From contig RWJK01001422.1 in the NCBI GenBank assembly GCA_004335835.1, positions 23,897 through 87,896 on the forward strand: 64,000 nt of DNA, written 5' to 3'. The position numbers were made by a program, and so were the translations under genes. Positions 1-64,000 of the stretch are shown in pieces. The DNA is from Scenedesmus sp. ARA3. Its lineage: Eukaryota > Chlorophyta > Chlorophyceae > Sphaeropleales > Scenedesmaceae. The notes under the pieces were generated by a model. It ran no database searches. It worked only from the letters and a program-made list of their open reading frames with translations, and had not been told where the DNA came from. How positions within the stretch are numbered: position 1 is the first letter of the stretch; each line of letters opens with the position of its first letter.

Positions 1-719
1 GCTGTAAGTTGCAGCAAGCCCTACTGAATGATGGGCAGAGTGACTGGTGCCATAGCATTGGCCCCCAGCCTGCTGTTCTACAGTGGTCACGATGCCATCC
101 TGACGACGTTCATAGACATTCAAATTGTTACGACGTGACGCCAGTGCTGATCACTTGTGCGGGTTTTGAAGTACGCCTTGACTGAGCAGTGAAGACCGGC
201 TTGGCAGGGTCAGTACACAGAGTTCACACGTCACAACCACATTTTGTTGTTTTAACAGTTGTTTTCATGTTCCTGGTCGCGCTAAGTACTGCGACCGGCC
301 AGCATCTGCGATAGACAGCAGCATGCAGTCATGAGGCAGAGCAAGCGCACTACCGAGGACCCTTTGTGGCAACTCAAGCCATCTGCTGCCAGTGAAATAG
401 TCAAAGCCGCCAGGTTGGCACCTGCAACATGCGCATGCAAGCCAGGGACGGGCAATTGACAGTTGGGTCAGGGCACCGCTGAGAATGCTGATGGTGGCAC
501 CAATGCTGTTTGCACAGGGCATCTCTCAAGGAGCCAACACGGCCTGTAACACCATCAGATACTGGTAGGAGGCTGCTTCAGTCCGCTGGCTATGCCAGCA
601 GGCCCCAGACATCTGGAGGGCAAGTAACCAGGTAGGCAGCTGCAATGCTCTCTCACTGCAGTGCAGCAGCCGCTCTGCCTCTGCAACTTGTAAGCCGAGA
701 CCTGTGACTATTGCCGGTG
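1..719. other. Intergenic / 5' flank of the ARMC2-like gene
   Basis: No convincing coding exon is seen. The open frames here are short, on both strands, and show no protein-like pattern. The stretch presumably holds the promoter and 5' UTR of the gene that begins near 720. I recognise no clear TATA element. Confidence 0.4.
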
Positions 720-3700
720 ATGACAGCCCCATTCTGCCTTACCCTGCCTTGTAGTCGAGAGTTCTTGCAAGGCAGCAGCAGTGTGCCAAGCAGCAGGGCT
801 GGCAGCGCTCTTGGCCCTTCTCCAGATGCAGCAGCAGCTGGAGCAGCAGCAGCACCTTGGCGCATCAGCACCAGCAGTGAAGCAGCATCAACAGCAGGTG
901 CGTCTTGCAGGATGCCATGGCTGCAGGCCTGCTGTGAGAGCAGCAGTGCAGCCGATGCTCCTGCCAGCTTATGTGCACCACTCAGCCTGTCCCAACACGC
1001 TGTTCAAACATGCAGTGTGCCAATTTCCCATACTCGCTGCATGGACTGCCACAAACACACACTCTGCTGCTTCCTGCAGATGTCTGGAAGGCAGATGAGG
1101 GACCCAGCCCACAACCAGGCAGTACAGGCAGCCCTAGCAGTGGCACCCGCAGCAATGGCAGCTATGCACCCAGAGACCCCCCGGGGCCTGCTGAGCTGCG
1201 GGCATCTGCTTGCAGGAACTTTGGCGCTGCGCAGTTGCCTGCTATGCCACCTGCCGTATCAAATGGCAGGCGTGTCAGCAGCGCAGCACCTCCTGGCGCA
1301 CCGCTGAGGCCAAGCAGCGCTGTAGCAGCTGCAGGAGGCACAGGAAGCAGGGTAGCAGCTGTCCTCAGCCAGAGCAACACAGCCACAATGCCACTTGGTC
1401 TGCTGAATGCTAGTACAGCCGCACACTCAACACTGCCCGCTCCCAACTGGAGCAGGCTTAGCACGACCCCTGACTCAGCTCCAGTCAGTGAGGGTGAAAC
1501 CTTGCTTGTTGACAGCGTGAACGCAGAAGCCTTAGCAGTGCACAGACCAGGCAGCAGAGGCAGCTGCAGAAGTAGTAGCAGGTGTCACAGCAGCCATGGC
1601 AGCAGGGAAAGCAGCAGAGGCAGCAGCAGGGGAAGTGGCGGTGTTTGCGATGAGCTGTTTGCCACTGCTGGTGCAGCAGCCGAGTCTGCTTCAGCAGAGG
1701 CAGCAGCCATGCTGGCATGGCAGCAGCAGGCTGTGCTTGCTGTGGAGCAGCTCAGCAGCCTGCCAGTCAGTCCTGCAGCTGCAGATGCTGCGGCTCTGCT
1801 GAGAGCTTGTGCTACACTGCAAACCCTGCTCGACACAGCAGAGGACCAGCAGTGCTTGCAGAAGTGGCTTGCAACACCAGCGCAGGCAGCCGCATTAGCA
1901 GCTGCTGCTGGTCCAGGGCAAGCTGGGCTAGCGCAGGGTGGCAGTGCAGATGTGCGTGGCGTAGTTGTAGCGGCTCTCGTGCGGCTCGTGGACTGCCCCA
2001 ACGCTGATGTGGTGATGAAGGTGAGGGAGCGCGGCCCTGGTTGATGCTTTGTATAGACCAGCTGCTGTGTCAACAGATCTGCCCATTGCGAGTGACATGC
2101 TGCATGTCAGTGGCCCGCTATGCACACTGGGCCACCAGTGTTGGAAATGCTAACACATTAACAGGTTGTCACGCTTACGTGTGCAATTGCTGTGCTCTCT
2201 GACACTGATGCTCTGTGCCTGCTGCACAGGTCGGGTCTATGCTGCTCAGGGTGCTGCCAGCAGCGGGCAGTATGATGCTGACATTGTCCAAAATGCTGTA
2301 CAGGCTGTCAAAAGACAGCAGTAACGACACACGGTTTAGGCACCATGGGGTCCTTAGGCCACTGCTGTCAGTAGTGACACAGCTGAGCAAAGCCTCGTAT
2401 AGCCAGGTGCAGCAGCAGTCAGGAGCTACAGATCAGGAGCAGCAGAAGGCTCACACGGCCCTGCTGTACGTCACTGGGGCACTCAAGAACGTTAGCGCAG
2501 ATGCAGCAAACCAGAAGGCACTAGGCAGGCTAGGGGCAGTGGTAGTCATGGCTCAGGTGAGACTGCTTGTTGGATGTGACGTCTCATAGTGTTGAATGGA
2601 ACCCTCAGCCTGCACGAGGCTGCACGAAAGCTACACCACAGGGTGCATGGTAGACCAGGCAGCATACAGTAGCACATTCCTTTTTCCAGGTGCGCAGCAC
2701 CGCCAGACAGCAGATGCATGACTGTTGTGGCTATGCGGCACCTTGCAAGTACACCGCCTTGCCTAAAACATCAACTCCCCAAGCTCCATTGCAGGTGTTG
2801 CTTGACCACTTGGGCATGATGCAGCAGAGTAGCAGCTGTGAAGCAGTGGAGTTGCAGCGGCAGCAAGAGGCAGCGGCGCAGGTGTGCGTGCAGGCCACGG
2901 CAGTACTGCGCAACCTGGCAGTGTATCCGGGCCATGCACACCTGTTCGTGCAGCAGGAAGGGCTGCCACTGAGGGCGCTGCTGCAGCTGCTGCAGGCCTG
3001 TGGAGCTGCGGGAGAGGTTGCACTGAATGTAAGCAGATGCTTGAGCAAGCTATCCTTGCAGGAAGCCTGCAGGCAGTGCATGCTGCAGCTGCAGCTGCCG
3101 CCCCAGCAACGCCTGCTGCAGCATAATCAGTACAGCCAGGATAGCTACAGCAGTGCCGAGCCTGGTGGCAGAGCGGCAGCAGTTCCTTGCTTGCTGCAAG
3201 TGCTCTTGAAAGCAGATGCAGCCCAGAGCAGTCAGCAGCCTCTGGTTTTGCGAGTAGCATTCGTGCTTGGCAACCTGACCACGTATCATCCAGAGGCAAG
3301 GGCCGCAGTTGCAGGCACGCCACAAGCACTAGAAGGATTGGTGCGGTTGGCGTTGGCCGTGCTGCGGTTTGCCCAGCAACAGCAGGAGCAGCAAACAGCC
3401 GTTGTCCAGCAACTATCAGGCCATGCACCAGCAGTGGCTGCAGCAGCAGGCGGCAGCTCAGCAGCACTTGAGGACCTGTTGGTCAAGCTGCTTCGGGTAC
3501 TTGGTAACACAGCAATGGATGAGGCAGCTGGCAGCGGGCTTGCTTGCAGTGATGCAGCAGTGCAGGTGGTGGCTGGCGTGCTGCAGGCGTATGAGTTTGA
3601 GCAGCATGAGGAGCTGGTGCTGAATGCAGCAGCTGCACTCACCAACCTGGTGTTCTACCAGATGCCTGACAACAAGGTGAGGAGGCAGCACCATACACAC

Positions 3701-5050
3701 AGCCACTGCTGTCTGCTGATATGGTCAAGTTTGCAGAATATAGACATAATGGCAGCTGCACACCATATTTGCAGGCGTAGTTTTGCCTCTGCTGAGAAGA
3801 GGACAACACTGCAAGAGCACAGATGATCTGAAGTGCGAAGTGCACAACCATTCAACTGGGATCGTTCACATGCGGGCTGTGTGCAGCCAGAGCTTGTCCT
3901 GTGACGTGTTGCATGTGTTGTCTGTCGGTTTTGATGCAGTTCCTCTGCTTGGAGCCTGGTGTGCTGCTGCGGCCGCTGCTGCCGCTGCTCACCAGCGGCA
4001 ATGAGGAGGCAGTGGTAGAGGCAGCAAGAGCAGTCAGCAATCTGGCACGCGGTTCAGCAGATGTGCAGGACGCGCTGCTGCACGGTGCTGCTGCGTCTGC
4101 GGGCGACACTGATAGCCAGGCGGCGGCCAGTGTGTATGAAGAGATAGCGCCTGACAGTGCGTACAATGTGGCGGATGGCTACAGCCAGCAGAGTACAGTC
4201 AGCAGCAGCTCAAGCAGTTCCAATCTGCCGGTGGGCCAGTATGTGCTGCAGGCGCTGGTGCTGCTGCTGGCACACAGCAGCTGGGAGGTGGTGTACAATG
4301 TGGCTGGTGCTTTGCTCAACCTGACTGCTGCAACTGGCAGTGCAGCAGCACTGCATGAGGTGAGTGCAGATACAACAACTGGAGTATGTTGTGTCCCTGC
4401 GGCTGGTTCTGGGCATGAACGCCAGGGGGGGTCACGTTACCTTAACTTGGTGTTACCTGCTTGTTCAACCGCCCTGCCACCTTACTATCAGACAATATGT
4501 ATTGCTGCATGTTGTATTTTGTCAGCGTATGGCACCTGTGGACTACGAGAACTCGGAGGTCCACGAATCATTTGTTGATGTTGATCGGGGAGCTCTTACA
4601 CCCGGTATCAACCTCTTGTGGCCGCAGGTGCAGCTTGTGCAGGAGCTCTGTGACGTCCTGCAGCGTGTATCGAGGGCGTTACCTTGCAGCAGTGATGGCG
4701 ACCAGCAGCAGCAGCAGCAGCAGCCAGCAGCAACAGGCTCTGCTGCAGCGGCAGCTATTGCAGGCGCAGATGCGGCTACATGGATGCTGCCAACCTCAGA
4801 GCTGGTGCTGCAGTGCATAGCCAACATGGCTGCCATGGACGCTTTGCACCAAAAGCAGAGCTCAGCAGCAACAGCAGCAGGAAGCAGCAATGCGAGGGAT
4901 ATCAGCGCGGCAGCTGCAGTGTGCTGGGTGGCTGCTGCTAAGGAGCTGATATCAGCACTGGAGGCACAGCTGGATGGTGACAGCAGCGCCTACAGCAGCA
5001 TATCTGGCCTCATCCAGCTAGTGAAGTCACGTCTGGACAGCACAGCTTGA
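720..5050 (+). CDS. ARMC2: ARMC2-like armadillo-repeat protein (ciliary)
   Basis: Six exons join in consistent phase: 720-897, 1080-2020, 2230-2556, 2795-3676, 3940-4359 and 4628-5050 (about 1056 aa). The first ~370 residues are low-complexity Ser/Ala/Gln/Gly sequence. The rest is armadillo-like helical repeats. Collinear landmarks recall vertebrate ARMC2: FVLGNLTTYHPEAR, then a stretch with KLLRVLGN, then HEELVLNAAAALTNLVFYQ, then AARAVSNLARGS, then VAGALLNLTA and ELVLQCIANMA near the C-terminus. From family knowledge, ARMC2 is an adaptor that loads radial spokes onto intraflagellar transport in cilia; in Chlamydomonas it corresponds to the PF27 locus. The family call rests on remembered similarity. 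ATG at 720 is the first in-frame Met of the first exon; that exon is the least certain. Unlike its neighbours, the gene shows no splice-junction echoes. Confidence 0.75.
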
Positions 5051-5114
5051 TGCAGCAGTGCATAGTCAGGAGTGCTGGCAGTAGCAGCAAAATTTCCATC
5101 TGGGACCCTTAGGA

Positions 5115-5119
5115 TGTAA
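5115..5119 (+). terminator. Candidate TGTAA polyadenylation signal
   Basis: TGTAA, the usual chlorophyte poly(A) motif, lies 65 bp after the ARMC2-like stop. A second copy is at 5162-5166. A pentamer is weak evidence alone; the position after the stop supports it. Confidence 0.35.
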
Positions 5120-5735
5120 TGTCCTGCGCACTAGCGACTGATGCCCATGGAGTTCTGCACATGTAATAGTGGTCTGGACTCGAGCCTGCGCGAAGTCTGC
5201 AGCGCTGAGGTTCAAACAAGTTGAAGCTTGTGTGGCCTGCCACCGTACTGGAGCAGGTGTCAGTGGCGGGTACGTGGCCGGGCAAGGCCGGAACCGTGTG
5301 TTAAGGGAGGTACGCCCATAATGCAACTAGTTGAACGCAGTAATCATGCTTTGATTGTCGCCCTCGCCGTGGACCGAAGGTCAACGTCGCCGGAGCACCG
5401 GCGACGCAGGTTGGTGTAATTTTAAGGATGGCAGGGTTAAGAACACAATTCAACACATTCAAGGATACTGTTTGCTACCACGGACCGCACGCCAGCAGCA
5501 CAAAACTCTATCAGTCACCCCAGCGGTAGTCGCGTCTTTGGTAAAGTTCCTCACGGGTTTGATAACCCGCCAGGAGCGCCAGTCCAGCTTACATCAATAC
5601 ACAAGCGCGTGTGCTTGTGTGGTTTCTGATTGTTTTTGCGCCGAGTCACCCCTTCCTTACGCACCTTTGCTACTTGTTGATCTTGGCCTGGGGGGCCCAT
5701 GCTGCTCGTTTGAGTTGCGCTGAAAATAATCAATC
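5120..5735. other. Intergenic region, 3' flank of ARMC2 and 5' flank of KCS
   Basis: No protein-like exon is seen. The composition is less CAG-rich than the genes on either side. It probably contains the KCS promoter and 5' UTR; no specific element could be defended. Confidence 0.4.
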
Positions 5736-8567
5736 ATGCAGCCTACACGAGTAGCAAAGCCACGGCCGAACTACTTCTATGGTGTGCTTGTAGTGGGCAC
5801 TCCCACACTAGCAGCCAGGCCACCTCCCGTAGCTGGAACTGACCAGGCTTGCTCTTGCAGATTACCGTGCATCGGTGTCTGAGAAGTTCATCAGGCGGGG
5901 GCTCTATGTGTGCTGTCGCAGTCTGCCAGCAGCAATCCTGCTGGCCATTGCAGCGTCTCTGGCGGTAAGCTGATACTACAACAGCTTTAATTGATTGATC
6001 AACAAGTACTGAAGTATTGTGCACGTCTAACGCGGTCTTGTTGTTGCCTTACAGCTGGAGCTGGGCAACATGCTGCGCACCGGTGAACTCATCAGGCTGT
6101 GGTCGGTGGCCAGCCAGACCGACCTCACGTTCAACCTGGTGAGGCCAAGTTTACAGCGGAACTCTAACAGCGAGGCACGCACCTTCTGCGTGCGTGCGTG
6201 CGGGACGTAACGCCCTCTTATTGCACTCTTGGATGCTGCAGGTGACCGTGGTGCTCTCCAGCAGCGTGCTGCTGGCAGCTCTGCTGTCCTTCTTCCTCCT
6301 GCAGACACGCCCAGTGTACCTGGTGGACTTTTCCTGCTATAAGCCACCTGACAGGTGTGCGCACAGCTGCAGCAGAGAACAGCAGCAGAGGCAGCAGCAT
6401 TCTTGGATTGCAGCGCCATGCAGCTGTGGCATGCACATGATTGCGCAACAACAGCATTGCTCACATCTGCTTTCACATCTGCTTACAGCAATCAGTGCCA
6501 TATGCAAGCAGAAAGGCTGCAAGCAGCGTGCATCGGCAGTAAACACATGTTTGTACTGCCTGGCAGCGGGTCAATGCACAGCCATGCAGCAGTGTGGCCA
6601 ATTGTGCACTCTTGCCATGCCTACAGCATGAACTGCACTCGCCTTGCAGTGTTCTGTATGCAATTGAGCATCATGTGCTTGCACCTGTGCTGCATGTGCC
6701 TGTGCTGACTGCATCACTGCTTATGGTGTGCCCTGCGCCCGTGCTCGATACCACCATCTCTCATATCTCAACAAATAACACAGTTGGAAGACGCCAAGGC
6801 AGATGTTTCATGAGTGCTCTGTGGCGTCTAAGGCAAGCCTGCTGCCACGTCGCGGTTTTTGAATTTCAAACACATGCTGTGTTGGCGCGTTGCATCTTGA
6901 TGTCGCACTCAGGAGGGTCATCTAACGTTGCGCACGCCTGCTGCATGTGCTGTGTAAACTGCGCAGCTGGAAGTGGCCAAGGCAATGGCATGCGCACTGC
7001 ACTGCTGCGTGCAAGGTGTGTAGTGCCTTGTGCTTGCCGCACACCAGCATTATCCCAGCAAGCATGTGCAGCAGCTGCTCATGCTGTATGGCCCTGGCAA
7101 TTAGATCTAAGAAGCAGCGGCACTAACGCACCCCAGCACAGCTGCGGGGTAGCAGCGTGCACGCCCGCTGTTCCCACAGACTGCTTGCAGGCAGACGCTT
7201 TCAACAGCAGCAGCCATCATCATCAGCAGCAATTCCTGCAGCAGCAGCAGCTTCAGCAGCAGCAGCACGCCTGCAGGAGCAGCAGCAGCCAACATCTGGC
7301 ACACCTTTCACAGCAACAGCGGCAGCAGCAGCAGACACCGTAGTCTTTATCATGATGACTCTTCAGCTTCCAGCCACCATCGCATCGTCTTCTCCCTCGT
7401 GCCTTCCTCTCGCTAATTTTCAACTTCTGCATGCTCCTCCTCCCGCAGAAGTTCACACCGGAGAGCATTGACTTTCAGAGCAAGATCCTCGCGCGCAGCG
7501 GCCTGGGCGATGACACCTACCTGCCCCCGGGCCTGGCGCAGCAGCCGCCAGCAATTAGCATGAGCGATGCGCGCTGGGAGTTTGAGCAGGTGGGGCAGCA
7601 GTCGCCGTTATTGCTACGGCTTGATTGGTGATATGTTGATGGGCAGGAGTATGAGCAGGTGGGGCAGCAGGCTGCTAGGCAGTACAGGAGGCAGTACATA
7701 TGCAATAGATAGGCAGTACATGAGGCAGTACATGGGGGGGACAGCCGCCAGCAATCAGCATGAGCGATGCACGCTGGGAGTTTGAGCAGGTGGGTCGGGA
7801 AATTGGGAAACATAAGCAGGCTGCTAGGCAGCAGGCTGCTGATCAGTACACGAGGCAGTACATGGTGCAGTGCAGAGGTAGTTCATCAGGCTTGATATCA
7901 TGCAGTACATGATGCAGTACATATTGGCAGCAGCAGCCGGCAATCAGCTTGAGCGATGCACGCTCGGAGTTTGAGCAGGTGGGGCAGCAGTGGCTGTCTT
8001 CATATACACAATCAACGTAATGGCAGCAGACTAGAATGCAGCGGTGTGCGAGGCAGTAGGCTGGAAAGCAGCAGGCTGCTCAGCTGTTGGTGAGGCAGCC
8101 GTGTACAAGGCAGCAGCACATGAAGCAGCAGCAAATGAGGCAGTGGTGATGCTAGACAAGGTTGTTGCTGCACGTGTCGAGTGCGAGGCCTGAGTGCAAT
8201 GTTTTGGTTGCCCTGCAGCCACATAGATTGCTTGTGTGCACTCCTGCTGCGTGTAGCACCAAACCTGCATTTTACACTGCTGCTTTTGCTGCTGCTGCTG
8301 TGGCCGCTGCTGCTGCTGTCCTTGTTCACCCCAGGTGTGCTTCACTGCTGTGCGGGACGTACTGGCGAAGACGGGCGTGCACCCTCGCCAGATCGGCTGC
8401 GCGTGCTGTGCTCTGACCCTGCAATGACACATGCTGCTGCTGCTGCTGCTGCTGTCCTGAATCAACCCCAGGTGTGCTTCACTGCTGTGCGGGACGTGCT
8501 GGCGAAGACGGGCGTGCACCCTCGCCAGATCGGCTGCGCGTGCTGTGCTCTGACCCTGCAATGACAC

Positions 8568-8605
<38 letters not shown>

Positions 8606-11453
8606 CCTAATCAACCCCAGGTGTGCTTCACTGCTGTGCGGGACGTGCTGGCGAAGACGGGCGTGCACCCGCGCCAGATTGGCTGCGTGATTGTCAACTG
8701 CAGCCTGTTCAACCCCACGCCCAGCCTCAGCGCGATGATCATGAACCACTTCAAGATGAGCAGCAACGTCATCAACTACAACCTAGGAGGCATGGGCTGC
8801 TCAGGTGGGCTGGGTTTCTAGGTCACTACCACAGGATGGCATACCTGCTTAGACCAATATAATCATATTAGAGCAGCGCCACTTCAACATGAGCAGTTGT
8901 GTCAACATGGGCTGCTGCTGTGCGGAGAAAGATCAAGCACCCGGCAGCTGGGCAGGTGTAGGAGTGCAATTGCAGCTCTGTCAATGGCGGTGTGTTTGGC
9001 GGTGTCAGCTTGCCAACTCACACACCGTGCTCTTGCACGGGCACCTTTGTTTGCATGCAGCCCCACCACACTCACCTACATTGTGTATGTCTGTGGTTTG
9101 CTGCTGCTGCTGCTGCTGCTGCCTCACTACTGTAACTGCAGCTGGCATCATCGCCATTGACCTGGCCCGCCAGATGCTGCAGATGCTGCCCAACACCTAC
9201 GTGCTGGTGGTATCCACTGAGAACATCACCCAGAACTGGTACTTTGGCAACACCAAGTCCATGCTCATCCCCAACTGCCTGTTCAGGGTGGGAGGAGCAG
9301 CCATGCTGCTGTCAAACAAGCGCGTGGAGTCATGGTGGGTTCACAACAAGCCAGGCACAGCTATCAATGCGCTGGATGGTTTGGCGTGTGTAGTGATGCA
9401 CTTGCATCTGCAGCAAAGTGACCTCCCTCTTCTCACTGCTGTGTGCACGGCTCTGCACGTGGCTGCTGCGGTGTGTGCTGTTGCTGCCCCAGGCGTGCCA
9501 GCGTACAGCCACCACGTGGTGCGCATACACCTGCTATGCCTCACCATTTTGCTTAGACAGCTCTGCACCGCTTGCATGCTGTCAACGTGCTTATTGCAGG
9601 CGTGCCAAGTACGAGCTGAAGCACGTGGTGCGCACGCACCTGGCCAACAATGACGCGGCCTTCAACTGCGTGGTGGAGCAGGAGGATGCAGAGGGTGTGA
9701 GGGGCGTGAAGCTGTCCAAGGAGCTCATGGCCATTGCAGGTGCGGCGTCACCGCTGTTATGCTGTTACTTTGGATTTGTGTTATATTGTCATGTCGGAAG
9801 TGATGACGGGTGGTGGAGCAGGAGGATGCAGAGGGCGTGATGGGCGTGAAGCTGAGCAAGGAGCTCATGGCCATTGCAGGTGCGGCAACTTATGAGAGAT
9901 AAATTGGCTTCAACAGTTGGCGCAGTAGTGCGAAACAGCTTGGCCATGGCGGCTGGGTTTCCGAACTTCGCCTTCTCATGGTTTGTTGGTGCAACAGGGG
10001 AAAGAAACCCGCCCATGCTAAGCCCGCTCGCTTGCCCATCAGCGAGCAGATGCTTTCCACATGTCACTTGAATACTGTCGCATCTGTCATTTCTGTTGTT
10101 ACTTTCAGGCGAGGCGCTCAAGGCCAACATCACCACACTGGGCCCGCTGGTGCTGCCCATCAGCGAGCAGCCCCCCCCCTAAGTTATGTCAACTCTGTCA
10201 TAACTGTCATTTTTGTTGTTACTTGTGCTGTCACTGGCAGGCGAGGCGTCAAGGCCAACATCACCACGCTGGGCCCGCTGGTGCTGCCCATAATAGAGTA
10301 TACCCCACCATCACCACCACACGTTATATCAATTATGCCATAGTTGTTTTGTGTTGTTATATTTGTTGTCACTTTCAGGCGAGGCGCTCAAGGCCAACAC
10401 CACCACACTGGGCCCGCTGGTGCTGCCCATCAGCGAGCAGATGCTGTTTGCGCCCATGTTATATAAACTATGTCCTGACTGTTATGTTTGTTGTTACTTT
10501 CAGGCGAGGCGCTGAAGGCCAACATCACCACGCTGGGCCCGCTGGTGCTGCCCATCAGCGAGCAGATGCTGTTTGCGGCCAACCTGCTGGGCCGCAAGCT
10601 GCTGGGCAAGAAGAAGCTGCGGCCGTACATCCCAGACTTCAAGCTCGCTTTTGAGCACGTGTGCATCCACACAGGTGCGTGGACCGCGTGGCGTTGCATG
10701 GTTGATGTCAGAGAGTGCAGCTGAAAGTGCTGTTGCTGTACTTTCATTGCATAACACACCTGGTTGCCAAACTAACAAGTATAAGATATGGTGAATCTTT
10801 GATTCAGCCTGCAAGAGCAACTTGCCGTCCTGACGCATGTCCATCTGCTTCTGTCTATGGCTGCGCACACTACTTTTGTGCACAGGCGGTCGCGGCGTGA
10901 TCGACGAGATCGAGAAGCAGCTGTGCCTAACGCCCGAGTTTGTGGACGCCAGCCGCGCCACGCTGTACCGCTACGGCAACATCAGCAGCAGCAGCATCTG
11001 GTGAGCAGCGGCGGCTCCTCCTGCATGATATGCATGATGTTAATTTCACAGTAACTTGTTATGAATGTCATCACTGGTACTGTCATAAGCAGGGGTGATG
11101 TGTGTGGTGTATCGTTCCTGCTGCTAGCTTGCCTCCAGACACTCGCATGCACGTCAGGGGCGGCAGCTCTCTGACAAGCTGCCCTCGCTTTGCTCTTCTG
11201 CTGCTGAGCCACACTCCAAAAGAAACACAAACCCCCTGCTCCTGCTGCTGCTGCTGCCAGGTATGTGCTGGCGTACATCGAGTCGATGAAGGGGGTGCGC
11301 AAGGGTGACAGGGTGTGGCAGCTGGGCTTTGGCAGCGGCTTCAAGTGCAACAGCGCTGTGTGGGCCGCCAACCGCCGCATCAGTGACCAGCACGCAGCCT
11401 GGGACAGCTTTGACCACGACCAGATGGAAGATGACCTGGCGCAGAGCCTGTAG
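5736..11453 (+). CDS. KCS: 3-ketoacyl-CoA synthase (fatty acid elongase condensing enzyme)
   Basis: Condenses malonyl-CoA with long-chain acyl-CoA, the first step of very-long-chain fatty acid elongation at the ER. Twelve exons are in phase: 5736-5781, 5861-5964, 6055-6138, 6242-6354, 6784-6832, 7449-7589, 8621-8804, 9142-9334, 9600-9739, 10504-10674, 10886-11000, 11261-11453 (510 aa). Two N-terminal hydrophobic segments precede [14 protein letters not shown]. Catalytic residues are Cys239 in GMGCSG, His407 in CIHTGG and Asn440 in RYGNISSSS. The Cys-His and Cys-Asn spacings (168 and 201) equal those of Arabidopsis FAE1 (C223, H391, N424). Exon 5 is the least certain; it ends in a GC-type donor (AAG|GCAAGC) but is needed for frame and fits the family spacer. 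Five echo arrays fill the introns from 7590 onward. No missing key residue is seen. Confidence 0.95.
7540..7985 (+). repeat. Donor-side echo array, KCS exon 6 (3 copies)
   Basis: The tail of exon 6 (DARWEFEQ plus GTGGG donor) ends at 7589 and is repeated with donors at 7790 and 7979, giving periods of about 200 and 189 bp. Copies carry substitutions, such as a Trp codon changed in the third, so they are old enough to have diverged. Confidence 0.85.
8320..8690 (+). repeat. Acceptor-side echo array, KCS exon 7 (3 copies)
   Basis: The unit is CCCCAG| plus the exon head encoding [19 protein letters not shown]. Heads start at 8335, 8472 and 8621 (periods 137 and 149). The period difference comes largely from (CTG)n length. 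The first two copies read into TGA about 30 codons in and lack the rest of the exon; only the third continues to [13 protein letters not shown]. Confidence 0.95.
9485..9640 (+). repeat. Acceptor-side echo, KCS exon 9 (2 copies)
   Basis: The head of the exon at 9600 ([13 protein letters not shown]) has a decayed copy starting at 9493, with GCGTGCC and CACGTGGTGCGCA conserved. Period 107 bp. Confidence 0.75.
9665..9890 (+). repeat. Donor-side echo, KCS exon 9 (2 copies)
   Basis: The exon tail encoding [10 protein letters not shown]...[11 protein letters not shown] ends at donor 9740 and recurs with donor 9880, period 140 bp. The copies differ at a few bases, including a GTGAGG to GTGATG change inside the coding part. 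Confidence 0.9.
10005..10575 (+). repeat. Acceptor-side echo array, KCS exon 10 (4 copies plus a fragment)
   Basis: Exon heads encoding [21 protein letters not shown] start at 10109, 10241, 10379 and 10504 (periods 132, 138, 125). A partial copy of the distal half lies near 10007-10055. The copy at 10241 has lost one base; the copy at 10109 runs into a C-tract and TAA. Intronic TGTCAT...TTGTTGTTACTTTCAG is duplicated with each head, so the duplicated unit is intron tail plus exon head. Confidence 0.95.
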
Positions 11454-11455
11454 GG

Positions 11456-11523
11456 CTTTGACCAGAGTTTGACCAGAGTTTGACCAAAGTTTGACCAGGG
11501 GTTGACTGGGGTTTGACCAGCAG
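11456..11523 (+). repeat. Short tandem repeat of about 11 bp right after the KCS stop
   Basis: Five to six imperfect units of AGTTTGACCAG begin three bases after the TAG at 11451-11453. The unit drifts (GACCAAAG, GACTGGGG). It lies in the presumed 3' UTR. Confidence 0.85.
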
Positions 11524-14255
11524 CAAGTGCATGGCGGTGTCCGTGGGGCTGGCGGCTTGAGGTCTGCCTGCAGTTGCATGTGGTTTGGTGCCTGGGTGCT
11601 GATACACGTGGTTGGGCCGCTGCTGCTGTTGCAGCTGCTGTTGCACGTGTCATCTCTGCCGCCGGACTCTTCAGGTTATGCTAGTAGTTGTTGCCGCGGG
11701 GCTGGGGGTTGCATGGTTTGGCTGGGACGGCCTGTCAGCGCAGCTAATTGCAGTAGCTGTGTACTGCTTGTGACGGCTGCAGGAGTCCTGTTTGGGGGTT
11801 GCTGCTGTTGCATTGCTTCGCCGTGTTTGGTCGAGCTAGCTGCAGCAGCGGGTGGTGCCACTGATGCTGCTGCTGCTGCTGCTGCTGCTGTGGCATCATT
11901 CACAGCCCTGTTCAGCTTGTTTTGGGGTGGCATGGCCACAGTGCATTCTTCTTGTTGTTAGCAGATGCCAGCGTGTTGCTCAGGTGCAACAGCTGCTGCT
12001 GCTGCTGCTGAACACCATACTTGCAGACTGAGCTTGTGGGTGGCTGGCAGCGCGCTTTTTCCCTGCTGAATGCAAAACTCGGCAGCACGCGCGGTACCTG
12101 CACAGCCTCACCACTTGCAACGCATGCGCAGCCAGCTCTGTGCATAAGAGCTGGCATATTCTCAGGCAGCTTAGCAAGCGTGCTGGTGCTTGCGCCGCAT
12201 CCTGCGGCGCTGCTGCAGCCAGCACAGGCAGAGCAGATACATCCTGCGAAGAGTTTGTTGTGTCAGTTCGGCCTGTTTGTTTGCAAAGTGTTACTCTTGC
12301 TTACGCATGGCGGCACCTTTTGGTGGTTTGGTGGTGGGATGGCCTGTGCATTGCAGGAAACTGCACTGCCTAGGCTGTGCTTGCCGCTGCAATGTGTGTG
12401 GATGGCTGCGTGCCTGTGCTGCTTGCAATGGCATGCTGCTGTGCTGTCATGCTGGCACAGCCGCCAGTGTCAGCAGCAGCATCTCTGCAGTGTGGCCTTG
12501 CTGCAGTTGGTATCTTTGTGTGTGTTGTTGTGGTTGCGTCCAGCTGCTGTTGCTGCTGCGGTTGCGGTGTGCAGCCTGTTGCAGCAGCATCATTGGAAAC
12601 GGCCGAACCGACGTGTCTATTGTGGGCGCCAAAGGTCGCTTTTGGTTCTAGCAGCATGCTGGCAGTTGCATGCTGCTATCAAAACCAAACGCGACCCGCA
12701 TTCAGTTTTAGGGGTTTTGTTTCATTTAGGTGTGTGTGCTGTGCCTGTGCTCTCTCGGCCAGCTGTCGCAGTGTGCAAGAGGCACCTGAACTTGCCCTAG
12801 GTGCTGGCTGGTAGCATTTAAGAGGGTGTGGCAGCCTGGCTTAACCGGGTGCATGTGGGTTTTGCTATTGCTGCGTCTATGCATATGTTTGGTTGCGGGG
12901 CTGGACGCCGCAGCCTGCATGAAGCGGGTCAGCCGCGAAATTTATTTTACAATATTTGACCGGCCCACGTTACTTTGACTTTGACCCCCCGCCTTGTTTG
13001 AGCGTGACGTAGCCAACCAGGGTTGTGGCGAGTTGGCGTTGACTGAAGGCTGCCGTTGATATGAGAAACCGGAGCTGATGGTGTGCATATACGTAGGCTG
13101 CGCGTTACACCTTGTCTATGATTACTTTGAGCATACCACATCCCGTTGTGTACAATCAACTCGACGCGTGTGTGCATATACCTAGGAAGGGTATGTGCAT
13201 GTATGCAGGCAGCAGCGAGGGTTCAGCACCCGCACTGCTGGCAGCAGGAGGTATTGCAGCCATCCACTGATGGTGTTTTTGGCAGCGCTGTGTCGGGCCA
13301 GGGGCTGTGTTTCTAGCAGCCTCTGTGAGGACTCTTCACAGAATTCGAATGTCGGACATACGAATTACAGGCTCACATCATTCAGGTGCCAGGCTGCATG
13401 TAGATTAGCACGTACGCCAGCAAGAAGCAGGCATTTTGTGGTTTTGCCGCCGACGCTGCAGGTAGCCAGCCAGTCACACTGAAATGCACATATGCTTCGA
13501 ACAGCAACCTCAGTGGCTGCAGTTGGGCTGGTGCAGGCATTGATGCAGTTGTTTCATTGGGCTGCTCAGCAGCTGTGCCCTGCGCCCTTGTGGCACAACG
13601 TGGCAAGAGTGTAGGGGTGTAACCACACGTCCTGTACGGCGATTGCAGATCAGCCTGAGCAGCACGACTTCGACTTGTCCCGATTTACAAGTTGCGTACA
13701 TGTTGCGTACGCCTCAGATCAAACCGTAAAGACAGCCAAGTATTCCAGCCATGCACGCTGAGCCATATGCAGAAATCAGCCTAAAACTCCTGGAACTTCC
13801 TTGACTCGAAGTTATTTCTGTAGCAGGAGCGCCAGCCGCCGCTGCTGCAGCGCAGGCAGGTAGCCCCCACCCCACCCCACACGCACACGTTGTGCACGCC
13901 ACAGTAGCAAGCCTCGCAGCGACGAACGGCGGACGCAAGCCCGCAAAAACTTTGTGGGGCATGGTCCGTAGGGAAGAGTACTACTCGTGCATGATGCATC
14001 TGCACGACTGCTGCTGCAGCTGCAGCCGGCCCCGTACATGTATTGCAATATCGCATCGCAAAGCGGCGGTTCAGATGACCCTGCTCAGCTGTAACGGCTG
14101 CCACACCAGGGCAAACTTTCATACAGAGGCACTGCCACTGAGTGGTGCCAGCACCGCTGTAGCTGCAGCTGCACTGTACACACATGTGCCACACAAGCAT
14201 CTGCAGTGTGGCTGCGCGTCCTGCTCAGCAACAGCAGCAGCAGCTGCTGCTGCGA
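11524..14255. other. Convergent intergenic region between KCS and the ELMO gene
   Basis: No exon could be supported. From 11524 to about 12950 the plus strand is rich in TG, TGTTG and GCTGCTG, which I read as a long KCS 3' UTR or downstream tract. The long open frame at 12021-12800 has no protein-like pattern and fits this skew. From about 12950 the composition is more balanced. TTACA at 13685-13689 is a TGTAA for the minus-strand ELMO gene, 570 bp past its stop. Confidence 0.45.
13685..13689 (-). terminator. Candidate TGTAA polyadenylation signal for the ELMO gene
   Basis: TTACA on the plus strand reads TGTAA on the minus strand, about 570 bp beyond the stop. Weak, position-based evidence. 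Confidence 0.25.
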
Positions 14256-17200
14256 TCACGCCGGCGGCCGCGCGTGCCGCTCCGCTGCCGCCATGGCCTG
14301 CTCCGGCGCTGCGGCCAGGCGCAGCAGGCGCGCTGGGTGCTGCCCCGCGTACTCTTCCAGCTGCTTCAGCACAAAGCCCGCCTCACGCATCGTCTTGCCC
14401 TGCACCCACCTGCGGACACATGCAGCGGATGCATCAATGTGAGCCTCTGAAGTATGACAGTGTAACGCGTTCCAACGGTCTTGCCCTGCACCTCCGCAAG
14501 CCTACACCATAAACGTTTGAGACCCAGCGAACAAGCCCAAGCGGCAGCCAGACTATCAGAACTAGCAGCTCCGAGCTGGCGGCCGCCAACTTCTTCTGCT
14601 GTGTGGTGACAATCACAGATTCTGCCTGTCTAGATTGCAATGTCAGCAACTGCCAGCCGTTCAGCGACTGTGTTGGCATCAACACTCGAGCAATATGTCG
14701 TGACTTGATCTGAGTGGCCAGCAGCGGCAGCTGCGGCGGCCTGTTTCTACGCTTTGACCAGCAATTCAATTGCAAGGCTTGCGCAAGCCAACAACTGCCG
14801 GTACTACCAACTAGTAGCTGCTGTTCTTGCAAACCAGCTAGCTTGTTGTTTGCTCTGGCTGGTCGTGCAGCCCACCTAGTAGAACTCGTCCAAGGCGCCG
14901 CAGTAGCAGGAGTTGGCTGTCCTGGCCCTGAACTGCATCGCCCTACACACCCATCATCAACTCGACTGGTCAACAGCAGCACACGCACCCTTGCATATAA
15001 CTTATAGAACGCGCCGCAGTAAAAGCAGTTGGCGGCAGCAAGGTGACTGCCCAAACACCCAACATCAGCTTGCTCGGCCAACAGCAGCACACCCACCTCG
15101 CGTAAAACTCATAGAACGCGCCGCAGTAAAAGCAGTTGGCAGCTGCCAGGTGGCTGCCGGCCCGCCGCGCGTGGCGGGCCAGCGCGCCGCCCCGCAGTGC
15201 CACCAGCGCCCAGCGGCTGATGTTGAGCGACACCACTGCCAGCGGGAACTCCTGGCGTGCACTGCAGGGGTGAAACAACGTGGCAAAACATGGCATGTGG
15301 CCAATGGTAAGGCCAGCAGGGAATGACAGATTGAACTCAGCCGCAAGCACCAACAGTGCATTCAATGATTGTGCAGACACCACAGCCAGAGGGAACTCCT
15401 GGCGGGCGCTGCAAGGGGTGAGCATGACAAGTAGTAAGTGGCAATGTCTAGGGTTAGGCAGAATGGGCGTACTTGCAAGCACTAGGGCTGCAAGTGGTGC
15501 TTGCGCAGACACAACATCCAGAGGAAACTCCTGGCGGGCGCTGCAAGGGGGTGACAAGCGGCAAGCAGCAAGTGGCGAGACCTGCAGGGAATGACAGAAT
15601 GGACTGAGCCGCAAGCACCAGCAGCATAACTCATGCGTGTGCAGACACCATAGCCAGCGGTAACTCTTGGCGGGCGCTGCAGACAGCAAAAGGCAGCAGG
15701 GGTGTGGCGCAAGCAACAAGTGCGGATGTGCAAGCACTGTGATCATACTTACTGCAGCAGTGCTGCTCTGCTACAGTACTCCAGGCTGATTACCTTAGGG
15801 GAAACTGTGGTGCATCTACACTCCCGCCGCCATCATCGGCGCTGATGCTGCACCAATAAACCAATCAACCTTGTCCGAGCCTCACCTGATGGAAAGCTGT
15901 TACAGCTTCTGCGCCGCCGCAGGGCTGTGGTGCGTCAGGTACAGCAGCTGCAGCAGCCCCAGCATGCCTCAGCAGCACTCATGTTGTCCCAACCTTGCGC
16001 GTGTGTGATCCTCACCTGATTGACAGCTGGTACAGCTTCTGCGCTGCCACAGGGCTGTGGTGCGTCAGGTACAGCAGCTGCAGCAGCCCCAGCATGCCTC
16101 AGCAGCACTCATGTTGTCCCAACCTTGCGCGTGTGTGATCCTCACCTGATTGACAGCTGGTACAGCTTCTGCGCCGCCACAGGGCTGTGATGATGCAAGT
16201 ACAGCAGCTGCAGCAGCCCCAGCATGCCCACGCCCCTCAGGTCTGTGGCGGGGTCATCACCCTGGAAGCCGATGGCGCCCCAGTGCTGCCCGAAGCGCGG
16301 CACGGGCCCGGGCTGGCCTGCAGCAGCAGCAGCAGCAGCAGCAGATGTAGAGTCAGTGCTTCGACACAACTACACATGGGTGCCATCACTAGCAGTTCTA
16401 CTGGTGTGCGAGTACTCTCCGCCTGGTTGTTGGCAGCATGAAGTCTCGACAAGCCACTGTGCAACGCCCGGCATGGTCCCACCTGCCCCCTGGCACCACC
16501 ACAGCTGCACTCACCTGTGAACGCGCAGTACACCGCTTGCAGGATGCGCGTGTGCACCTCGCTCGCATCATTCAGCCCTGTCTTAGCCAGGCTCAGCAGC
16601 AGCACCACCTCCTCATGTGCAGCACTGCCATCAGCAGCAGCCAGCTCAGCCCCTCCTCCCCCACATGCCACATCAGCAGCAGCAGCAGCACCACATGCTC
16701 CACAAGCCAGCAGCTGCGCCAGCCGCCGCGACAGCCAGCTGCGTTGTTTGGGGAGGCTTTGCAGGACAGTTGCGCGGTGGCTGCGCAGGTCGGTGGCCAG
16801 TAAGGACGCCTCGGCTGCTGGGTAGGCAACGATGCATCCTGCTGCTGCTGCTGCTGCTGCGCTGGTTGAATCCTGCAAGCAGGCATGCCAGTCAGTATAG
16901 CAGTACAGCAAAGCGTGCTTGCCAGATCCTGTCCTTTGCTATCTCAAAGCAGGCAGTTGCCAGCAGCTGCTGTGACATGCACATGCACAGCACACACGTC
17001 ATGGCATCACATCTGCTCACAGTGCAACCGTGCCTGAGCAAGAAAACTCAGCTGACTTCGCACTCCTGCTGCAACAGCCATCCTGCAAGGCTCACCTGCT
17101 GCTGCAACTCTGCCAGCCGCTGCCTGTTTGCTGCCTCCCACTCATCCTCCTCAACAGCAGGCACTGCTGCTGCTGCTGCTTCACCAGCAGCAGCACCAGC

Positions 17201-17681
17201 AGCAACAACACTCGCAGCAGCAGCTTCACCAGCAGCTGCAAGCTTGTCTCCGCCAGCTTTGTCTGCTGCAGAGCCCTTTGGGCAGACTCGCAACTGTACA
17301 GCTGCCTCAATGCTGCCAGAGCTGGCTACACTGCCTTGCTCTGTTAGCAATGCTTCTGCTTCCGCTGTGGCTGCTGCCTCTGACAACACCGCTACCTGCT
17401 GCTGCTGCTGCTCCTGGCTGTGTTTCAAATGACAGGCATTGTTTTGCTGCTGCTGCGAGCAGATCGTAGCTTCCTGCCATCCCTGTGCGCTGCTGCTGCT
17501 GCTGCAACTACAGCCGGCACTCTGCATAGCACTGCTGTGCAGCTGCAGCTCTACCTCACTTGCATCAACAGCTGCTGCAGAGCTATCTACACTGCCAACG
17601 TTGCCGACACCACCACAATCAGCAGCCTGTAAGCTGCAGGCATGCTCCTGCAGGCTCTGCGGTAATACCACTGTCGCATCT

Positions 17682-17721
<40 letters not shown>

Positions 17722-19245
17722 CCGCTGACTCCTCATCCAGGCCTTCATTGTCTGCCTCCATCACTGCACTGAGCGTGCGCCTGTTCAGCAGAGAGGGGAA
17801 CTGCGCTGCTGCCCAGGACTCCTCCTGTACTCCGAACAACACAGCACAGCACAGCACGACATCAGCACAGCACAGCGCAGCACGGCGCAGCGAAGTCAGA
17901 TGACAAGAGGCATATGACAACACCTTCCAGCTGTGCATTACTTTGACACTGCTCTGTCAAGGGAAACATGGGCGTTCAGAGGCAAGCTGACGGCAGCTGG
18001 GCAGTACACGCAGTATGCAAACCAGGGCCAAGGCGGCTAACAAACATGCTGGTTGCTTGGAACGACATCTGATGACCTGTTGCATGCGGTACTAATACAT
18101 AAGGCTGTCAAGCAGGTGCACATGGCAGCAATCACCTGGTACTCAGGATGATGCACACCATGCTGCTGGTACGTGCTGCTGCTGCTGCTGCTGCTGCCTG
18201 CAGGAGGCATAACGTCCAGGAAGTCAAACTCGTCAGCAGCAAAGCCGCTGTGGTGAGGGGCCAAGCTGCTGCTGCTGTTGCTGGGTGCGCTGCTCGAGCA
18301 GCGAGCTGAAGCTGCCTGTATGCAGTTGAAGCAGCAGCAGTAGCAGTAAAAGCAGGCGTGTTCCTTCCACTCTGGAACAGCCAAGCAGCATGGTTTATGC
18401 TGTCGTTGAAATAGCGACTTATAGCCGCATGTTCAGCCACACTGCTGCTCAACTGGAGCAACAGCGATGCGATGGCTACATTGACTGCACTGCACATCAG
18501 CCGTCTTGCATTTTCACTATTAAGTTCAAGCCAGCAGCTTCACCCATGCTGCCGCTCACCTTGAGGCCCTCGCTTTCAAACATGGAAGCCACCTGCTGCT
18601 GCTCCTGCTCAGCCGCATCAGCTGCACTGTGGCCCTACTTCAAATGCCTAATTCCTATGCCGCAGCTCCAGCCATGCTGCTGCTCACCTTGAGACCCTCT
18701 CCCTCAAACATGGAGGCCAACTGTGGCGTGTGTGGCGTGGGCGCTGCAGCAGCCTCGTCCACGCTGCTCTCCGAGAAGCAGCACTCGGACGGCAGCATGC
18801 AGGCAAAGTCTGGCAGCTCAAGCGACATCAGGCCTAGGTGCCCTCCTGCAGGCTGCCGCAAGCCGCTTGTTCCGCTACTGCTACTGCTACTGCTGTTTCC
18901 TGGCAAGCTGCTACTGCTGCCGTTTGCTGAGCCGTATGATATGCTGCTGGCTCCGCCGTCGCTGCTGCAACATTTAAAGCTGCCCCATGCTGCTGCAATG
19001 TCTCCTGCAGCAGCTTCCTGGCCAGGTAGTGAGGCATTCAAGCTGCAGGATCCGCCGCTGCTGCTGCTGCTGCTGCTGTTGCCGCAGATACTGCTTGCTG
19101 CACCCTCAAGCAAGCTTGGCGTTCTGTGGTGCCTTGGTGGGGTTGAGGGCTGGCTTCCACTGCCGGTAGGGGACAGCTCAAGGTCAAACGATGCTCCATC
19201 CAGGGGGAATGACCCCAAGTTTATGCTGGTCAAACTGTTTGTCAT
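14256..19245 (-). CDS. ELMO/CED-12 domain protein
   Basis: Seven exons on the minus strand join in phase: 19245-18688, 18315-18136, 17824-17096, 16872-16515, 16317-16146, 15261-15097 and 14409-14256 (771 aa). Residues 1-~490 are low-complexity, with Ser, Gln (12 or more in a row) and Ala tracts. The ELMO domain follows: EVHTRILQAVYCAFTG, then HWGAIGFQGDDPATDLRG with GMLGLLQLLYL, then NCFYCGAFYEFYARW and a C-terminal helix. ELMO/ELMOD proteins act as GAPs for Arf-family GTPases or as Rac-GEF partners in animals. The stand-alone ELMO architecture, with no PH domain seen, suggests the ELMOD/Arf-GAP side; this is inference. The ATG at 19245 is the first Met of the longest first exon; an upstream exon is possible. 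Five intronic echo arrays are present. Confidence 0.85.
14456..14505 (-). repeat. Echo fragment of ELMO last-exon head
   Basis: Minus-strand GGTGCAGGGCAAGACCGTTGG resembles the head of the last exon (VQGKTM) immediately upstream of the functional copy that starts at 14409. Short and decayed. Confidence 0.6.
14870..15165 (-). repeat. Donor-side echo array, ELMO exon 6 (3 copies)
   Basis: The exon tail encoding HLAAANCFYCGAFYEFYAR with its GTGGGT donor (exon end 15097) recurs downstream on the minus strand at about 14990-15048 (GAFYKLYAR) and, more decayed, at about 14874-14930. The linked intron text (CTGTTGGCCGAGCA, GTTGACCAGTCGA) is duplicated too. Confidence 0.85.
15230..15690 (-). repeat. 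Acceptor-side echo array, ELMO exon 6 (4 copies)
   Basis: Exon heads encoding ARQEFPLAVVS (variants LDVVS, LAMVS) start at minus-strand positions 15676, 15540, 15408 and 15261 (periods 136, 132, 147). Only the last continues into the full exon. The accompanying intron sequence (CTGCGGCTCAG..., CCTGCAG) is also repeated. Confidence 0.92.
15881..16317 (-). repeat. Donor-side echo array, ELMO exon 5 (3 copies, exact 130-bp period)
   Basis: The exon tail LLQLLYL.HHSPVAAQKLYQLSI plus GTGAGG donor recurs with donors at 16145, 16015 and 15885. The two echoes are almost identical to each other over 130 bp, far more than to the intact exon, so the latest duplication is recent. They read Thr-His-His where the exon reads His-His-His. 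Confidence 0.95.
17690..17725 (-). repeat. Poly-Gln CAG tract in the ELMO protein
   Basis: About twelve CTG triplets on the plus strand encode consecutive Gln in exon 3. Adjacent intron text at 17840-17885 holds an (AGCAC)n-type short repeat. Confidence 0.85.
18540..18720 (-). repeat. Donor-side echo, ELMO exon 1 (2 copies)
   Basis: The exon 1 tail ASMFEGEGLK|GTGAGC ends at 18688. A copy, SMFESEGLK|GTGAGC, ends at 18560, period 128 bp. Confidence 0.85.
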
Positions 19246-19865
19246 GCTGGCACTGCTGACAATGCTGCGGCAGGATCAGTGGTCGCTGCAGTACAGCATG
19301 TTTGTGCCAGCTGACAGGCAAGCTGGCTGAGGAGTCTTCTGCAGCAGCAAGTGCTGCAGCTCCATTAAGCTGCCGGGTGTAGCATTGCGGGGATGTACTG
19401 CATGTGTGCCTGTTCCTGCTCAGCTGTAAGTCTGCATGGCATGTGCCACAGCTCTTGCTACATCTATGCTGGCTCCTGCTGCTCTTGCTGGGGGTGACGG
19501 TCTTTGATAGCTGTTACTAGTTTAGAGGCAATCCTTCGAATGAAAATTGGACGTAAGGTGCTCAGCGCGTGTACAGCAGTGCCAAACACAGCAGCAGGAG
19601 AGTCTGACTCGAGTTATGCAGTGTAGCTACTGCTGTTCAATCAAACACTTCGTGCAAAACAGCATCTTGAACGTTTTGCATTGAACCTTTGGCATACCGC
19701 GCCATCAGCTGCTACAATGTCACTCTCGGAAAGTCGTGGCGGTACACCATGCTTTTCCGCTGTCTCTGACTGTTGCATTGTGTTCAATTCATTTGTTTCG
19801 TTTGGAATTCGCTTCAAGCACCTATTATAAGCAGTTACAGCGATCTTGTTGAGCAGCAGTGCACA
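19246..19865. other. Divergent intergenic region (ELMO and methyltransferase 5' flanks)
   Basis: 620 bp shared by two divergently transcribed genes. From about 19500 it is markedly less CAG-rich than the genes, as expected for a promoter region. A TATAA-like TATTATAAG is at 19823-19831, about 40 bp upstream of the ATG at 19866; I treat it only as a possible element. Confidence 0.4.
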
Positions 19866-22800
19866 ATGAACACCATGCTGCTGCGCCACCACACCTTGCG
19901 TAGAGCTATCATATGCGGGTACAGCAATCAACAAAGGACCTACGGCACGAACAGGACAGGCGGCAGGGGAGGGTCTGAACCTCGCCAGTATCAGCAGCAA
20001 CAGCGCCGGCGGCAGCAGCAGCAATGGGATGATGATGGCTACTCTTCATACAACAGCTCTAGACCGCCGCGTCGCCGCGTTGAAAAAGCTCCAAAGCAGC
20101 TGCTCAGGCGCCCTGGCCAGCAACACACGTACTTGGTGTCTTGCCACCCTGGCCTAGAACAGGTCAGCACCAGCTCTACAGTCCTGAGCTGCTCGATTAC
20201 TGCGTCATGTGCCGCGCTGCAGCACCCCAGACATTTTGCGAGCACACTAGCAAGCGTATAGAGGATCGCATACACATGCTTGCTACTGTTTCCATCCATG
20301 CCATGTCTGCACACCAACAGCCTTCAAAAAATCATCCGCTCCTGATGTTTCCTGCAGGTGACAGCGGATGAGCTGCAGCAGCCTGGCCTGGAGGCAGCGC
20401 AGGGCGTTGAGGTCATAGCACCAGGCAGGGTGGCCTTCTCGTGAGTTTCCTGCAAGCAGCAGCTGCTGCGTCTTGATTGCTGTTGATTGTTTCCCTTGGT
20501 GTTGGCATGCTGCCACTGAAGTCATAGCACCAGGCAGGGTGGTCTTCCCGTGAGTGTCCTGCAAGCAGCAGCTGCTGCCTCCCCATTGCTGTTGATGAAC
20601 ATTCCTTTTGGTGTGGAATGCCAGCACGGGTGTCCCCGCAGCATGTGCTGCATCACAACAAACAACTCATTTGTCTCTGACCTGCAATGTAACCAGCAAT
20701 GTTCAGATCAACACTTTTGCATCAACACGAGTTTGACATTCATGCCATGTTGCTGCCACTACTGCTGCTGATGATGCCGCTGCGGTTGCAGGTCTGACTC
20801 TTTGGCAGGCGGCTATGCAGCGGCGCTGTGCCTGCGATCAGCCACGCGTGTGCTGCAGATCATACACGAGGAAGACCTGAACCCAGACAGGGCAGCAGGA
20901 GACACGGTAAATGATACGCCAGTCATCTTCATGCTGTCCGCAGTTGCCTCTCAGCGTTGGGTTGTGCTGAGAGCTCATGTCTTTGAATACCAACAGTGCG
21001 AGCAGCTGCCAGTGCTTGGCAAGCTCAGCAGTGCTGAAAAGCACAGCGTGAGCGTGTGTGTGTTGCCACCCTGCTTGCCATCCAAGCACAACCAGCAATG
21101 CTGCGCAGCCAGCACACTGCTACACATCGACATAAACACCATGCACCTGCACTTGACGGTACCCACTGAAAGCATTCAAGCCTAAGCTCTGGTGCTGGTG
21201 CTTGCCTGGCTGCAGGTGTATGAAGCCACTCGTGCAGGCGCACCCTGGCAGCAGCTGCTGCAGCCTGGGCAGACGCTAGGGGTGCACTGCATGCACTTCT
21301 ATGGCAACAGCAACATAACAAACAGCCAGCTGGTTGCGCGGCGCGTGCGGGACGCCGTCTGCGACGCAGTGAGGGATGCACGGTGGGTGGCAGCAGCGGC
21401 AGCAGGAACAGCAGCAGCAGCAGCAGGTACAGCAGCGGTTTGGTTGTGCTGACACAGTCAAGGATGACACACACTGCAACCTTCTGTACTGTCACAATAC
21501 GCTGGATTGGTATGCAGCCCAGCAGGATCACCTGCATATGCAATCATTGCACCCGCCTAGTGCCCCTAGGGACTGTCAATCTACTGTTGCTCCGTGCTTT
21601 TGGGTGATTTATTTGCTTTGGTATGGCTGCAGGGGCGTGCGGCCCGCTCCTCCTGATGGCGCGCCAGACCTGCCGCTGGTGTTCCAGATGCTCGATGACC
21701 GGCTGCAGCTGTTCAGGGACCTGGGGGGCGGCAGCCTGCACAGGTGTGCCATGTTGCAGATGGTTTCAGGACAGATATGAGCCTGCATGAGCACATCGTG
21801 GTGCATGACTGGATGCAGCTGTTCAGGGACCTTGGAGGTGGCAGCCTACACAGGTGCGCTGCTGCACGCTGCTGCATGTGCAGATGTGTCTAGCGCAGTA
21901 CTCAGTGCTGTGCAGCTCATTGAGAAGTGACTCTGGCTCTGCTGTGGCTACATGGCCTCAAGATCAGGCAGAGAAGGGCACATTCCATTTCATTTTTTCA
22001 TGAAACTACACATAAAACTAGATGTTGCAGTCGTTGACTTTGTGCTGCCTTTGCTGGTGGTTGTGTACTGCCTGCAGGCGCGGATACAGGTCCGGTGCTG
22101 CAATGCACAAAGCTGCGCTCAACGAGGCAGCTGCGGCGGGGCTGCTGCTGCTGGCGGGATGGCAGCAGCACAGTCAGCAGCAGGGTGAGCAGTCTTCTGC
22201 AGCTGCCGCTGTGTTGCCAAAGGCGCTGCTCGGCAGCATGAAGCGCGCTGCATTGCTCATGGTCAGCAGTGGTGCTTGCAAGAATCATGACTGCATGTTG
22301 AACTCAAGTATGTGCTTCTACATGGCTGCAGCTGTAGTGGCACTTGACAGCAGCAACCTTGAACACCGTCTTCAACAGTAACCGCATCCATCACATCCAT
22401 CGTGCTGATGTTTCCCTACCTTCTTATTGCTTGCAGGCGTTGTGTTGGCCGACCCAATGTGCGGTTCAGGCACGCTGCTGATTGAAGCGGCGCTCATCGC
22501 CACAGGCGCCGCGCCCGGCCTGCTGCGCAGCAGGTGGCCCTTTGAGGACTGGCACGACCACGACTCGCAGGTGGGTGCGTTGCAGTATTTTTGAACTGAA
22601 AATGGACCGTGTGTCAGTTTGATGCGCCGTAGCCGATGCATCAAGCAAGGCATGGCACGTGGCACGACCACGGCTCGCAGGCGGGTGCGCCATAATCAAT
22701 TGTAAGCTTGACAGATCAAGCGTGGGCATTGATGCGTGGTAGGCAAATAGGCTCAAGTGGGGATATGCTTAAATAGTAAGCGTGGCCCTGAACGCCACCA

Positions 22801-24615
22801 TGTTTTAGAGGTGGGTGGCGTTGGCCAGACAAGATCGCCAGAAGTGACAATCTGCATGCACACATCAGACTACTTATCTAACCCAGGTCGAGCCTACTCC
22901 AGTGGTTGACCACAGCACATCATGCTAAACGACACACTGAGCAACACTGCTTGCAGGTGCGCGCGGAGTGGCGTGCAGTGCGGCAGGCAGCGCAGCAGCG
23001 AGCTGAGCAGGGCTGGGCTGACTGGGAGGCCAGGGGCGGGCAGCTGCTGGGCAATGACCTGCATGAGGTGAGCCTTGCAGGGATCAGTCATATGAACTGC
23101 TTGTGTTTTTAAGATCCACAAGTGTGTTTCGTGTGTATTGATTGGTGGCTGGATGGCGGGCCAGGGGCGGGCAGCTGCTGGGCAGCGACTTGCATGAGGT
23201 GAGCGGTTGCTACAACGCCATTCAATAAATAAGACGAACAAATCTAGGACACGCTGCATATGAAGTGTGTTGCATAGCGGCAGGTGCAGTGTGTCAGAAA
23301 GTGCATTGTTGGTGGCTGATTGAGTGGCCAGGGGTGGGCAGCTGCTGGGCAATGACCTGCATGAGGTGAGGGCTTGGGGCAAGGGGCTGCTGGGATATGC
23401 CCATTACTTATTGCTGTAGTAGATTTGTGACATGTTTCTCATCATCAGATGGCTGGGTGTCAGGTAGGCGCTATGCTGGCCTGCGTTGCACACTTGGGTT
23501 TACTTGGTGTTGCCACGAGTACGCATGGGGCAAACGGCATCGTGCACAAATGACCGCCGCTGTTCTTGCTGTGTGTTGCTGTCTGCTGCCACCTGACTGT
23601 TCCGTGTTTTTGGCAGGGTGCGCTGCGGCTAGCACATCAGTCTGCAGAGGCAGCAGGGGTGTCTGACCTCATCAGGTTGAGCAACCGCCCCTGCGGTAAC
23701 TGGCAGCCTGCGGCAACCCCCAAACTTGTTGTCTGCAACCCCCCCTGGGGCAGACGATTGATGGGTGAAGAGCAGAACAGCGACAGCAGCAGAAGCAGCA
23801 GCAGCAGCAGCAGCAGGGGTAGAGACGGGTGGGGCAGGGATGCTGGGAGCGGACGCGACAGCAGCAGGGGCAGCCAGCAGCAGTGGGAAGATGAGGGTGC
23901 ATATGACAATGATGATGATGAAGAGCTGGCAGAGACGTGGCAGCAGCTGGCAAGCTTCCTCAAGCAGCAGTGCCCAGGTGAGCTGGCCTGCTGCTGGAGT
24001 GGGCTTGAAAGGCCTTGACTTCATGCTTGTTTTGTGTCTAAAGATAGCATCAGCTGGCAAGCTTCCTCAAGCAGCAGTGCGCAGGTGGGCTGGCATGCTG
24101 GCTGCTGCTGCAGCGTTTTAGGTGTAGGCTTACGCTTGCGTACTAGAGGCGTAATGGCAGCAACACTTGAACATGATTGTGCATGTACTGCTCTGTCGTA
24201 CAGTAAAGGCGCGCCAGAGCAGGCTTGCATATACCTCTTGCTGCTGCTGAGAGCGGTAGTCGCTCGATGCCAGCATGCTGCGGCTGGGCTGCTTCTATAT
24301 TCACCTGCAGGCGCTGAGGCCTGGGTGTTATTGGGCAGCCGGGACATCACGCAGCACCCTCCACTGAGATTCAGTCACATCTTATGTCGACGCAATGCTG
24401 CTGCATGCTGTGCTCCTGCAGGAGCTGAGGCGTGGGTGTTATCGGGCAGCCGGGACGTCACGCAGCATCTAGGTATGCGCTCCAGCAAGAAGCGCTCTCT
24501 GAGCATCGGAGGCGTGAAGACTGCTTGGCTCAAGTACGAAGTGCGCGGGCAGCAGCAGCAGCAGGAGTGGCAGCAGGAGCGGGTAGCAGCGCGGAGGCAG
24601 GGCCAGGAGGGCTGA
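19866..24615 (+). CDS. THUMP-domain RNA (guanine-N2) methyltransferase, RlmL/UPF0020 family
   Basis: Ten exons join in phase: 19866-20162, 20358-20440, 20792-20906, 21216-21382, 21633-21743, 22078-22184, 22437-22570, 22957-23067, 23617-23977, 24422-24615 (559 aa). The Arg/His-rich, Gln-rich first ~80 residues look like an organelle transit sequence plus linker. A ferredoxin-like/THUMP region follows ([38 protein letters not shown]). The methyltransferase half has [17 protein letters not shown], the SAM motif DPMCGSGT (residues 299-306) and the catalytic NPPWG (416-420), the NPP[YFW] signature of N-methylating enzymes. By family it methylates the N2 of a guanosine in rRNA or tRNA; the target here is unknown. 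Start chosen: the ATG at 19866 in the frame opening into the transit-like segment; 19878 is an alternative. Six echo arrays interrupt its introns. Confidence 0.88.
20395..20560 (+). repeat. Donor-side echo, methyltransferase exon 2
   Basis: The tail GTCATAGCACCAGGCAGGGT plus GTGAGT donor (20441) recurs at 20520-20555, with the following CCTGCAAGCAGCAGCTGCTGC also duplicated. Period about 110 bp. Confidence 0.88.
21695..21860 (+). repeat. Donor-side echo, methyltransferase exon 5
   Basis: The tail encoding [14 protein letters not shown] with donor at 21744 recurs ending near 21853, period about 110 bp. The copy has synonymous-type changes (CTTGGAGGT, CCTACAC). Confidence 0.88.
22545..22695 (+). 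repeat. Donor-side echo, methyltransferase exon 7
   Basis: The tail GGCACGACCACGACTCGCAG (donor 22571) recurs at about 22662-22681, where the donor GT has become GC (GCAGGCGGG). Confidence 0.75.
23020..23372 (+). repeat. Donor-side echo array, methyltransferase exon 8 (3 copies)
   Basis: The tail [13 protein letters not shown] plus GTGAG ends at 23067. Copies end near 23199 and 23366 with intact GTGAG donors. Much of the intron between is made of echoes. Confidence 0.92.
23940..24480 (+). repeat. Echoes on both sides of the last methyltransferase intron
   Basis: On the donor side, the tail LASFLKQQC (donor 23978) recurs at 24054-24084. On the acceptor side, the head [16 protein letters not shown] (24422) has an upstream copy at 24311 reading [16 protein letters not shown] and then diverging. 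Two independent duplications have hit one intron. Confidence 0.9.
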
Positions 24616-26711
24616 TGAGAGCTTGCAGGAGGGAGGCTGCGCTGAGGTCCATTGCTGGAGAGAGGCGGCTGGGCCAGCAGCAGGTGAGGTTGCGTTCAAT
24701 ATTCAAGTTGGCTGAAACGTGTGGTGTACGTCTGTGCTGCATTATGGCTGTTTGTGCTGGCAGTCGGGCGGGTCAGGAAGCGTGGTGACAGCTGGGAAGG
24801 AGGCGCCTGTGGGGTGCACTGCTTGAGAGATGCGGACGGCCAGCAGCAGGCGAGGGCGCTGGCTTGTTACGTACACAGCTTAGTGTAGTTATGTGCTGCT
24901 TGGTGGCTGTGAGTGGTGGCAGCAGAAAAGCTGAAGCTGTGCGGCACCGAAGTAAGGTGATGATTAAGAACAAATCTATACACCCACCGAGTCCTGAGGA
25001 CTATGTTGGATGCAGAACTGCGCATGTCGAGCAAAGCTGGGCCGCCTGAAGACTTCTCTGATGAGCAGATACAAAGATTGTGCTGTGCTGCACTGCCTGC
25101 TGCACTTGCTGTCTCTTGCAGGCGCTCAGGAAGCTGTGGGGGCGTGGTGCATTCGACAGCGCAAACCAGACAGCCCTTGAGGGGCCCATTACCGTGCCAT
25201 CAAGCAGGATTGATGCAACTTTGCTGGCCAGGAGGCAGATAGGCCATTGACATGGAGAGATAGATATGATGTTGCATGTTTGCACTTCGTGGTGCAGCCT
25301 TCTGAGTGGTATGCAGCTGCCTGCAGGCAGCTGACTTGGTAAAAGACAAGATGTATGTGAGCAGAGTGCTTTTGCCATCTGCAGTTTACATGGCTTTCAT
25401 CTGTTGCTGAGGTGCCACTGGCAGTCTGATTGCGAGCGCGGCATGGTGCAGAGGTTTGGTGGAACTCAAACTGGACGAGTCAAAGGGCACTGCAGGCTGC
25501 ATTGCAGCAGATGAGGATTCGATGTGAGGGCCCGTCGACGTCTAGCTAGACGTCTAGCACAATCCAGTGTTTAGCAATTTGTTTGGCCTGCAGCAGTACA
25601 TGTACTGCCATATATAGGGCATGGTGCACTGACCATGCCTGTGTTTACCAGCAATCGATCGCTTTGTTTTCAGTTGTTGGTGCAGCAAGCAGAGCAAAGC
25701 ACATGCATGTGAAGCTCCTGGCGCCTGTTGTGCTGGCAGCCTGGCAGTAGCACCGTTCTGGGTGTCATCAGCAACCAGCTATTTTCATTGCCAGGCGGAG
25801 AAGTGACCACAGCTGCACGGTTACAGACGCAGCTGCTTTTGCTTCGCATCGACGCCTGCACCGGCAAGGTTCAGTGACTGCGTCTGTCACCAGGGTAGTG
25901 GCGTTGCCCCTTCGCCTACCTAATGATGGTCCTTGTCTGTGGATCGGCACTTTTCAATCAAAGCGATCTTTTGATACATTGGCGTCGTCAAAGCGATCCC
26001 ACGGACGCCACACCAGTCACGCAAGAACGGCACACTACGCAACTACAGCTTGACAAGCTTCCCAAGCATAGCTACAAACATTCCACTATTGAGTGCATAC
26101 TGTTGCGATTGGTTTGTGCAGCGGATACCTCTCTCAGAACACAACATACTATATACACGTCTGCCAGGGGAGTAGAGTGTGCCGGCAGGGAGGAGGCTTG
26201 GACCAGAGGATCCTGTTGGTGAGTTGTCTGTTACATATGCAACTATAATACATCGCGCTGGAGCTGCAGCATGTGCAGCTGAGGCAGCAGCTGCCTGCAC
26301 AGGAGAGCAGCAGCAGCAGCAGCAGCAACCGTGCCATTGTCAGGCCAGCATACTTGAGTGTGCATTGCTGCTCATGTATTAGCAGCAAGACCAACACCAA
26401 CGTATCAGGTCGTCAACAGCCGCACCTGTGCCATGCTTTACACGTACACATTGCAGCAGCACTGTTCACTAGGCGATCGCGCCTTGCTGCAAGTTGCAGA
26501 AACTGCAGCACAGGTGTTGATCACATTCACCAGCAGCAGCAGCACCAGCACCAGCACCACAGAATTTGCGCAGAAGCAGCAGCAGGAGCAGCAGCAGCGT
26601 CTGCAGCCAGCTCTGGCTGACTCCACACCGCTCTGACCACCGCCAGCTGTGCCGCACCAACCAGCAGCACCAACTAGCAGCAGCAGCAGCGGCAGCAGCA
26701 GCAGCGGCGGC
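24616..26711. other. Intergenic region between methyltransferase and uL11m
   Basis: The first ~600 bp are TG-rich on the plus strand and look like methyltransferase 3' UTR. No exon is supported. Around 25500-26200 the DNA is less repetitive and likely includes the uL11m promoter; ATATATAGG (25611) and CTATATACA (26149) are TATA-like but distant from the ATG. 26250-26711 is a CAG-rich 5' leader or intron. Confidence 0.4.
25537..25554. repeat. Perfect 18-bp palindrome
   Basis: GACGTCTAGCTAGACGTC equals its own reverse complement. It lies in non-coding DNA between methyltransferase and uL11m. No factor is assigned. Confidence 0.9.
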
Positions 26712-28408
26712 ATGTCGCAGGCAGCCAAGCGCAAGGCAGTGGCCAGCATCCGGCTGCTGATCAATGCCGGGGCAGCAAAGCCGGCGCCCCCTGTGGGCCC
26801 TGCGCTGGGTCAGGCTGGGCTGAACATCATGGCCTTCTGCAAGGAGTTCAACGCAAAGACAGCAGACTTTAAGGACGTGCCGCTGCGTGTACTGATCAAG
26901 GTGAGGGTTGAGGGTAGTGGTGACTTTTTGTGTTGTGTTGGTATGCTGAACATCATGGCCTTCTGCAAGGAGTTCAACGCAAAGACAGCAGACTTTAAAG
27001 ACGTGCCGCTGCGTGTACTGATCAAGGTGAGGGTAGCCGGGAATTTCTGTGTTGTGTTGGTGGGCTGAACATCTTGGCCTTCTGCAAGGAGTTCAATGCA
27101 ANNNNNNNNNNNNNNNNNNNNNNNNNNNNNNNNNNNNNNNNNNNNNNNNNNNNNNNNNNNNNNNNNNNNNNNNNNNNNNNNNNNNNNNNNNNNNNNNNNN
27201 NNNNNNNNNNNNNNNNNNNNNNNNNNNNNNNNNNNNNNNNNNNNNNNNNNNNGTGTTGTGTTGGTGGGCTGAACATCTTGGCCTTCTGCAAGGAGTTCAA
27301 TGCAAAGACAGCAGATTTCAAAGACGTGCCACTGCGTGTACTGATCAAGGTGAGGTTTGTGTCGATTGTTCGTGTTGTGTTGGTGGGCTGAACATCATGG
27401 CTTTCTGCAAGGATTCAATGCAAAGACAGCAGACGTCAAGGGCGTGCCGCTGCGCGTACTCATCAAGGTGAGGGTAGTGGGGAATCTCCGCGTGGTGTTG
27501 ATGTTTTGAACATCATGGCGTTCTGCAAGGAGTTCAATGCAAAGACAGCAGAGTTCAAGGACGTGCCGCTGCGCGTACTCATCAAGGTGGGCCGCATCAC
27601 GCAGATACTTGTTTAACAAAGTTAACATTGGGTATGTTGGTTGTGGACAGATCTTTGTAGGCCCTCACGCTCAGTTGTTGCGCTCGGTCTGCAGCGTGCC
27701 TGCATTGAGGCAGGTATGGGTTGCAGCGAGTGGCAGGCAAATGCTTCGAGCTTACCAAACAAAACAGACATTCACCACTGTGCAGCAGGCAGCTTCTGTG
27801 ATCCTTGTACAGATGACAGCAGCGGGCGTTGACCCGCACATAATCAAAACATTGTCATCCAACATGTTATGATGTGTTATGTAACAGGTGTACGAGGACA
27901 AGAGCTACGATTGGACACTCAAGGGCCCCCCAAGCAGCTGGTACATCAAGCAGGCGACAGGCCTGGCGCGCGGCGCTGACCGGACAGGGCACGAGACAGT
28001 CGGCACCATCAGCCTGAAACACTTGTACGAAATCGCCAAGGTATGTGGTCTGTGTATGTGTTCTCCCAATGGAAATGGTTCCCTTCGTGCCTTTAGATGC
28101 AATGGTATGGATAAATGGTGCAGATAGGAACTATGTCAAAGCACAGCTGAACACCAGTTGCCAACGGTGCTGCTGCTGCTGCTGCCATCATGCACTGCCT
28201 GCACGTCAAGGTGCCGGATATGCGAGGCATGCCGCTGCGGGGCGTGGTCAAGTGCCTGACGTCACTCCTGCTGCTGCTGCTGCTGTTACACCTGCAGGTG
28301 AAAGCTCCAGACATGCCAGGCATGTCGCTGCGAGGCGTCGTCAAGTGCCTCATGTCGCAATGCCAGTCCATGGGTGTGAGAGTAGTGGAGCGGCCGGAGG
28401 ATGCATGA
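26712..28408 (+). CDS. MRPL11: Mitochondrial large-subunit ribosomal protein uL11
   Basis: Three exons: 26712-26900, 27888-28040 and 28298-28408 (150 aa). Residues include [19 protein letters not shown], then [14 protein letters not shown], the conserved N-domain, then [12 protein letters not shown] and LKHLYEIAK, then a C-domain ending [11 protein letters not shown]. uL11 binds the GTPase-associated centre of the large rRNA. Short length, [10 protein letters not shown] and the tail match mitochondrial uL11 (human MRPL11 has QFCKEFNERT and GIRVVKDL) rather than cytosolic RPL12. The ATG at 26712 follows a Ser/Gly tract. Exon 1's 3' part is repeated at least six times before exon 2, so the donor used is ambiguous; copy 1 gives a correct protein. 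A run of Ns interrupts the array. Confidence 0.93.
26814..27596 (+). repeat. Donor-side echo array, uL11m exon 1 (at least 6 copies)
   Basis: An ~83-bp exon tail ([23 protein letters not shown]...) plus GTGAGG-type donor recurs starting near 26818, 26944, 27064 (truncated by the gap), 27270, 27388 and 27512. Linkers read TTTTTGTGTTGTGTTGGT or similar. The fifth copy lacks one base (AAGGATTCAATG), giving a frameshift. Confidence 0.95.
27102..27252. other. Assembly gap (151 N)
   Basis: Run of N inside the uL11m echo array. The flanks on both sides are array units, so the array was probably collapsed or unresolved and may be longer than shown. Confidence 0.99.
28200..28350 (+). repeat. Acceptor-side echo, uL11m exon 3
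   Basis: The head encoding [16 protein letters not shown] at about 28208-28255 precedes the functional head [18 protein letters not shown] at 28298, period about 90 bp. Confidence 0.88.
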
Positions 28409-28582
28409 TCAGCAGCAGCAGCAGCAGCAGCAGGCAGTCAGGCAGTCAGGCAGGGCCATTCCATGGGCGTGACTGGTGGAGCGGCCGGAGGATGCATGAG
28501 CAGCAGCAACAGCAGCAGCAGGCAGTCAGGCAGCGCCAGGCTATGGCCGTGAGAGTGGTGGGAAGCCCTGAGGACGCATGAG
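28360..28582 (+). repeat. Terminal echo array: uL11m C-terminus and stop codon repeated
   Basis: The end [14 protein letters not shown] (28379-28408) is followed by two further copies ending in GAGGATGCATGA near 28499 and GAGGACGCATGA near 28581, separated by (CAG)n and GGCAGTCAGGCAG. The last reads VRVVGSPEDA-stop. Here the duplication spans a stop codon rather than a splice site. Confidence 0.93.
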
Positions 28583-30703
28583 CAGCAGCAGCAGCAACAG
28601 CAGTAACAGCCTGCTCTGTCAGTGTGCAAGTGTCGGATGGTATGCAAGTACAGTGGCAAGCACCAGGAGCTGCAGGTGCCGCTGCACTGCACTGCAAGCA
28701 ATGGGCGACAGCGGCGCTTGGTGTTGACGCCGCACCTCACTCTGCAACGCCAGATCACCAGTGTGATTGGTGCAGTTGAGCAGCCAAAGAATGTCCAGCA
28801 CACAGGCAGAGGCAGTAGCAGCAGGCATGTGGCCCGCACCTGTTGCTGCTGCTAGCGTACGTATGATGCAGCTGCAGCAGGCATACAGCGATCGAGGCTG
28901 CTGCTGCTACTGCCAGGTACCTCTATGCGGGCTTGGCCGCGTGTTGCGATCTGCCGTTGCAGTGAAGGAGCCCAGCGGCAGTGTATGCGGTTTGGCCGGT
29001 CATTGCTCTGTGCTGCTCGCTGTCACCTGGTGTGATACATGCTCCACCCCAGCAGCAGCTGCTGCCTGTCAACACAAGCATGTATTTAGCTTGGCATATT
29101 GCTGCGTTGGCTGTGCTGCAGCCGAGCTCCTGCAAGCCAGCGTTGCTGCAGCAGAGTTCCTGCAAGCCAGTGCTGCTGCAGCAGAGTGCCTTGCTTGCTA
29201 GCTGTGGATAGCTTCCCACGACTATGGCACTTGCACTACATGCCTTCCAATGTGTTGTGGAGCTTCTGCTTTTCTGTGCCTTTTTTTCTGTAGTGGGGCC
29301 ACTGCTCGTGCTCTGCACACCTTGCGCTGTCACAATACGTGCGGAGGTGTTGCATGAAACATGCACCTGCTTCCAAGCAGCAGCAGTTCAGCAGTAGTTG
29401 TTCAGGTGTAGCTTTTGGAGCAGCCATGTTCATGCTTTTTCGAGCAGATACATGGCTGCTGTACATATAGCTGTGGGGCATGGTTAGACATGATGCCCGA
29501 ATGGTAGATGGTTGGTAGATGTGTAGGTGATTGGTGATGGCATGCTACGGTGCACTGTCTGTGGTTGGTGTCGAGACATTTGTTTCGTCCTCCAGCAAGC
29601 AAGCACTCAATTGGCTTAGTGACTCTGTGCTGTACGCTTGATAGTTATGCATGGTGTGGTGTGGTGTCTATGTCACAAGCCAGGTGGCAGGCATGCTGCA
29701 GCGTACCTGGAGTGAGATGCAATGGTTTCGAGGGATGGTTTGCAGTGCAGTTGTGCATTGCAGCACAGCAGCAGCAGCCGCAGCAGCAGGCGAGCGCACT
29801 AGTGGCAAGTGCTAGTGTGTAGCTGTACCTGATTGTACTGAGTGTGCAGCAGTGCCTTCAGCTTTACTGCGGCCTGCAGCAGTGGCTACTCATTTGGAGT
29901 GTCCCGCGTCCTTAGGTTGTTTCCAAGTGAGGCAGTTGTGCCGCTGGCTGCGTGTGAAAGCAGGGATACCTATTCCCATTGCGTTTCATTGTAATTAATG
30001 GCCGTGTTATGTATGCATCCTGCAAGCCACGCATGTATCTCACAGAATGCATGCTGCAGCTGGGGCTGCCTTCAGTCACTGGCAGTAGGTTTGCATACTT
30101 GCAAGGTGTGTGAGAGTGACCAGACTGAAGTGGTTGCACGGCTGGGATTCGGAAGTGCCAGCACGTGTGCATGCAGCAGGTGCATCTCGCTGCCTGTGAC
30201 TGACCTTGCCAAGGAGGGAGGGTGTGCTTGCAGCTGCGTGCCGTGCTTTGCTTGCAAGCACCAATTGATGCCTAAACCAAGTGCCGCAGATGTGAAGATT
30301 TGGTATTTGGGTGCATGGTTTGGCATTCAGTTGCCACTGTCAATGCAGTTCCTGTTTGCTGTTTTCAACACGGCACAATGCCCAGGGACGATTCCACTTC
30401 AGTTGCACGGTGCCAAATTGGCTGGTGGTCCAGATGGGTAACACTGCCTGGTTTCGGTTCTCTGGCAATGCCTGCATGTGTTGCTGACCGTTGCCAACAC
30501 CCCACAGGGCATGGTTGGGATCCGATTCCAAAACACGGTGTTTTGGTCCTGCATCCGACCTAGCCTAGGTATGAGACAGCCTCAGGCTGCAAGCTTGCAT
30601 AAGCTAAGCATGCATGACCGTCTGCGCCTGTAGCCGCCACGGATTGTCAAGATCAATGCCAGCCCCACAGACCACAAACACCAGGCGTTGCTAAGTGAAG
30701 CAG

Positions 30704-30708
30704 TTACA
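30704..30708 (-). terminator. Candidate TGTAA polyadenylation signal for eS6
   Basis: TTACA on plus, 275 bp past the eS6 stop on the minus strand. Position-based call. Confidence 0.35.
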
Positions 30709-30923
30709 GTCGCAACCTACCACCTCACTCCTCCGCCAGCAGCAGCCGCCCTGCACCCCACCAGCAGCAGGCTGGGCAGGCCTGCTGCACAACAGCAGCA
30801 CAGGGACAGCACCCTGCTGCCGCCCTGCTGACTCACGACTGTTTGTAACTGCAGCCGCACACCCCTCCACGCCTGCTGCCCGCTGCACCACAGCTGTGAT
30901 GCCTGCGCGCAGCGAGCGCCCCA

Positions 30924-30975
30924 GCCGAGCTGAGCCGAGCTTACTCAGCTCAGCCGAGCTGAGCTGAGTTGAGTG
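30924..30975. repeat. GAGCTGAGC-type palindromic repeat next to the eS6 stop
   Basis: 30944-30968 is a 25-bp near-palindrome (CTCAGCTCAG...CTGAGCTGAG) within a run of CCGAGCTGAG repeats, starting 8 bp past the stop at 30983. It could fold as a 3' UTR stem. Confidence 0.8.
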
Positions 30976-30982
30976 AGCGAGC

Positions 30983-33900
30983 TTACTCCTTGGAGGCCTG
31001 GCTGGCCATGCGCATGGCGCGCTTCTTGGCCAGGGACTCAGAACGGCGCTCACGCTGCTCCTTGAGCCTCTGCGGTTGAAAAAAGAGCAGCAGCAGCAGG
31101 TTGTGTTGGTGATAAGACAGCATTTGAATTGAGAAGAGCATGATGAACATGATGAGCAATGTGGCGCTCACGCTGCTCCTTCAGCCTCTGCGGTTACCAA
31201 TTGACATGCGACACAGAGCAGCAGCAGCAGCAGGGTTTGTCAGCAAAGGTCATCAGCCAAAATCACTATGCTATGCGGCGCTCACGCTGCTCTTTGAGCC
31301 TCTCCGAATGTACTATCGCACCAAAATTGCCACCCAGCATCATGGTTTATCACACCAGATTCCGGCACTCCTAATTGCTTTATCATTGCTTTATCTGATT
31401 CTTTCTTTTAACCCATTTGCAATCCATATCGAAGCCGCACCTGCACCAGCAGCTTGTGGTACTCGGCGGCCTCTGTGCGGCTCTTCTCGTGCTTGGCCTT
31501 CTTGACGGCGGCCTTCCTGCGCTTGCGCTGCAGCGTCTCTGGGGTCACCAGGCGCTGGATCTTGGGCGCCTTGGAGTGCTTCTTGCCGTTGGACTCAAAG
31601 GTGCGGCGGTAGGTGTTCACGTACTTGCGCACGTCGTCGTCCTTGGTCAGGTTGAACAGCTTGCGGATCTGCGATGGGTGACATAAGGCACCAGCAGCAA
31701 CAGCATGGAAGGTGAGCAGGCCGGCGATACAAAACAATGTCCGTCTCGCGGAGGGCAGTCTGCATACAACACACTGTTGGCAGCCGGACACGCAGAGTCA
31801 CAATCCAGTAAGAAAATTCAAAGGCAAAAAGGAACAACAGACTCCCGCGCACCTTGCTGGCGCGCTTGGGGCCGCGCATGCGGGGCTTCTCCTCATCAGT
31901 GAGGCCTGGCAGCTCCTTCTCGCCCTTCTTCACGATGACCAGGTTGAGCACCGACAGGTCGGGGCTCACAATGCAGCCGCGCACGCTCTTCCTGCGGCGC
32001 TCGCCGTTGCGGCGGCCGTGGCCGCGGAAGCACTGGTCTCCGGGGGCCATCAGCAGCTGCACGCGGCCGTTGGTGAGCACACCCTGCTTCATGGGGAAAC
32101 CCTGGGAAAGCATGAAAACAAGGCGGTGGGGGCAGAAGCAGCAGCAGCAGCAGCACATGGTCAGAATTAAGGTCGCGGCGAGCGCGCCCAGGGAAACCCG
32201 ATTGGGACCCTAGGGGAGCGTAAACAGACATAGTGGGGAGACAGTGACAGCAATTGCAACAGAGTTGATGCCATGCTATTGTGGTGGCTGCTGATTCCTG
32301 CTTGATTGGAAACCCTAACCCTACCCTAAACATGCCCTAAACATGCTTGATTGGAAACCCTAACCCTACCCTAAACATGCCCTACTTGAACATGCTCACT
32401 GATGCAAGCCTACAATCAAGTGGCCCGTGCACAAAGTAACAGGGACGTGCATCACTTTGGCAGCACCGTCTGCTGCGCTGCTACCATGCCGCTGCTCGCG
32501 GTATGTTTCGCTGGCGCTCCTGGTATGTGCAGTTCATCCATACATGTAAAGCCAAAAAATGTGCTTATTATCAGCAAAGCAGCAGCATGGCGGCCATGCC
32601 ACAAGCGGCAGCAAAACACCACGCATTGCACATGCTGCTGCTGCTGCTGCTGCGGTGGAGGGGACTGAAGCTAAGTCGAGGCTCTGCGATTGACAGGACA
32701 GCTCTGCAGCAGAGGCGTCTGTTTTGCCATGCAGCACAAACTGTGCTACCCGCGCAAACAGGTGCAGTGCAGCGGAGCCATCAAAGCAACTGCTGCCCCT
32801 AAACAGCTGCCTAGCTATCCTTCGCATGCCATGCCATTATGCATTCTGAAGCTACTACAGTCTGCACAACATTTGAATGCCACCAAGGCACATCGCATCA
32901 GCACATTGCTGCAAAGATTGCCTGTCCTGCTTGCACGCAGACGCTTGTTGTGTTGTAAGGCTGTTGCTATCAGAGTCCACCAGTCAGCAGTTCAGGCATT
33001 TTCAGCTGCTGCGTTGCTTGCCCGTTGCTTGCTGGCTGCATAGCTGCATCTGCTGAGCTAGCTCTAGTTGGCTCAGCAGGTGCAGCTATGCAGCCAGCAC
33101 AACGCTCATCTCTCCAGACTACACACATCGCCATTTCTTTCTCGGGCCTGAATCCACTTGCCCCTGTCCGCTGAATTTATCAATCTGCAACTCCTCGACA
33201 GCCGTCCCACAGGCACAGCACAGGTTGCTTCCTAGCATGCTCGCCACACCATGTTAGCTGACCTGTCTGCTCCAGCAAGTGCGACACAACCTTAATTCCT
33301 TGGTTCACCAAAAGATCCGTTGGTGCCCTTGATCATTCCTTGATGGTGTGATACAAAATAACAAGTAACACTGTGTTACTTCTCACGCCCGCACCTGCTT
33401 GTCCTGGCCTCCCATGATCTTGAACACGTAGCCCTTGAACTCCTCACCCAGCACATCTCCCTCCACCTCGGCAGCCAGGCGCCTACGTTATAACACATTT
33501 CAAACAGCGGCAGAACGCACGACAGATGGCAGCGGAGGGTCAAACTCGGCTCTAGCGATGCTAGGCGTCAAACTACGCATGCCGTGTGTTGCCATGCTGC
33601 TGGTTGCACTGCCAAAACCTAAGCAAGGTGCAGGCCAAAGCAGCAGCACCACCTGCATGGTGGCACTGCCCCAGGCCAGCCCCGGCTGCTGCTGCTGCTG
33701 CTGCAAGCTGATTGTCGTGTCTGCTGCTTCTGTCGTGACATGCCTGGCACTGCCATGCCCCACAACTACTGCTGCAGCGCCCGCAAGGCACACTGCACTG
33801 CGGTGTGTCCCCAACTGCGGCACCGCTGTAGGCATGGTGTTGCCTCTGCGCATCTGCCAGCACATTGACGCTGAAAACGCCACTGCTGCAGCTCCAGCAT

Positions 33901-34416
33901 AGGCTGCAAGCGCCCAGCATGTGTTGCAATAGTAGTGCCAATGCTGCCTTTGCTTGCACAGCTGCAGCAGCCTTTTTTGCTGTAGCCTGCGCCCACTGCT
34001 GAGAGCTGATGCCGCCTGCTGCCCCTGCAGCCTGCTGCATAGCATTGCAACGCAGCCCCAACTGCACAGACCGACTGACTCGCAAATGCCCGCTGCACTG
34101 CTGCGCACTGCGTGTCCATCAACATTGCTGCTCTGCAACGCTGCCCGGCGCTGCTGCTCCAAACACATCTGCGCGCGCATGGACGATAAACCCAGCACTG
34201 CCACCACACTGCTTGTCGCCATGTCGCAATCACTGCCTTGCTCTGGGCCCTGCTCGGGGCGCTGCGGGGCAGGCCCACCACCATTGCTGCCACTTGCATA
34301 TACCAAAATGCACTGCCTCGTACGCACCTGTCGTAGAAGGAGCGCAGCTTCTGGTCGTCATCAATCTCCAGCTTCTTCTGGCACCCCGTGGTGGGGTAGG
34401 CGATGTTGAGCTTCAT
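30983..34416 (-). CDS. RPS6: Cytosolic 40S ribosomal protein eS6
   Basis: Five minus-strand exons join in phase: 34416-34328, 33482-33395, 32101-31853, 31668-31441, 31069-30983 (246 aa, near the usual ~249). The start [20 protein letters not shown] is the eS6 N-terminus. [38 protein letters not shown] and [19 protein letters not shown] are signature eS6 stretches. The C-terminal basic helix contains [13 protein letters not shown]; eS6 tails are targets of S6 kinases downstream of TOR, and Ser residues remain here. The protein sits at the foot of the small subunit. Introns contain two echo arrays (exon 3 head and exon 5 head) and a 29-bp hairpin. Confidence 0.98.
31020..31312 (-). repeat. Acceptor-side echo array, eS6 exon 5 (3 copies)
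   Basis: The head RLKEQRERR (exon start 31069) has upstream minus-strand copies ending at about 31187 and 31302. The nearer keeps CGCAG as acceptor; the farther reads CGGAG, a lost AG-pyrimidine context. Period about 115 bp. Confidence 0.9.
32070..32390 (-). repeat. Acceptor-side echoes, eS6 exon 3, fused to CCCTAA-rich repeats
   Basis: The functional head GFPMKQG (exon start 32101) has minus-strand relatives reading GFPIKQ at about 32300-32318 and again at about 32346-32360. Both lie in a 45-bp direct repeat (32301-32345, 32346-32387) with CCCTAACCCTACCCTAAAC, which looks telomere-like on the plus strand. A third GGGTTTCCC remnant is near 32190. Confidence 0.7.
33030..33099. repeat. 29-bp inverted repeat (hairpin) in eS6 intron 2
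   Basis: The left arm 33030-33058 pairs with the right arm 33071-33099 with a single T/G mismatch, which is a wobble pair in RNA. The loop is 12 nt (33059-33070). It would form a long stable hairpin in a transcript from either strand. Confidence 0.93.
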
Positions 34417-37160
34417 GGCTGCTCAGTGCGCTGCTGCGCTGCGCGAGATATGTGGCCAGCAGGACGAGATACACGCAGACACGAGTACACACAGGGGTTG
34501 GGGGCAAGAGATATATGCATGGTGGGTGGGTGAGGTGCTTGCAAAAGGGTGGGAAAGCCGGCATGGTGGTGCATGTGCTGTTGCTGGTTCTTGCGTGTGA
34601 ACGTGCATACGTGCAGCTAGTATACATATGATGTTGCGGCAGCTGCGAATGCAATGCTGTTGCTTGTATTAAGCACAGGCTTGAAACAGGCCTCAAGCAA
34701 GCTCTTATGCTTGTGCTGCTGGTGCTGCAAATGCTTCGGCAGCTAGCAGCGCCTTCAGACGACAGGGCTCTTGGTGCTCTAGAGTTACTGCTGCTGCCGT
34801 TGCTACTGCAGCTGCTGATGCTGTCAGGCTGCTGCCTGACGCTGCTGCTGCGCTGGCTGCCCTGGTTACTGACGGACTGGGCGATTCACTGCAGCTGCTG
34901 CCGCTAACGCACTCTGCGCTGCTGCTGCTGCCGCTGCCACTGTCCCTGCTACTACCACCAGCATGCTCCGGCCTCCAGCACAGAACCACTGCAGAGCTTT
35001 GAGGTTGCTGCAGCCGCAACTGCCTCTGCGGTTGATGCCAGCAGGCCCACAGGCGATGCTGCAGTGGGGCCATCACTCACAGCAGCCACCTGACTGCATG
35101 CTGCCTGGCCCGCCTGCCTGGACTGAAGTCAACTGTAACAATCCATGCTTTTGCATGAACATCATGCGCAAGCCGATCGGCCGCTGAGCAACTGGCTGTC
35201 TCGCTGGGGCGCAAGGAATCGTGACTGTCACTGCCTTGTCTGCTGCTGGCGCTGAACGAAGCCACCGTAAGCTCTTCGTTGAGACCATTGAACTGAAACA
35301 TCTGCCACTAAGCACCAAGAGCCAGTCGCCATCCAGCACTGCTGCTGCTTTTGTCGGCTGCTGGCTCTACAGGGACGAAACCACGACGCACCTGGGCTAT
35401 GCCTCTTGCAGCAACTTGCAGAAAAGGGCTGAAACAGGGGCTCGCAACGGAGTATGGACACAGTGAAAGTGCTGCTGGGGCGTGGTTTAGGTTTGCTTTT
35501 GCCCGGGCTGCAAAATTGGTGGAGCGTCTGAACGTGTAACTCCAAGGATTTTGCGTGAAATTGTTGCACTGAGTTGTGTTTCAACCTTTTCCTGCTTGCA
35601 GCATTAGCAAGCTTAGAACACTGCTGGCGATCATCAAGAACACCCAGCGTTTGCCACTTGTCTCCGCTTTCACGCTCGTTTTGCAGCATAATCCTCCATT
35701 ATTAAACCAAATGTTGCTTGTTGCGTCTACCCTTGCACTAGACTTGCTCTGCAAGCCAGCCTGGTCACTGGGTTTCTACTGAGAAGGCCAGCTGCTGCTA
35801 GGACTTGGAACTGGCCAGGCAGCTGCTGGAGTATTTGGAGAAGGGGTCGAGGCATACGGCTGATACAATTACTGTTGTTTTCTGTGATATGATGCACATG
35901 GGGGGTATGAGAATGCATACTCAGAAGACAATCATTCCCAGCAGCTGCAGGTGGTGGCGGCCCTTGCCATGTAGACTGCTGCACCTTGCATGTCAACGAG
36001 GCCACCTGCTCTGTAAATGTCATGTAAAACTTCCACAAGAGCATGGTGATCCCTGGCAAGGCGAGACTTTTGGGGTTGGTGCTGCCTGCGGCAACTGCTG
36101 CCAGCAATTGCAGTCACTGCACGGTGCAAGTGTGAAAGGGCAACAGCAGTTGCCGTATGCAGGCGGCCTTAGGTCGCAGGGCACGAAACCCGGCGCGCTA
36201 GTGAAGTTCAGCACTGCCAGTGGTCAGCCCAGTGAGCCGACATGTGCTGTACAGCACTGAGTGACGCAATGGCAGGCTGGCAGGCTCGTCAAGATTGAGC
36301 AGGGTGCAGTCCCTGCAGCACAGTTGCGGGTAGGATATCTGCCGCTTCCCAGTTCAGCTGCGTTGTTGGTCTGACATTCCTGCTCACGGATATCGGTCAT
36401 GCAGAAGTGCGACCTGCTGATGTACTCGGCGCTGGCACGGTACGTCGAGCTGGATGGCCGCCATCTTTTCCTTGCGATTCCATCAGTCGTCTGAACCGAC
36501 CGTTGTGCATCATACAGCAGCATTATGACCGGCTGCAAACAAGCCGTTGCTGGAGAAGGACACCGCGTTAGTAACAGCTGTCAGCAGCTGTCCTGCAGAA
36601 GGCGAGAGGCGCGCAATTCATAGAAAAGATTCGGCTTTTTGTTTTGGAACGCACGGACGAAGCTGTACGTAGGTGGAGTGTGAGAAGCCCAGTACAGGTT
36701 CCTATACAGTAACCTCCCAGTCAAACGGCAAGACAGCCAACAGCTGCTGAGGACTGTCCTCTATCTACAGCGTCTCGCAGAATAAGATCGCCTCGCGTGA
36801 AGTGGACCGCCAGGAAAGGCCCACCACCCGCCCAGCAAGCAGGTGCGTCATAGCCAGCAACTCACTCCACGGCGAGTCGCTGATTGGGCGACACTTATAC
36901 GTTTAAACCGGTGCAAACTGCCATGTTGAGCTGTTTGCATCAACGTAGCAGCTATCGCATGAATGCATGACCTTCGTCTGCTGCTTCAGAGCAGGCAGTT
37001 ACGTCAGAGTGCTTGCAAGACACTTAAAACGACGCACAATTGCTTCACTGAGCCTGAAAAATGCACGATCGTTGCCTGTTCCGTGTTCGGTGTGTAACCC
37101 CCATGCATCAACCAACCCAACTGATGTACCCCAATCTGCCTGCAGGCCTACAGCAGCACA
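34417..37160. other. Intergenic region between eS6 and the GAYS-repeat gene
   Basis: Contains the eS6 promoter at the left end. One uncertain minus-strand coding candidate is listed separately at 34705-35301. From 35700 to 37160 no protein-like exon is seen; the sequence is comparatively unique, less CAG-rich and probably regulatory. Confidence 0.4.
34705..35301 (-). CDS. Uncertain minus-strand ORF pair, unknown function
   Basis: Two adjacent minus-strand open frames might be exons of one gene. 35301-~35080 begins MFQFNGLNEELTVASFSAS and meets a GTGAGT donor at its 3' end. ~35070-34705 is Ser/Ala-rich and ends EHQEPCRLKALLAAEAF... before a stop at 34705. The acceptor and upstream exons are not resolved and no family is recognised. 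It could be chance open frame in GCT-rich DNA. Confidence 0.25.
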
Positions 37161-38243
37161 ATGTGGGTGCTTGCGCTGCTGGCAATCAGCAGTAGCTGGC
37201 TGGCATCCCCAGCAGCAGCGCAGCTGGGAGCATACAGCTTCAGTGAGCAGCCAGGTGCATACAGCTTGGGTGAACCAGGCGCATATACTTTGACTGAGCG
37301 GGCTATGCCAGGGGCTTACAGCCTCGCTGAACGTGCACAGCCAGGAGCATACAGCTTTTCAGATCCAGGAGCATACAGCCTGGCCGAGCCAGGCGGCTAC
37401 AGCTTCGGAGCTGACATCCCAATGATCACCCTCGATGACCTGGCCAACCTGCTGCCAGAGCCGCAGCTGCGCGCGCAGCAGCGCAACCTGCTGTCAGTCA
37501 GCGAGATCACCGTTCCTGCAAGCATTCCTGCAAGCAGCGGCGACGTTCCTGCAAGCAGCAATGACAACCTGGAGCTGGACATCGTTCCTGCAGAGCTTCC
37601 TGCAAGCAGGTCCTGGGACTCGCAGAACTGGCAGAGCTGGGAGGAGTGGTACTCACAGCATGTCAACAGCCACCCTGATGTGGGCGGTGCTGGAGCATAT
37701 GGCATGAGTGTAGCAGGAGACTACGGTCAGGGAAGCTACGGCTATGGCAGCTATGGCAGCAGCTACGGCTCCGAGGGCGCTTACTTTGACTTCCGGTCAA
37801 ACCGTGCATTTGTACCAGAGCAGGCGGTCAACACAGTAAACACAGCAGCGCCAGACAGCAGCCTGCTGCCTGCAGGAACGCTGGTGCATATGCCCAGTTC
37901 AGCGAGCGGTGCTGGCGCGCGCTTGGCTGAGCAGCAACTGCAGATGGACCCAGCAACACCAACACTGTCTGTCAGCCGTGGCCGTGGCCTCTCCCTTGGT
38001 GTGTCAGGAGGCCAGGAATCTGCAGCAGCAACAGCAGCAGCAGGCAACACTGGCTTCACTGGCCAGGCCAATCTAGCAGCGCTCAACTTGCAGGCGCCAG
38101 AGCAGCAGACAGGCCCTGCACGCAGGCTTCTTGCAAAGGCAGCAGATGCGCTGTCAGCACTTGCAGGTCCCCTCAGGCTGTCAGAGGCTGCTGCAGCACC
38201 TGGCAACTTTTCCAGGCGCCTGCTCATGGCCCGCAGCAGCTAA
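37161..38243 (+). CDS. Secreted GAYS-repeat protein, unknown function
   Basis: Single exon, 360 aa. MWVLALLAISSSWLASPAAA is a clear signal peptide ending AAA-Q. Residues ~21-80 hold about eight units of [P]GAYS[LF].E (PGAYSLGEP, PGAYTLTER, PGAYSLAER and so on). Then come a linker (MITLDDLANLLPEP), several VPAS/LPAS units encoded by repeated TTCCTGCAAGCA, a Trp-rich WDSQNWQSWEEWY segment, a Gly/Tyr/Ser stretch (GSYGYGSYGSSYG) and an Ala-rich C-terminus with ARRLL and SRRLLMARSS. A pherophorin-like or other wall/matrix protein is possible, but no family is recognised. ATG chosen because it starts the signal peptide; the CAG before it leaves room for a 5' UTR intron. Confidence 0.7.
   Translation: MWVLALLAISSSWLASPAAAQLGAYSFSEQPGAYSLGEPGAYTLTERAMPGAYSLAERAQPGAYSFSDPGAYSLAEPGGYSFGADIPMITLDDLANLLPEPQLRAQQRNLLSVSEITVPASIPASSGDVPASSNDNLELDIVPAELPASRSWDSQNWQSWEEWYSQHVNSHPDVGGAGAYGMSVAGDYGQGSYGYGSYGSSYGSEGAYFDFRSNRAFVPEQAVNTVNTAAPDSSLLPAGTLVHMPSSASGAGARLAEQQLQMDPATPTLSVSRGRGLSLGVSGGQESAAATAAAGNTGFTGQANLAALNLQAPEQQTGPARRLLAKAADALSALAGPLRLSEAAAAPGNFSRRLLMARSS
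37219..37410 (+). repeat. In-frame GAYS repeat
   Basis: About eight in-frame copies of an 18-30 bp unit with core GGAGCATACAGC (variants GGTGCATACAGC, GGGGCTTACAGC). Spacers vary, so the array grew by irregular duplication. Confidence 0.9.
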
Positions 38244-39976
38244 AAAACAGGCGCTGAAATGAGGTGTGATGTGCGAGTGTTGTGTGAACCACAAACTATA
38301 CTATTGATGTTGTGACAGACAGGTAGCTTGCTTGTGTGTTGGGGTTGAGGGAGTGTTCCTTGGTTGGGGTCAGCTGTTATGTCATAGCTGTGATCCACAA
38401 GTTGTTGTGCTGTGGTTGACACTGTGCTGAAAGGAGCCACTGCTCTGGATGGCAGCCATGTGTCATACAAATGCAGTGCGCTGTCCTGCAAGCTGGCATG
38501 GCAGGTGGCTGTTGTGGCTGGTGGACAAAGGTGGAGTGAAGTTGAGTTGCCAATTCAGCTCGTCTAAAACCTAAGTGATGCCAGCACAGCACTGCTGCTG
38601 TGCACGCCTGTGCATGCATCTGCTGCGGCTGCAATGCATGGAACACAGCTTTCAGTTCGACATGGCTTGGCACTCCTCAGTGTGCCTGTTGAGAAGCGAG
38701 CCATCCGATGTGGCAGCCTGGTATGATGACAGTCAAAGTCAAACATAGTAGCAACACAGTGTTAGAAGGACACAGCACGGAAATCTTTGTAGCCTCTGTG
38801 GGCAACTTCAGTGTCTGTGGTGCGGCTTGCATACCAAGCCCTGCATATGATGTTTTAGTAGTGCTGGGTTTAGGGGCTGCACAGCGATGCGCCTGACCCT
38901 GGGTGATCAGGGTTCTGGCAGCTGGAAACATGTCAACTGCTGTATTGCTTGCCAGCAGAATGTGGCAGAACCATAGCGAACCAATCCTTTCTAATGCGTG
39001 TCTAACTATTATAGTGTTATCGTAGGCGCCTGCACTCCCAGGCGGCAGTTGAGGGAATGGCAGCAGTCTGTTCAGCTAGATGAGTGTGTGATCATCACGA
39101 TGCCTGCAGCAAGATAGGGACCACGCCATAGCATGTGTTTCAAAGGCGCTGACGGTTGTGCCTGGACGGATATACATGCGCCAGCATAGAAGGTGGCTGC
39201 AAGAAGCCATGGTAGGCGACTCGGTGCGTTGTTACGGGCTGTTGACAGATGGTTGTATGAAACAACTAGCTTTGCTTGCATGCAGTGGATGCAGCAGCAG
39301 TGGCTGATAAGTGACAGTGCTGAAAGGATGCACACGGATACGTGGGTTGTGTGTGCGATGCTGGTAATTCAAACTTTCCATCTACATCTACACACGTCCA
39401 GGTAGATGCTGATATTGGACGGCAGACTTCTACTATCGTTCAGGTGGTTTCAATGCAAACTCTGTCAATGGGAGCTACTAGCGTGAGCGATAGAGCGGCG
39501 CTGTTCAGCAGTGATGGGTCACAAGAACCGACACTGTTCCAAACAGCACAGAGCCTGGTAATGACGTACTCAACACAGAGACAAGCTGCCACACTTGAAT
39601 TTCATCAGCAATGCCAGACTGTTCCGCAGCTTGAATTAACCACTGCTGTCGTTAACGTGTTTTGGCAGATGAAGCGTTGATGAGGGCGTGTCCTGTCACG
39701 TTCCACTCAAAGTGCTTGCAATTTCAAGATAACTAGTAGTCGCAAGCGTGCCCCGGCGGAGCACAGCCCTGCTGTCTTCCTGCCGGTTGGCCAGCTGCTA
39801 TTCTGAGCCAAGACCCAAACCTCGATGACAGTGGAAGATGACACGAGGACGAGGAATATCATGCTGCTTACATTTTCTAAAGATCCATAATGTGACAATT
39901 CTCTGTTTTGGTATTGCTCACAGCGATGTGCAAGTGAACGCATGGGCCTTGCCTGAACAGACATCCAGTCTACGAC
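38244..39976. other. Intergenic region between the GAYS-repeat gene and the MYND gene
   Basis: The first ~400 bp are TG-rich (3' UTR-like). No exon is supported after that; open frames at 39193-39680 and 39707-39964 are short and unremarkable. It presumably includes the MYND-gene promoter. Confidence 0.4.
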
Positions 39977-42670
39977 ATGGCGGGCCTCAGCCCGATCCAG
40001 AGGCTAGAACGCCGCTTGAATGACACAAAGAAGGAAGGAAACACCCAACAGGTACTAAAGTTCGGTTGTTGTGTGATTGCGCAGATGACGGCATCGCTGG
40101 TGCCGTACTGGTGCCACTGTTCTGCTGTGTGCTGCTGCTGCTTCTGCTGCTCCTGCTGCTGCCGCTGCAGCTGCTGTGCACATCTCCTCCCATGTTCTCC
40201 CCTCACTCCAGCAATGATCCTGTTGCTGCTTTCTTCCCGCCTCACAGACCGTCATGAAGGCAGCTCGTGCACTTGTGCAGCTGTGGCAGCACCCAGAGCA
40301 TGTGGCATTCCTGCAGCAGCCTTACAGCAGTGCTGCTGCGGATACGGCCCTCAATCAGTTGCTGCAGCAGAGCGTAGAGCATCTGTTGCAGCTCACACCT
40401 GCAGCAGTAGCGCAGCTGCATGCCTCAGATGTGCTACAGCACTCCTCCAGTTCAGCTGTGCTGTTTGCTGAAGCTGGAGTAGCTGGCACATTAGGCCGGC
40501 TGCTGGTGTGGCTGCAGCAGCAGCCAGAGTCAACGCTGGGGCTCTTGCAGGAGGTTCAAAGTAATAGGAACGCCATTGAGGATGTGTCAGAGTGCAGCCA
40601 AGGAGCAGCAGGCGCAGCTGCAGCAACTGCGGGTGCAGGCATGCAAGAAGCAGCAGCAGCAGCAGCAGCAGAGGGTGATCTGCCGCTGCCTGTGCAGCTG
40701 TGGTACCTCTGCAATAGGCAGCTGGGGCAGCTGACTAGGCAGCTATTTATGGCAATGGGGCTTGATGGCGACAAAGCAGTGGCAAGCATCACACAGCAGC
40801 TGATGGACACAGGTGAGCTCTGTTCTGCTGTAGCACGCTTCTGCATGTTTTGTTTGTTAGCACGCTTTTTACATGTCCCACATACTGCCAACCACAGCCA
40901 GTTGCGACAGTGCAGCAGCACCCAGGCGTGGTGTGGCAGCAGCTTCTGTTAATGTGTAGTATAGCGGTTGTGTAGTGTAGGAGCGCTGGCAGCGTCTGCC
41001 ATTGCTGCGCCACCCGCAGTCCTGCTGCACACCTGCCGGCGTTCGTGGCTGCCACTGGCTACTGGAAAGTCTTTGGAGACCAGCTGCAGCTGCACTAGTA
41101 GCAGCTGTGTCGTTGACTTGTCACCATAGATTCCATCTATTGTTTTGTTCTTATTGTTATTTCCGTTATGTCTGCAGGCCTGCTGGATGCCTCCTGTCCA
41201 GCAAATGCAGCAGCAACGCTGACCTGGCTCGCCACCAAGCGCCCACAGCACTGGAGGCAGCTGAGCGCAGCGCTGCTGGTGCCCGTTAATAACATGTTAC
41301 ATGCGTGGTCGGGAGATCGGCGGGCCAACCTGCCAAATGCACTGGCAGAGCTCATCCTGCCGCTGCTGCGTGTCAGTCAGGCTGTGATTGACACTGCCTT
41401 GCAGAGCAGCGCAGCAGCTGAGACATGCTGCAGCAGCAAGCCGTTGGCCGCGCATTGGCAGGAAAGCGCGGCTGCGCTTGCAGGAAACGGCAGCAGGGCT
41501 GCGGCAGAGCAGATCAGGCAGGACATGCAAGCCACATCAGATGCTGAGGTGGCAGCAGCGCTGCCTGCAGGTGCAGAGCGTGCACACACACCAAAAGAAT
41601 CCATTCTACTGTCTGCAGAAGATCGGCAGCTGTGCTGTGCTGCGCTGCAGTGCCAGGAGCATATCTTGGAAGCTGGCAGCAGCCCCAGTGGGATGTTCAA
41701 AGGGCAGGTGGCACTGCTGCTGGGTCAGCTAGCCAGCAGCAACGAGTTTGCTGCAGCAGCAGTGCAGCTGCTCGTGGCATGCTGCCAACACTGGGACACT
41801 GCGCGGCAGGGACAGCAGCGGCGCGAGCGGGAAAAGCAGGCAGCACAGCCAGCTTGTGAGGCAGCAGCCGCAAGCGGCAGCAGCAGCAGCAGCAGGGAGT
41901 GCCTAGTGCCTAAGAAGCAGCTGCTGGCGAGTGAGTTGCTGGTGGCAGCTGCATATGAGGAGTACCCAGCCAACAGCCGTTGCCTGGCAGTTGTGCTGGA
42001 GGATATGTTGAAGGCACAGGTGTGTGGCTGGTAACGGTGACGTTCCTGCATGCTTTGCTGTCTTTGCTTTGCTGGCGCCGTTCATGCAGCCCCATCGCTG
42101 TGCTGCGCAGGACTTTCACACATGGGCTGCCTCTGCATGACACAAGCCATGCACACTAGATACACTCAGGGTGCGCACAGTACTGAAAATATGAGTTTCA
42201 TATCTAAGATGGTGCCAACACCCACATGTCACTATCCCCTCGCGCGCGTCCTCTCTCGTTTCAGCCACACGTATTGACGGTTCCTACTGCTGCATCCGCT
42301 TGCTTGGGTCATTTTGTTGCCGCTGCAGCACCCTGTGTATGGCGTGTGTGAGGTGCCTGACATGCAGTGCGTGGCGCAGCAGGCGATCTGCTGGTGTCTA
42401 TTCATGCCCGCTGCTGCGCCGTGCAGGGCCTCCACACATGTGCTGCTGCTGCTTCAAACATGTCCCATACACTACAGTGCACTCAAAATGTGCTCGGTAC
42501 TTTGGCAGATGTGTTTCAGCCAAGTTCATTGACGGTTCCTACTGCTGCACCGTCTTGTTTGGCTCGTGTGTGTGTGCCTGCAGCACCCCGTTTATGGCGT
42601 GTGTGAGGTGCCTGACATGCAGTGCGTGGCACAGCAGGCACTGCAGCAGCACATTCTGTGCAGGGCACGC

Positions 42671-42705
<35 letters not shown>

Positions 42706-43135
42706 TGCTGATCTGCAGTCCTCACCCACTTTATCTCCACTAGCATTGCAGCTCACCCTACAAGCTACGCTGCATGCTGCTGCTTTGGCTGAGCTAGAGC
42801 AGCAGCAGGGCCTGCGGCAGCGCAAAACAAGATGGAAAGGTTCCCAGCGCGGGCCCGGACCCATCCCATATCAGCAGCTGTTCCGGCAGTGCTCGCAGCT
42901 CTGGGACATGCAGTCAAAGACAGCTGGGTTTGAATCGTGTTATATAACAGTGCAGGTGGCAGGGGGACAGCTGCTGACGCTGGCGAAACTGCAGGCACAG
43001 GGCAGTGTGTGGGCCGGGACAGATGAGGAGGGACAGCGGGTGGAGTGGACGGGCGGGACAGTGCTGAATGACTTGTGGTGCTTTGGCTGGGACCAGCAGC
43101 AGCAGCAGCAGCAGCAGGGTGAGCTGCAGGGTGGT

Positions 43136-43175
<40 letters not shown>

Positions 43176-44969
43176 CAGCAGCAGCAGCAGGTGATGATGA
43201 TCAAGACACTGCTGCTGCTGGTGATGATGATCTGTCGTGGCTGGGTCAGCAGAAGGAGCAGATCAACCGGCGGCTGATCCAGCAGCAGCAGGCTGCTGAG
43301 TCACCATGGGATGACGTGGCGGCTGAGGGGGAGATGGGGCTGGGGCTGGTGCCTGAGCGGGCGGTGGCAGGAGAAGCTGCATGCATAGCAGCAGGTGAGC
43401 ACATGGACTGTTTTATTTGATTGTCAAGGCTGGTGAATTTTGATTGTCAAGGCTGGTGAAATGCATACGGTTTGGGATGTTGGTGTACATCTGTGGGCAT
43501 CTATGCCAAAAACGGCGGTTGCAGGAGGGGCAGTTGCGCGTGAGTCACCCTGGGATGACGTGGCGGCTGAGGGGGAGGTGGGCCTGGGTCTGGTGCCTGA
43601 AAAGGCAGTTGCAGCAGAGGCGGCATGTGTAGCAGCAGGTGAGCCTGCAGATTATTCTTTCCATTGATGAGCTGTGCCTCGTAATTTACAGTGTTCAGGT
43701 TTTGCGTCAGGGCAGGTGCACCGGTTGGCATGCCTTTTTTTGCTGCTTCCGGGTCACAGGACGGGATGACGTAGGGGCTGAGGGGGAGGTGGGGCTGGGG
43801 CTGGTTCCTGAAAGGGCAGTTGCAGGATAAGCTGCATGCATAGCAACAGGTGAGTCTGCAAATTAACGTGCTGGTGGATGAGTTACAGCTTGTGATATTG
43901 AAGGTTGCACGGTTTGCATGAGGGTGGTGGTATGCAGCACGTGGCTGCGCTGGTTGTCCTGCTTGTGTGTTGCTGTTCCAAGTCACGGGATGACGCGGCA
44001 GCTGAGTACCTGTCTGCTTGTTGCTGTCCTCTAAGCTGCAGAAATGCGTGAACCTTTGGCGCTGTTTCACTTCTGTCGTTGCAAATGTGTCCCAGCGGCT
44101 GCTAGCACAGCTAGCTACTTTGGTGTGCCTTGTCATTGTTTTCTGAGCAGCAGAAATTTAAAGAAGATTTCGAGCTCTTTTGTGTTTGTTGCTGCAGATG
44201 CGCCCCAGCGGCTGCTAGCTTCTTGGTGTGCCTTGTCATTGTTTTCTGAGCAGCAGAGATTCTTAGAAGCTTTCTTGCTGTTTCATTTCTGTCTTTGCAG
44301 AAGCACCCCAGCGGCTGCTGGCTCAGCTGGCAGCCAGTTACCCAGCCGCCTACTTTGCCGTGCTTTGTCATTGTTTCCTAAGCAGCAGAGATTTGAAAAA
44401 GCTTCTGCACTGTTTCACTTCAATCGCATTGCAGATGCGCCGCAGCGGCTGCTGGCTCAGCTTGCAGCCAACCACCCAGCTGCTTACTTTGGTGTGCTGG
44501 ACAGCAGCCTGAGCAAAGAGGTCGACTCAGGCAAGCTGCTGCAGGCTGCACAGCTGATCCGCCAGGGCCTAGGGTTCTACAGCAGCAGCAGCAGCAGCGG
44601 CAGCAGCGGCAGGGGTGTTGAGGGTTTAGTGGGTGCACAGACCCTTAGACTGACAGCTGAGGTTCTGCAGGACCCTTCAGCAGTGACTGCACTGGCATCG
44701 GCTGTGGCATGTCTGACAAAATTGTGGGTGAGAGCTTTTGAAGTGGCACATCAACAAGGCAGCAGCAGCAGCAGCGGCAGCAGCGGCAGTGGTATCACAG
44801 CTGGATCACCGGAAGAGTTTGACTTCTGTGTGGCAGCAACAAAGAGGCTGCTGCAGCTGGGGCTGCTTTCAGTGTTGTCCTGGCTGCTGCAGCTCCAGTG
44901 CACTCAGCAGCAGCAGCAGCAGCAGAGCCCTACCGACTCAACAGCAGTAGGTGAGGAGGAGACTGCGAA

Positions 44970-45012
<43 letters not shown>

Positions 45013-45095
45013 CAGGCGTCAGCTAGCAGCTTGTTCCTGCTGCTGGTGGTGGCCAGGTCAGCACTGCTGATGCAGCACACACTGCAGACAGCAGC

Positions 45096-45139
<44 letters not shown>

Positions 45140-45387
45140 GTGTGTCAGAGGAGCAGACAGTTCGCAGCAGAGCTAGTGCACAGCCTCTGATGGTGCTGCA
45201 AAGCAGCAGTGCAGTTTTGCAGGAAGTGTACTGCAAGTGCATGCAGCTGCTAGAGTGCCTGCAAGCCAGTGCAGCAGCACAGCCTGCAGCAGCAGCAGCA
45301 GCAGCAGCTGCTGCTGCTCAGAGCTCTAATGCGCAGCTTGTAGTGTGGGAAAGCCTGCTGCAGCTGCAGGCATTTGTGCAGCCGCAT

Positions 45388-45433
<46 letters not shown>

Positions 45434-46226
45434 AGGCAGCGGCAGCATCGAGCGATGGCAGTGCATGTACAGCAGCAGAGGAGGCTTGCAGGCAGCTGGT
45501 TGGTGCGCTGCCGCTGCCTGAGCTGTGCAACAACTTGGGCTGCAGCAATTTGGGTGGCATTTCTGAGGCTGCTGCTGCCAAGAAGCGCTGCTCAGGCTGC
45601 AAGATAAGCAGGTGAGGCAGTGTTGCTGAGAATCTCCGGAGGACGTGACAGGTGTTTGAAGGCAGGGGCAAGATGTAGTGACCAATGTCCACTGGTGGCT
45701 GCAGTGCTAACTGGATGGATGTGCAGCAAGCAGAGTTTGCAGTTAGCAGTTCACCTCAGCTCCAAATGTTGGAAAGTATGCACTGGCCTGTTCCAGAAGC
45801 TGACCATCTGCACCATGAGCCGCTGCTCTGCTGCACATGCTGTAGCAGTGCTGCCCTCTGCGAGCTGCATGCCTGTTGCTTTCAAGTGTGTTTTCACTGC
45901 GAGGTGCATATGTCCTGCGTTTGCTCTATCAGATAGAGTCTATCTTGCGTGAGGAGTGCACACATGTCAGCCGCCGCTGTCTGCTGCGCTGCAGCTTCTG
46001 CTGTGCAGGTGCAGCAGGGACACAGGAATGTTGGACTGGCATAGTTTGCTGTCAGTGAACTTCACTGATTGAATCAAGTGCAATGTGTGTGTTTGCATGC
46101 TGCCGCAGGTACTGCTCCGCGCAGTGCCAGCAGCAGCACTGGCTGGCAGGCACAGCGCCGTGGCAGCAGCACAAGCCCGCCTGCCTGCAGGTGAAAGCTG
46201 CCCGGGCAGCAGGAGCGCTGCAGTGA
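39977..46226 (+). CDS. Large MYND zinc-finger protein
   Basis: Seven exons join in phase: 39977-40051, 40248-40812, 41178-42019, 42584-43394, 44435-45611, 46109-46226 plus the frame carried between them (1195 aa; six listed blocks, no unresolved frame). It begins MAGLSPIQRLERRLND. The long N-terminal part is helical, Ala/Leu/Gln-rich, with poly-Gln, poly-Ser and poly-Ala tracts encoded by CAG/AGC runs. The C-terminus is a MYND finger: CNNLGCSNL, then KRCSGCKISRYCSAQCQQQHW across the last intron, then WQQHKPAC. The first Cys pair is spaced CxxxxC, as I recall for many chlorophyte MYND proteins. MYND fingers mediate protein-protein contacts; no SET or other enzymatic domain is seen, so no activity is assigned. 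Three echo arrays interrupt introns 42020-42583 and 43395-44434. Confidence 0.85.
42200..42245 (+). repeat. Short dispersed repeat, copy 1 (MYND intron)
   Basis: TATCTAAGATGGTGCCAACA-CCCACATGTCACTATCCCCTC is closely related to 62088-62130 in the hydroxylase gene. It may be a fragment of a mobile element. Confidence 0.65.
42268..42655 (+). repeat. Acceptor-side echo, MYND-protein exon 4 (2 copies, ~258 bp)
   Basis: TTGACGGTTCCTACTGCTGC ... CTGCAG| plus the head HPVYGVCEVPDMQCVAQQA occurs at 42274-42395 and 42531-42650. The functional head is at 42584; the first copy follows it for ~60 bp, then diverges. Confidence 0.92.
42676..42703 (+). repeat. (CAG)n poly-Gln tract in the MYND protein
   Basis: Nine to ten in-frame CAG codons. 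Similar in-frame runs lie at 43095-43120 (Gln), 43138-43190 (Ala), 44970-45010 (Ser), 45098-45137 (Gln) and 45390-45432 (Ser). Confidence 0.9.
43300..44015 (+). repeat. Donor-side echo array, MYND-protein exon 4 (3 copies plus fragment)
   Basis: The exon tail WDDVAAEGEMGLGLVPERAV...IAAG with GTGAGC donor at 43395 recurs with donors near 43639 and 43850. A short WDD-type fragment is at 43985. The third copy has in-frame stops (GACGTAG, GGATAAG). A 20-bp direct repeat, TGATTGTCAAGGCTGGTGAA, is tandem at 43419-43460. Confidence 0.93.
44075..44520 (+). repeat. Acceptor-side echo array, MYND-protein exon 5 (4 copies)
   Basis: Heads encoding APQRLLAQLAA..PAAYFGVL occur at about 44089, 44199, 44302 and 44435 (functional), each followed by TTGTCATTGTTTTCTGAGCAGCAGA...TTTCA in the echoes. 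The intron tail is co-duplicated. Confidence 0.93.
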
Positions 46227-46443
46227 TGGAAACAGTGCCGGTTTTATACAGTACATGCATGGCCACGCATTTTCAACCATTGATAGGCCAGGAGCAGCAG
46301 GAGCGCTGCAGTGATGGGTGCTGGCAGCTGCGATTGGCTGCAGGGAGTCAACTGCTGCTGGCGGCACAGTGGTAGTGGCACCACTGAGGTGCTTGAGCCT
46401 TGATGCTAAGACCGCATGCTCAGCATCGTACGGCGGCCTGCAG

Positions 46444-46448
46444 TGTAA
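46444..46448 (+). terminator. Candidate TGTAA polyadenylation signal for the MYND gene
   Basis: TGTAA 218 bp after the TGA at 46224-46226. Position-based. Confidence 0.35.
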
Positions 46449-49400
46449 ATTCTCAACACGCACCCTTTTCGAGCTTTGCTGTGTCTCGTGTCACAGATAC
46501 AGAGGCAGTCAGAGGCGCAAACCTAGTCAGGTTTCAGCAGGAAACGACAGCAACAGCGGCACTGGTGTGTTACAGTACTCTTTCACCAGGTGGTGACAAT
46601 GAAATGAGCAGCAGCCATATGGTGTATGCTTGCATACACAGCATGCACGCTACACATTCTGCATGTGCCGTGACTGCAGTTTGTTCTCAACTTCCATCAA
46701 ATGTTTTAGATCATCAGGGCGCAGGTGGCAGCAAAAGCTCGTGCATGTCATCAGCAGCACTGCTTGCTTCTCGTCCATCCTGGCAACATCACTTGCAATG
46801 CCACATCAAATGCAGCAAACGAACGCAAAGCAGCAACAGGCCACAAGCCCTCAGCAGCATCACCTTCCGTGTCTGTTCACATCCAGTCATCACGTCCTCT
46901 GCATCCAATCCTGCAAGCAACACATGCCTCCGCTGCATGCTTGCAGCGATGCTTCCAATTGCACAGCCTTCACGCTCTCAATCACAGCAGCCGTGCACCA
47001 CACGAAAATTCCACACCAACGGCCGCCAAACGTGAGGCAAGATGGCTAGAGTGTCCTTCCCTGCCAGTGACACGGCCTGCAGACTGCCGGTACCACAACA
47101 GGGAGCCACACTCGCAGCCTGCGGCTCCCCGACAGCCTTGCACCTGTCTTGAAAATGCATACGTCCTACATACTCTACACGCCTCATTATGCCCTTGCTG
47201 CCCCAGCAACTGTACCGGCAGCCAACTGTCAACCGCAAAACACACCAAGAAAGAAGTACATCACCAAGAAGACCACCCTGCAGAGCAGGCTGAAATGCTG
47301 CACACCCACAACAGCAGCATGCGCCAAGCCGCATAGCATGTGACGCACGCTGTGCCAGCTGCGTTGCTGTGGCAGCATGCAGTGGCAGCATGTTCACCGG
47401 CCATTGTGCGCATGCCCTGCCTATGTTGCATATGCTTGCAGTGCCATAGGAGACACCTGCACTCGATTTGCATGTCTCTGCATGCACAGCTGCCTCCTGT
47501 AGCACTTGTACATGCATACAGAGAAACCTCCTTAGGCCGCGACACGCCCCGACACCCCACCACAACGCTGCATCTCAGCCCCTACCCTACACACCTAGCT
47601 ACAAGTCAGGCCGCGGCAGGTCGCGCCGTGCAGCGCTGTGTTATGTGACAAGTTTTGAACAAGAAACAGATACGACATCTGAACATCTACTACAAGTGCC
47701 TGAGGTGGGCTGCCGCCCCACTGCGCACAGCAAGCACTGCTGCAGTGCTTGCCACAGTCCTGATGCAGTAGCTGCCTGCACTTGTAGCCAGCAACTGGCA
47801 ACCTAGCCACCATGTCAGCCTCAACAGAAGAATACTCATCTCAATGTATGCAACGCGTCAAGTGAAGACACCTTGTGGGCGGGCAGCTGCAGCAGAACAG
47901 CAGGCCAGCAGATGCTGTAAGAGGGTGCTGCTGCTGGCACTGCAGCAGCCTGGACATGTAACAAATCAAACAGTATAGAGTACGCGCCCTGGTGGCGCTG
48001 CAACAGCTGTAGCACCACCGCCTAGCCTCAGCCAGTCATGTCGTCCTGAGGCCAAAAACACTGATGACCAAACTGACTACAAGCTGCCTGTCAGCTGCGA
48101 TGCGTGTGAAAAAAAGGGTCACTGGCTCTGCCATGGCAAGCTATCCTGGGGTTGCAGAGAGGCCCAGGCAGGGTTGCGTCGTCAGCAAAGGGGCCAGCTG
48201 CTACCTACGAGCAACCATGCTTATACTGTCAGATCCTGAAGAAAGCTGTTGAAAGCCGCTGCTGCTGCAGCGCCTGAACAACAGCAGAAGCACCTAACAG
48301 GCAATGAATAGAGTTGCGCCTAACGATGCGTCCTGCTGCGCTGCCGCCTGCTGCGCTGTGCCAAAAGTCAACGCTGATAGTGGCCGCCATCAGCTTGTGC
48401 ATGTGCTGCTTGCACAACCACACCAACACCAACCTGGCGATGTGTGAGGCACGTGTGCCGATGCCTGGTTGCGGCTGCAAAGCGTGCTCAGGGCACCCCT
48501 CATACACATCCAGTGATAGTGGCTGCCCAACTCGTGCAAATGCAGCAAGGGGTGTTGCTCAAAGGTGCAGCACACATGCTGAAGCCCCTGCTGCAACTGC
48601 ATTGTGACCTGGACCCATGGAAAAGCAATGCCCTGCTGTATTGCAGGAACGCAACACACTCGGGTGCCGCGTCGCCTGCTGGCGACAGCATGCATTGTGT
48701 GCAGTGCTGCTGCTGGTCAACACCAAAGAGTAACATGTAACATGTCACATGACGTCACAAGTGCAGCTCCCACAGCCCGCCGGGCACAGCCTAGCCTGCT
48801 TTGGCAACTAACTCAGCAGCTGTCACCTAACAGTCAACCTCACAATGGCCGATGTGCTGCCGTGCCTGATCTTTCTAACTGCCTAAGTGCATTGCCAGAC
48901 AGAGATTAGCACGCCTGCAGGAGCCTGCCATTGACCTGGCAAGGACACACCTTAGGAATTGGCATGCTCTGCCCACAAATGTAACACAGAAGCAGTCACC
49001 TACGCAACGCCTAAGCCCGCAGCACGCCGTGTCAGCTGTTGTGCTGCACAGCGGGCTGCAAGCTGTCTCCTAACAGCTAAGCATGTGTTGATGGGAATGC
49101 ACAGCATGTCGCTGTGCAGTGCTGCCGCACCAATCTAGTGCGGCAGCTGTGTGCCAAGCGCACGAATGCGCGTCACAGAAACTGCCGATGCAGCAGAAGC
49201 TGCACCGACTGATGACAATGGCAAAAAACAGCTGGACTGTTGGAAGTGGTTGGGGGTCAGCCACCTAAATCCTAACAAGTAACGAGTCGCATGTCGCCTT
49301 CCTAGCACCCAACAAGCCCACAAGTTGGCGTGGCAGGCAAGAACATGCCTATGCCACTGTCACGCCTACGCTACGGTGTCACACCAAAACCTACATAAAT

Positions 49401-51207
49401 GGACTGCAGCGTCAAAACCTACACTGCAACACGATACTCAAGTGTGGAGCCACACTGCACTGCTGCTGCAGCAGTTGCAAAAGCACGCGTGCAACACCGG
49501 GCGCTCATGGGCCAGGTTGAGGCTGCATTTGTGAACACTGTAATACAAGTCAACGCGTCATTGGCCCAAGCCGCATACAAATCGCCGAGTGCACTGGCGT
49601 CCACATGCACAGCTAGCTGACAACATACATGTGGCCCAGCTTCGCTCAGACGTCAGCCGACAACAATGCCAGTCAAGCAGCCACAGCAACAAGGCAGAAC
49701 CATCTTCAGCTGAACACACACACAGAGTGAACACCAGGCGGGTTGATTGTGTCAGAAACGGTGCACGAACCAGGCTGTGTGCAGCGCGCTTTCAGCGCCG
49801 CACAGTCAAGTCAGTAAGGAGGATACTGTCAGTACTAGCTCTAGGCGCCTTCCACACGCGTCTGTAGCTAGTACCACGTCTGCCCAATCCATACCCAACA
49901 GCTCACAGGCGGAACAGAGGTGCTGACATGCACACGTTCAGCTGCAAGCCAGGTTGAACACCGCCGCATGCAGCCGGGGAAGGGAGCAGAGCAAAGCGCC
50001 ACACAATGCTACCTGAAACCCGTAGCAGCACATGAAGCCGAGCGATCACATCAGCAGCCGGTTCAGTTGGGAGGTACCTGCTGCAGATAGATGACCCACC
50101 CGGCCCCCAGCTGCTAGCAGCAGCCAGCACATGCACAGAGATGTGGCTGGCTGAACACACACACACACGCACGTGCAGCACTACACCGCAGCCGTGTGTG
50201 CAAGTTCAATCCATTGAGCAGGCGGCAGGTGTGCCGCCCGCAAGCCTCAGAGGTACATGCTGCTGCCACCAATCAGGCAGCACGCAGACATGGCCTGCCG
50301 CCACAAGGCGACACAGGACATGCCTGTAGCCGGGCGTGCAGTCGTGTGCAACGCCCGAGCCACAAGCTGTCCTGTTCTATCATCACAGCTGTTACAACAG
50401 CCGCTGTAACACACGCAACAACACTTGAAGGCATGAATGAGGGTATAGTATAGAGTAAAGAAGGCTGCAGTGCTGGCACTCATAAAGCCACCAGCACCAT
50501 AACAGGTGGCTGCAACACATGGCGTTGCCCCACACTGCACTGCCGTATGTAGGTTCAAATACCCATGTTACACTGGCAAAACCACCCAGAGCCAGTCACG
50601 CGCCTTTGATCCAAAATGCAGCAGCAGCAGTAGCAGCAGCGGACGCCACCAGTACCACACACACTCTCAGCCAGCCGCAATACCTCCTCTGAAGGGCCCG
50701 CGCTGCTACAGAGCACTGGCAGTGAATGCAGGATCCAAGTTCTGGGACAGCAACTGCCCGTGCTCACCCACATCGCACAACACCAACGCACAACCGCGCA
50801 ACGTAAATCACGGCATGCTGCCCCAACACCAACACAGCTGCTGGGGCAGCTGCCGCCGGTGCCTTCAGCACTTGACCACTGCCACTGCACTCCACACCAC
50901 AGCGAGCTGCAGCAGCAGCCAATGTCGCTGTCGTTCTACTCAAACAAACAGAACTTCTCACCAGCTCTTGCAAGAGAGGGAGCATCCCTCCACAGCAGAA
51001 AGAATTGCAGAACAAAGCAGCGCGCCGCAAATCCACAGCCAAACGCACTTCACGGCACTGCCACTGCACGCCACACGCAGGACGCAACACACACGCCTTG
51101 CATGCAGGTGATGCCAGCCACAAACAACGGGCGCCACCACCGCAGCTACACACAGTAGGCACACCCGCAGCTGTGTCACGACCTGTTATAGCGTATGACA
51201 TGACGTG
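46449..51207. other. 4.7-kb gene-poor tract, C/A-rich on the plus strand
   Basis: No exon is supported on either strand. From about 46750 to 51150 the plus strand is strongly C- and A-rich (CACACAGC, CCACAGC), so the minus strand is G/T-rich. Elsewhere in this window G/T-rich sequence lies downstream of genes on their coding strand, so this is most simply downstream or 3' UTR sequence of the minus-strand gene ending at 51208. An alternative is a gene-free spacer or a long non-coding transcript. Confidence 0.45.
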
Positions 51208-52400
51208 TTATGACATGCTGATCAGCTGCAGCCAGGCATCGTCCTGGCGCAGCACCAGCATGTCGCAGAACTCGCGGCGCTGCTGCTCCGACAGCCGCGG
51301 CAGGGGCGCCAGCAGGCGCGGCAGCCAGTAGTGCAGCGGCTCCACATTTGGGTCTGGCACACTGCTGCTGGGAGGGCAGGAGCCGGTGACCATGGCCATG
51401 TACTTGCCCTGGCACCTGATGCAGAAAGGGCAGGATAAAGAACGTGGTGACAAGGGGAAGGAGTGAGAACAGCACAGGCTGGATCGGCAGGCGTGTCACG
51501 CGATGGGGTTATTTGTGCTGTTGACTGGACTGTAGAGAGCACTGCAGCTGCAGGATCAGGGACTAATTGCTGCTGTGGCAGGGCGGACAGGTAGTGATTT
51601 GCTTTGCAGGAAACGCAGGGGATGCAGGTTTAGCAGCGGCAGCAGCAGATGCCAGCTTGCCCACAAGCATCTTCCTGCTCAGCTTCAATGCACAGAGCAA
51701 GCCACACGCACAGATGCATACTGTGTGCAGATTGGAGCAGCTGTACGTATTCGCACCTAGGGCACAGGGGCACCTCGCGCTTGTTGATGTATGCAGAGTG
51801 CGCTGTTGGCTCGTTGCAGCCCCTGCAAACATAACACAGCAAACGGGCAGCACGCGTTATTTCAGGCCATTGCCAAGGTTGCAACTGTATGATTGGCTGC
51901 TTTCTGGCAGCAGGTTGAATGTCACTTGTGACTGTTGCGATGCACGCTGGTGCAGCGGCACAGCAGATCACTGCGAGCGACTGCAGACTGCAACCGCCAT
52001 CGGCGTCTCGCTGCTGCTGCTCCTGCCACTGCTGGCTGCAACACGAATGTAATGACGCGGTCGTTGTTATACTGGCACTTGAGCTGGAGCCACATCTCAG
52101 CTGCTGCTACTGCTGCGCGCACCTGCATGCCTGGAACCATCCACCAATCACCAGCCGGGTGCCTTTGATGTACTTGTCGTTCACAGGGCCATCCACTTCA
52201 CTGCCGCTGCCAAAGTCACACAGTACATCTTCTTGGTGCTGCTGAACGTGCTGCTGCAGATGCTGCTGCTGTTGATGCCTGCACTGGTGGTGTTGCTGTT
52301 GCTGTTGAGAGGCATGGCAGGTGTCGAATGCTGTCAGCACGCTGTCCTGCGTGGCAGTGGTGAACTGCTCGTCGACCGGCTCTGTGTCTGTGCGCTGCAT
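51208..52400 (-). CDS. Zinc-ribbon protein of unknown function
   Basis: The last three minus-strand exons are phase-consistent: 52122-52073, 51822-51757 and 51415-51208. Spliced, they give WLQLKCQGCNEP...INKREVPLCPRCQGKY, a CxxC-x17-CxxC zinc-ribbon-like knuckle in which each Cys pair is completed or followed by a junction. The C-terminus PLHYWLPRLLAPLPRLSEQQ... and FCDMLVLRQDDAWLQLISMS looks helical. An upstream exon probably lies at 52400-52152 (MQRTDTEPVDEQFTT, a Gln/His-rich run, then DFGSGSEVDGPVNDKYIKG). Joining it to 52122 would need an intron of only 29 nt or a frame shift, so that junction is unresolved. I do not recognise the family. Confidence 0.5.
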
Positions 52401-53405
52401 TTTGCCGATCGCTGCAGCCTTGGCGTCAGCTCGCTGCAGAGGGCGGGCAGGCAGTGCAGTGTTGTCACGAGCAGCAGCAGCATGAGAGCAGGCCTTGCGA
52501 CTGTGTGCTGTGAAATGCGGGTATACATTGTAAGTCTATGAAGCACTTGATCAAGAGCAGCCATGCGCTGTGTGTGGCGCAAGGCCCTGTCCCTCCCGCT
52601 AGCCCACTGTGGCCTTGCCAAGCTGCACGCTGTCTCTGGCCCTCTGAAATACAGCCCCTTCGGCAACATCCCGACATTTCCTACTCAAAACACTGCAGAT
52701 ACACGCCATTCTAAGCATCCAAGCACAGCGTTTGTACTCTGGTCGGCCTGCTGTTCTAAGCCCGTGTCGCTCGAAGACACCACAGAAGAACACCAAAAAG
52801 CACCTTATTCCACATTCAAGCTATCAGCGGCCACCCACCTGCTGCACAACTCCGTTGGGCGACAGCACCTGCTTCCTCTTCCTGGTGTCCTGTGCACTGC
52901 CGCTCAGTGCTGCTACTCGATCTGCCATGACAGATGGAGTTTTTACCAATAATACAGCTACCAGCACCGCCGAGTGAAAGAGCAAGCGCGAGGTCGGTGT
53001 GCGAATAGAATCACTGCTAGGTTGATGCCAATTGCGCCGCAGTCTATAAACAACAATTGTGAGCTTATGTTTCTGACTTCTACACAGTGGTGTCTGAAGC
53101 GGGCGGCTGTGTTTGATAAGGCTGAGCGCGTGTCAGAAGAGAAGCTGTCAGCCATTCAAGCGCCAGCGTGATAGGTGAACCCAAACATCACTTTAAGGGT
53201 TGCCGTTGAGGTCTTTTGATGCGAAAACTAAGCTTTTTGACGGCTGGCCGTCGTTTCAGGCGACCAGATTTGCAGGGATACGGACAGACCCCTTAGACAC
53301 TGCAGCTGCCTGCCAGCCCACCCAGCCTTGCTTTTATGTCATGCTGGATGCTGAGGAGCTTGAGTGTCGATGCTAAGGTGACATTTTAAAACACCAAATG
53401 AATGC

Positions 53406-53846
53406 TTGTGGAAAGATGCGCGTACTATCTGGCTTCAACTCCTTACTACTGTGGTTTGTGTACCTTCAGCAGCACAGTGCGCACTGTTGCACGAGATGCA
53501 GCTGGCAACAGCACATGCTTTGCAGCTTGGACAGCTGAACGCAAATGCTTCTGTGCTAACTGGCAAACTAGCGGCACAAATTGCACCAGAGTTGGCACAC
53601 ATGATTGCCCGCTTAGGGTTTGGCGTGGTGAGCAGCCTGGAACAAGAGACAGCTTTCAATCGCGGAAACACTATGTCAAACGTTATGTTTTTTCTTCTAG
53701 CCATGATAGTTCAAGCGTTCTCGGTCGGCGTGTCTACAGTCATCATCAACAGTGCGGGTGCAGCTTGCAGACCAGGTTGCGCGGCAAAGCACATGCGGCG
53801 TGCAGTTGGCAAGAAATCTGTTTCCAAGAGATGTAGGAGTCTCTAA
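53406..53846 (+). CDS. Uncertain ORF, possible membrane protein
   Basis: Open frame of 146 codons without an ATG at its left end (begins on TTG), ending at TAA near 53846. It has protein-like text (AQIAPELAHMIARLGFGVVS) and one hydrophobic stretch (VMFFLLAMIVQAFSVGVSTV) that could span a membrane. No family is recognised. Codon use is unlike the CAG-rich neighbours. It could be an exon, a transposon remnant or chance. Confidence 0.25.
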   Translation: MWKDARTIWLQLLTTVVCVPSAAQCALLHEMQLATAHALQLGQLNANASVLTGKLAAQIAPELAHMIARLGFGVVSSLEQETAFNRGNTMSNVMFFLLAMIVQAFSVGVSTVIINSAGAACRPGCAAKHMRRAVGKKSVSKRCRSL

Positions 53847-54139
53847 GCGCGCAGTTTGGCTGATTCAACGCCATGGAGCTTCAACAGGTGCGCGCTGCTG
53901 TTCTGCACAGCAGCTGCTTCTGCAACAACAGCAAGCAACCAGTGACTGCTGATTGCTGTTGAACAGCTCCGTTGCACTGGTATTACGTTTTAGTGCGAGT
54001 CCAGCGGTGCTGACAGCCCGTCTGCTGCAGAGCTGCAGCACTGTCACTGCAGCCACGGCCGCGCGTATGCCTGGCAATACAGTTGCTGTCGCAGTCGAAT
54101 GAGATCTCTGAAGTTGCATAGGATATCCCACTTGACAAA

Positions 54140-54147
54140 GATATATA
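54140..54147 (+). promoter_or_regulatory. TATA-box-like element
   Basis: TATATAAG lies 25 bp before the ATG at 54165. If it is a true TATA box, transcription would begin at about that ATG and the real start codon could be further downstream. Confidence 0.4.
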
Positions 54148-54164
54148 AGTAAACTTCAGAAAGC

Positions 54165-54483
54165 ATGCAGTCCCAGCACTTGCTGCTTGCTGCCCACTGG
54201 CAGTTGCACTACTACGCCACACATGTATCGACTGCCAAGCCGTTCAGGGGTGGTGGATGCAAACGAACTGGTCGCACATCAAAAACGCTATGGTGCGTCG
54301 CCCCTCCACCAGCCAAGCAGGTGCTAAACTGCATTGCTTGCTGCTGTTGCTGCCCGCTTGCAGGCACGGGACGACTGTCAGCGCCACAAATGCAAGGTGA
54401 GGTTTCATCAAGCAGCCGCACTGCAAAGCAGACGGACAGCAGGCGGACAGCAGACCTTGCGCATGCGGCCAGTCAGCACGACA

Positions 54484-54534
<51 letters not shown>

Positions 54535-57025
54535 GCCAGCAGCGCTGCAGGAGTGCGGTGGAACCTGCAGGAACTGCATCTGAAAGCACAGGATCTGAAA
54601 GATTGCACACCCTTGACATACCACGCAAACCAGCACCGCCACATGACGCGGTGCCGGATGCACTGACTGAACTGTGCGCGCCTCACACTGCCAACAGTCA
54701 TTGCCAGATGAGCAAGCAAGCGGCGTCGTGCATGGATCTGTAACGTCATCGCCTACCTGTACATGTGCTGCTCCCAGGTGCACCAGAAGGTCGAGCAGCT
54801 GCAGCATCAGCGCCAGCAGCAGCTTGCGCCTAGCCGCCTGTACCTGCCGCCACCCTGGCAGCCAGCCGTCTTCAAGCAGCCGACACCGCAGTTCATGGTG
54901 AGCAGGCTGCAGGGCTCTGGCCTGTTGGCGCTGCTGCACGTGATTAAATACTTGTCTTTGGTGCATCAGCACTACACTTGTGCCCATGCTTGGCCCATGC
55001 ATGGCAGCCTATGCCTATAGGTCGTACTGGTGCCTTGGTGGCGGTGCGGCCACTGCCAGCTGCGTCCACCTGCCAGCAGCGTACAGATGACAAGCCTTGC
55101 ATCACACACCGCCGTGCGCCGGCTGCTGCACCACGCCACCAATCTGTCAGTCAAACTAGTCACTCTGCGCTGTGCTGCTTACACTATCCGTCAATACTAT
55201 TTGGTGGCTGCAGGTGCTTGCTGCGGAGGGCTGCAGCTTTGTGGCACTGCATGACAGCCGGCTGCAGTTTTGACACAATCCGTCACACACCTGCTGCAGG
55301 TGCTTGCTGCGGAGGGCTGCATTTTTGTGGCGCTGCATGACAGCCAGCTACAGCTTTGACACCATCTGCCATGCCGCCTGCTGCAGGTGCTTGCTGCGGA
55401 GGGCTGCAGCTTTGTGGCGCTGCATGACAGCCGGCTGCAGTTTTGACACAATCTGTCACATGCGTGCTGCAGGTGCTTGCTGCGGACGGCTGCAGCTTTG
55501 TGGCGTTGCACGACAGCTGGCTGCAGTTGTTCCACAATCTGTCACACACCTGCTGCAGGTGCTTGCAGCGGAGGGCTGTAGCTTTGTGGCGCTGCATGAC
55601 AGCCGGCTGCAGTTCACGCCGCAGCGCTGGACGTACGGCCCCGCAGACTGCAGGGGGGCCTGGCCGCTGCTGTGGGCCTGCATGCGCACCTACACGACAG
55701 CAGCACAGGTGGGCAAGTGGCTCGTTGTTGTTTCAGCTGTGACAAAGGCGGTACAGCAGCTGGTTGTTGTTGTCTGTGAGATAACAACTGCATGTAAGCA
55801 TGTGAGTATGTCTGCATGCGCACCTACACGACAGCAGCACAGGTGGGCAGTTGTACAGCAGGGGGTGCGCTGGGGCTGTGACAGCTGGCTCGAGCTCGCT
55901 TGTTGTCTCAGCTGTGGCCAAGAAGTTACAGCAGCTGGTTGTTGAGTGTGTATGTATTCGGCAACCCGGTCATGGCTGTCTTGCAGGCGTGCCAACAGCT
56001 TCTGTAGCAGATGGCGTGAAAACACTGCAATGGTTATGTCACAGCAGCCGCTACAGTTCAAACACCTAAACCAAACTAAGGTACAAGACATTCTGAACAC
56101 TGTCCTTGAGCGGTTCACATGTGTGCTATGCAGGCCATGGCTGCAGCGTCTTCCCAGCGAGGCAGCAGCAATGCAAAGGGTGCTAGGGTGAGTGCCAGGA
56201 GACGTGATCAAACCTGCTTGCCAGCGATCAGTCGGCCCCTGCGGCAAGCTGTCACGCCACGCTTACCTGCTGAATTGTGTCTTAGTTCTGCCTCATAATG
56301 GTGGCAAATAAATTTTCTCCTGGCTGCATGTTGCTGCAGGTGCTTGCGCGCGTGCTTGTGAAGGGCAGGGGTTACACGCATGCCGACAGCGGCTGTGTGG
56401 CGGTGCCGTCGCTGCTGTTTGATGCAGTGCTGGAGTACGTGCCGCAGACGCCCAAGGAGCGGCTGATGGCTGTGGACTATGGCTGTGGGGGCTTTCAAGC
56501 AGGTGCCGCTGTTTGACTGGGATCATTGGATCATCTGGAGTATGTGCCGCGCTGAGTCGTGTGACAGGTGCCCAAGGAGCGGCTGATGGCTGTGGAGTAT
56601 GGCGAGGTCTTACAAGCAGGTGCTGGTGTTTGACTGGGATCAGCAGGTGGTCATGGCATGTGTTGCAGACGCCTTGACAAGGAGCGGCTGATGGCTGTGG
56701 ACTATGGCTGTGGGGGCTTGCAGGCAGGTGCCGCTGTTTGACTGGGGTCATCTGGAGTATGTGCCACACTGAGTCGTGTGACAGGCGCCCAAGGAGCGGC
56801 TGATGGCTGTGGAGTATGGCGAGGTCTTACAAGCAGGTGCCGCTGACTGACTGGGATCAGCAGGTGGCATGTGCAGCAGACGCACAAAGAGCAGATGGTG
56901 GTTGTGGACTATGGCTGTGGGGGCAAGCAAGCAGGTGCTGGTGTTTGACAGGCAACTTGAGCGCGCGGCGTGACCAGCGGATGAGGGAGACTCTTGTTGA
57001 CGTGCACTGGCAGTGCAGCTTGTGA
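54165..57025 (+). CDS. Unrecognised multi-exon gene
   Basis: A tentative chain, phase 0 at most joins: 54165-54320, 54364-54396, 54778-54897, 55021-~55158, 55559-55708, 56134-56187, 56340-56502, 56952-57025 (about 295 aa). Segments that look coding: DDCQRHKCK, HQKVEQLQHQRQQQ, SRLYLPPPWQPAVFKQPTPQF, VLAAEGCSFVALHDSRLQ, TPQRWTYGPADCRGAWPLL, GRGYTHADSGCVAVPSLLF, EYVPQTPKERLMAVDYGCGG. I recognise no family. The 55021 exon and the 3' end are the weakest, because echo copies offer alternative splice sites. Three arrays are present: five copies of one exon head, two of an exon tail, five of another tail. The TATA-like element makes the start uncertain. Confidence 0.38.
54495..54540 (+). repeat. (CAG)n tract in an intron of the unrecognised gene
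   Basis: About 14 CAG/CAA triplets between 54397 and 54777. Intronic in the proposed model, but a long open frame passes through it, so it could be exonic poly-Gln instead. Confidence 0.8.
55212..55605 (+). repeat. Acceptor-side echo array, five units of ~86 bp
   Basis: Heads encoding VLAAEGCSFVALHDSRLQ begin at 55214, 55300, 55387, 55473 and 55559. Each of the first four is followed by TTTGACACAATCTGTCACAC-type intron text and CTGCTGCAG. Where I read the frame, the echo hits TGA right after LQF. Only the fifth continues as an exon. This is the most regular array in the window. Confidence 0.97.
55680..55860 (+). repeat. Donor-side echo (2 copies)
   Basis: CATGCGCACCTACACGACAG-CAGCACAGGTGGGCA ends the exon at 55708 and recurs at 55814-55849, together with flanking GTTGTTGT...CAGCTGTGAC text. 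Period about 130 bp. Confidence 0.92.
56440..56945 (+). repeat. Donor-side echo array with dimeric higher-order structure (5 copies)
   Basis: The tail KERLMAVDYGCGGFQ recurs near 56450, 56573, 56683, 56790 and 56886. Copies 2 and 4 share the variant GTGGAGTATGGCGAGGTCTT; copies 1, 3 and 5 keep GGCTGTGGGGG. Thus a two-unit block of ~220 bp was itself duplicated, together with ATGTGCC[GA]C[GA]CTGAGTCGTG. Confidence 0.92.
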
Positions 57026-57080
57026 GTTGATGCAGCCGCCGCGGCACTGACGCCACGCCAGGCACAGCAGCAGAGGCTGA

Positions 57081-57085
57081 TGTAA
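57081..57085 (+). terminator. Candidate TGTAA polyadenylation signal
   Basis: TGTAA 56 bp after the proposed stop of the unrecognised gene. Position-based. Confidence 0.3.
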
Positions 57086-58087
57086 GTGCGGCTCCATGGC
57101 GGCACCTGCTATTGCTGTTGGTGGCTGTCTTATTCTTTTGAGAGCACTAGGCTGACAGCCGCGCCACCTGGGTGTGTGGTTTGGGGGCAAGGAGAGGGAG
57201 AGGGGCTACACCCTTGCTCGTCTATGTCAAACCCTAGTTGCCTGGCCGCCTCAGGCCAGCTCTGCTATGGCACGATTGTAGCACTGCTGGCTCCGCTGCT
57301 CTGCTATGTGCACGCCCTTTGCTTTATGCGTTGCGCGCTTTGCTGTATGTGTGCAGCATTGAACTCAGGCATTTTGCAGGGCCCAGCTAGGCCAGCCTAG
57401 GCGGCAAGTTGTTTTGGTGTGCAGAGCTCTCCACACACAAGCCGGCAGCGCTCAAGAGGCTTAAGATTGCACGAATATGGTCGTCCCTGTGGTCCTTTTC
57501 CACTTCTTGTGGAGTCTGGTGTGGTGTTAGATCTGCGTGAATGCAATGGTCAGACAGTGGGGGTGTCTGGAGTCATGTCGATTCGTAAACCTTGTAACGC
57601 TGCAAGTCCTGACACAGCCGCCTTGTCCACATCGTTTGGTGCCCGAGCATGCAGATTTTATTGTTGAGGTATTGATACTCATGTTGCAAAGTTCTCGGAG
57701 CGCTCAGCAGCAAGCGAACTCAAGGCAACACAATGATGAGCACATGTCTAGGCGGTCGGGCTGGGCTTGGATGCAGCGGGCATAGGCTACGAGAAAGTCG
57801 TGGTGGATCGGCTGCAGCACCGTGCATGGCATCAGGTGGGTCCAGGCGTGACACGGACGCGCCAGGTCAGCTTTACCTCCACTGCTTTCAGCTTCGTCAA
57901 CGCACCCTTTCGCATAGTTGCTGCCTTGTATGTAGTGGCGAGGGTCGAAGAGTAATTTGTTAACGTAAAGCTGCGTGCTGTTTAGCTTACTTGCACAGCT
58001 GTTGTGACGCCAGCAGCAGCAACAGGTGGTTGGTGGGAGCAGCACTCCATGCATGCGTGTGTTCATCCTGCACTTGTACTGCCGCAG
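57086..58087. other. Intergenic region / 5' part of the hydroxylase gene
   Basis: The first coding exon of the hydroxylase, with start codon and transit peptide, should lie here but I could not fix it. The second exon (58088) needs one base from an upstream exon. Candidate Met codons include 57733/57736. Otherwise nothing is recognised. Confidence 0.35.
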
Positions 58088-58759
58088 GTCGTCGTAACCT
58101 GCGACGAGCTGTGGTCTTGGTTGCAGCGTCTGCACCGCCCAGCGTAGATGCAAACAGCAGCAGCACCAGCAGTAGCAGCACTGCTACTGCTCCCAGCAAA
58201 GCCAGCAGCAGCGCCCCCAGCATCGTCAAGATTCCCCGCTCTATTCATGACGTGGACAACGGCAAGATTCTTGGCTTTGGGGCGGAGCTCTCAGAGGACC
58301 ACCCAGTGCGTGCGCTGCTACAGGGCCAGTGACTGCCGTTGTGGGCGCCATGTTGAGAATGCTACAGCGTTTGTCAACTTGCTTCAGGTTGACGCACGCT
58401 GAACATGCATGCAACGAGCTTGTGTGCAATTGGAATATGATCAGTAGCTGCAGCTTCAGGGTTCCCTCAAGAATGTGCAGATTGTTGGCGCCAGGTCGCA
58501 GCTGCACTGCCACCTCAGGGTAGTGCATTTACAACCTGGATGAAGCGCATGCTCAACTGGCAGTCACACAGCTTTTTTGGTTGTTTGCTATGCCTGGTTT
58601 ATCCGTACAGTAGCTGCAGCTTGAGTAGCTATTTATGGTGGGCCAGACCCGCTACAGCCAGGCCTATTGCATTTCAGTGCATGCAATCGTCATGTCAGGC
58701 CTGCTGTAGTCAACGCAGGCAGTGTGCTGCTGCACAACAGGATATCTTGCTGGCACCAA

Positions 58760-58807
<48 letters not shown>

Positions 58808-61800
58808 AGGGCTTCCACGACGAGGCCTACAAGCAGCGCAGGGTGATGATCGCAAACATTGCCCGTCAGCACGAAGTGTGAGTGGCTGCACAGCCTGCAC
58901 TGTGACAGTGTTCGTGCAGCAATGTTGATGCAGCAATGTTGTGCAATGTTGTGCACTCATGTCAGCATAATCCTGGTCTGCAGCAACTGCCTGTCAGTTG
59001 CTTCGTGTGTGAGACGGCCACCTGCTCCACATGCGTTTGGGGAGAGCCTATTCCCCGCATCATTTACATCACTGAGGTGTTGGCGGTGTGGCAGCCAAGC
59101 ATTTTACGTGCTCCTTGTATGTTTTCTGTGCGCTGCAAACCCTACATCCTGCTGGTTTCCTTGCTGTTGAATGTTGCAGGGGTGAGCCCATCCCTCGCAT
59201 CGACTACACACCTGAAGAGGTGGCGGTGTGGGGCACTGCTTTGAGCAAGCTCAAGGCGCTGTTCCCCAGCCACGCCTGCGCAGAATTTAATGCGGCACTG
59301 CCCAAGTTCAACTTCAGGTGCGAACTTCACACTATGAACTGCAGCAGCATGACGGGTAGCAACAGCGCGAGCTCTGCTAGTGTATGGGCAGCAAGGATGC
59401 AGGTGCTGCTCTGCTGGTGTCCTTACAGCGTGGCAGGAATGAGCTGCAGCAGCTGGATGTTCCCCACAACGGGCGTAATTTTGCATGCATTGCATGCTTG
59501 CTTCAGTCTGTGCCTGGGTTGCGTTCACTGTGATGTATATTTCACCTGTTAGGTCACAGTGATGCCCGCACTTGCACACCCTTTGCAACTGGTGTGTGTG
59601 ATCATCAAGTGTTACAAGCAGGATGAGGTGCCACAGCTGCAGGACATCAGCAAACATTTTTGGCACACTGCTCACATGTGTGTGCATCGCTCACATGGTT
59701 GTACAGCGCTGTTTGTGATATCAAAATGTGCTTTTGGTGTCATATACTGCAGGGAGGACGAGGTGCCACAGCTGCAGGACATCAGCGAGGTGTTGCAGCA
59801 GTCCAGCGGCTGGCAGGTGCGGCCCGTGGCGGGGCTGATGCACCCGCGAGACTTCCTCAACGGCCTGGCCTTCAAGTGAGCGTGGCAGGGTTTGATGTCA
59901 GGGTTTCCAACAGAAGAAGTAGAAATTCTATGCGGCTGCAGGGCTGACGCATCCACGGAAACTCCTGAACGCCTTGGGCTGCAAGTGATTGGTTGGGTTG
60001 CAAGTGTGGGGGGGATCAGGAGATGTGATCTGGGCTAAGCAGTCGGCCTTTGCAGGGCTTATGCACCCTAGGGATGTTCTTCCATGTGCTGAAGCCCTGT
60101 CAACTGCTGCTGCTGCTGCTGCCACCCGGCCAGGTACTTTCACTCCACGCAGTACATGCGGCACGCCTCCAAGCCGCACTACACGCCAGAGCCTGACGTT
60201 GTGCATGAGCTCATCGGTGCGCAGCAGCGAGTGTGTTAGGTCAAAAATTGTGTCATGCAGAGCCGCTGCTCAGCCCCAGTAACACTGTGTTACTGCACTG
60301 CGTGTGTTCAGCTTATTGATTCAGCTGTACAGTCTGTCGCACTTGTTTGGATCGGTCACCGCACCAGTGCCCCTTGCCTTGTTGTAGCGCTGTCGCTTGG
60401 TGTTGCGCCTATGTTTGCAGGTCACATGTTACTACTGTGAAACTCTGTGCTGCATCCCTTATCTCTGCCACCCAAGCCGCATGTCAATGGTTGCCAACAC
60501 TGCCGCTGCTGTCATCGACGTGCATTGCTGTGCCTGACTCCGCTTGCTGCGCTGCCCTGTGCCTCTTTTTCTGTTATCGTCTGTTTCCGCCACCAGGCCA
60601 CGTGCCCATGGTGGTCGACCCCACGTTTGCGGAGACGGTGCAGCGCTACGCCTCACGTCACTTGTTGTGCTGTCTGTGTTGTGCTGTCCGGTGCATTTCT
60701 GTCGCTGTGCAGGCCACGTGCCGATGCTGGCCGACCCCACGTTTGCCGAGATGGTTCAGGCCATTGGCGTGGCCAGCCTGGGCGCTGACGAGAAGCAGAT
60801 CTGGCACCTGACCAAGGTGAGTGGTTACTTGTTTTTTGGCTGTTTGTACTGCATGTGTTGTAAAGCACACAGCAAATGTTCTGCATCTCTATGTTTTGGC
60901 TGCAACTGTGACAGCCAGTGAGCAGGCTACAGTGTATGGTTTGTTTGTGAGGCCAGCTCAAAAGTCAGCTGCTGCGCTGCTGCCGCCGCTGCCGCTGCTG
61001 CTGCTGCCGCTGCTGCGGCCAGGTGTACTGGTACACTGTGGAGTCGGTGTGGTGAGGGAAGCGGGGGACATTGTGTTGTTGAACAGACATCAAGGCCTTT
61101 GCTAGTGTAGACATAACAACATGTTTACAAGGAATCTTTCTTGCTGCTGCTGCTGCTGGCAGGTGTATTGGTACACTGTGGAGTTTGGTGTTGTCCGTGA
61201 GGCCGGGGACATCAAGGCCTTTGGCTCAGGCATCCTCAGCAGTTTCGGGGAGCTGGAGTACATGGGGCAGGTGGGCATTAACAATCCGTAGTGTTTTGTG
61301 CATGATTCTTTGGCAGCAGTAGGGCAGTTGTGCCAATGCTGCGCTGCTGTATTGTTGTCACAGAGGCAACGCTTTTGTCCCTGTGTCTCGTTTAGTGCAC
61401 TGTATTTCACTGACCCAACCAGCAGAAGGGCACATGTCACCCATCCCACCGCATCACTGCTGCTGCTGCTGCTGCCGCTGCTGCTGTTGCTACCGCCGCC
61501 TCAGGGTCGTGCTGAGCTGGCCCCCTTTGACCCCTTCAGCGCTCAGCCCAAGATGAGCTACAAGGACGGCTACCAGAAGCGCTACTTCGTGCTGGACAGC
61601 TTCCAGGTGTGATGCACGCTAGCTTGATGCGCATCAAGAGAATGCTCTGGTGCATACTGTGACGCTGCTGGCATGCCAACTATCTTTTTACCATGGTTTA
61701 AATGGTTACCAGAAGCACTACTTTGTACTGGACAGCTTCCAGGTGTGTATTTGTGACGGTCTGGCTGTTGCTTTGAATCAGTGTCATGCAAGTGGATAGG

Positions 61801-62263
61801 CAAGTCAAGGATTGACGGGATGTTGATTGGCAAGTTGATAATTGGCTACCGGCAGCGCTACCTCGTGCTGGACAGCTTCCAGGTGGGAGGGGGCCAACAT
61901 GCTTGTGTCAGCAGTTGTCACTTGCGCGGGATTATTTGCAAGCAACTTTGCAAGCGGCACTTCGTGCTGGACAGTTTTCAGGTGGTAGGGGTGCATGTCG
62001 TCGGTGTTTGGGTATCGGACAAACCGACATACTTGAGAAGTGACCATTATTTCTCAGACTATGTGTTCAACCTGTTGTGGCTCATACCATCTAAGATGGT
62101 TCCAGGACTCACATGTAACTATCCTCTCTCAAATTCTGGTGGTATTTTTTGCAAGCGCTGCTTGCTGCTGCTGCTGCTGCTGCTGCTGATGCTGCTGCAG
62201 ACCGGCCTTGACCAGCTGCGCCAGTTTGCAGCAAGCATAAAGCCAGGGGTGTCAGCACGCTGA
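58088..62263 (+). CDS. AAH1: Aromatic amino acid (phenylalanine) hydroxylase, plastid type
   Basis: Exons from the second onward are in phase: 58088-58305, 58810-58877, 59180-59317, 59753-59875, 60134-60216, 60713-60816, 61163-61270, 61505-61606, 62201-62263 (about 335 aa plus an unresolved 5' exon). A Ser/Ala/Thr-rich leader ([18 protein letters not shown]) looks like a transit peptide. The catalytic domain has [56 protein letters not shown], the iron-binding HELIGH (spanning the 60216/60713 junction) and VYWYTVEFG with the third ligand Glu, then [11 protein letters not shown]. This iron enzyme converts Phe to Tyr. In mosses, conifers and Chlamydomonas it is plastidic and uses a folate rather than tetrahydrobiopterin. 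No ACT regulatory domain is seen, as in plant forms. Six echo arrays. Confidence 0.94.
58765..58808 (+). repeat. (CTG)n tract forming an acceptor
   Basis: About 14 CTG triplets lead directly into CTGCAG| before the [11 protein letters not shown] exon; the repeat supplies the polypyrimidine-like tail. Confidence 0.9.
59036..59235 (+). repeat. Acceptor-side echo, hydroxylase exon GEPIPRIDY (2 copies)
   Basis: The head [17 protein letters not shown] at 59180 has an upstream copy at about 59041 reading [17 protein letters not shown]. Period about 140 bp. Confidence 0.9.
59605..59800 (+). repeat. Acceptor-side echo, hydroxylase exon EDEVPQLQD (2 copies)
   Basis: The head [10 protein letters not shown] at 59753 is preceded by a copy at about 59620-59656 (GATGAGGTGCCACAGCTGCAGG). 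Period about 140 bp. Confidence 0.92.
59820..60085 (+). repeat. Donor-side echoes, hydroxylase [17 protein letters not shown] (2 decayed copies)
   Basis: After the donor at 59876, 59934-59988 reads GGGCTGACGCATCCACGGAA...CTGCAAGTGA, and 60050-60080 reads GGGCTTATGCACCCTAGGGA. Both are remnants of the same exon tail. Confidence 0.82.
60590..60770 (+). repeat. Acceptor-side echo, hydroxylase exon GHVPMLADP (2 copies)
   Basis: The head at 60713 ([16 protein letters not shown]) has an upstream copy at 60597 ([18 protein letters not shown]), including CAG acceptor and TGTTNTGCTGTC intron text. The echo carries the second His of the iron motif, so using it would swap a short segment before diverging. 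Confidence 0.93.
61010..61215 (+). repeat. Acceptor-side echo, hydroxylase exon VYWYTVEFG (2 copies)
   Basis: The head at 61163 has a copy at 61023. The copy has lost a T (GTGGAGTCGGTG vs GTGGAGTTTGGTG region), shifting frame just after the iron-ligand Glu codon. Intronic (CTGCTGC)n and GACATCAAGGCCTTTG are also shared. Period 140 bp. Confidence 0.93.
61560..61990 (+). repeat. Donor-side echo array, hydroxylase exon [12 protein letters not shown] (4 copies)
   Basis: The tail with donor at 61607 recurs with donors near 61743, 61882 and 61981. The copies encode [24 protein letters not shown] and [10 protein letters not shown]: amino-acid-level similarity survives although the copies are outside the proposed protein. 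Confidence 0.93.
62088..62130 (+). repeat. Short dispersed repeat, copy 2 (hydroxylase intron)
   Basis: CCATCTAAGATGGTTCCAGG-ACTCACATGTAACTATCCTCTC matches 42200-42245 at roughly three quarters of positions. It includes a 15-bp near-palindrome, ACCATCTAAGATGGT. Confidence 0.65.
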
Positions 62264-62850
62264 GCGGCCACCAGGACATGCGGCATACTGTTTGCCCGGC
62301 TGCAGTCTGGACATGCTACAGCTGTAGCTACAGCAGGCAGCAGCAGTTGGGAGCACGAGACAGCTGCTGCCCTACCAAGCATGGCAGTGTGGGCACAGCT
62401 GCTGTGAAACTTGACGGCGCTGTGTCTGCTACTGCCACTGCTCCTGGGAGGCTAAGTTGTGTGTGAGTGGTGGTGGCAAAACCACTACCGTTAACAGAGG
62501 CGGTGAGACCTGCCATGCGCAGCTGTGCAAGCCTGCATAGGCGGTGCCGTTGCTGAGTGTGATTGCAGCTCCAGCGCACGTGCCATCTGCATGTGTGTTT
62601 GTTTGCCTGCTTTGATTGTTTGTATGTCTGGCTGTGTGCATGCGCAAGTGGTTGGAGTGCATGCGAGTTGGCAGCACTGCATGCATGCACTGTGCACGTA
62701 GTTGCTGCCTATTTGCAGGGCCGTTGAGTGCCGCAAAGCTGGCTGAGTGCAACCATATCAGGTGGCCTGCAAGCATGCTTGATGCGCATTAGCGCAGCTG
62801 TCTGCAAAGGTCAACTACAGGTTTTAAACTGCAGTTGAGCTGAGCTTCAT
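62264..62850 (+). other. Hydroxylase 3' UTR
   Basis: TG-rich sequence following the TGA at 62261-62263 and running to a TGTAA at 62851. No coding exon is seen. Confidence 0.5.
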
Positions 62851-62855
62851 TGTAA
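62851..62855 (+). terminator. Candidate TGTAA polyadenylation signal for the hydroxylase gene
   Basis: TGTAA 588 bp after the stop. Position-based. Confidence 0.35.
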
Positions 62856-63960
62856 GTTGTACCAGTATCCTGCTCTGCCTATTGGCAGCGTTGTAATTTA
62901 TGTGTGCCTGCAGGTCAGTTTGCTGAAAAAGTGCGTGCGTGTGGGGTGTGTGCAGGGTGCCGCCCGCTGCCAGGGGGGTGTACACCGCTGGCTGTGCTGG
63001 TGCAGGGTGTGCGTGCGTGCAGCAAAGCTCAAGCTTAGCGCTCGGCATGTGACGCTGAGTGTACTTGTATGCAAGCTTGTTGTTTCGTACATATGTATGA
63101 TGGATGATGTAGATTCTGGTGTGTGCACTGCTTCGTTGATTGGATGGTTTCTGGTTTGCGACCCCTTTCCGGTGCCTGCTACACATTGAGCCGTAATGCT
63201 CTTGCCTGTATCATGGTGTCTGCCTCCAGTTGCAAAAGGGGTGTGCTAGGCAACATAGTGCAGCTGCTGAACAGCAAGGTGTGCTATGGCCTATTTGCAT
63301 CTGCTGAAAGAGTGGCCAGCGGCAGCACATAGGCCCAAGCTGCAGCATCGCTTGCACTGCATGGCATGGCATGTGCACGTGTAACGTGCCGCAATGCCTG
63401 CTGTTTGTTCAAGTCCCTCTCAAGTTGCAACCATTGGTTGCTGGCGAGCGCTGCAGCTGCAATGCTTGATGATCCTGGCCCTGAATGCTGCACTAGCTGC
63501 TGACTTGCTCCCAGGGCGCTGCATGCTCATCATCATGTTACTCATCAAGCCATAGCATCAACGCCATCGGCCCCGCGCCCCAATGAAGCGGCAACTACAC
63601 CCTCGTGTTTGCAAGCATTACGCACACCCCAAGCCTTTTCAAAAAAATCAGCAATGAACATAGACACCAGTAACCTAACAGAACGCTGCATGCTGTTTGA
63701 AAGTGCAAGGGGTGGTGTCACAGTTGGGTGAATTCGTGCAGAAGTGACATCCGCTAGCAAACTGGCGACTTGCATCTGCACACTGTCAAGCCAGTGCACT
63801 GGAGCAGCCACACGCATGCATTCAACAGTGCAGCCGACCCACCAAACCACTGATGTTTAGCCTGTCGATATGCTGCTGTTACACCACGCCAAGAAACACA
63901 CGCACTAAATCATGTCCAACATGCTGCTTTGATCGAGGTTGCTATGGCTTAAATGGTAAC
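62856..63960. other. Intergenic tail of the window
   Basis: TG-rich to about 63330, then mixed composition. No supported exon on either strand. Confidence 0.4.

Positions 63961-64000
<40 letters not shown>
63961..64000. repeat. (ATG)n microsatellite running off the window end
   Basis: At least 13 uninterrupted ATG/TGA triplets to the last base. The full length is not visible. Confidence 0.98.

Follow-up and report, generated by a model that had tools for sequence, protein, structure and literature searches.

The lengthening of introns is usually attributed to transposons and to random small insertions. Introns average 462 nt in T. obliquus and 230 nt in R. subcapitata (PMC5966456, Table 1). 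Intron sequence can also be made by a copying process, as in introner elements, which are dispersed families. The tandem copies described here resemble introners in that copying creates intron sequence, and differ in that the units examined are locus-specific. A genome search with the uL11 exon listed, besides its own array, one 43-nt site elsewhere, and a search with a KCS edge listed that edge's array and a single KCS paralogue; neither of these two queries revealed similar units spread over many loci.

Intron gain by duplication of AGGT-containing exon DNA, in the available passages of PMC2891723, shares with our case tandem duplication, the passage of exon sequence into introns and a splice-like motif in the unit. 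Here, in contrast, the intron pre-exists, the copy and the used site are about 122 nt apart, and more intron follows beyond the copy. Tandem exon duplication with mutually exclusive splicing, as outlined in PMC9013439, likewise places tandem exon copies beside an exon, whereas in our material usually one edge is copied, spacings are mostly not multiples of three and the copies appear, from their sequence, little used; most nearest copies would not allow the frame-preserving open use of mutually exclusive exons. In Chlamydomonas and Volvox, tandem repeats are enriched near intron junctions, also in green algae, but the available text of PMC3887541 concerns motifs such as GT/AC and mentions no units of about 120 nt that contain exon sequence. 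Short tandem duplications can also arise when breaks are repaired by fill-in and end joining, as the accessible part of PMC8355091 reports, although such repair would be expected to show no exon preference and to give copies identical at birth. Among the open-licence PMC papers listed, none evidently described exon-edge arrays, and the word "intron" is absent from PMC12571836 and PMC7955037.

Exon-edge echoes in Scenedesmus sp. ARA3

The window analysed is a stretch of 64,000 nt of Scenedesmus sp. ARA3 (GCA_004335835.1, RWJK01001422.1, 23,897-87,896, forward strand), and coordinates are positions within it (position 1 is its first letter). We call echo a copy of an exon edge in the adjoining intron, and the search covered the adjoining intron only. 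Seven genes were modelled by hand (36 introns, 72 exon edges), with translations free of internal stops. Pfam analysis of six proteins identified an RlmL-like methyltransferase, L11, S6e, a biopterin-dependent hydroxylase, ELMO and MYND, the same names as given earlier, and the KCS protein is identical to that of Scenedesmus sp. NREL 46B-D3 at 371 of 378 positions, with zero gaps.

An earlier note on this DNA had proposed window-wide echoes of splice junctions in about 27 arrays, and this was borne out. Across six modelled genes, ELMO apart, 38 echoes score at least 26, which 0.15% of 1360 shuffles reach; at a score of at least 34, echoes are present at 19 of 68 edges and in 15 of 34 introns, and in none of the 1360 shuffles. 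With ELMO added, 22 of the 72 edges carry a strong echo. With a threshold of 40 bits, self-comparison of the window returned 68 same-strand repeat pairs less than 1 kb apart; inverted pairs less than 3 kb apart were absent. At 45 bits there are 30 arrays, 29 of which contact a predicted edge, the other being a coding repeat. The analysis was extended to 249 kb, comprising the window and 19 stretches of the same genome, all from one assembly. Genes outside the window were modelled with our own HMM, tested on its training genes only; locus L010 (889 bases) was excluded from the HMM analyses, and L023 and L025 contain 3110 and 2516 N, respectively. This gave 93 echo-bearing edges. We removed 22 whose putative functional exon exceeded the copy by 11 nt at most, leaving 71 (the two sets give similar results), of which 34 have two or more echoes. 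Near tandem arrays contact a predicted exon or coding-end edge in 72 of 83 cases. Exon-edge echoes in introns are thus confirmed as real, and they extend beyond the window.

All arrays listed below lie on the forward strand except those of ELMO and eS6. In KCS, exon 7449-7589 has donor-side echoes ending at 7789 and 7978 and a fragment at 7658 (7538..7997), exon 8621-8804 has acceptor-side echoes starting at 8335 and 8472 (8287..8687), and exon 10504-10674 has acceptor-side echoes starting at 10109, 10241 and 10379 (10033..10581). The donor-side echo of exon 9600-9739 ends at 9879 (9670..9886), its exon part matching at 94% over 70 nt and its intron extension being 7 nt. On the reverse strand, ELMO exon 15097-15261 is echoed on both the donor (14871..15158) and the acceptor side (15229..15682), exon 16146-16317 has donor-side echoes with a 130-nt unit and a match of about 94% (15877..16228), and a predicted exon upstream of the modelled ones has a donor-side echo (18534..18723). 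Single donor-side echoes accompany the methyltransferase exons 20358-20440 (20408..20596), 21633-21743 (21695..21859), 22437-22570 (22550..22689, with GC in the GT position) and 23617-23977 (23940..24100). Exon 22957-23067 of this gene has two, ending at 23198 and 23365 (23016..23376), exon 24422-24615 has an acceptor-side echo (24304..24467), and a weak pair lies at the end of the coding region (24600..24855; 73% over 90 nt, 50 bits).

Donor-side echoes of uL11 exon 26713-26900 end at 27026, 27349, 27467 and 27586, with a partial copy before a run of 151 N at 27102-27252 (26816..27589); the last exon, 28298-28408, has a weak acceptor-side echo (28170..28356, score 31). The last exon of eS6, on the reverse strand, has acceptor-side echoes (31044..31306). 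MYND exon 42584-43394 is preceded by an acceptor-side echo (42258..42639) and followed by donor-side echoes ending at 43638 and 43849 (43297..43865), and exon 44435-45611 has acceptor-side echoes starting at 44085, 44198 and 44301 (44017..44498). In the gene at 54165, five 86-nt acceptor-side copies were found, the last adjoining exon 55559-55708 (55207..55614); the donor-side echo of this exon has 38 identical nt at a distance of 134 nt (55678..55849), and a further array with units of about 110 and 217 nt lies at predicted edges (56423..56952). The hydroxylase has acceptor-side echoes at exons 59753-59875 (59620..59786, AG lost), 60713-60816 (60594..60759) and 61163-61270 (61002..61212, with a one-base gap), and donor-side echoes of exon 61505-61606 end at 61742, 61882 and 61981 (61568..61991).

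Donor copies follow the intact exon end and acceptor copies precede the intact exon start, a geometry that the note had described and that holds for the echoes found in adjoining introns. The claim that every unit spans a splice junction and keeps AG or GT holds usually but not always: the dinucleotide is kept in 48 of 55 echoes within the window and 109 of 128 overall, and two arrays contain no splice site, running instead across a stop codon into 3' flank. In one, the uL11 C-terminus, stop codon and 3' flank are copied (28362..28603, the edge-contacting window array that touches a coding end only); in the other, the last MYND codons and stop have a 24-nt exact copy in the 3' flank (46206..46317).

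Edge preference, unit length and intron growth

The arrays are tandem duplications with a unit of about 122 nt. They start within the exon near its edge and end within the intron, or the reverse, and the whole unit is repeated in adjacent direct copies. The spacing of the nearest echo is at most 170 nt at 56 of the 71 edges (mean 122.5, sd 17.2; four below 100). Unit lengths modulo three did not serve as a sign of frame selection: remainders 0, 1 and 2 count 21, 17 and 33 (n = 71, p 0.053), with the excess in class 2 and multiples of three not depleted. Of the exon breakpoints, 90% have a CAG/CTG tract within 12 nt, as do 92% of random exon positions, and such tracts were rejected as a breakpoint feature.

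It had been suggested that selection merely tolerates random local duplication. Under this explanation, small tandem duplications arise anywhere, those that break exons are purged and those that span an edge survive, and selection on one partner keeps exon-bearing copies recognisable for longer. It accounts for the array geometry and for exon-internal arrays with in-frame spacing, which exist: the 83 arrays of the 249 kb comprise 72 at edges (two at a coding end only), seven intron-only, one intergenic and three exon-internal, spaced at 84 and 117 nt (in frame) and, for the third, 688 nt. The placement nevertheless speaks against it. The modelled genes contain 22 edge arrays and not one intron-only array, on targets of similar size (6631 vs 7411 positions, P ~7e-8). 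With the same detector, copies were found at 71 of 658 edges vs 20 of 964 intron-interior probes taken outside array territory (P 1e-13; inside array territory 70 of 188 had copies) vs 9 of 427 intergenic probes. Arrays matching over the whole unit with a period of at least 60 nt number 16 at edges, five in introns, one in an exon (126 nt, in frame) and one past the uL11 stop codon; three of the five intron arrays lie inside edge arrays of the 249-kb set, and with these set aside the ratio is 16 to 2. At periods of 25-59 nt, seven are in introns, eight in exons, one is intergenic and none is at an edge. Slower decay of one partner would, by our estimate, bias the counts less than two-fold. Echo placement is not explained by chance and tolerance, and we regard random duplication as a rather unlikely source; what stands of the earlier interpretation is that local tandem duplication has repeatedly copied exon edges and left the intact edge in place.

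Its proposal that introns grow in this way also fared well. Copies of their own exon edges (score at least 30) are held by 18 of the 36 modelled introns, whose median length is 522 nt, against 262 nt for the 18 without, an association that is partly circular since longer introns have more room for echoes; the gain is 116 nt per echo. Duplication anchored in exons thus seems to lengthen introns in this alga.

Decay, codon bias and signs of use

The echoes show little sign of use and are decaying. Gaps that are not a multiple of three make up 37 of 46 in echoes and 73 of 91 in introns. Between pairs of echoes, exon parts are identical at 0.925 and homologous intron parts at 0.785 (nine pairs; random intron pairs, 0.754), and this faster decay of intron parts is in keeping with random duplication. 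An excess of third-position differences is not predicted by it. Between exon and echo, the ratio of third to first plus second positions is 1.26, vs 0.79 expected for a neutral echo on the assumption that exon amino-acid change runs at 5% of the neutral rate, an approximately 1.6-fold excess. The 95% interval of observed over expected is 1.31-1.94 for the 71 edges, 1.29-1.99 for the 43 outside the window and 1.08-2.50 for the 28 inside. The implied neutral share of the echo branch is 0.51 (0.38-0.67), and an independent indel measure gives 0.57. Exon and echo look, from these sequence comparisons, as if they had partly separate functional histories. The neutral share is 0.70 for donors vs 0.31 for acceptors (permutation p 0.0125; 0.75 vs 0.33 with transition bias), and the interval for donors alone, 0.99-1.63, touches the neutral value. 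Changes polarised on echoes alone fall 18:22:41 by codon position when echo-private and 35:24:59 in non-oldest echoes; these tests were set aside as evidence because exon-branch changes are confounded with the oldest echo.

The third-position bias could also arise if echoes serve as alternative or decoy splice sites or as poison exons under selection, akin to the regulated mis-splicing suggested earlier. Two observations, both made post hoc, point this way. Nearest echoes hold one nonsense change among 185 non-synonymous changes (8.8 expected), and they keep GT/AG in 47 of 50 cases at spacings that are not a multiple of three vs 14 of 21 at multiples of three (p 0.0055; p 0.10 for all 128 echoes). 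On the other hand, farther echoes have 8 nonsense changes vs 8.1 expected, dinucleotides and frame decay, and the KCS protein of the relative NREL 46B-D3 contains no echo sequence at all. Spacing is a multiple of three at 21 of the 71 edges and in frame and stop-free at 11. The bias is not clearly concentrated there (acceptors, 1.00 in seven in-frame open echoes vs 1.96 in 27 others; donors, 1.12 in four vs 0.99 in 33), and in-frame use as its source was not supported. Selected use of the echoes is improbable.

Origin and meaning of the echoes

The tentative account that we favour, and consider possible though short of probable, is that aborted recombination or repair anchored in exons, often with a diverged allele as template, lays the echoes. 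We infer both the anchoring in exons and the allele-template step. A broken end would pair with homologous DNA, be extended beyond the exon border into non-matching intron and be released; joined to the other side of the break, it would leave an extra exon edge and about 70 nt of intron. Exons are where diverged homologues still match, and frequent templating by a diverged allele would account for both the edge preference and the mainly third-position differences. The copy attached to the whole exon keeps the function, and the remaining copies are intronic echoes that each add about one unit of intron length. Selection would remove events entirely within an exon, except those in frame. The broader claim is doubtful: that a standing process of this kind, frequently with a diverged allele as its source, lays edge copies of about 120 nt genome-wide. 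Introns would then lengthen by accreting fossils of their exons and preserve a record of earlier alleles.

Several results count against this exon-anchored account. The proposed template was not seen: for uL11, the MYND exon and the hydroxylase gene, the matches listed from the assembly include neither a diverged allele nor a close paralogue. According to the available text of PMC7955037, NREL 46B-D3, a relative, is probably diploid and its secondary scaffolds were called at >95% identity, which would mean less allele divergence than the account needs. The account does not predict the difference in neutral share between donors and acceptors, nor does it explain the narrow unit length. Some arrays combine near-identical intron parts (41/41 at the ELMO donor) with differing exon parts, and the nonsense deficit in the nearest echoes together with the effect of spacing by three suggests some use. 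In the uL11 array, two third-position differences from the exon and first echo are common to the three farther echoes, and two more to two of these three; a first-position difference is also shared, by one farther echo and the partial copy that precedes the N run. Given this last difference, the array is suggestive of two allele classes but no proof of them, and slightly lowers the odds.

Allele-like differences would also result if the assembly had placed diverged haplotypes or strains in tandem. The N run within the uL11 array, another starting 119 bases past an array in L023, spacings that fit within a short-read length and the single assembly of origin agree with such an artefact. The previous argument that diverged copies are not assembly duplicates is weak alone, as tandem-placed diverged alleles would look diverged too; it is strengthened by the two or more echoes at 34 of 71 edges and by the frameshifts and lost splice sites in echoes. 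Of the six N runs, the other four are at a good distance from any called array, and we judge an artefact quite improbable, if slightly more so than selected use. Birth of these introns from a duplicated AGGT-containing exon piece, also raised earlier and precedented in Drosophila in the available part of PMC2891723, would explain exon-derived sequence in introns but is very improbable. Such a birth would put the copied exon end right at the opposite splice site, whereas here it lies about 122 nt in with further intron behind it, the shortest of the 36 introns being 184 nt.

If the exon-anchored reading is true, a specific recombination outcome would drive intron length in such algae, and the echoes would be a record of past exon alleles. 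Their abundant decoy exon edges would, on the same reading, mislead gene finders and splice predictors.

Arrays at exon edges in the window and beyond

The 64-kb window lies at the end of a contig 87,896 bases long, within a genome of 87.3 Mb and 1567 contigs, and the whole analysis rests on this one genome. Seven genes were modelled by hand (KCS, an RlmL-like methyltransferase, uL11, eS6, a MYND-finger gene, an aromatic amino-acid hydroxylase and ELMO). First exons are missing in some models, no model contains an internal stop, and Pfam agreed with the names given earlier for the six proteins scanned. The KCS protein matched that of Scenedesmus sp. NREL 46B-D3 at 371 of 378 residues, free of gaps, which probably places the source organism close to this strain within the Scenedesmaceae. 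A gene finder trained on these models (sensitivity 0.98, precision 0.92, measured on the training genes themselves) supplied the gene models beyond the window, which are predictions; the additional sample comprised 20 further stretches of the same genome, two of them on the window's contig.

Self-comparison of the window at 40 bits revealed 68 same-strand repeat pairs less than 1 kb apart and no inverted pairs within 3 kb; only three near inverted pairs were present in 17 of the outside stretches. At 45 bits the window contained 30 arrays, 29 of them on predicted exon or coding-end edges, bearing out the earlier count of about 27. Echoes, truncated tandem copies of an exon edge inside the adjacent intron, were searched for in each intron using the exon's final 32 nt together with 6 nt of intron, or the mirrored equivalent. 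At scores of at least 26, reached by 0.15% of 1360 shuffles, six modelled genes contained 38 echoes. At 34 or above, attained by none of the 1360 shuffles, echoes occurred at 19 of 68 edges and in 15 of 34 introns of these genes (22 of 72 edges when ELMO is added).

The window and 19 outside stretches together (248,798 bases) held 83 near tandem arrays, 72 of which touch a predicted edge (two of these the coding end only); seven were intron-only, three exon-internal and one intergenic. Of the 19 outside stretches, 11 contained edge arrays, and a KCS paralogue on another contig (stretch L008, C604:10001-20000) carries a donor-side echo of its own at the corresponding exon end. Echo arrays are thus a genome-wide phenomenon. 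Among the 71 edges with echoes that remained after cleaning (37 donor, 34 acceptor), the nearest copy lay at most 170 nt away at 56 edges (mean 122.5, sd 17.2), only four nearest spacings were below 100 nt, and 13 fell at 200-300 nt, about two units. Unit length was almost uncorrelated with exon share (r 0.17, edges with spacing below 170 nt among 93 uncleaned). Median intron length was 522 nt with echoes versus 262 nt without (n = 18 and 18), with about 116 nt of extra intron per echo.

Several other features were recorded in the window. A 151-N run, either an assembly gap or a withheld stretch, lies within the uL11 echo array (27102-27252), and an eS6 intron contains a perfect 45-bp tandem pair of telomere-like sequence (AACCCTAACCCTACCCTAAAC, 32299-32384). 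A single-exon gene carries diverged coding repeats (37218-37395) with a GAYSL-like motif by eye and spacings of 117, 90 and, further along, 72 nt, each a multiple of 3. The last hydroxylase intron contains an 82-bp dispersed repeat (62052-62133). With 40 of 838 candidates scored, it recurs on at least 39 further contigs, 77-95% identical. Since seven of nine inspected copies lie in predicted introns, in both orientations, and two in predicted intergenic DNA, a transposon remnant is more probable than an introner. A relative in a MYND intron near 42190-42250, seen by eye, falls under the threshold of the copy search.

Specificity for exon edges

Random duplication followed by purging would yield near-equal numbers of edge-spanning and intron-only arrays: for 125-nt duplications, with exon-breaking ones removed, the modelled genes offer 6631 and 7411 start positions, respectively. 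Observed were 22 versus 0 (P = 7e-8, one pair flagged intron-only being assigned to the uL11 array), and this explanation is not supported. Of 658 predicted edges, a single detector found copies at 71 (93 before cleaning), compared with 20 of 964 intron-interior probes outside array territory, 9 of 427 intergenic probes and 14 of 312 exon-interior probes; inside array territory, which these figures omit, copies turned up for 70 of 188 probes in introns and 11 of 39 in exons. Edges were searched on a single side but interior probes on both, which makes the comparison conservative. Echo arrays are specific to exon edges.

Longer recognisability of exon copies could mimic such a bias. However, arrays matching over their whole unit with a period of at least 60 nt showed it as well (16 at edges, 5 in introns, 1 in an exon and 1 directly beyond a stop codon, three of the five intron arrays sitting inside arrays classed as edge in the 83-array census). 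The bias is therefore present early, and longer recognisability of exon copies is not its only source. At periods of 25-59 nt, no whole-unit-matching array lay at an edge; 7 were in introns, 8 in exons and 1 was intergenic.

Divergence and fate of the echoes

Across the 71 edges, differences between exon and nearest echo at codon positions 1:2:3 numbered 95:83:224. The ratio of third to first plus second positions is 1.26, versus 0.79 expected for an echo neutral from birth with the exon alone constrained (observed/expected, bootstrap 95% CI 1.31-1.94; 1.29-1.99 for the 43 edges outside the window). The implied neutrally evolved share of the echo branch is 0.51 (0.38-0.67), or 0.55 with transition bias; indels, an independent measure, gave 0.57. 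Acceptor echoes look more constrained than donor echoes, with shares of 0.31 versus 0.70 (donor CI up to 1.02; permutation p 0.0125) and, concordantly, 0.34 and 0.85 from indels. The third-position bias was not enriched in echoes usable in frame (71 edges).

On the simplest reading, roughly half of the divergence accumulated while exon and echo each had a functional history of its own, which would make them descendants of different alleles. A combination of standing allelic divergence and exon-echo recombination would likewise produce the third-position signal. The uL11 array is suggestive of different-allele descent, short of proof.

In a close relative, the KCS protein has no echo sequence. 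Splice dinucleotides are retained in 109 of 128 echoes, and frame-breaking gaps make up a similar share in the exon part of echoes (37 of 46) and in introns (73 of 91). Several of the tests on transition bias, nonsense changes, in-frame use and 3n spacing were picked after the data had been seen. Nonsense changes in nearest echoes (71 edges) numbered 1 among 185 non-synonymous, versus 8.8 expected (post hoc), and in farther echoes 8 versus 8.1. GT/AG was lost in 7 of 21 nearest echoes at 3n spacing versus 3 of 50 others (p 0.0055, post hoc), an effect not seen in farther echoes; selection against in-frame mis-splicing, which escapes nonsense-mediated decay, may be the cause of this loss. The nonsense deficit and the 3n effect sit uneasily with pure decay.

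Proposed mechanism and known systems

Tandem duplication of exonic DNA is a published route to new introns (PMC2891723), and tandem repeats are reported to be enriched near junctions in two green algae (PMC3887541). In the intron-gain route the duplicated exon end comes to lie at the opposite splice site, an arrangement not seen in the echo arrays here; the likeness to AGGT-type intron gain drawn in the earlier note is accordingly not supported. Literature searches of open-licence papers turned up no account of exon-edge arrays that we noticed.

We favour an exon-anchored event, inferred from its outcome, which alone is shown. Strand invasion would occur where homologues still match; the invading strand would then be extended out of the exon, released and end-joined. 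Such anchoring would explain the edge preference, the echoes on both intron sides and the scarcity of copies in intron interiors and, with invasion between homologues, the allele-like exon-echo differences. Left unexplained are the narrow range of unit lengths, the contrast between donor and acceptor echoes and those arrays whose intron parts are nearly identical; a search of the assembly for diverged alleles of three genes, moreover, returned none. Two arrays (28362-28603 and 46206-46317) cross a stop codon instead of a splice site, and thus the border of the coding region, and not the splice site as such, may be the relevant feature.
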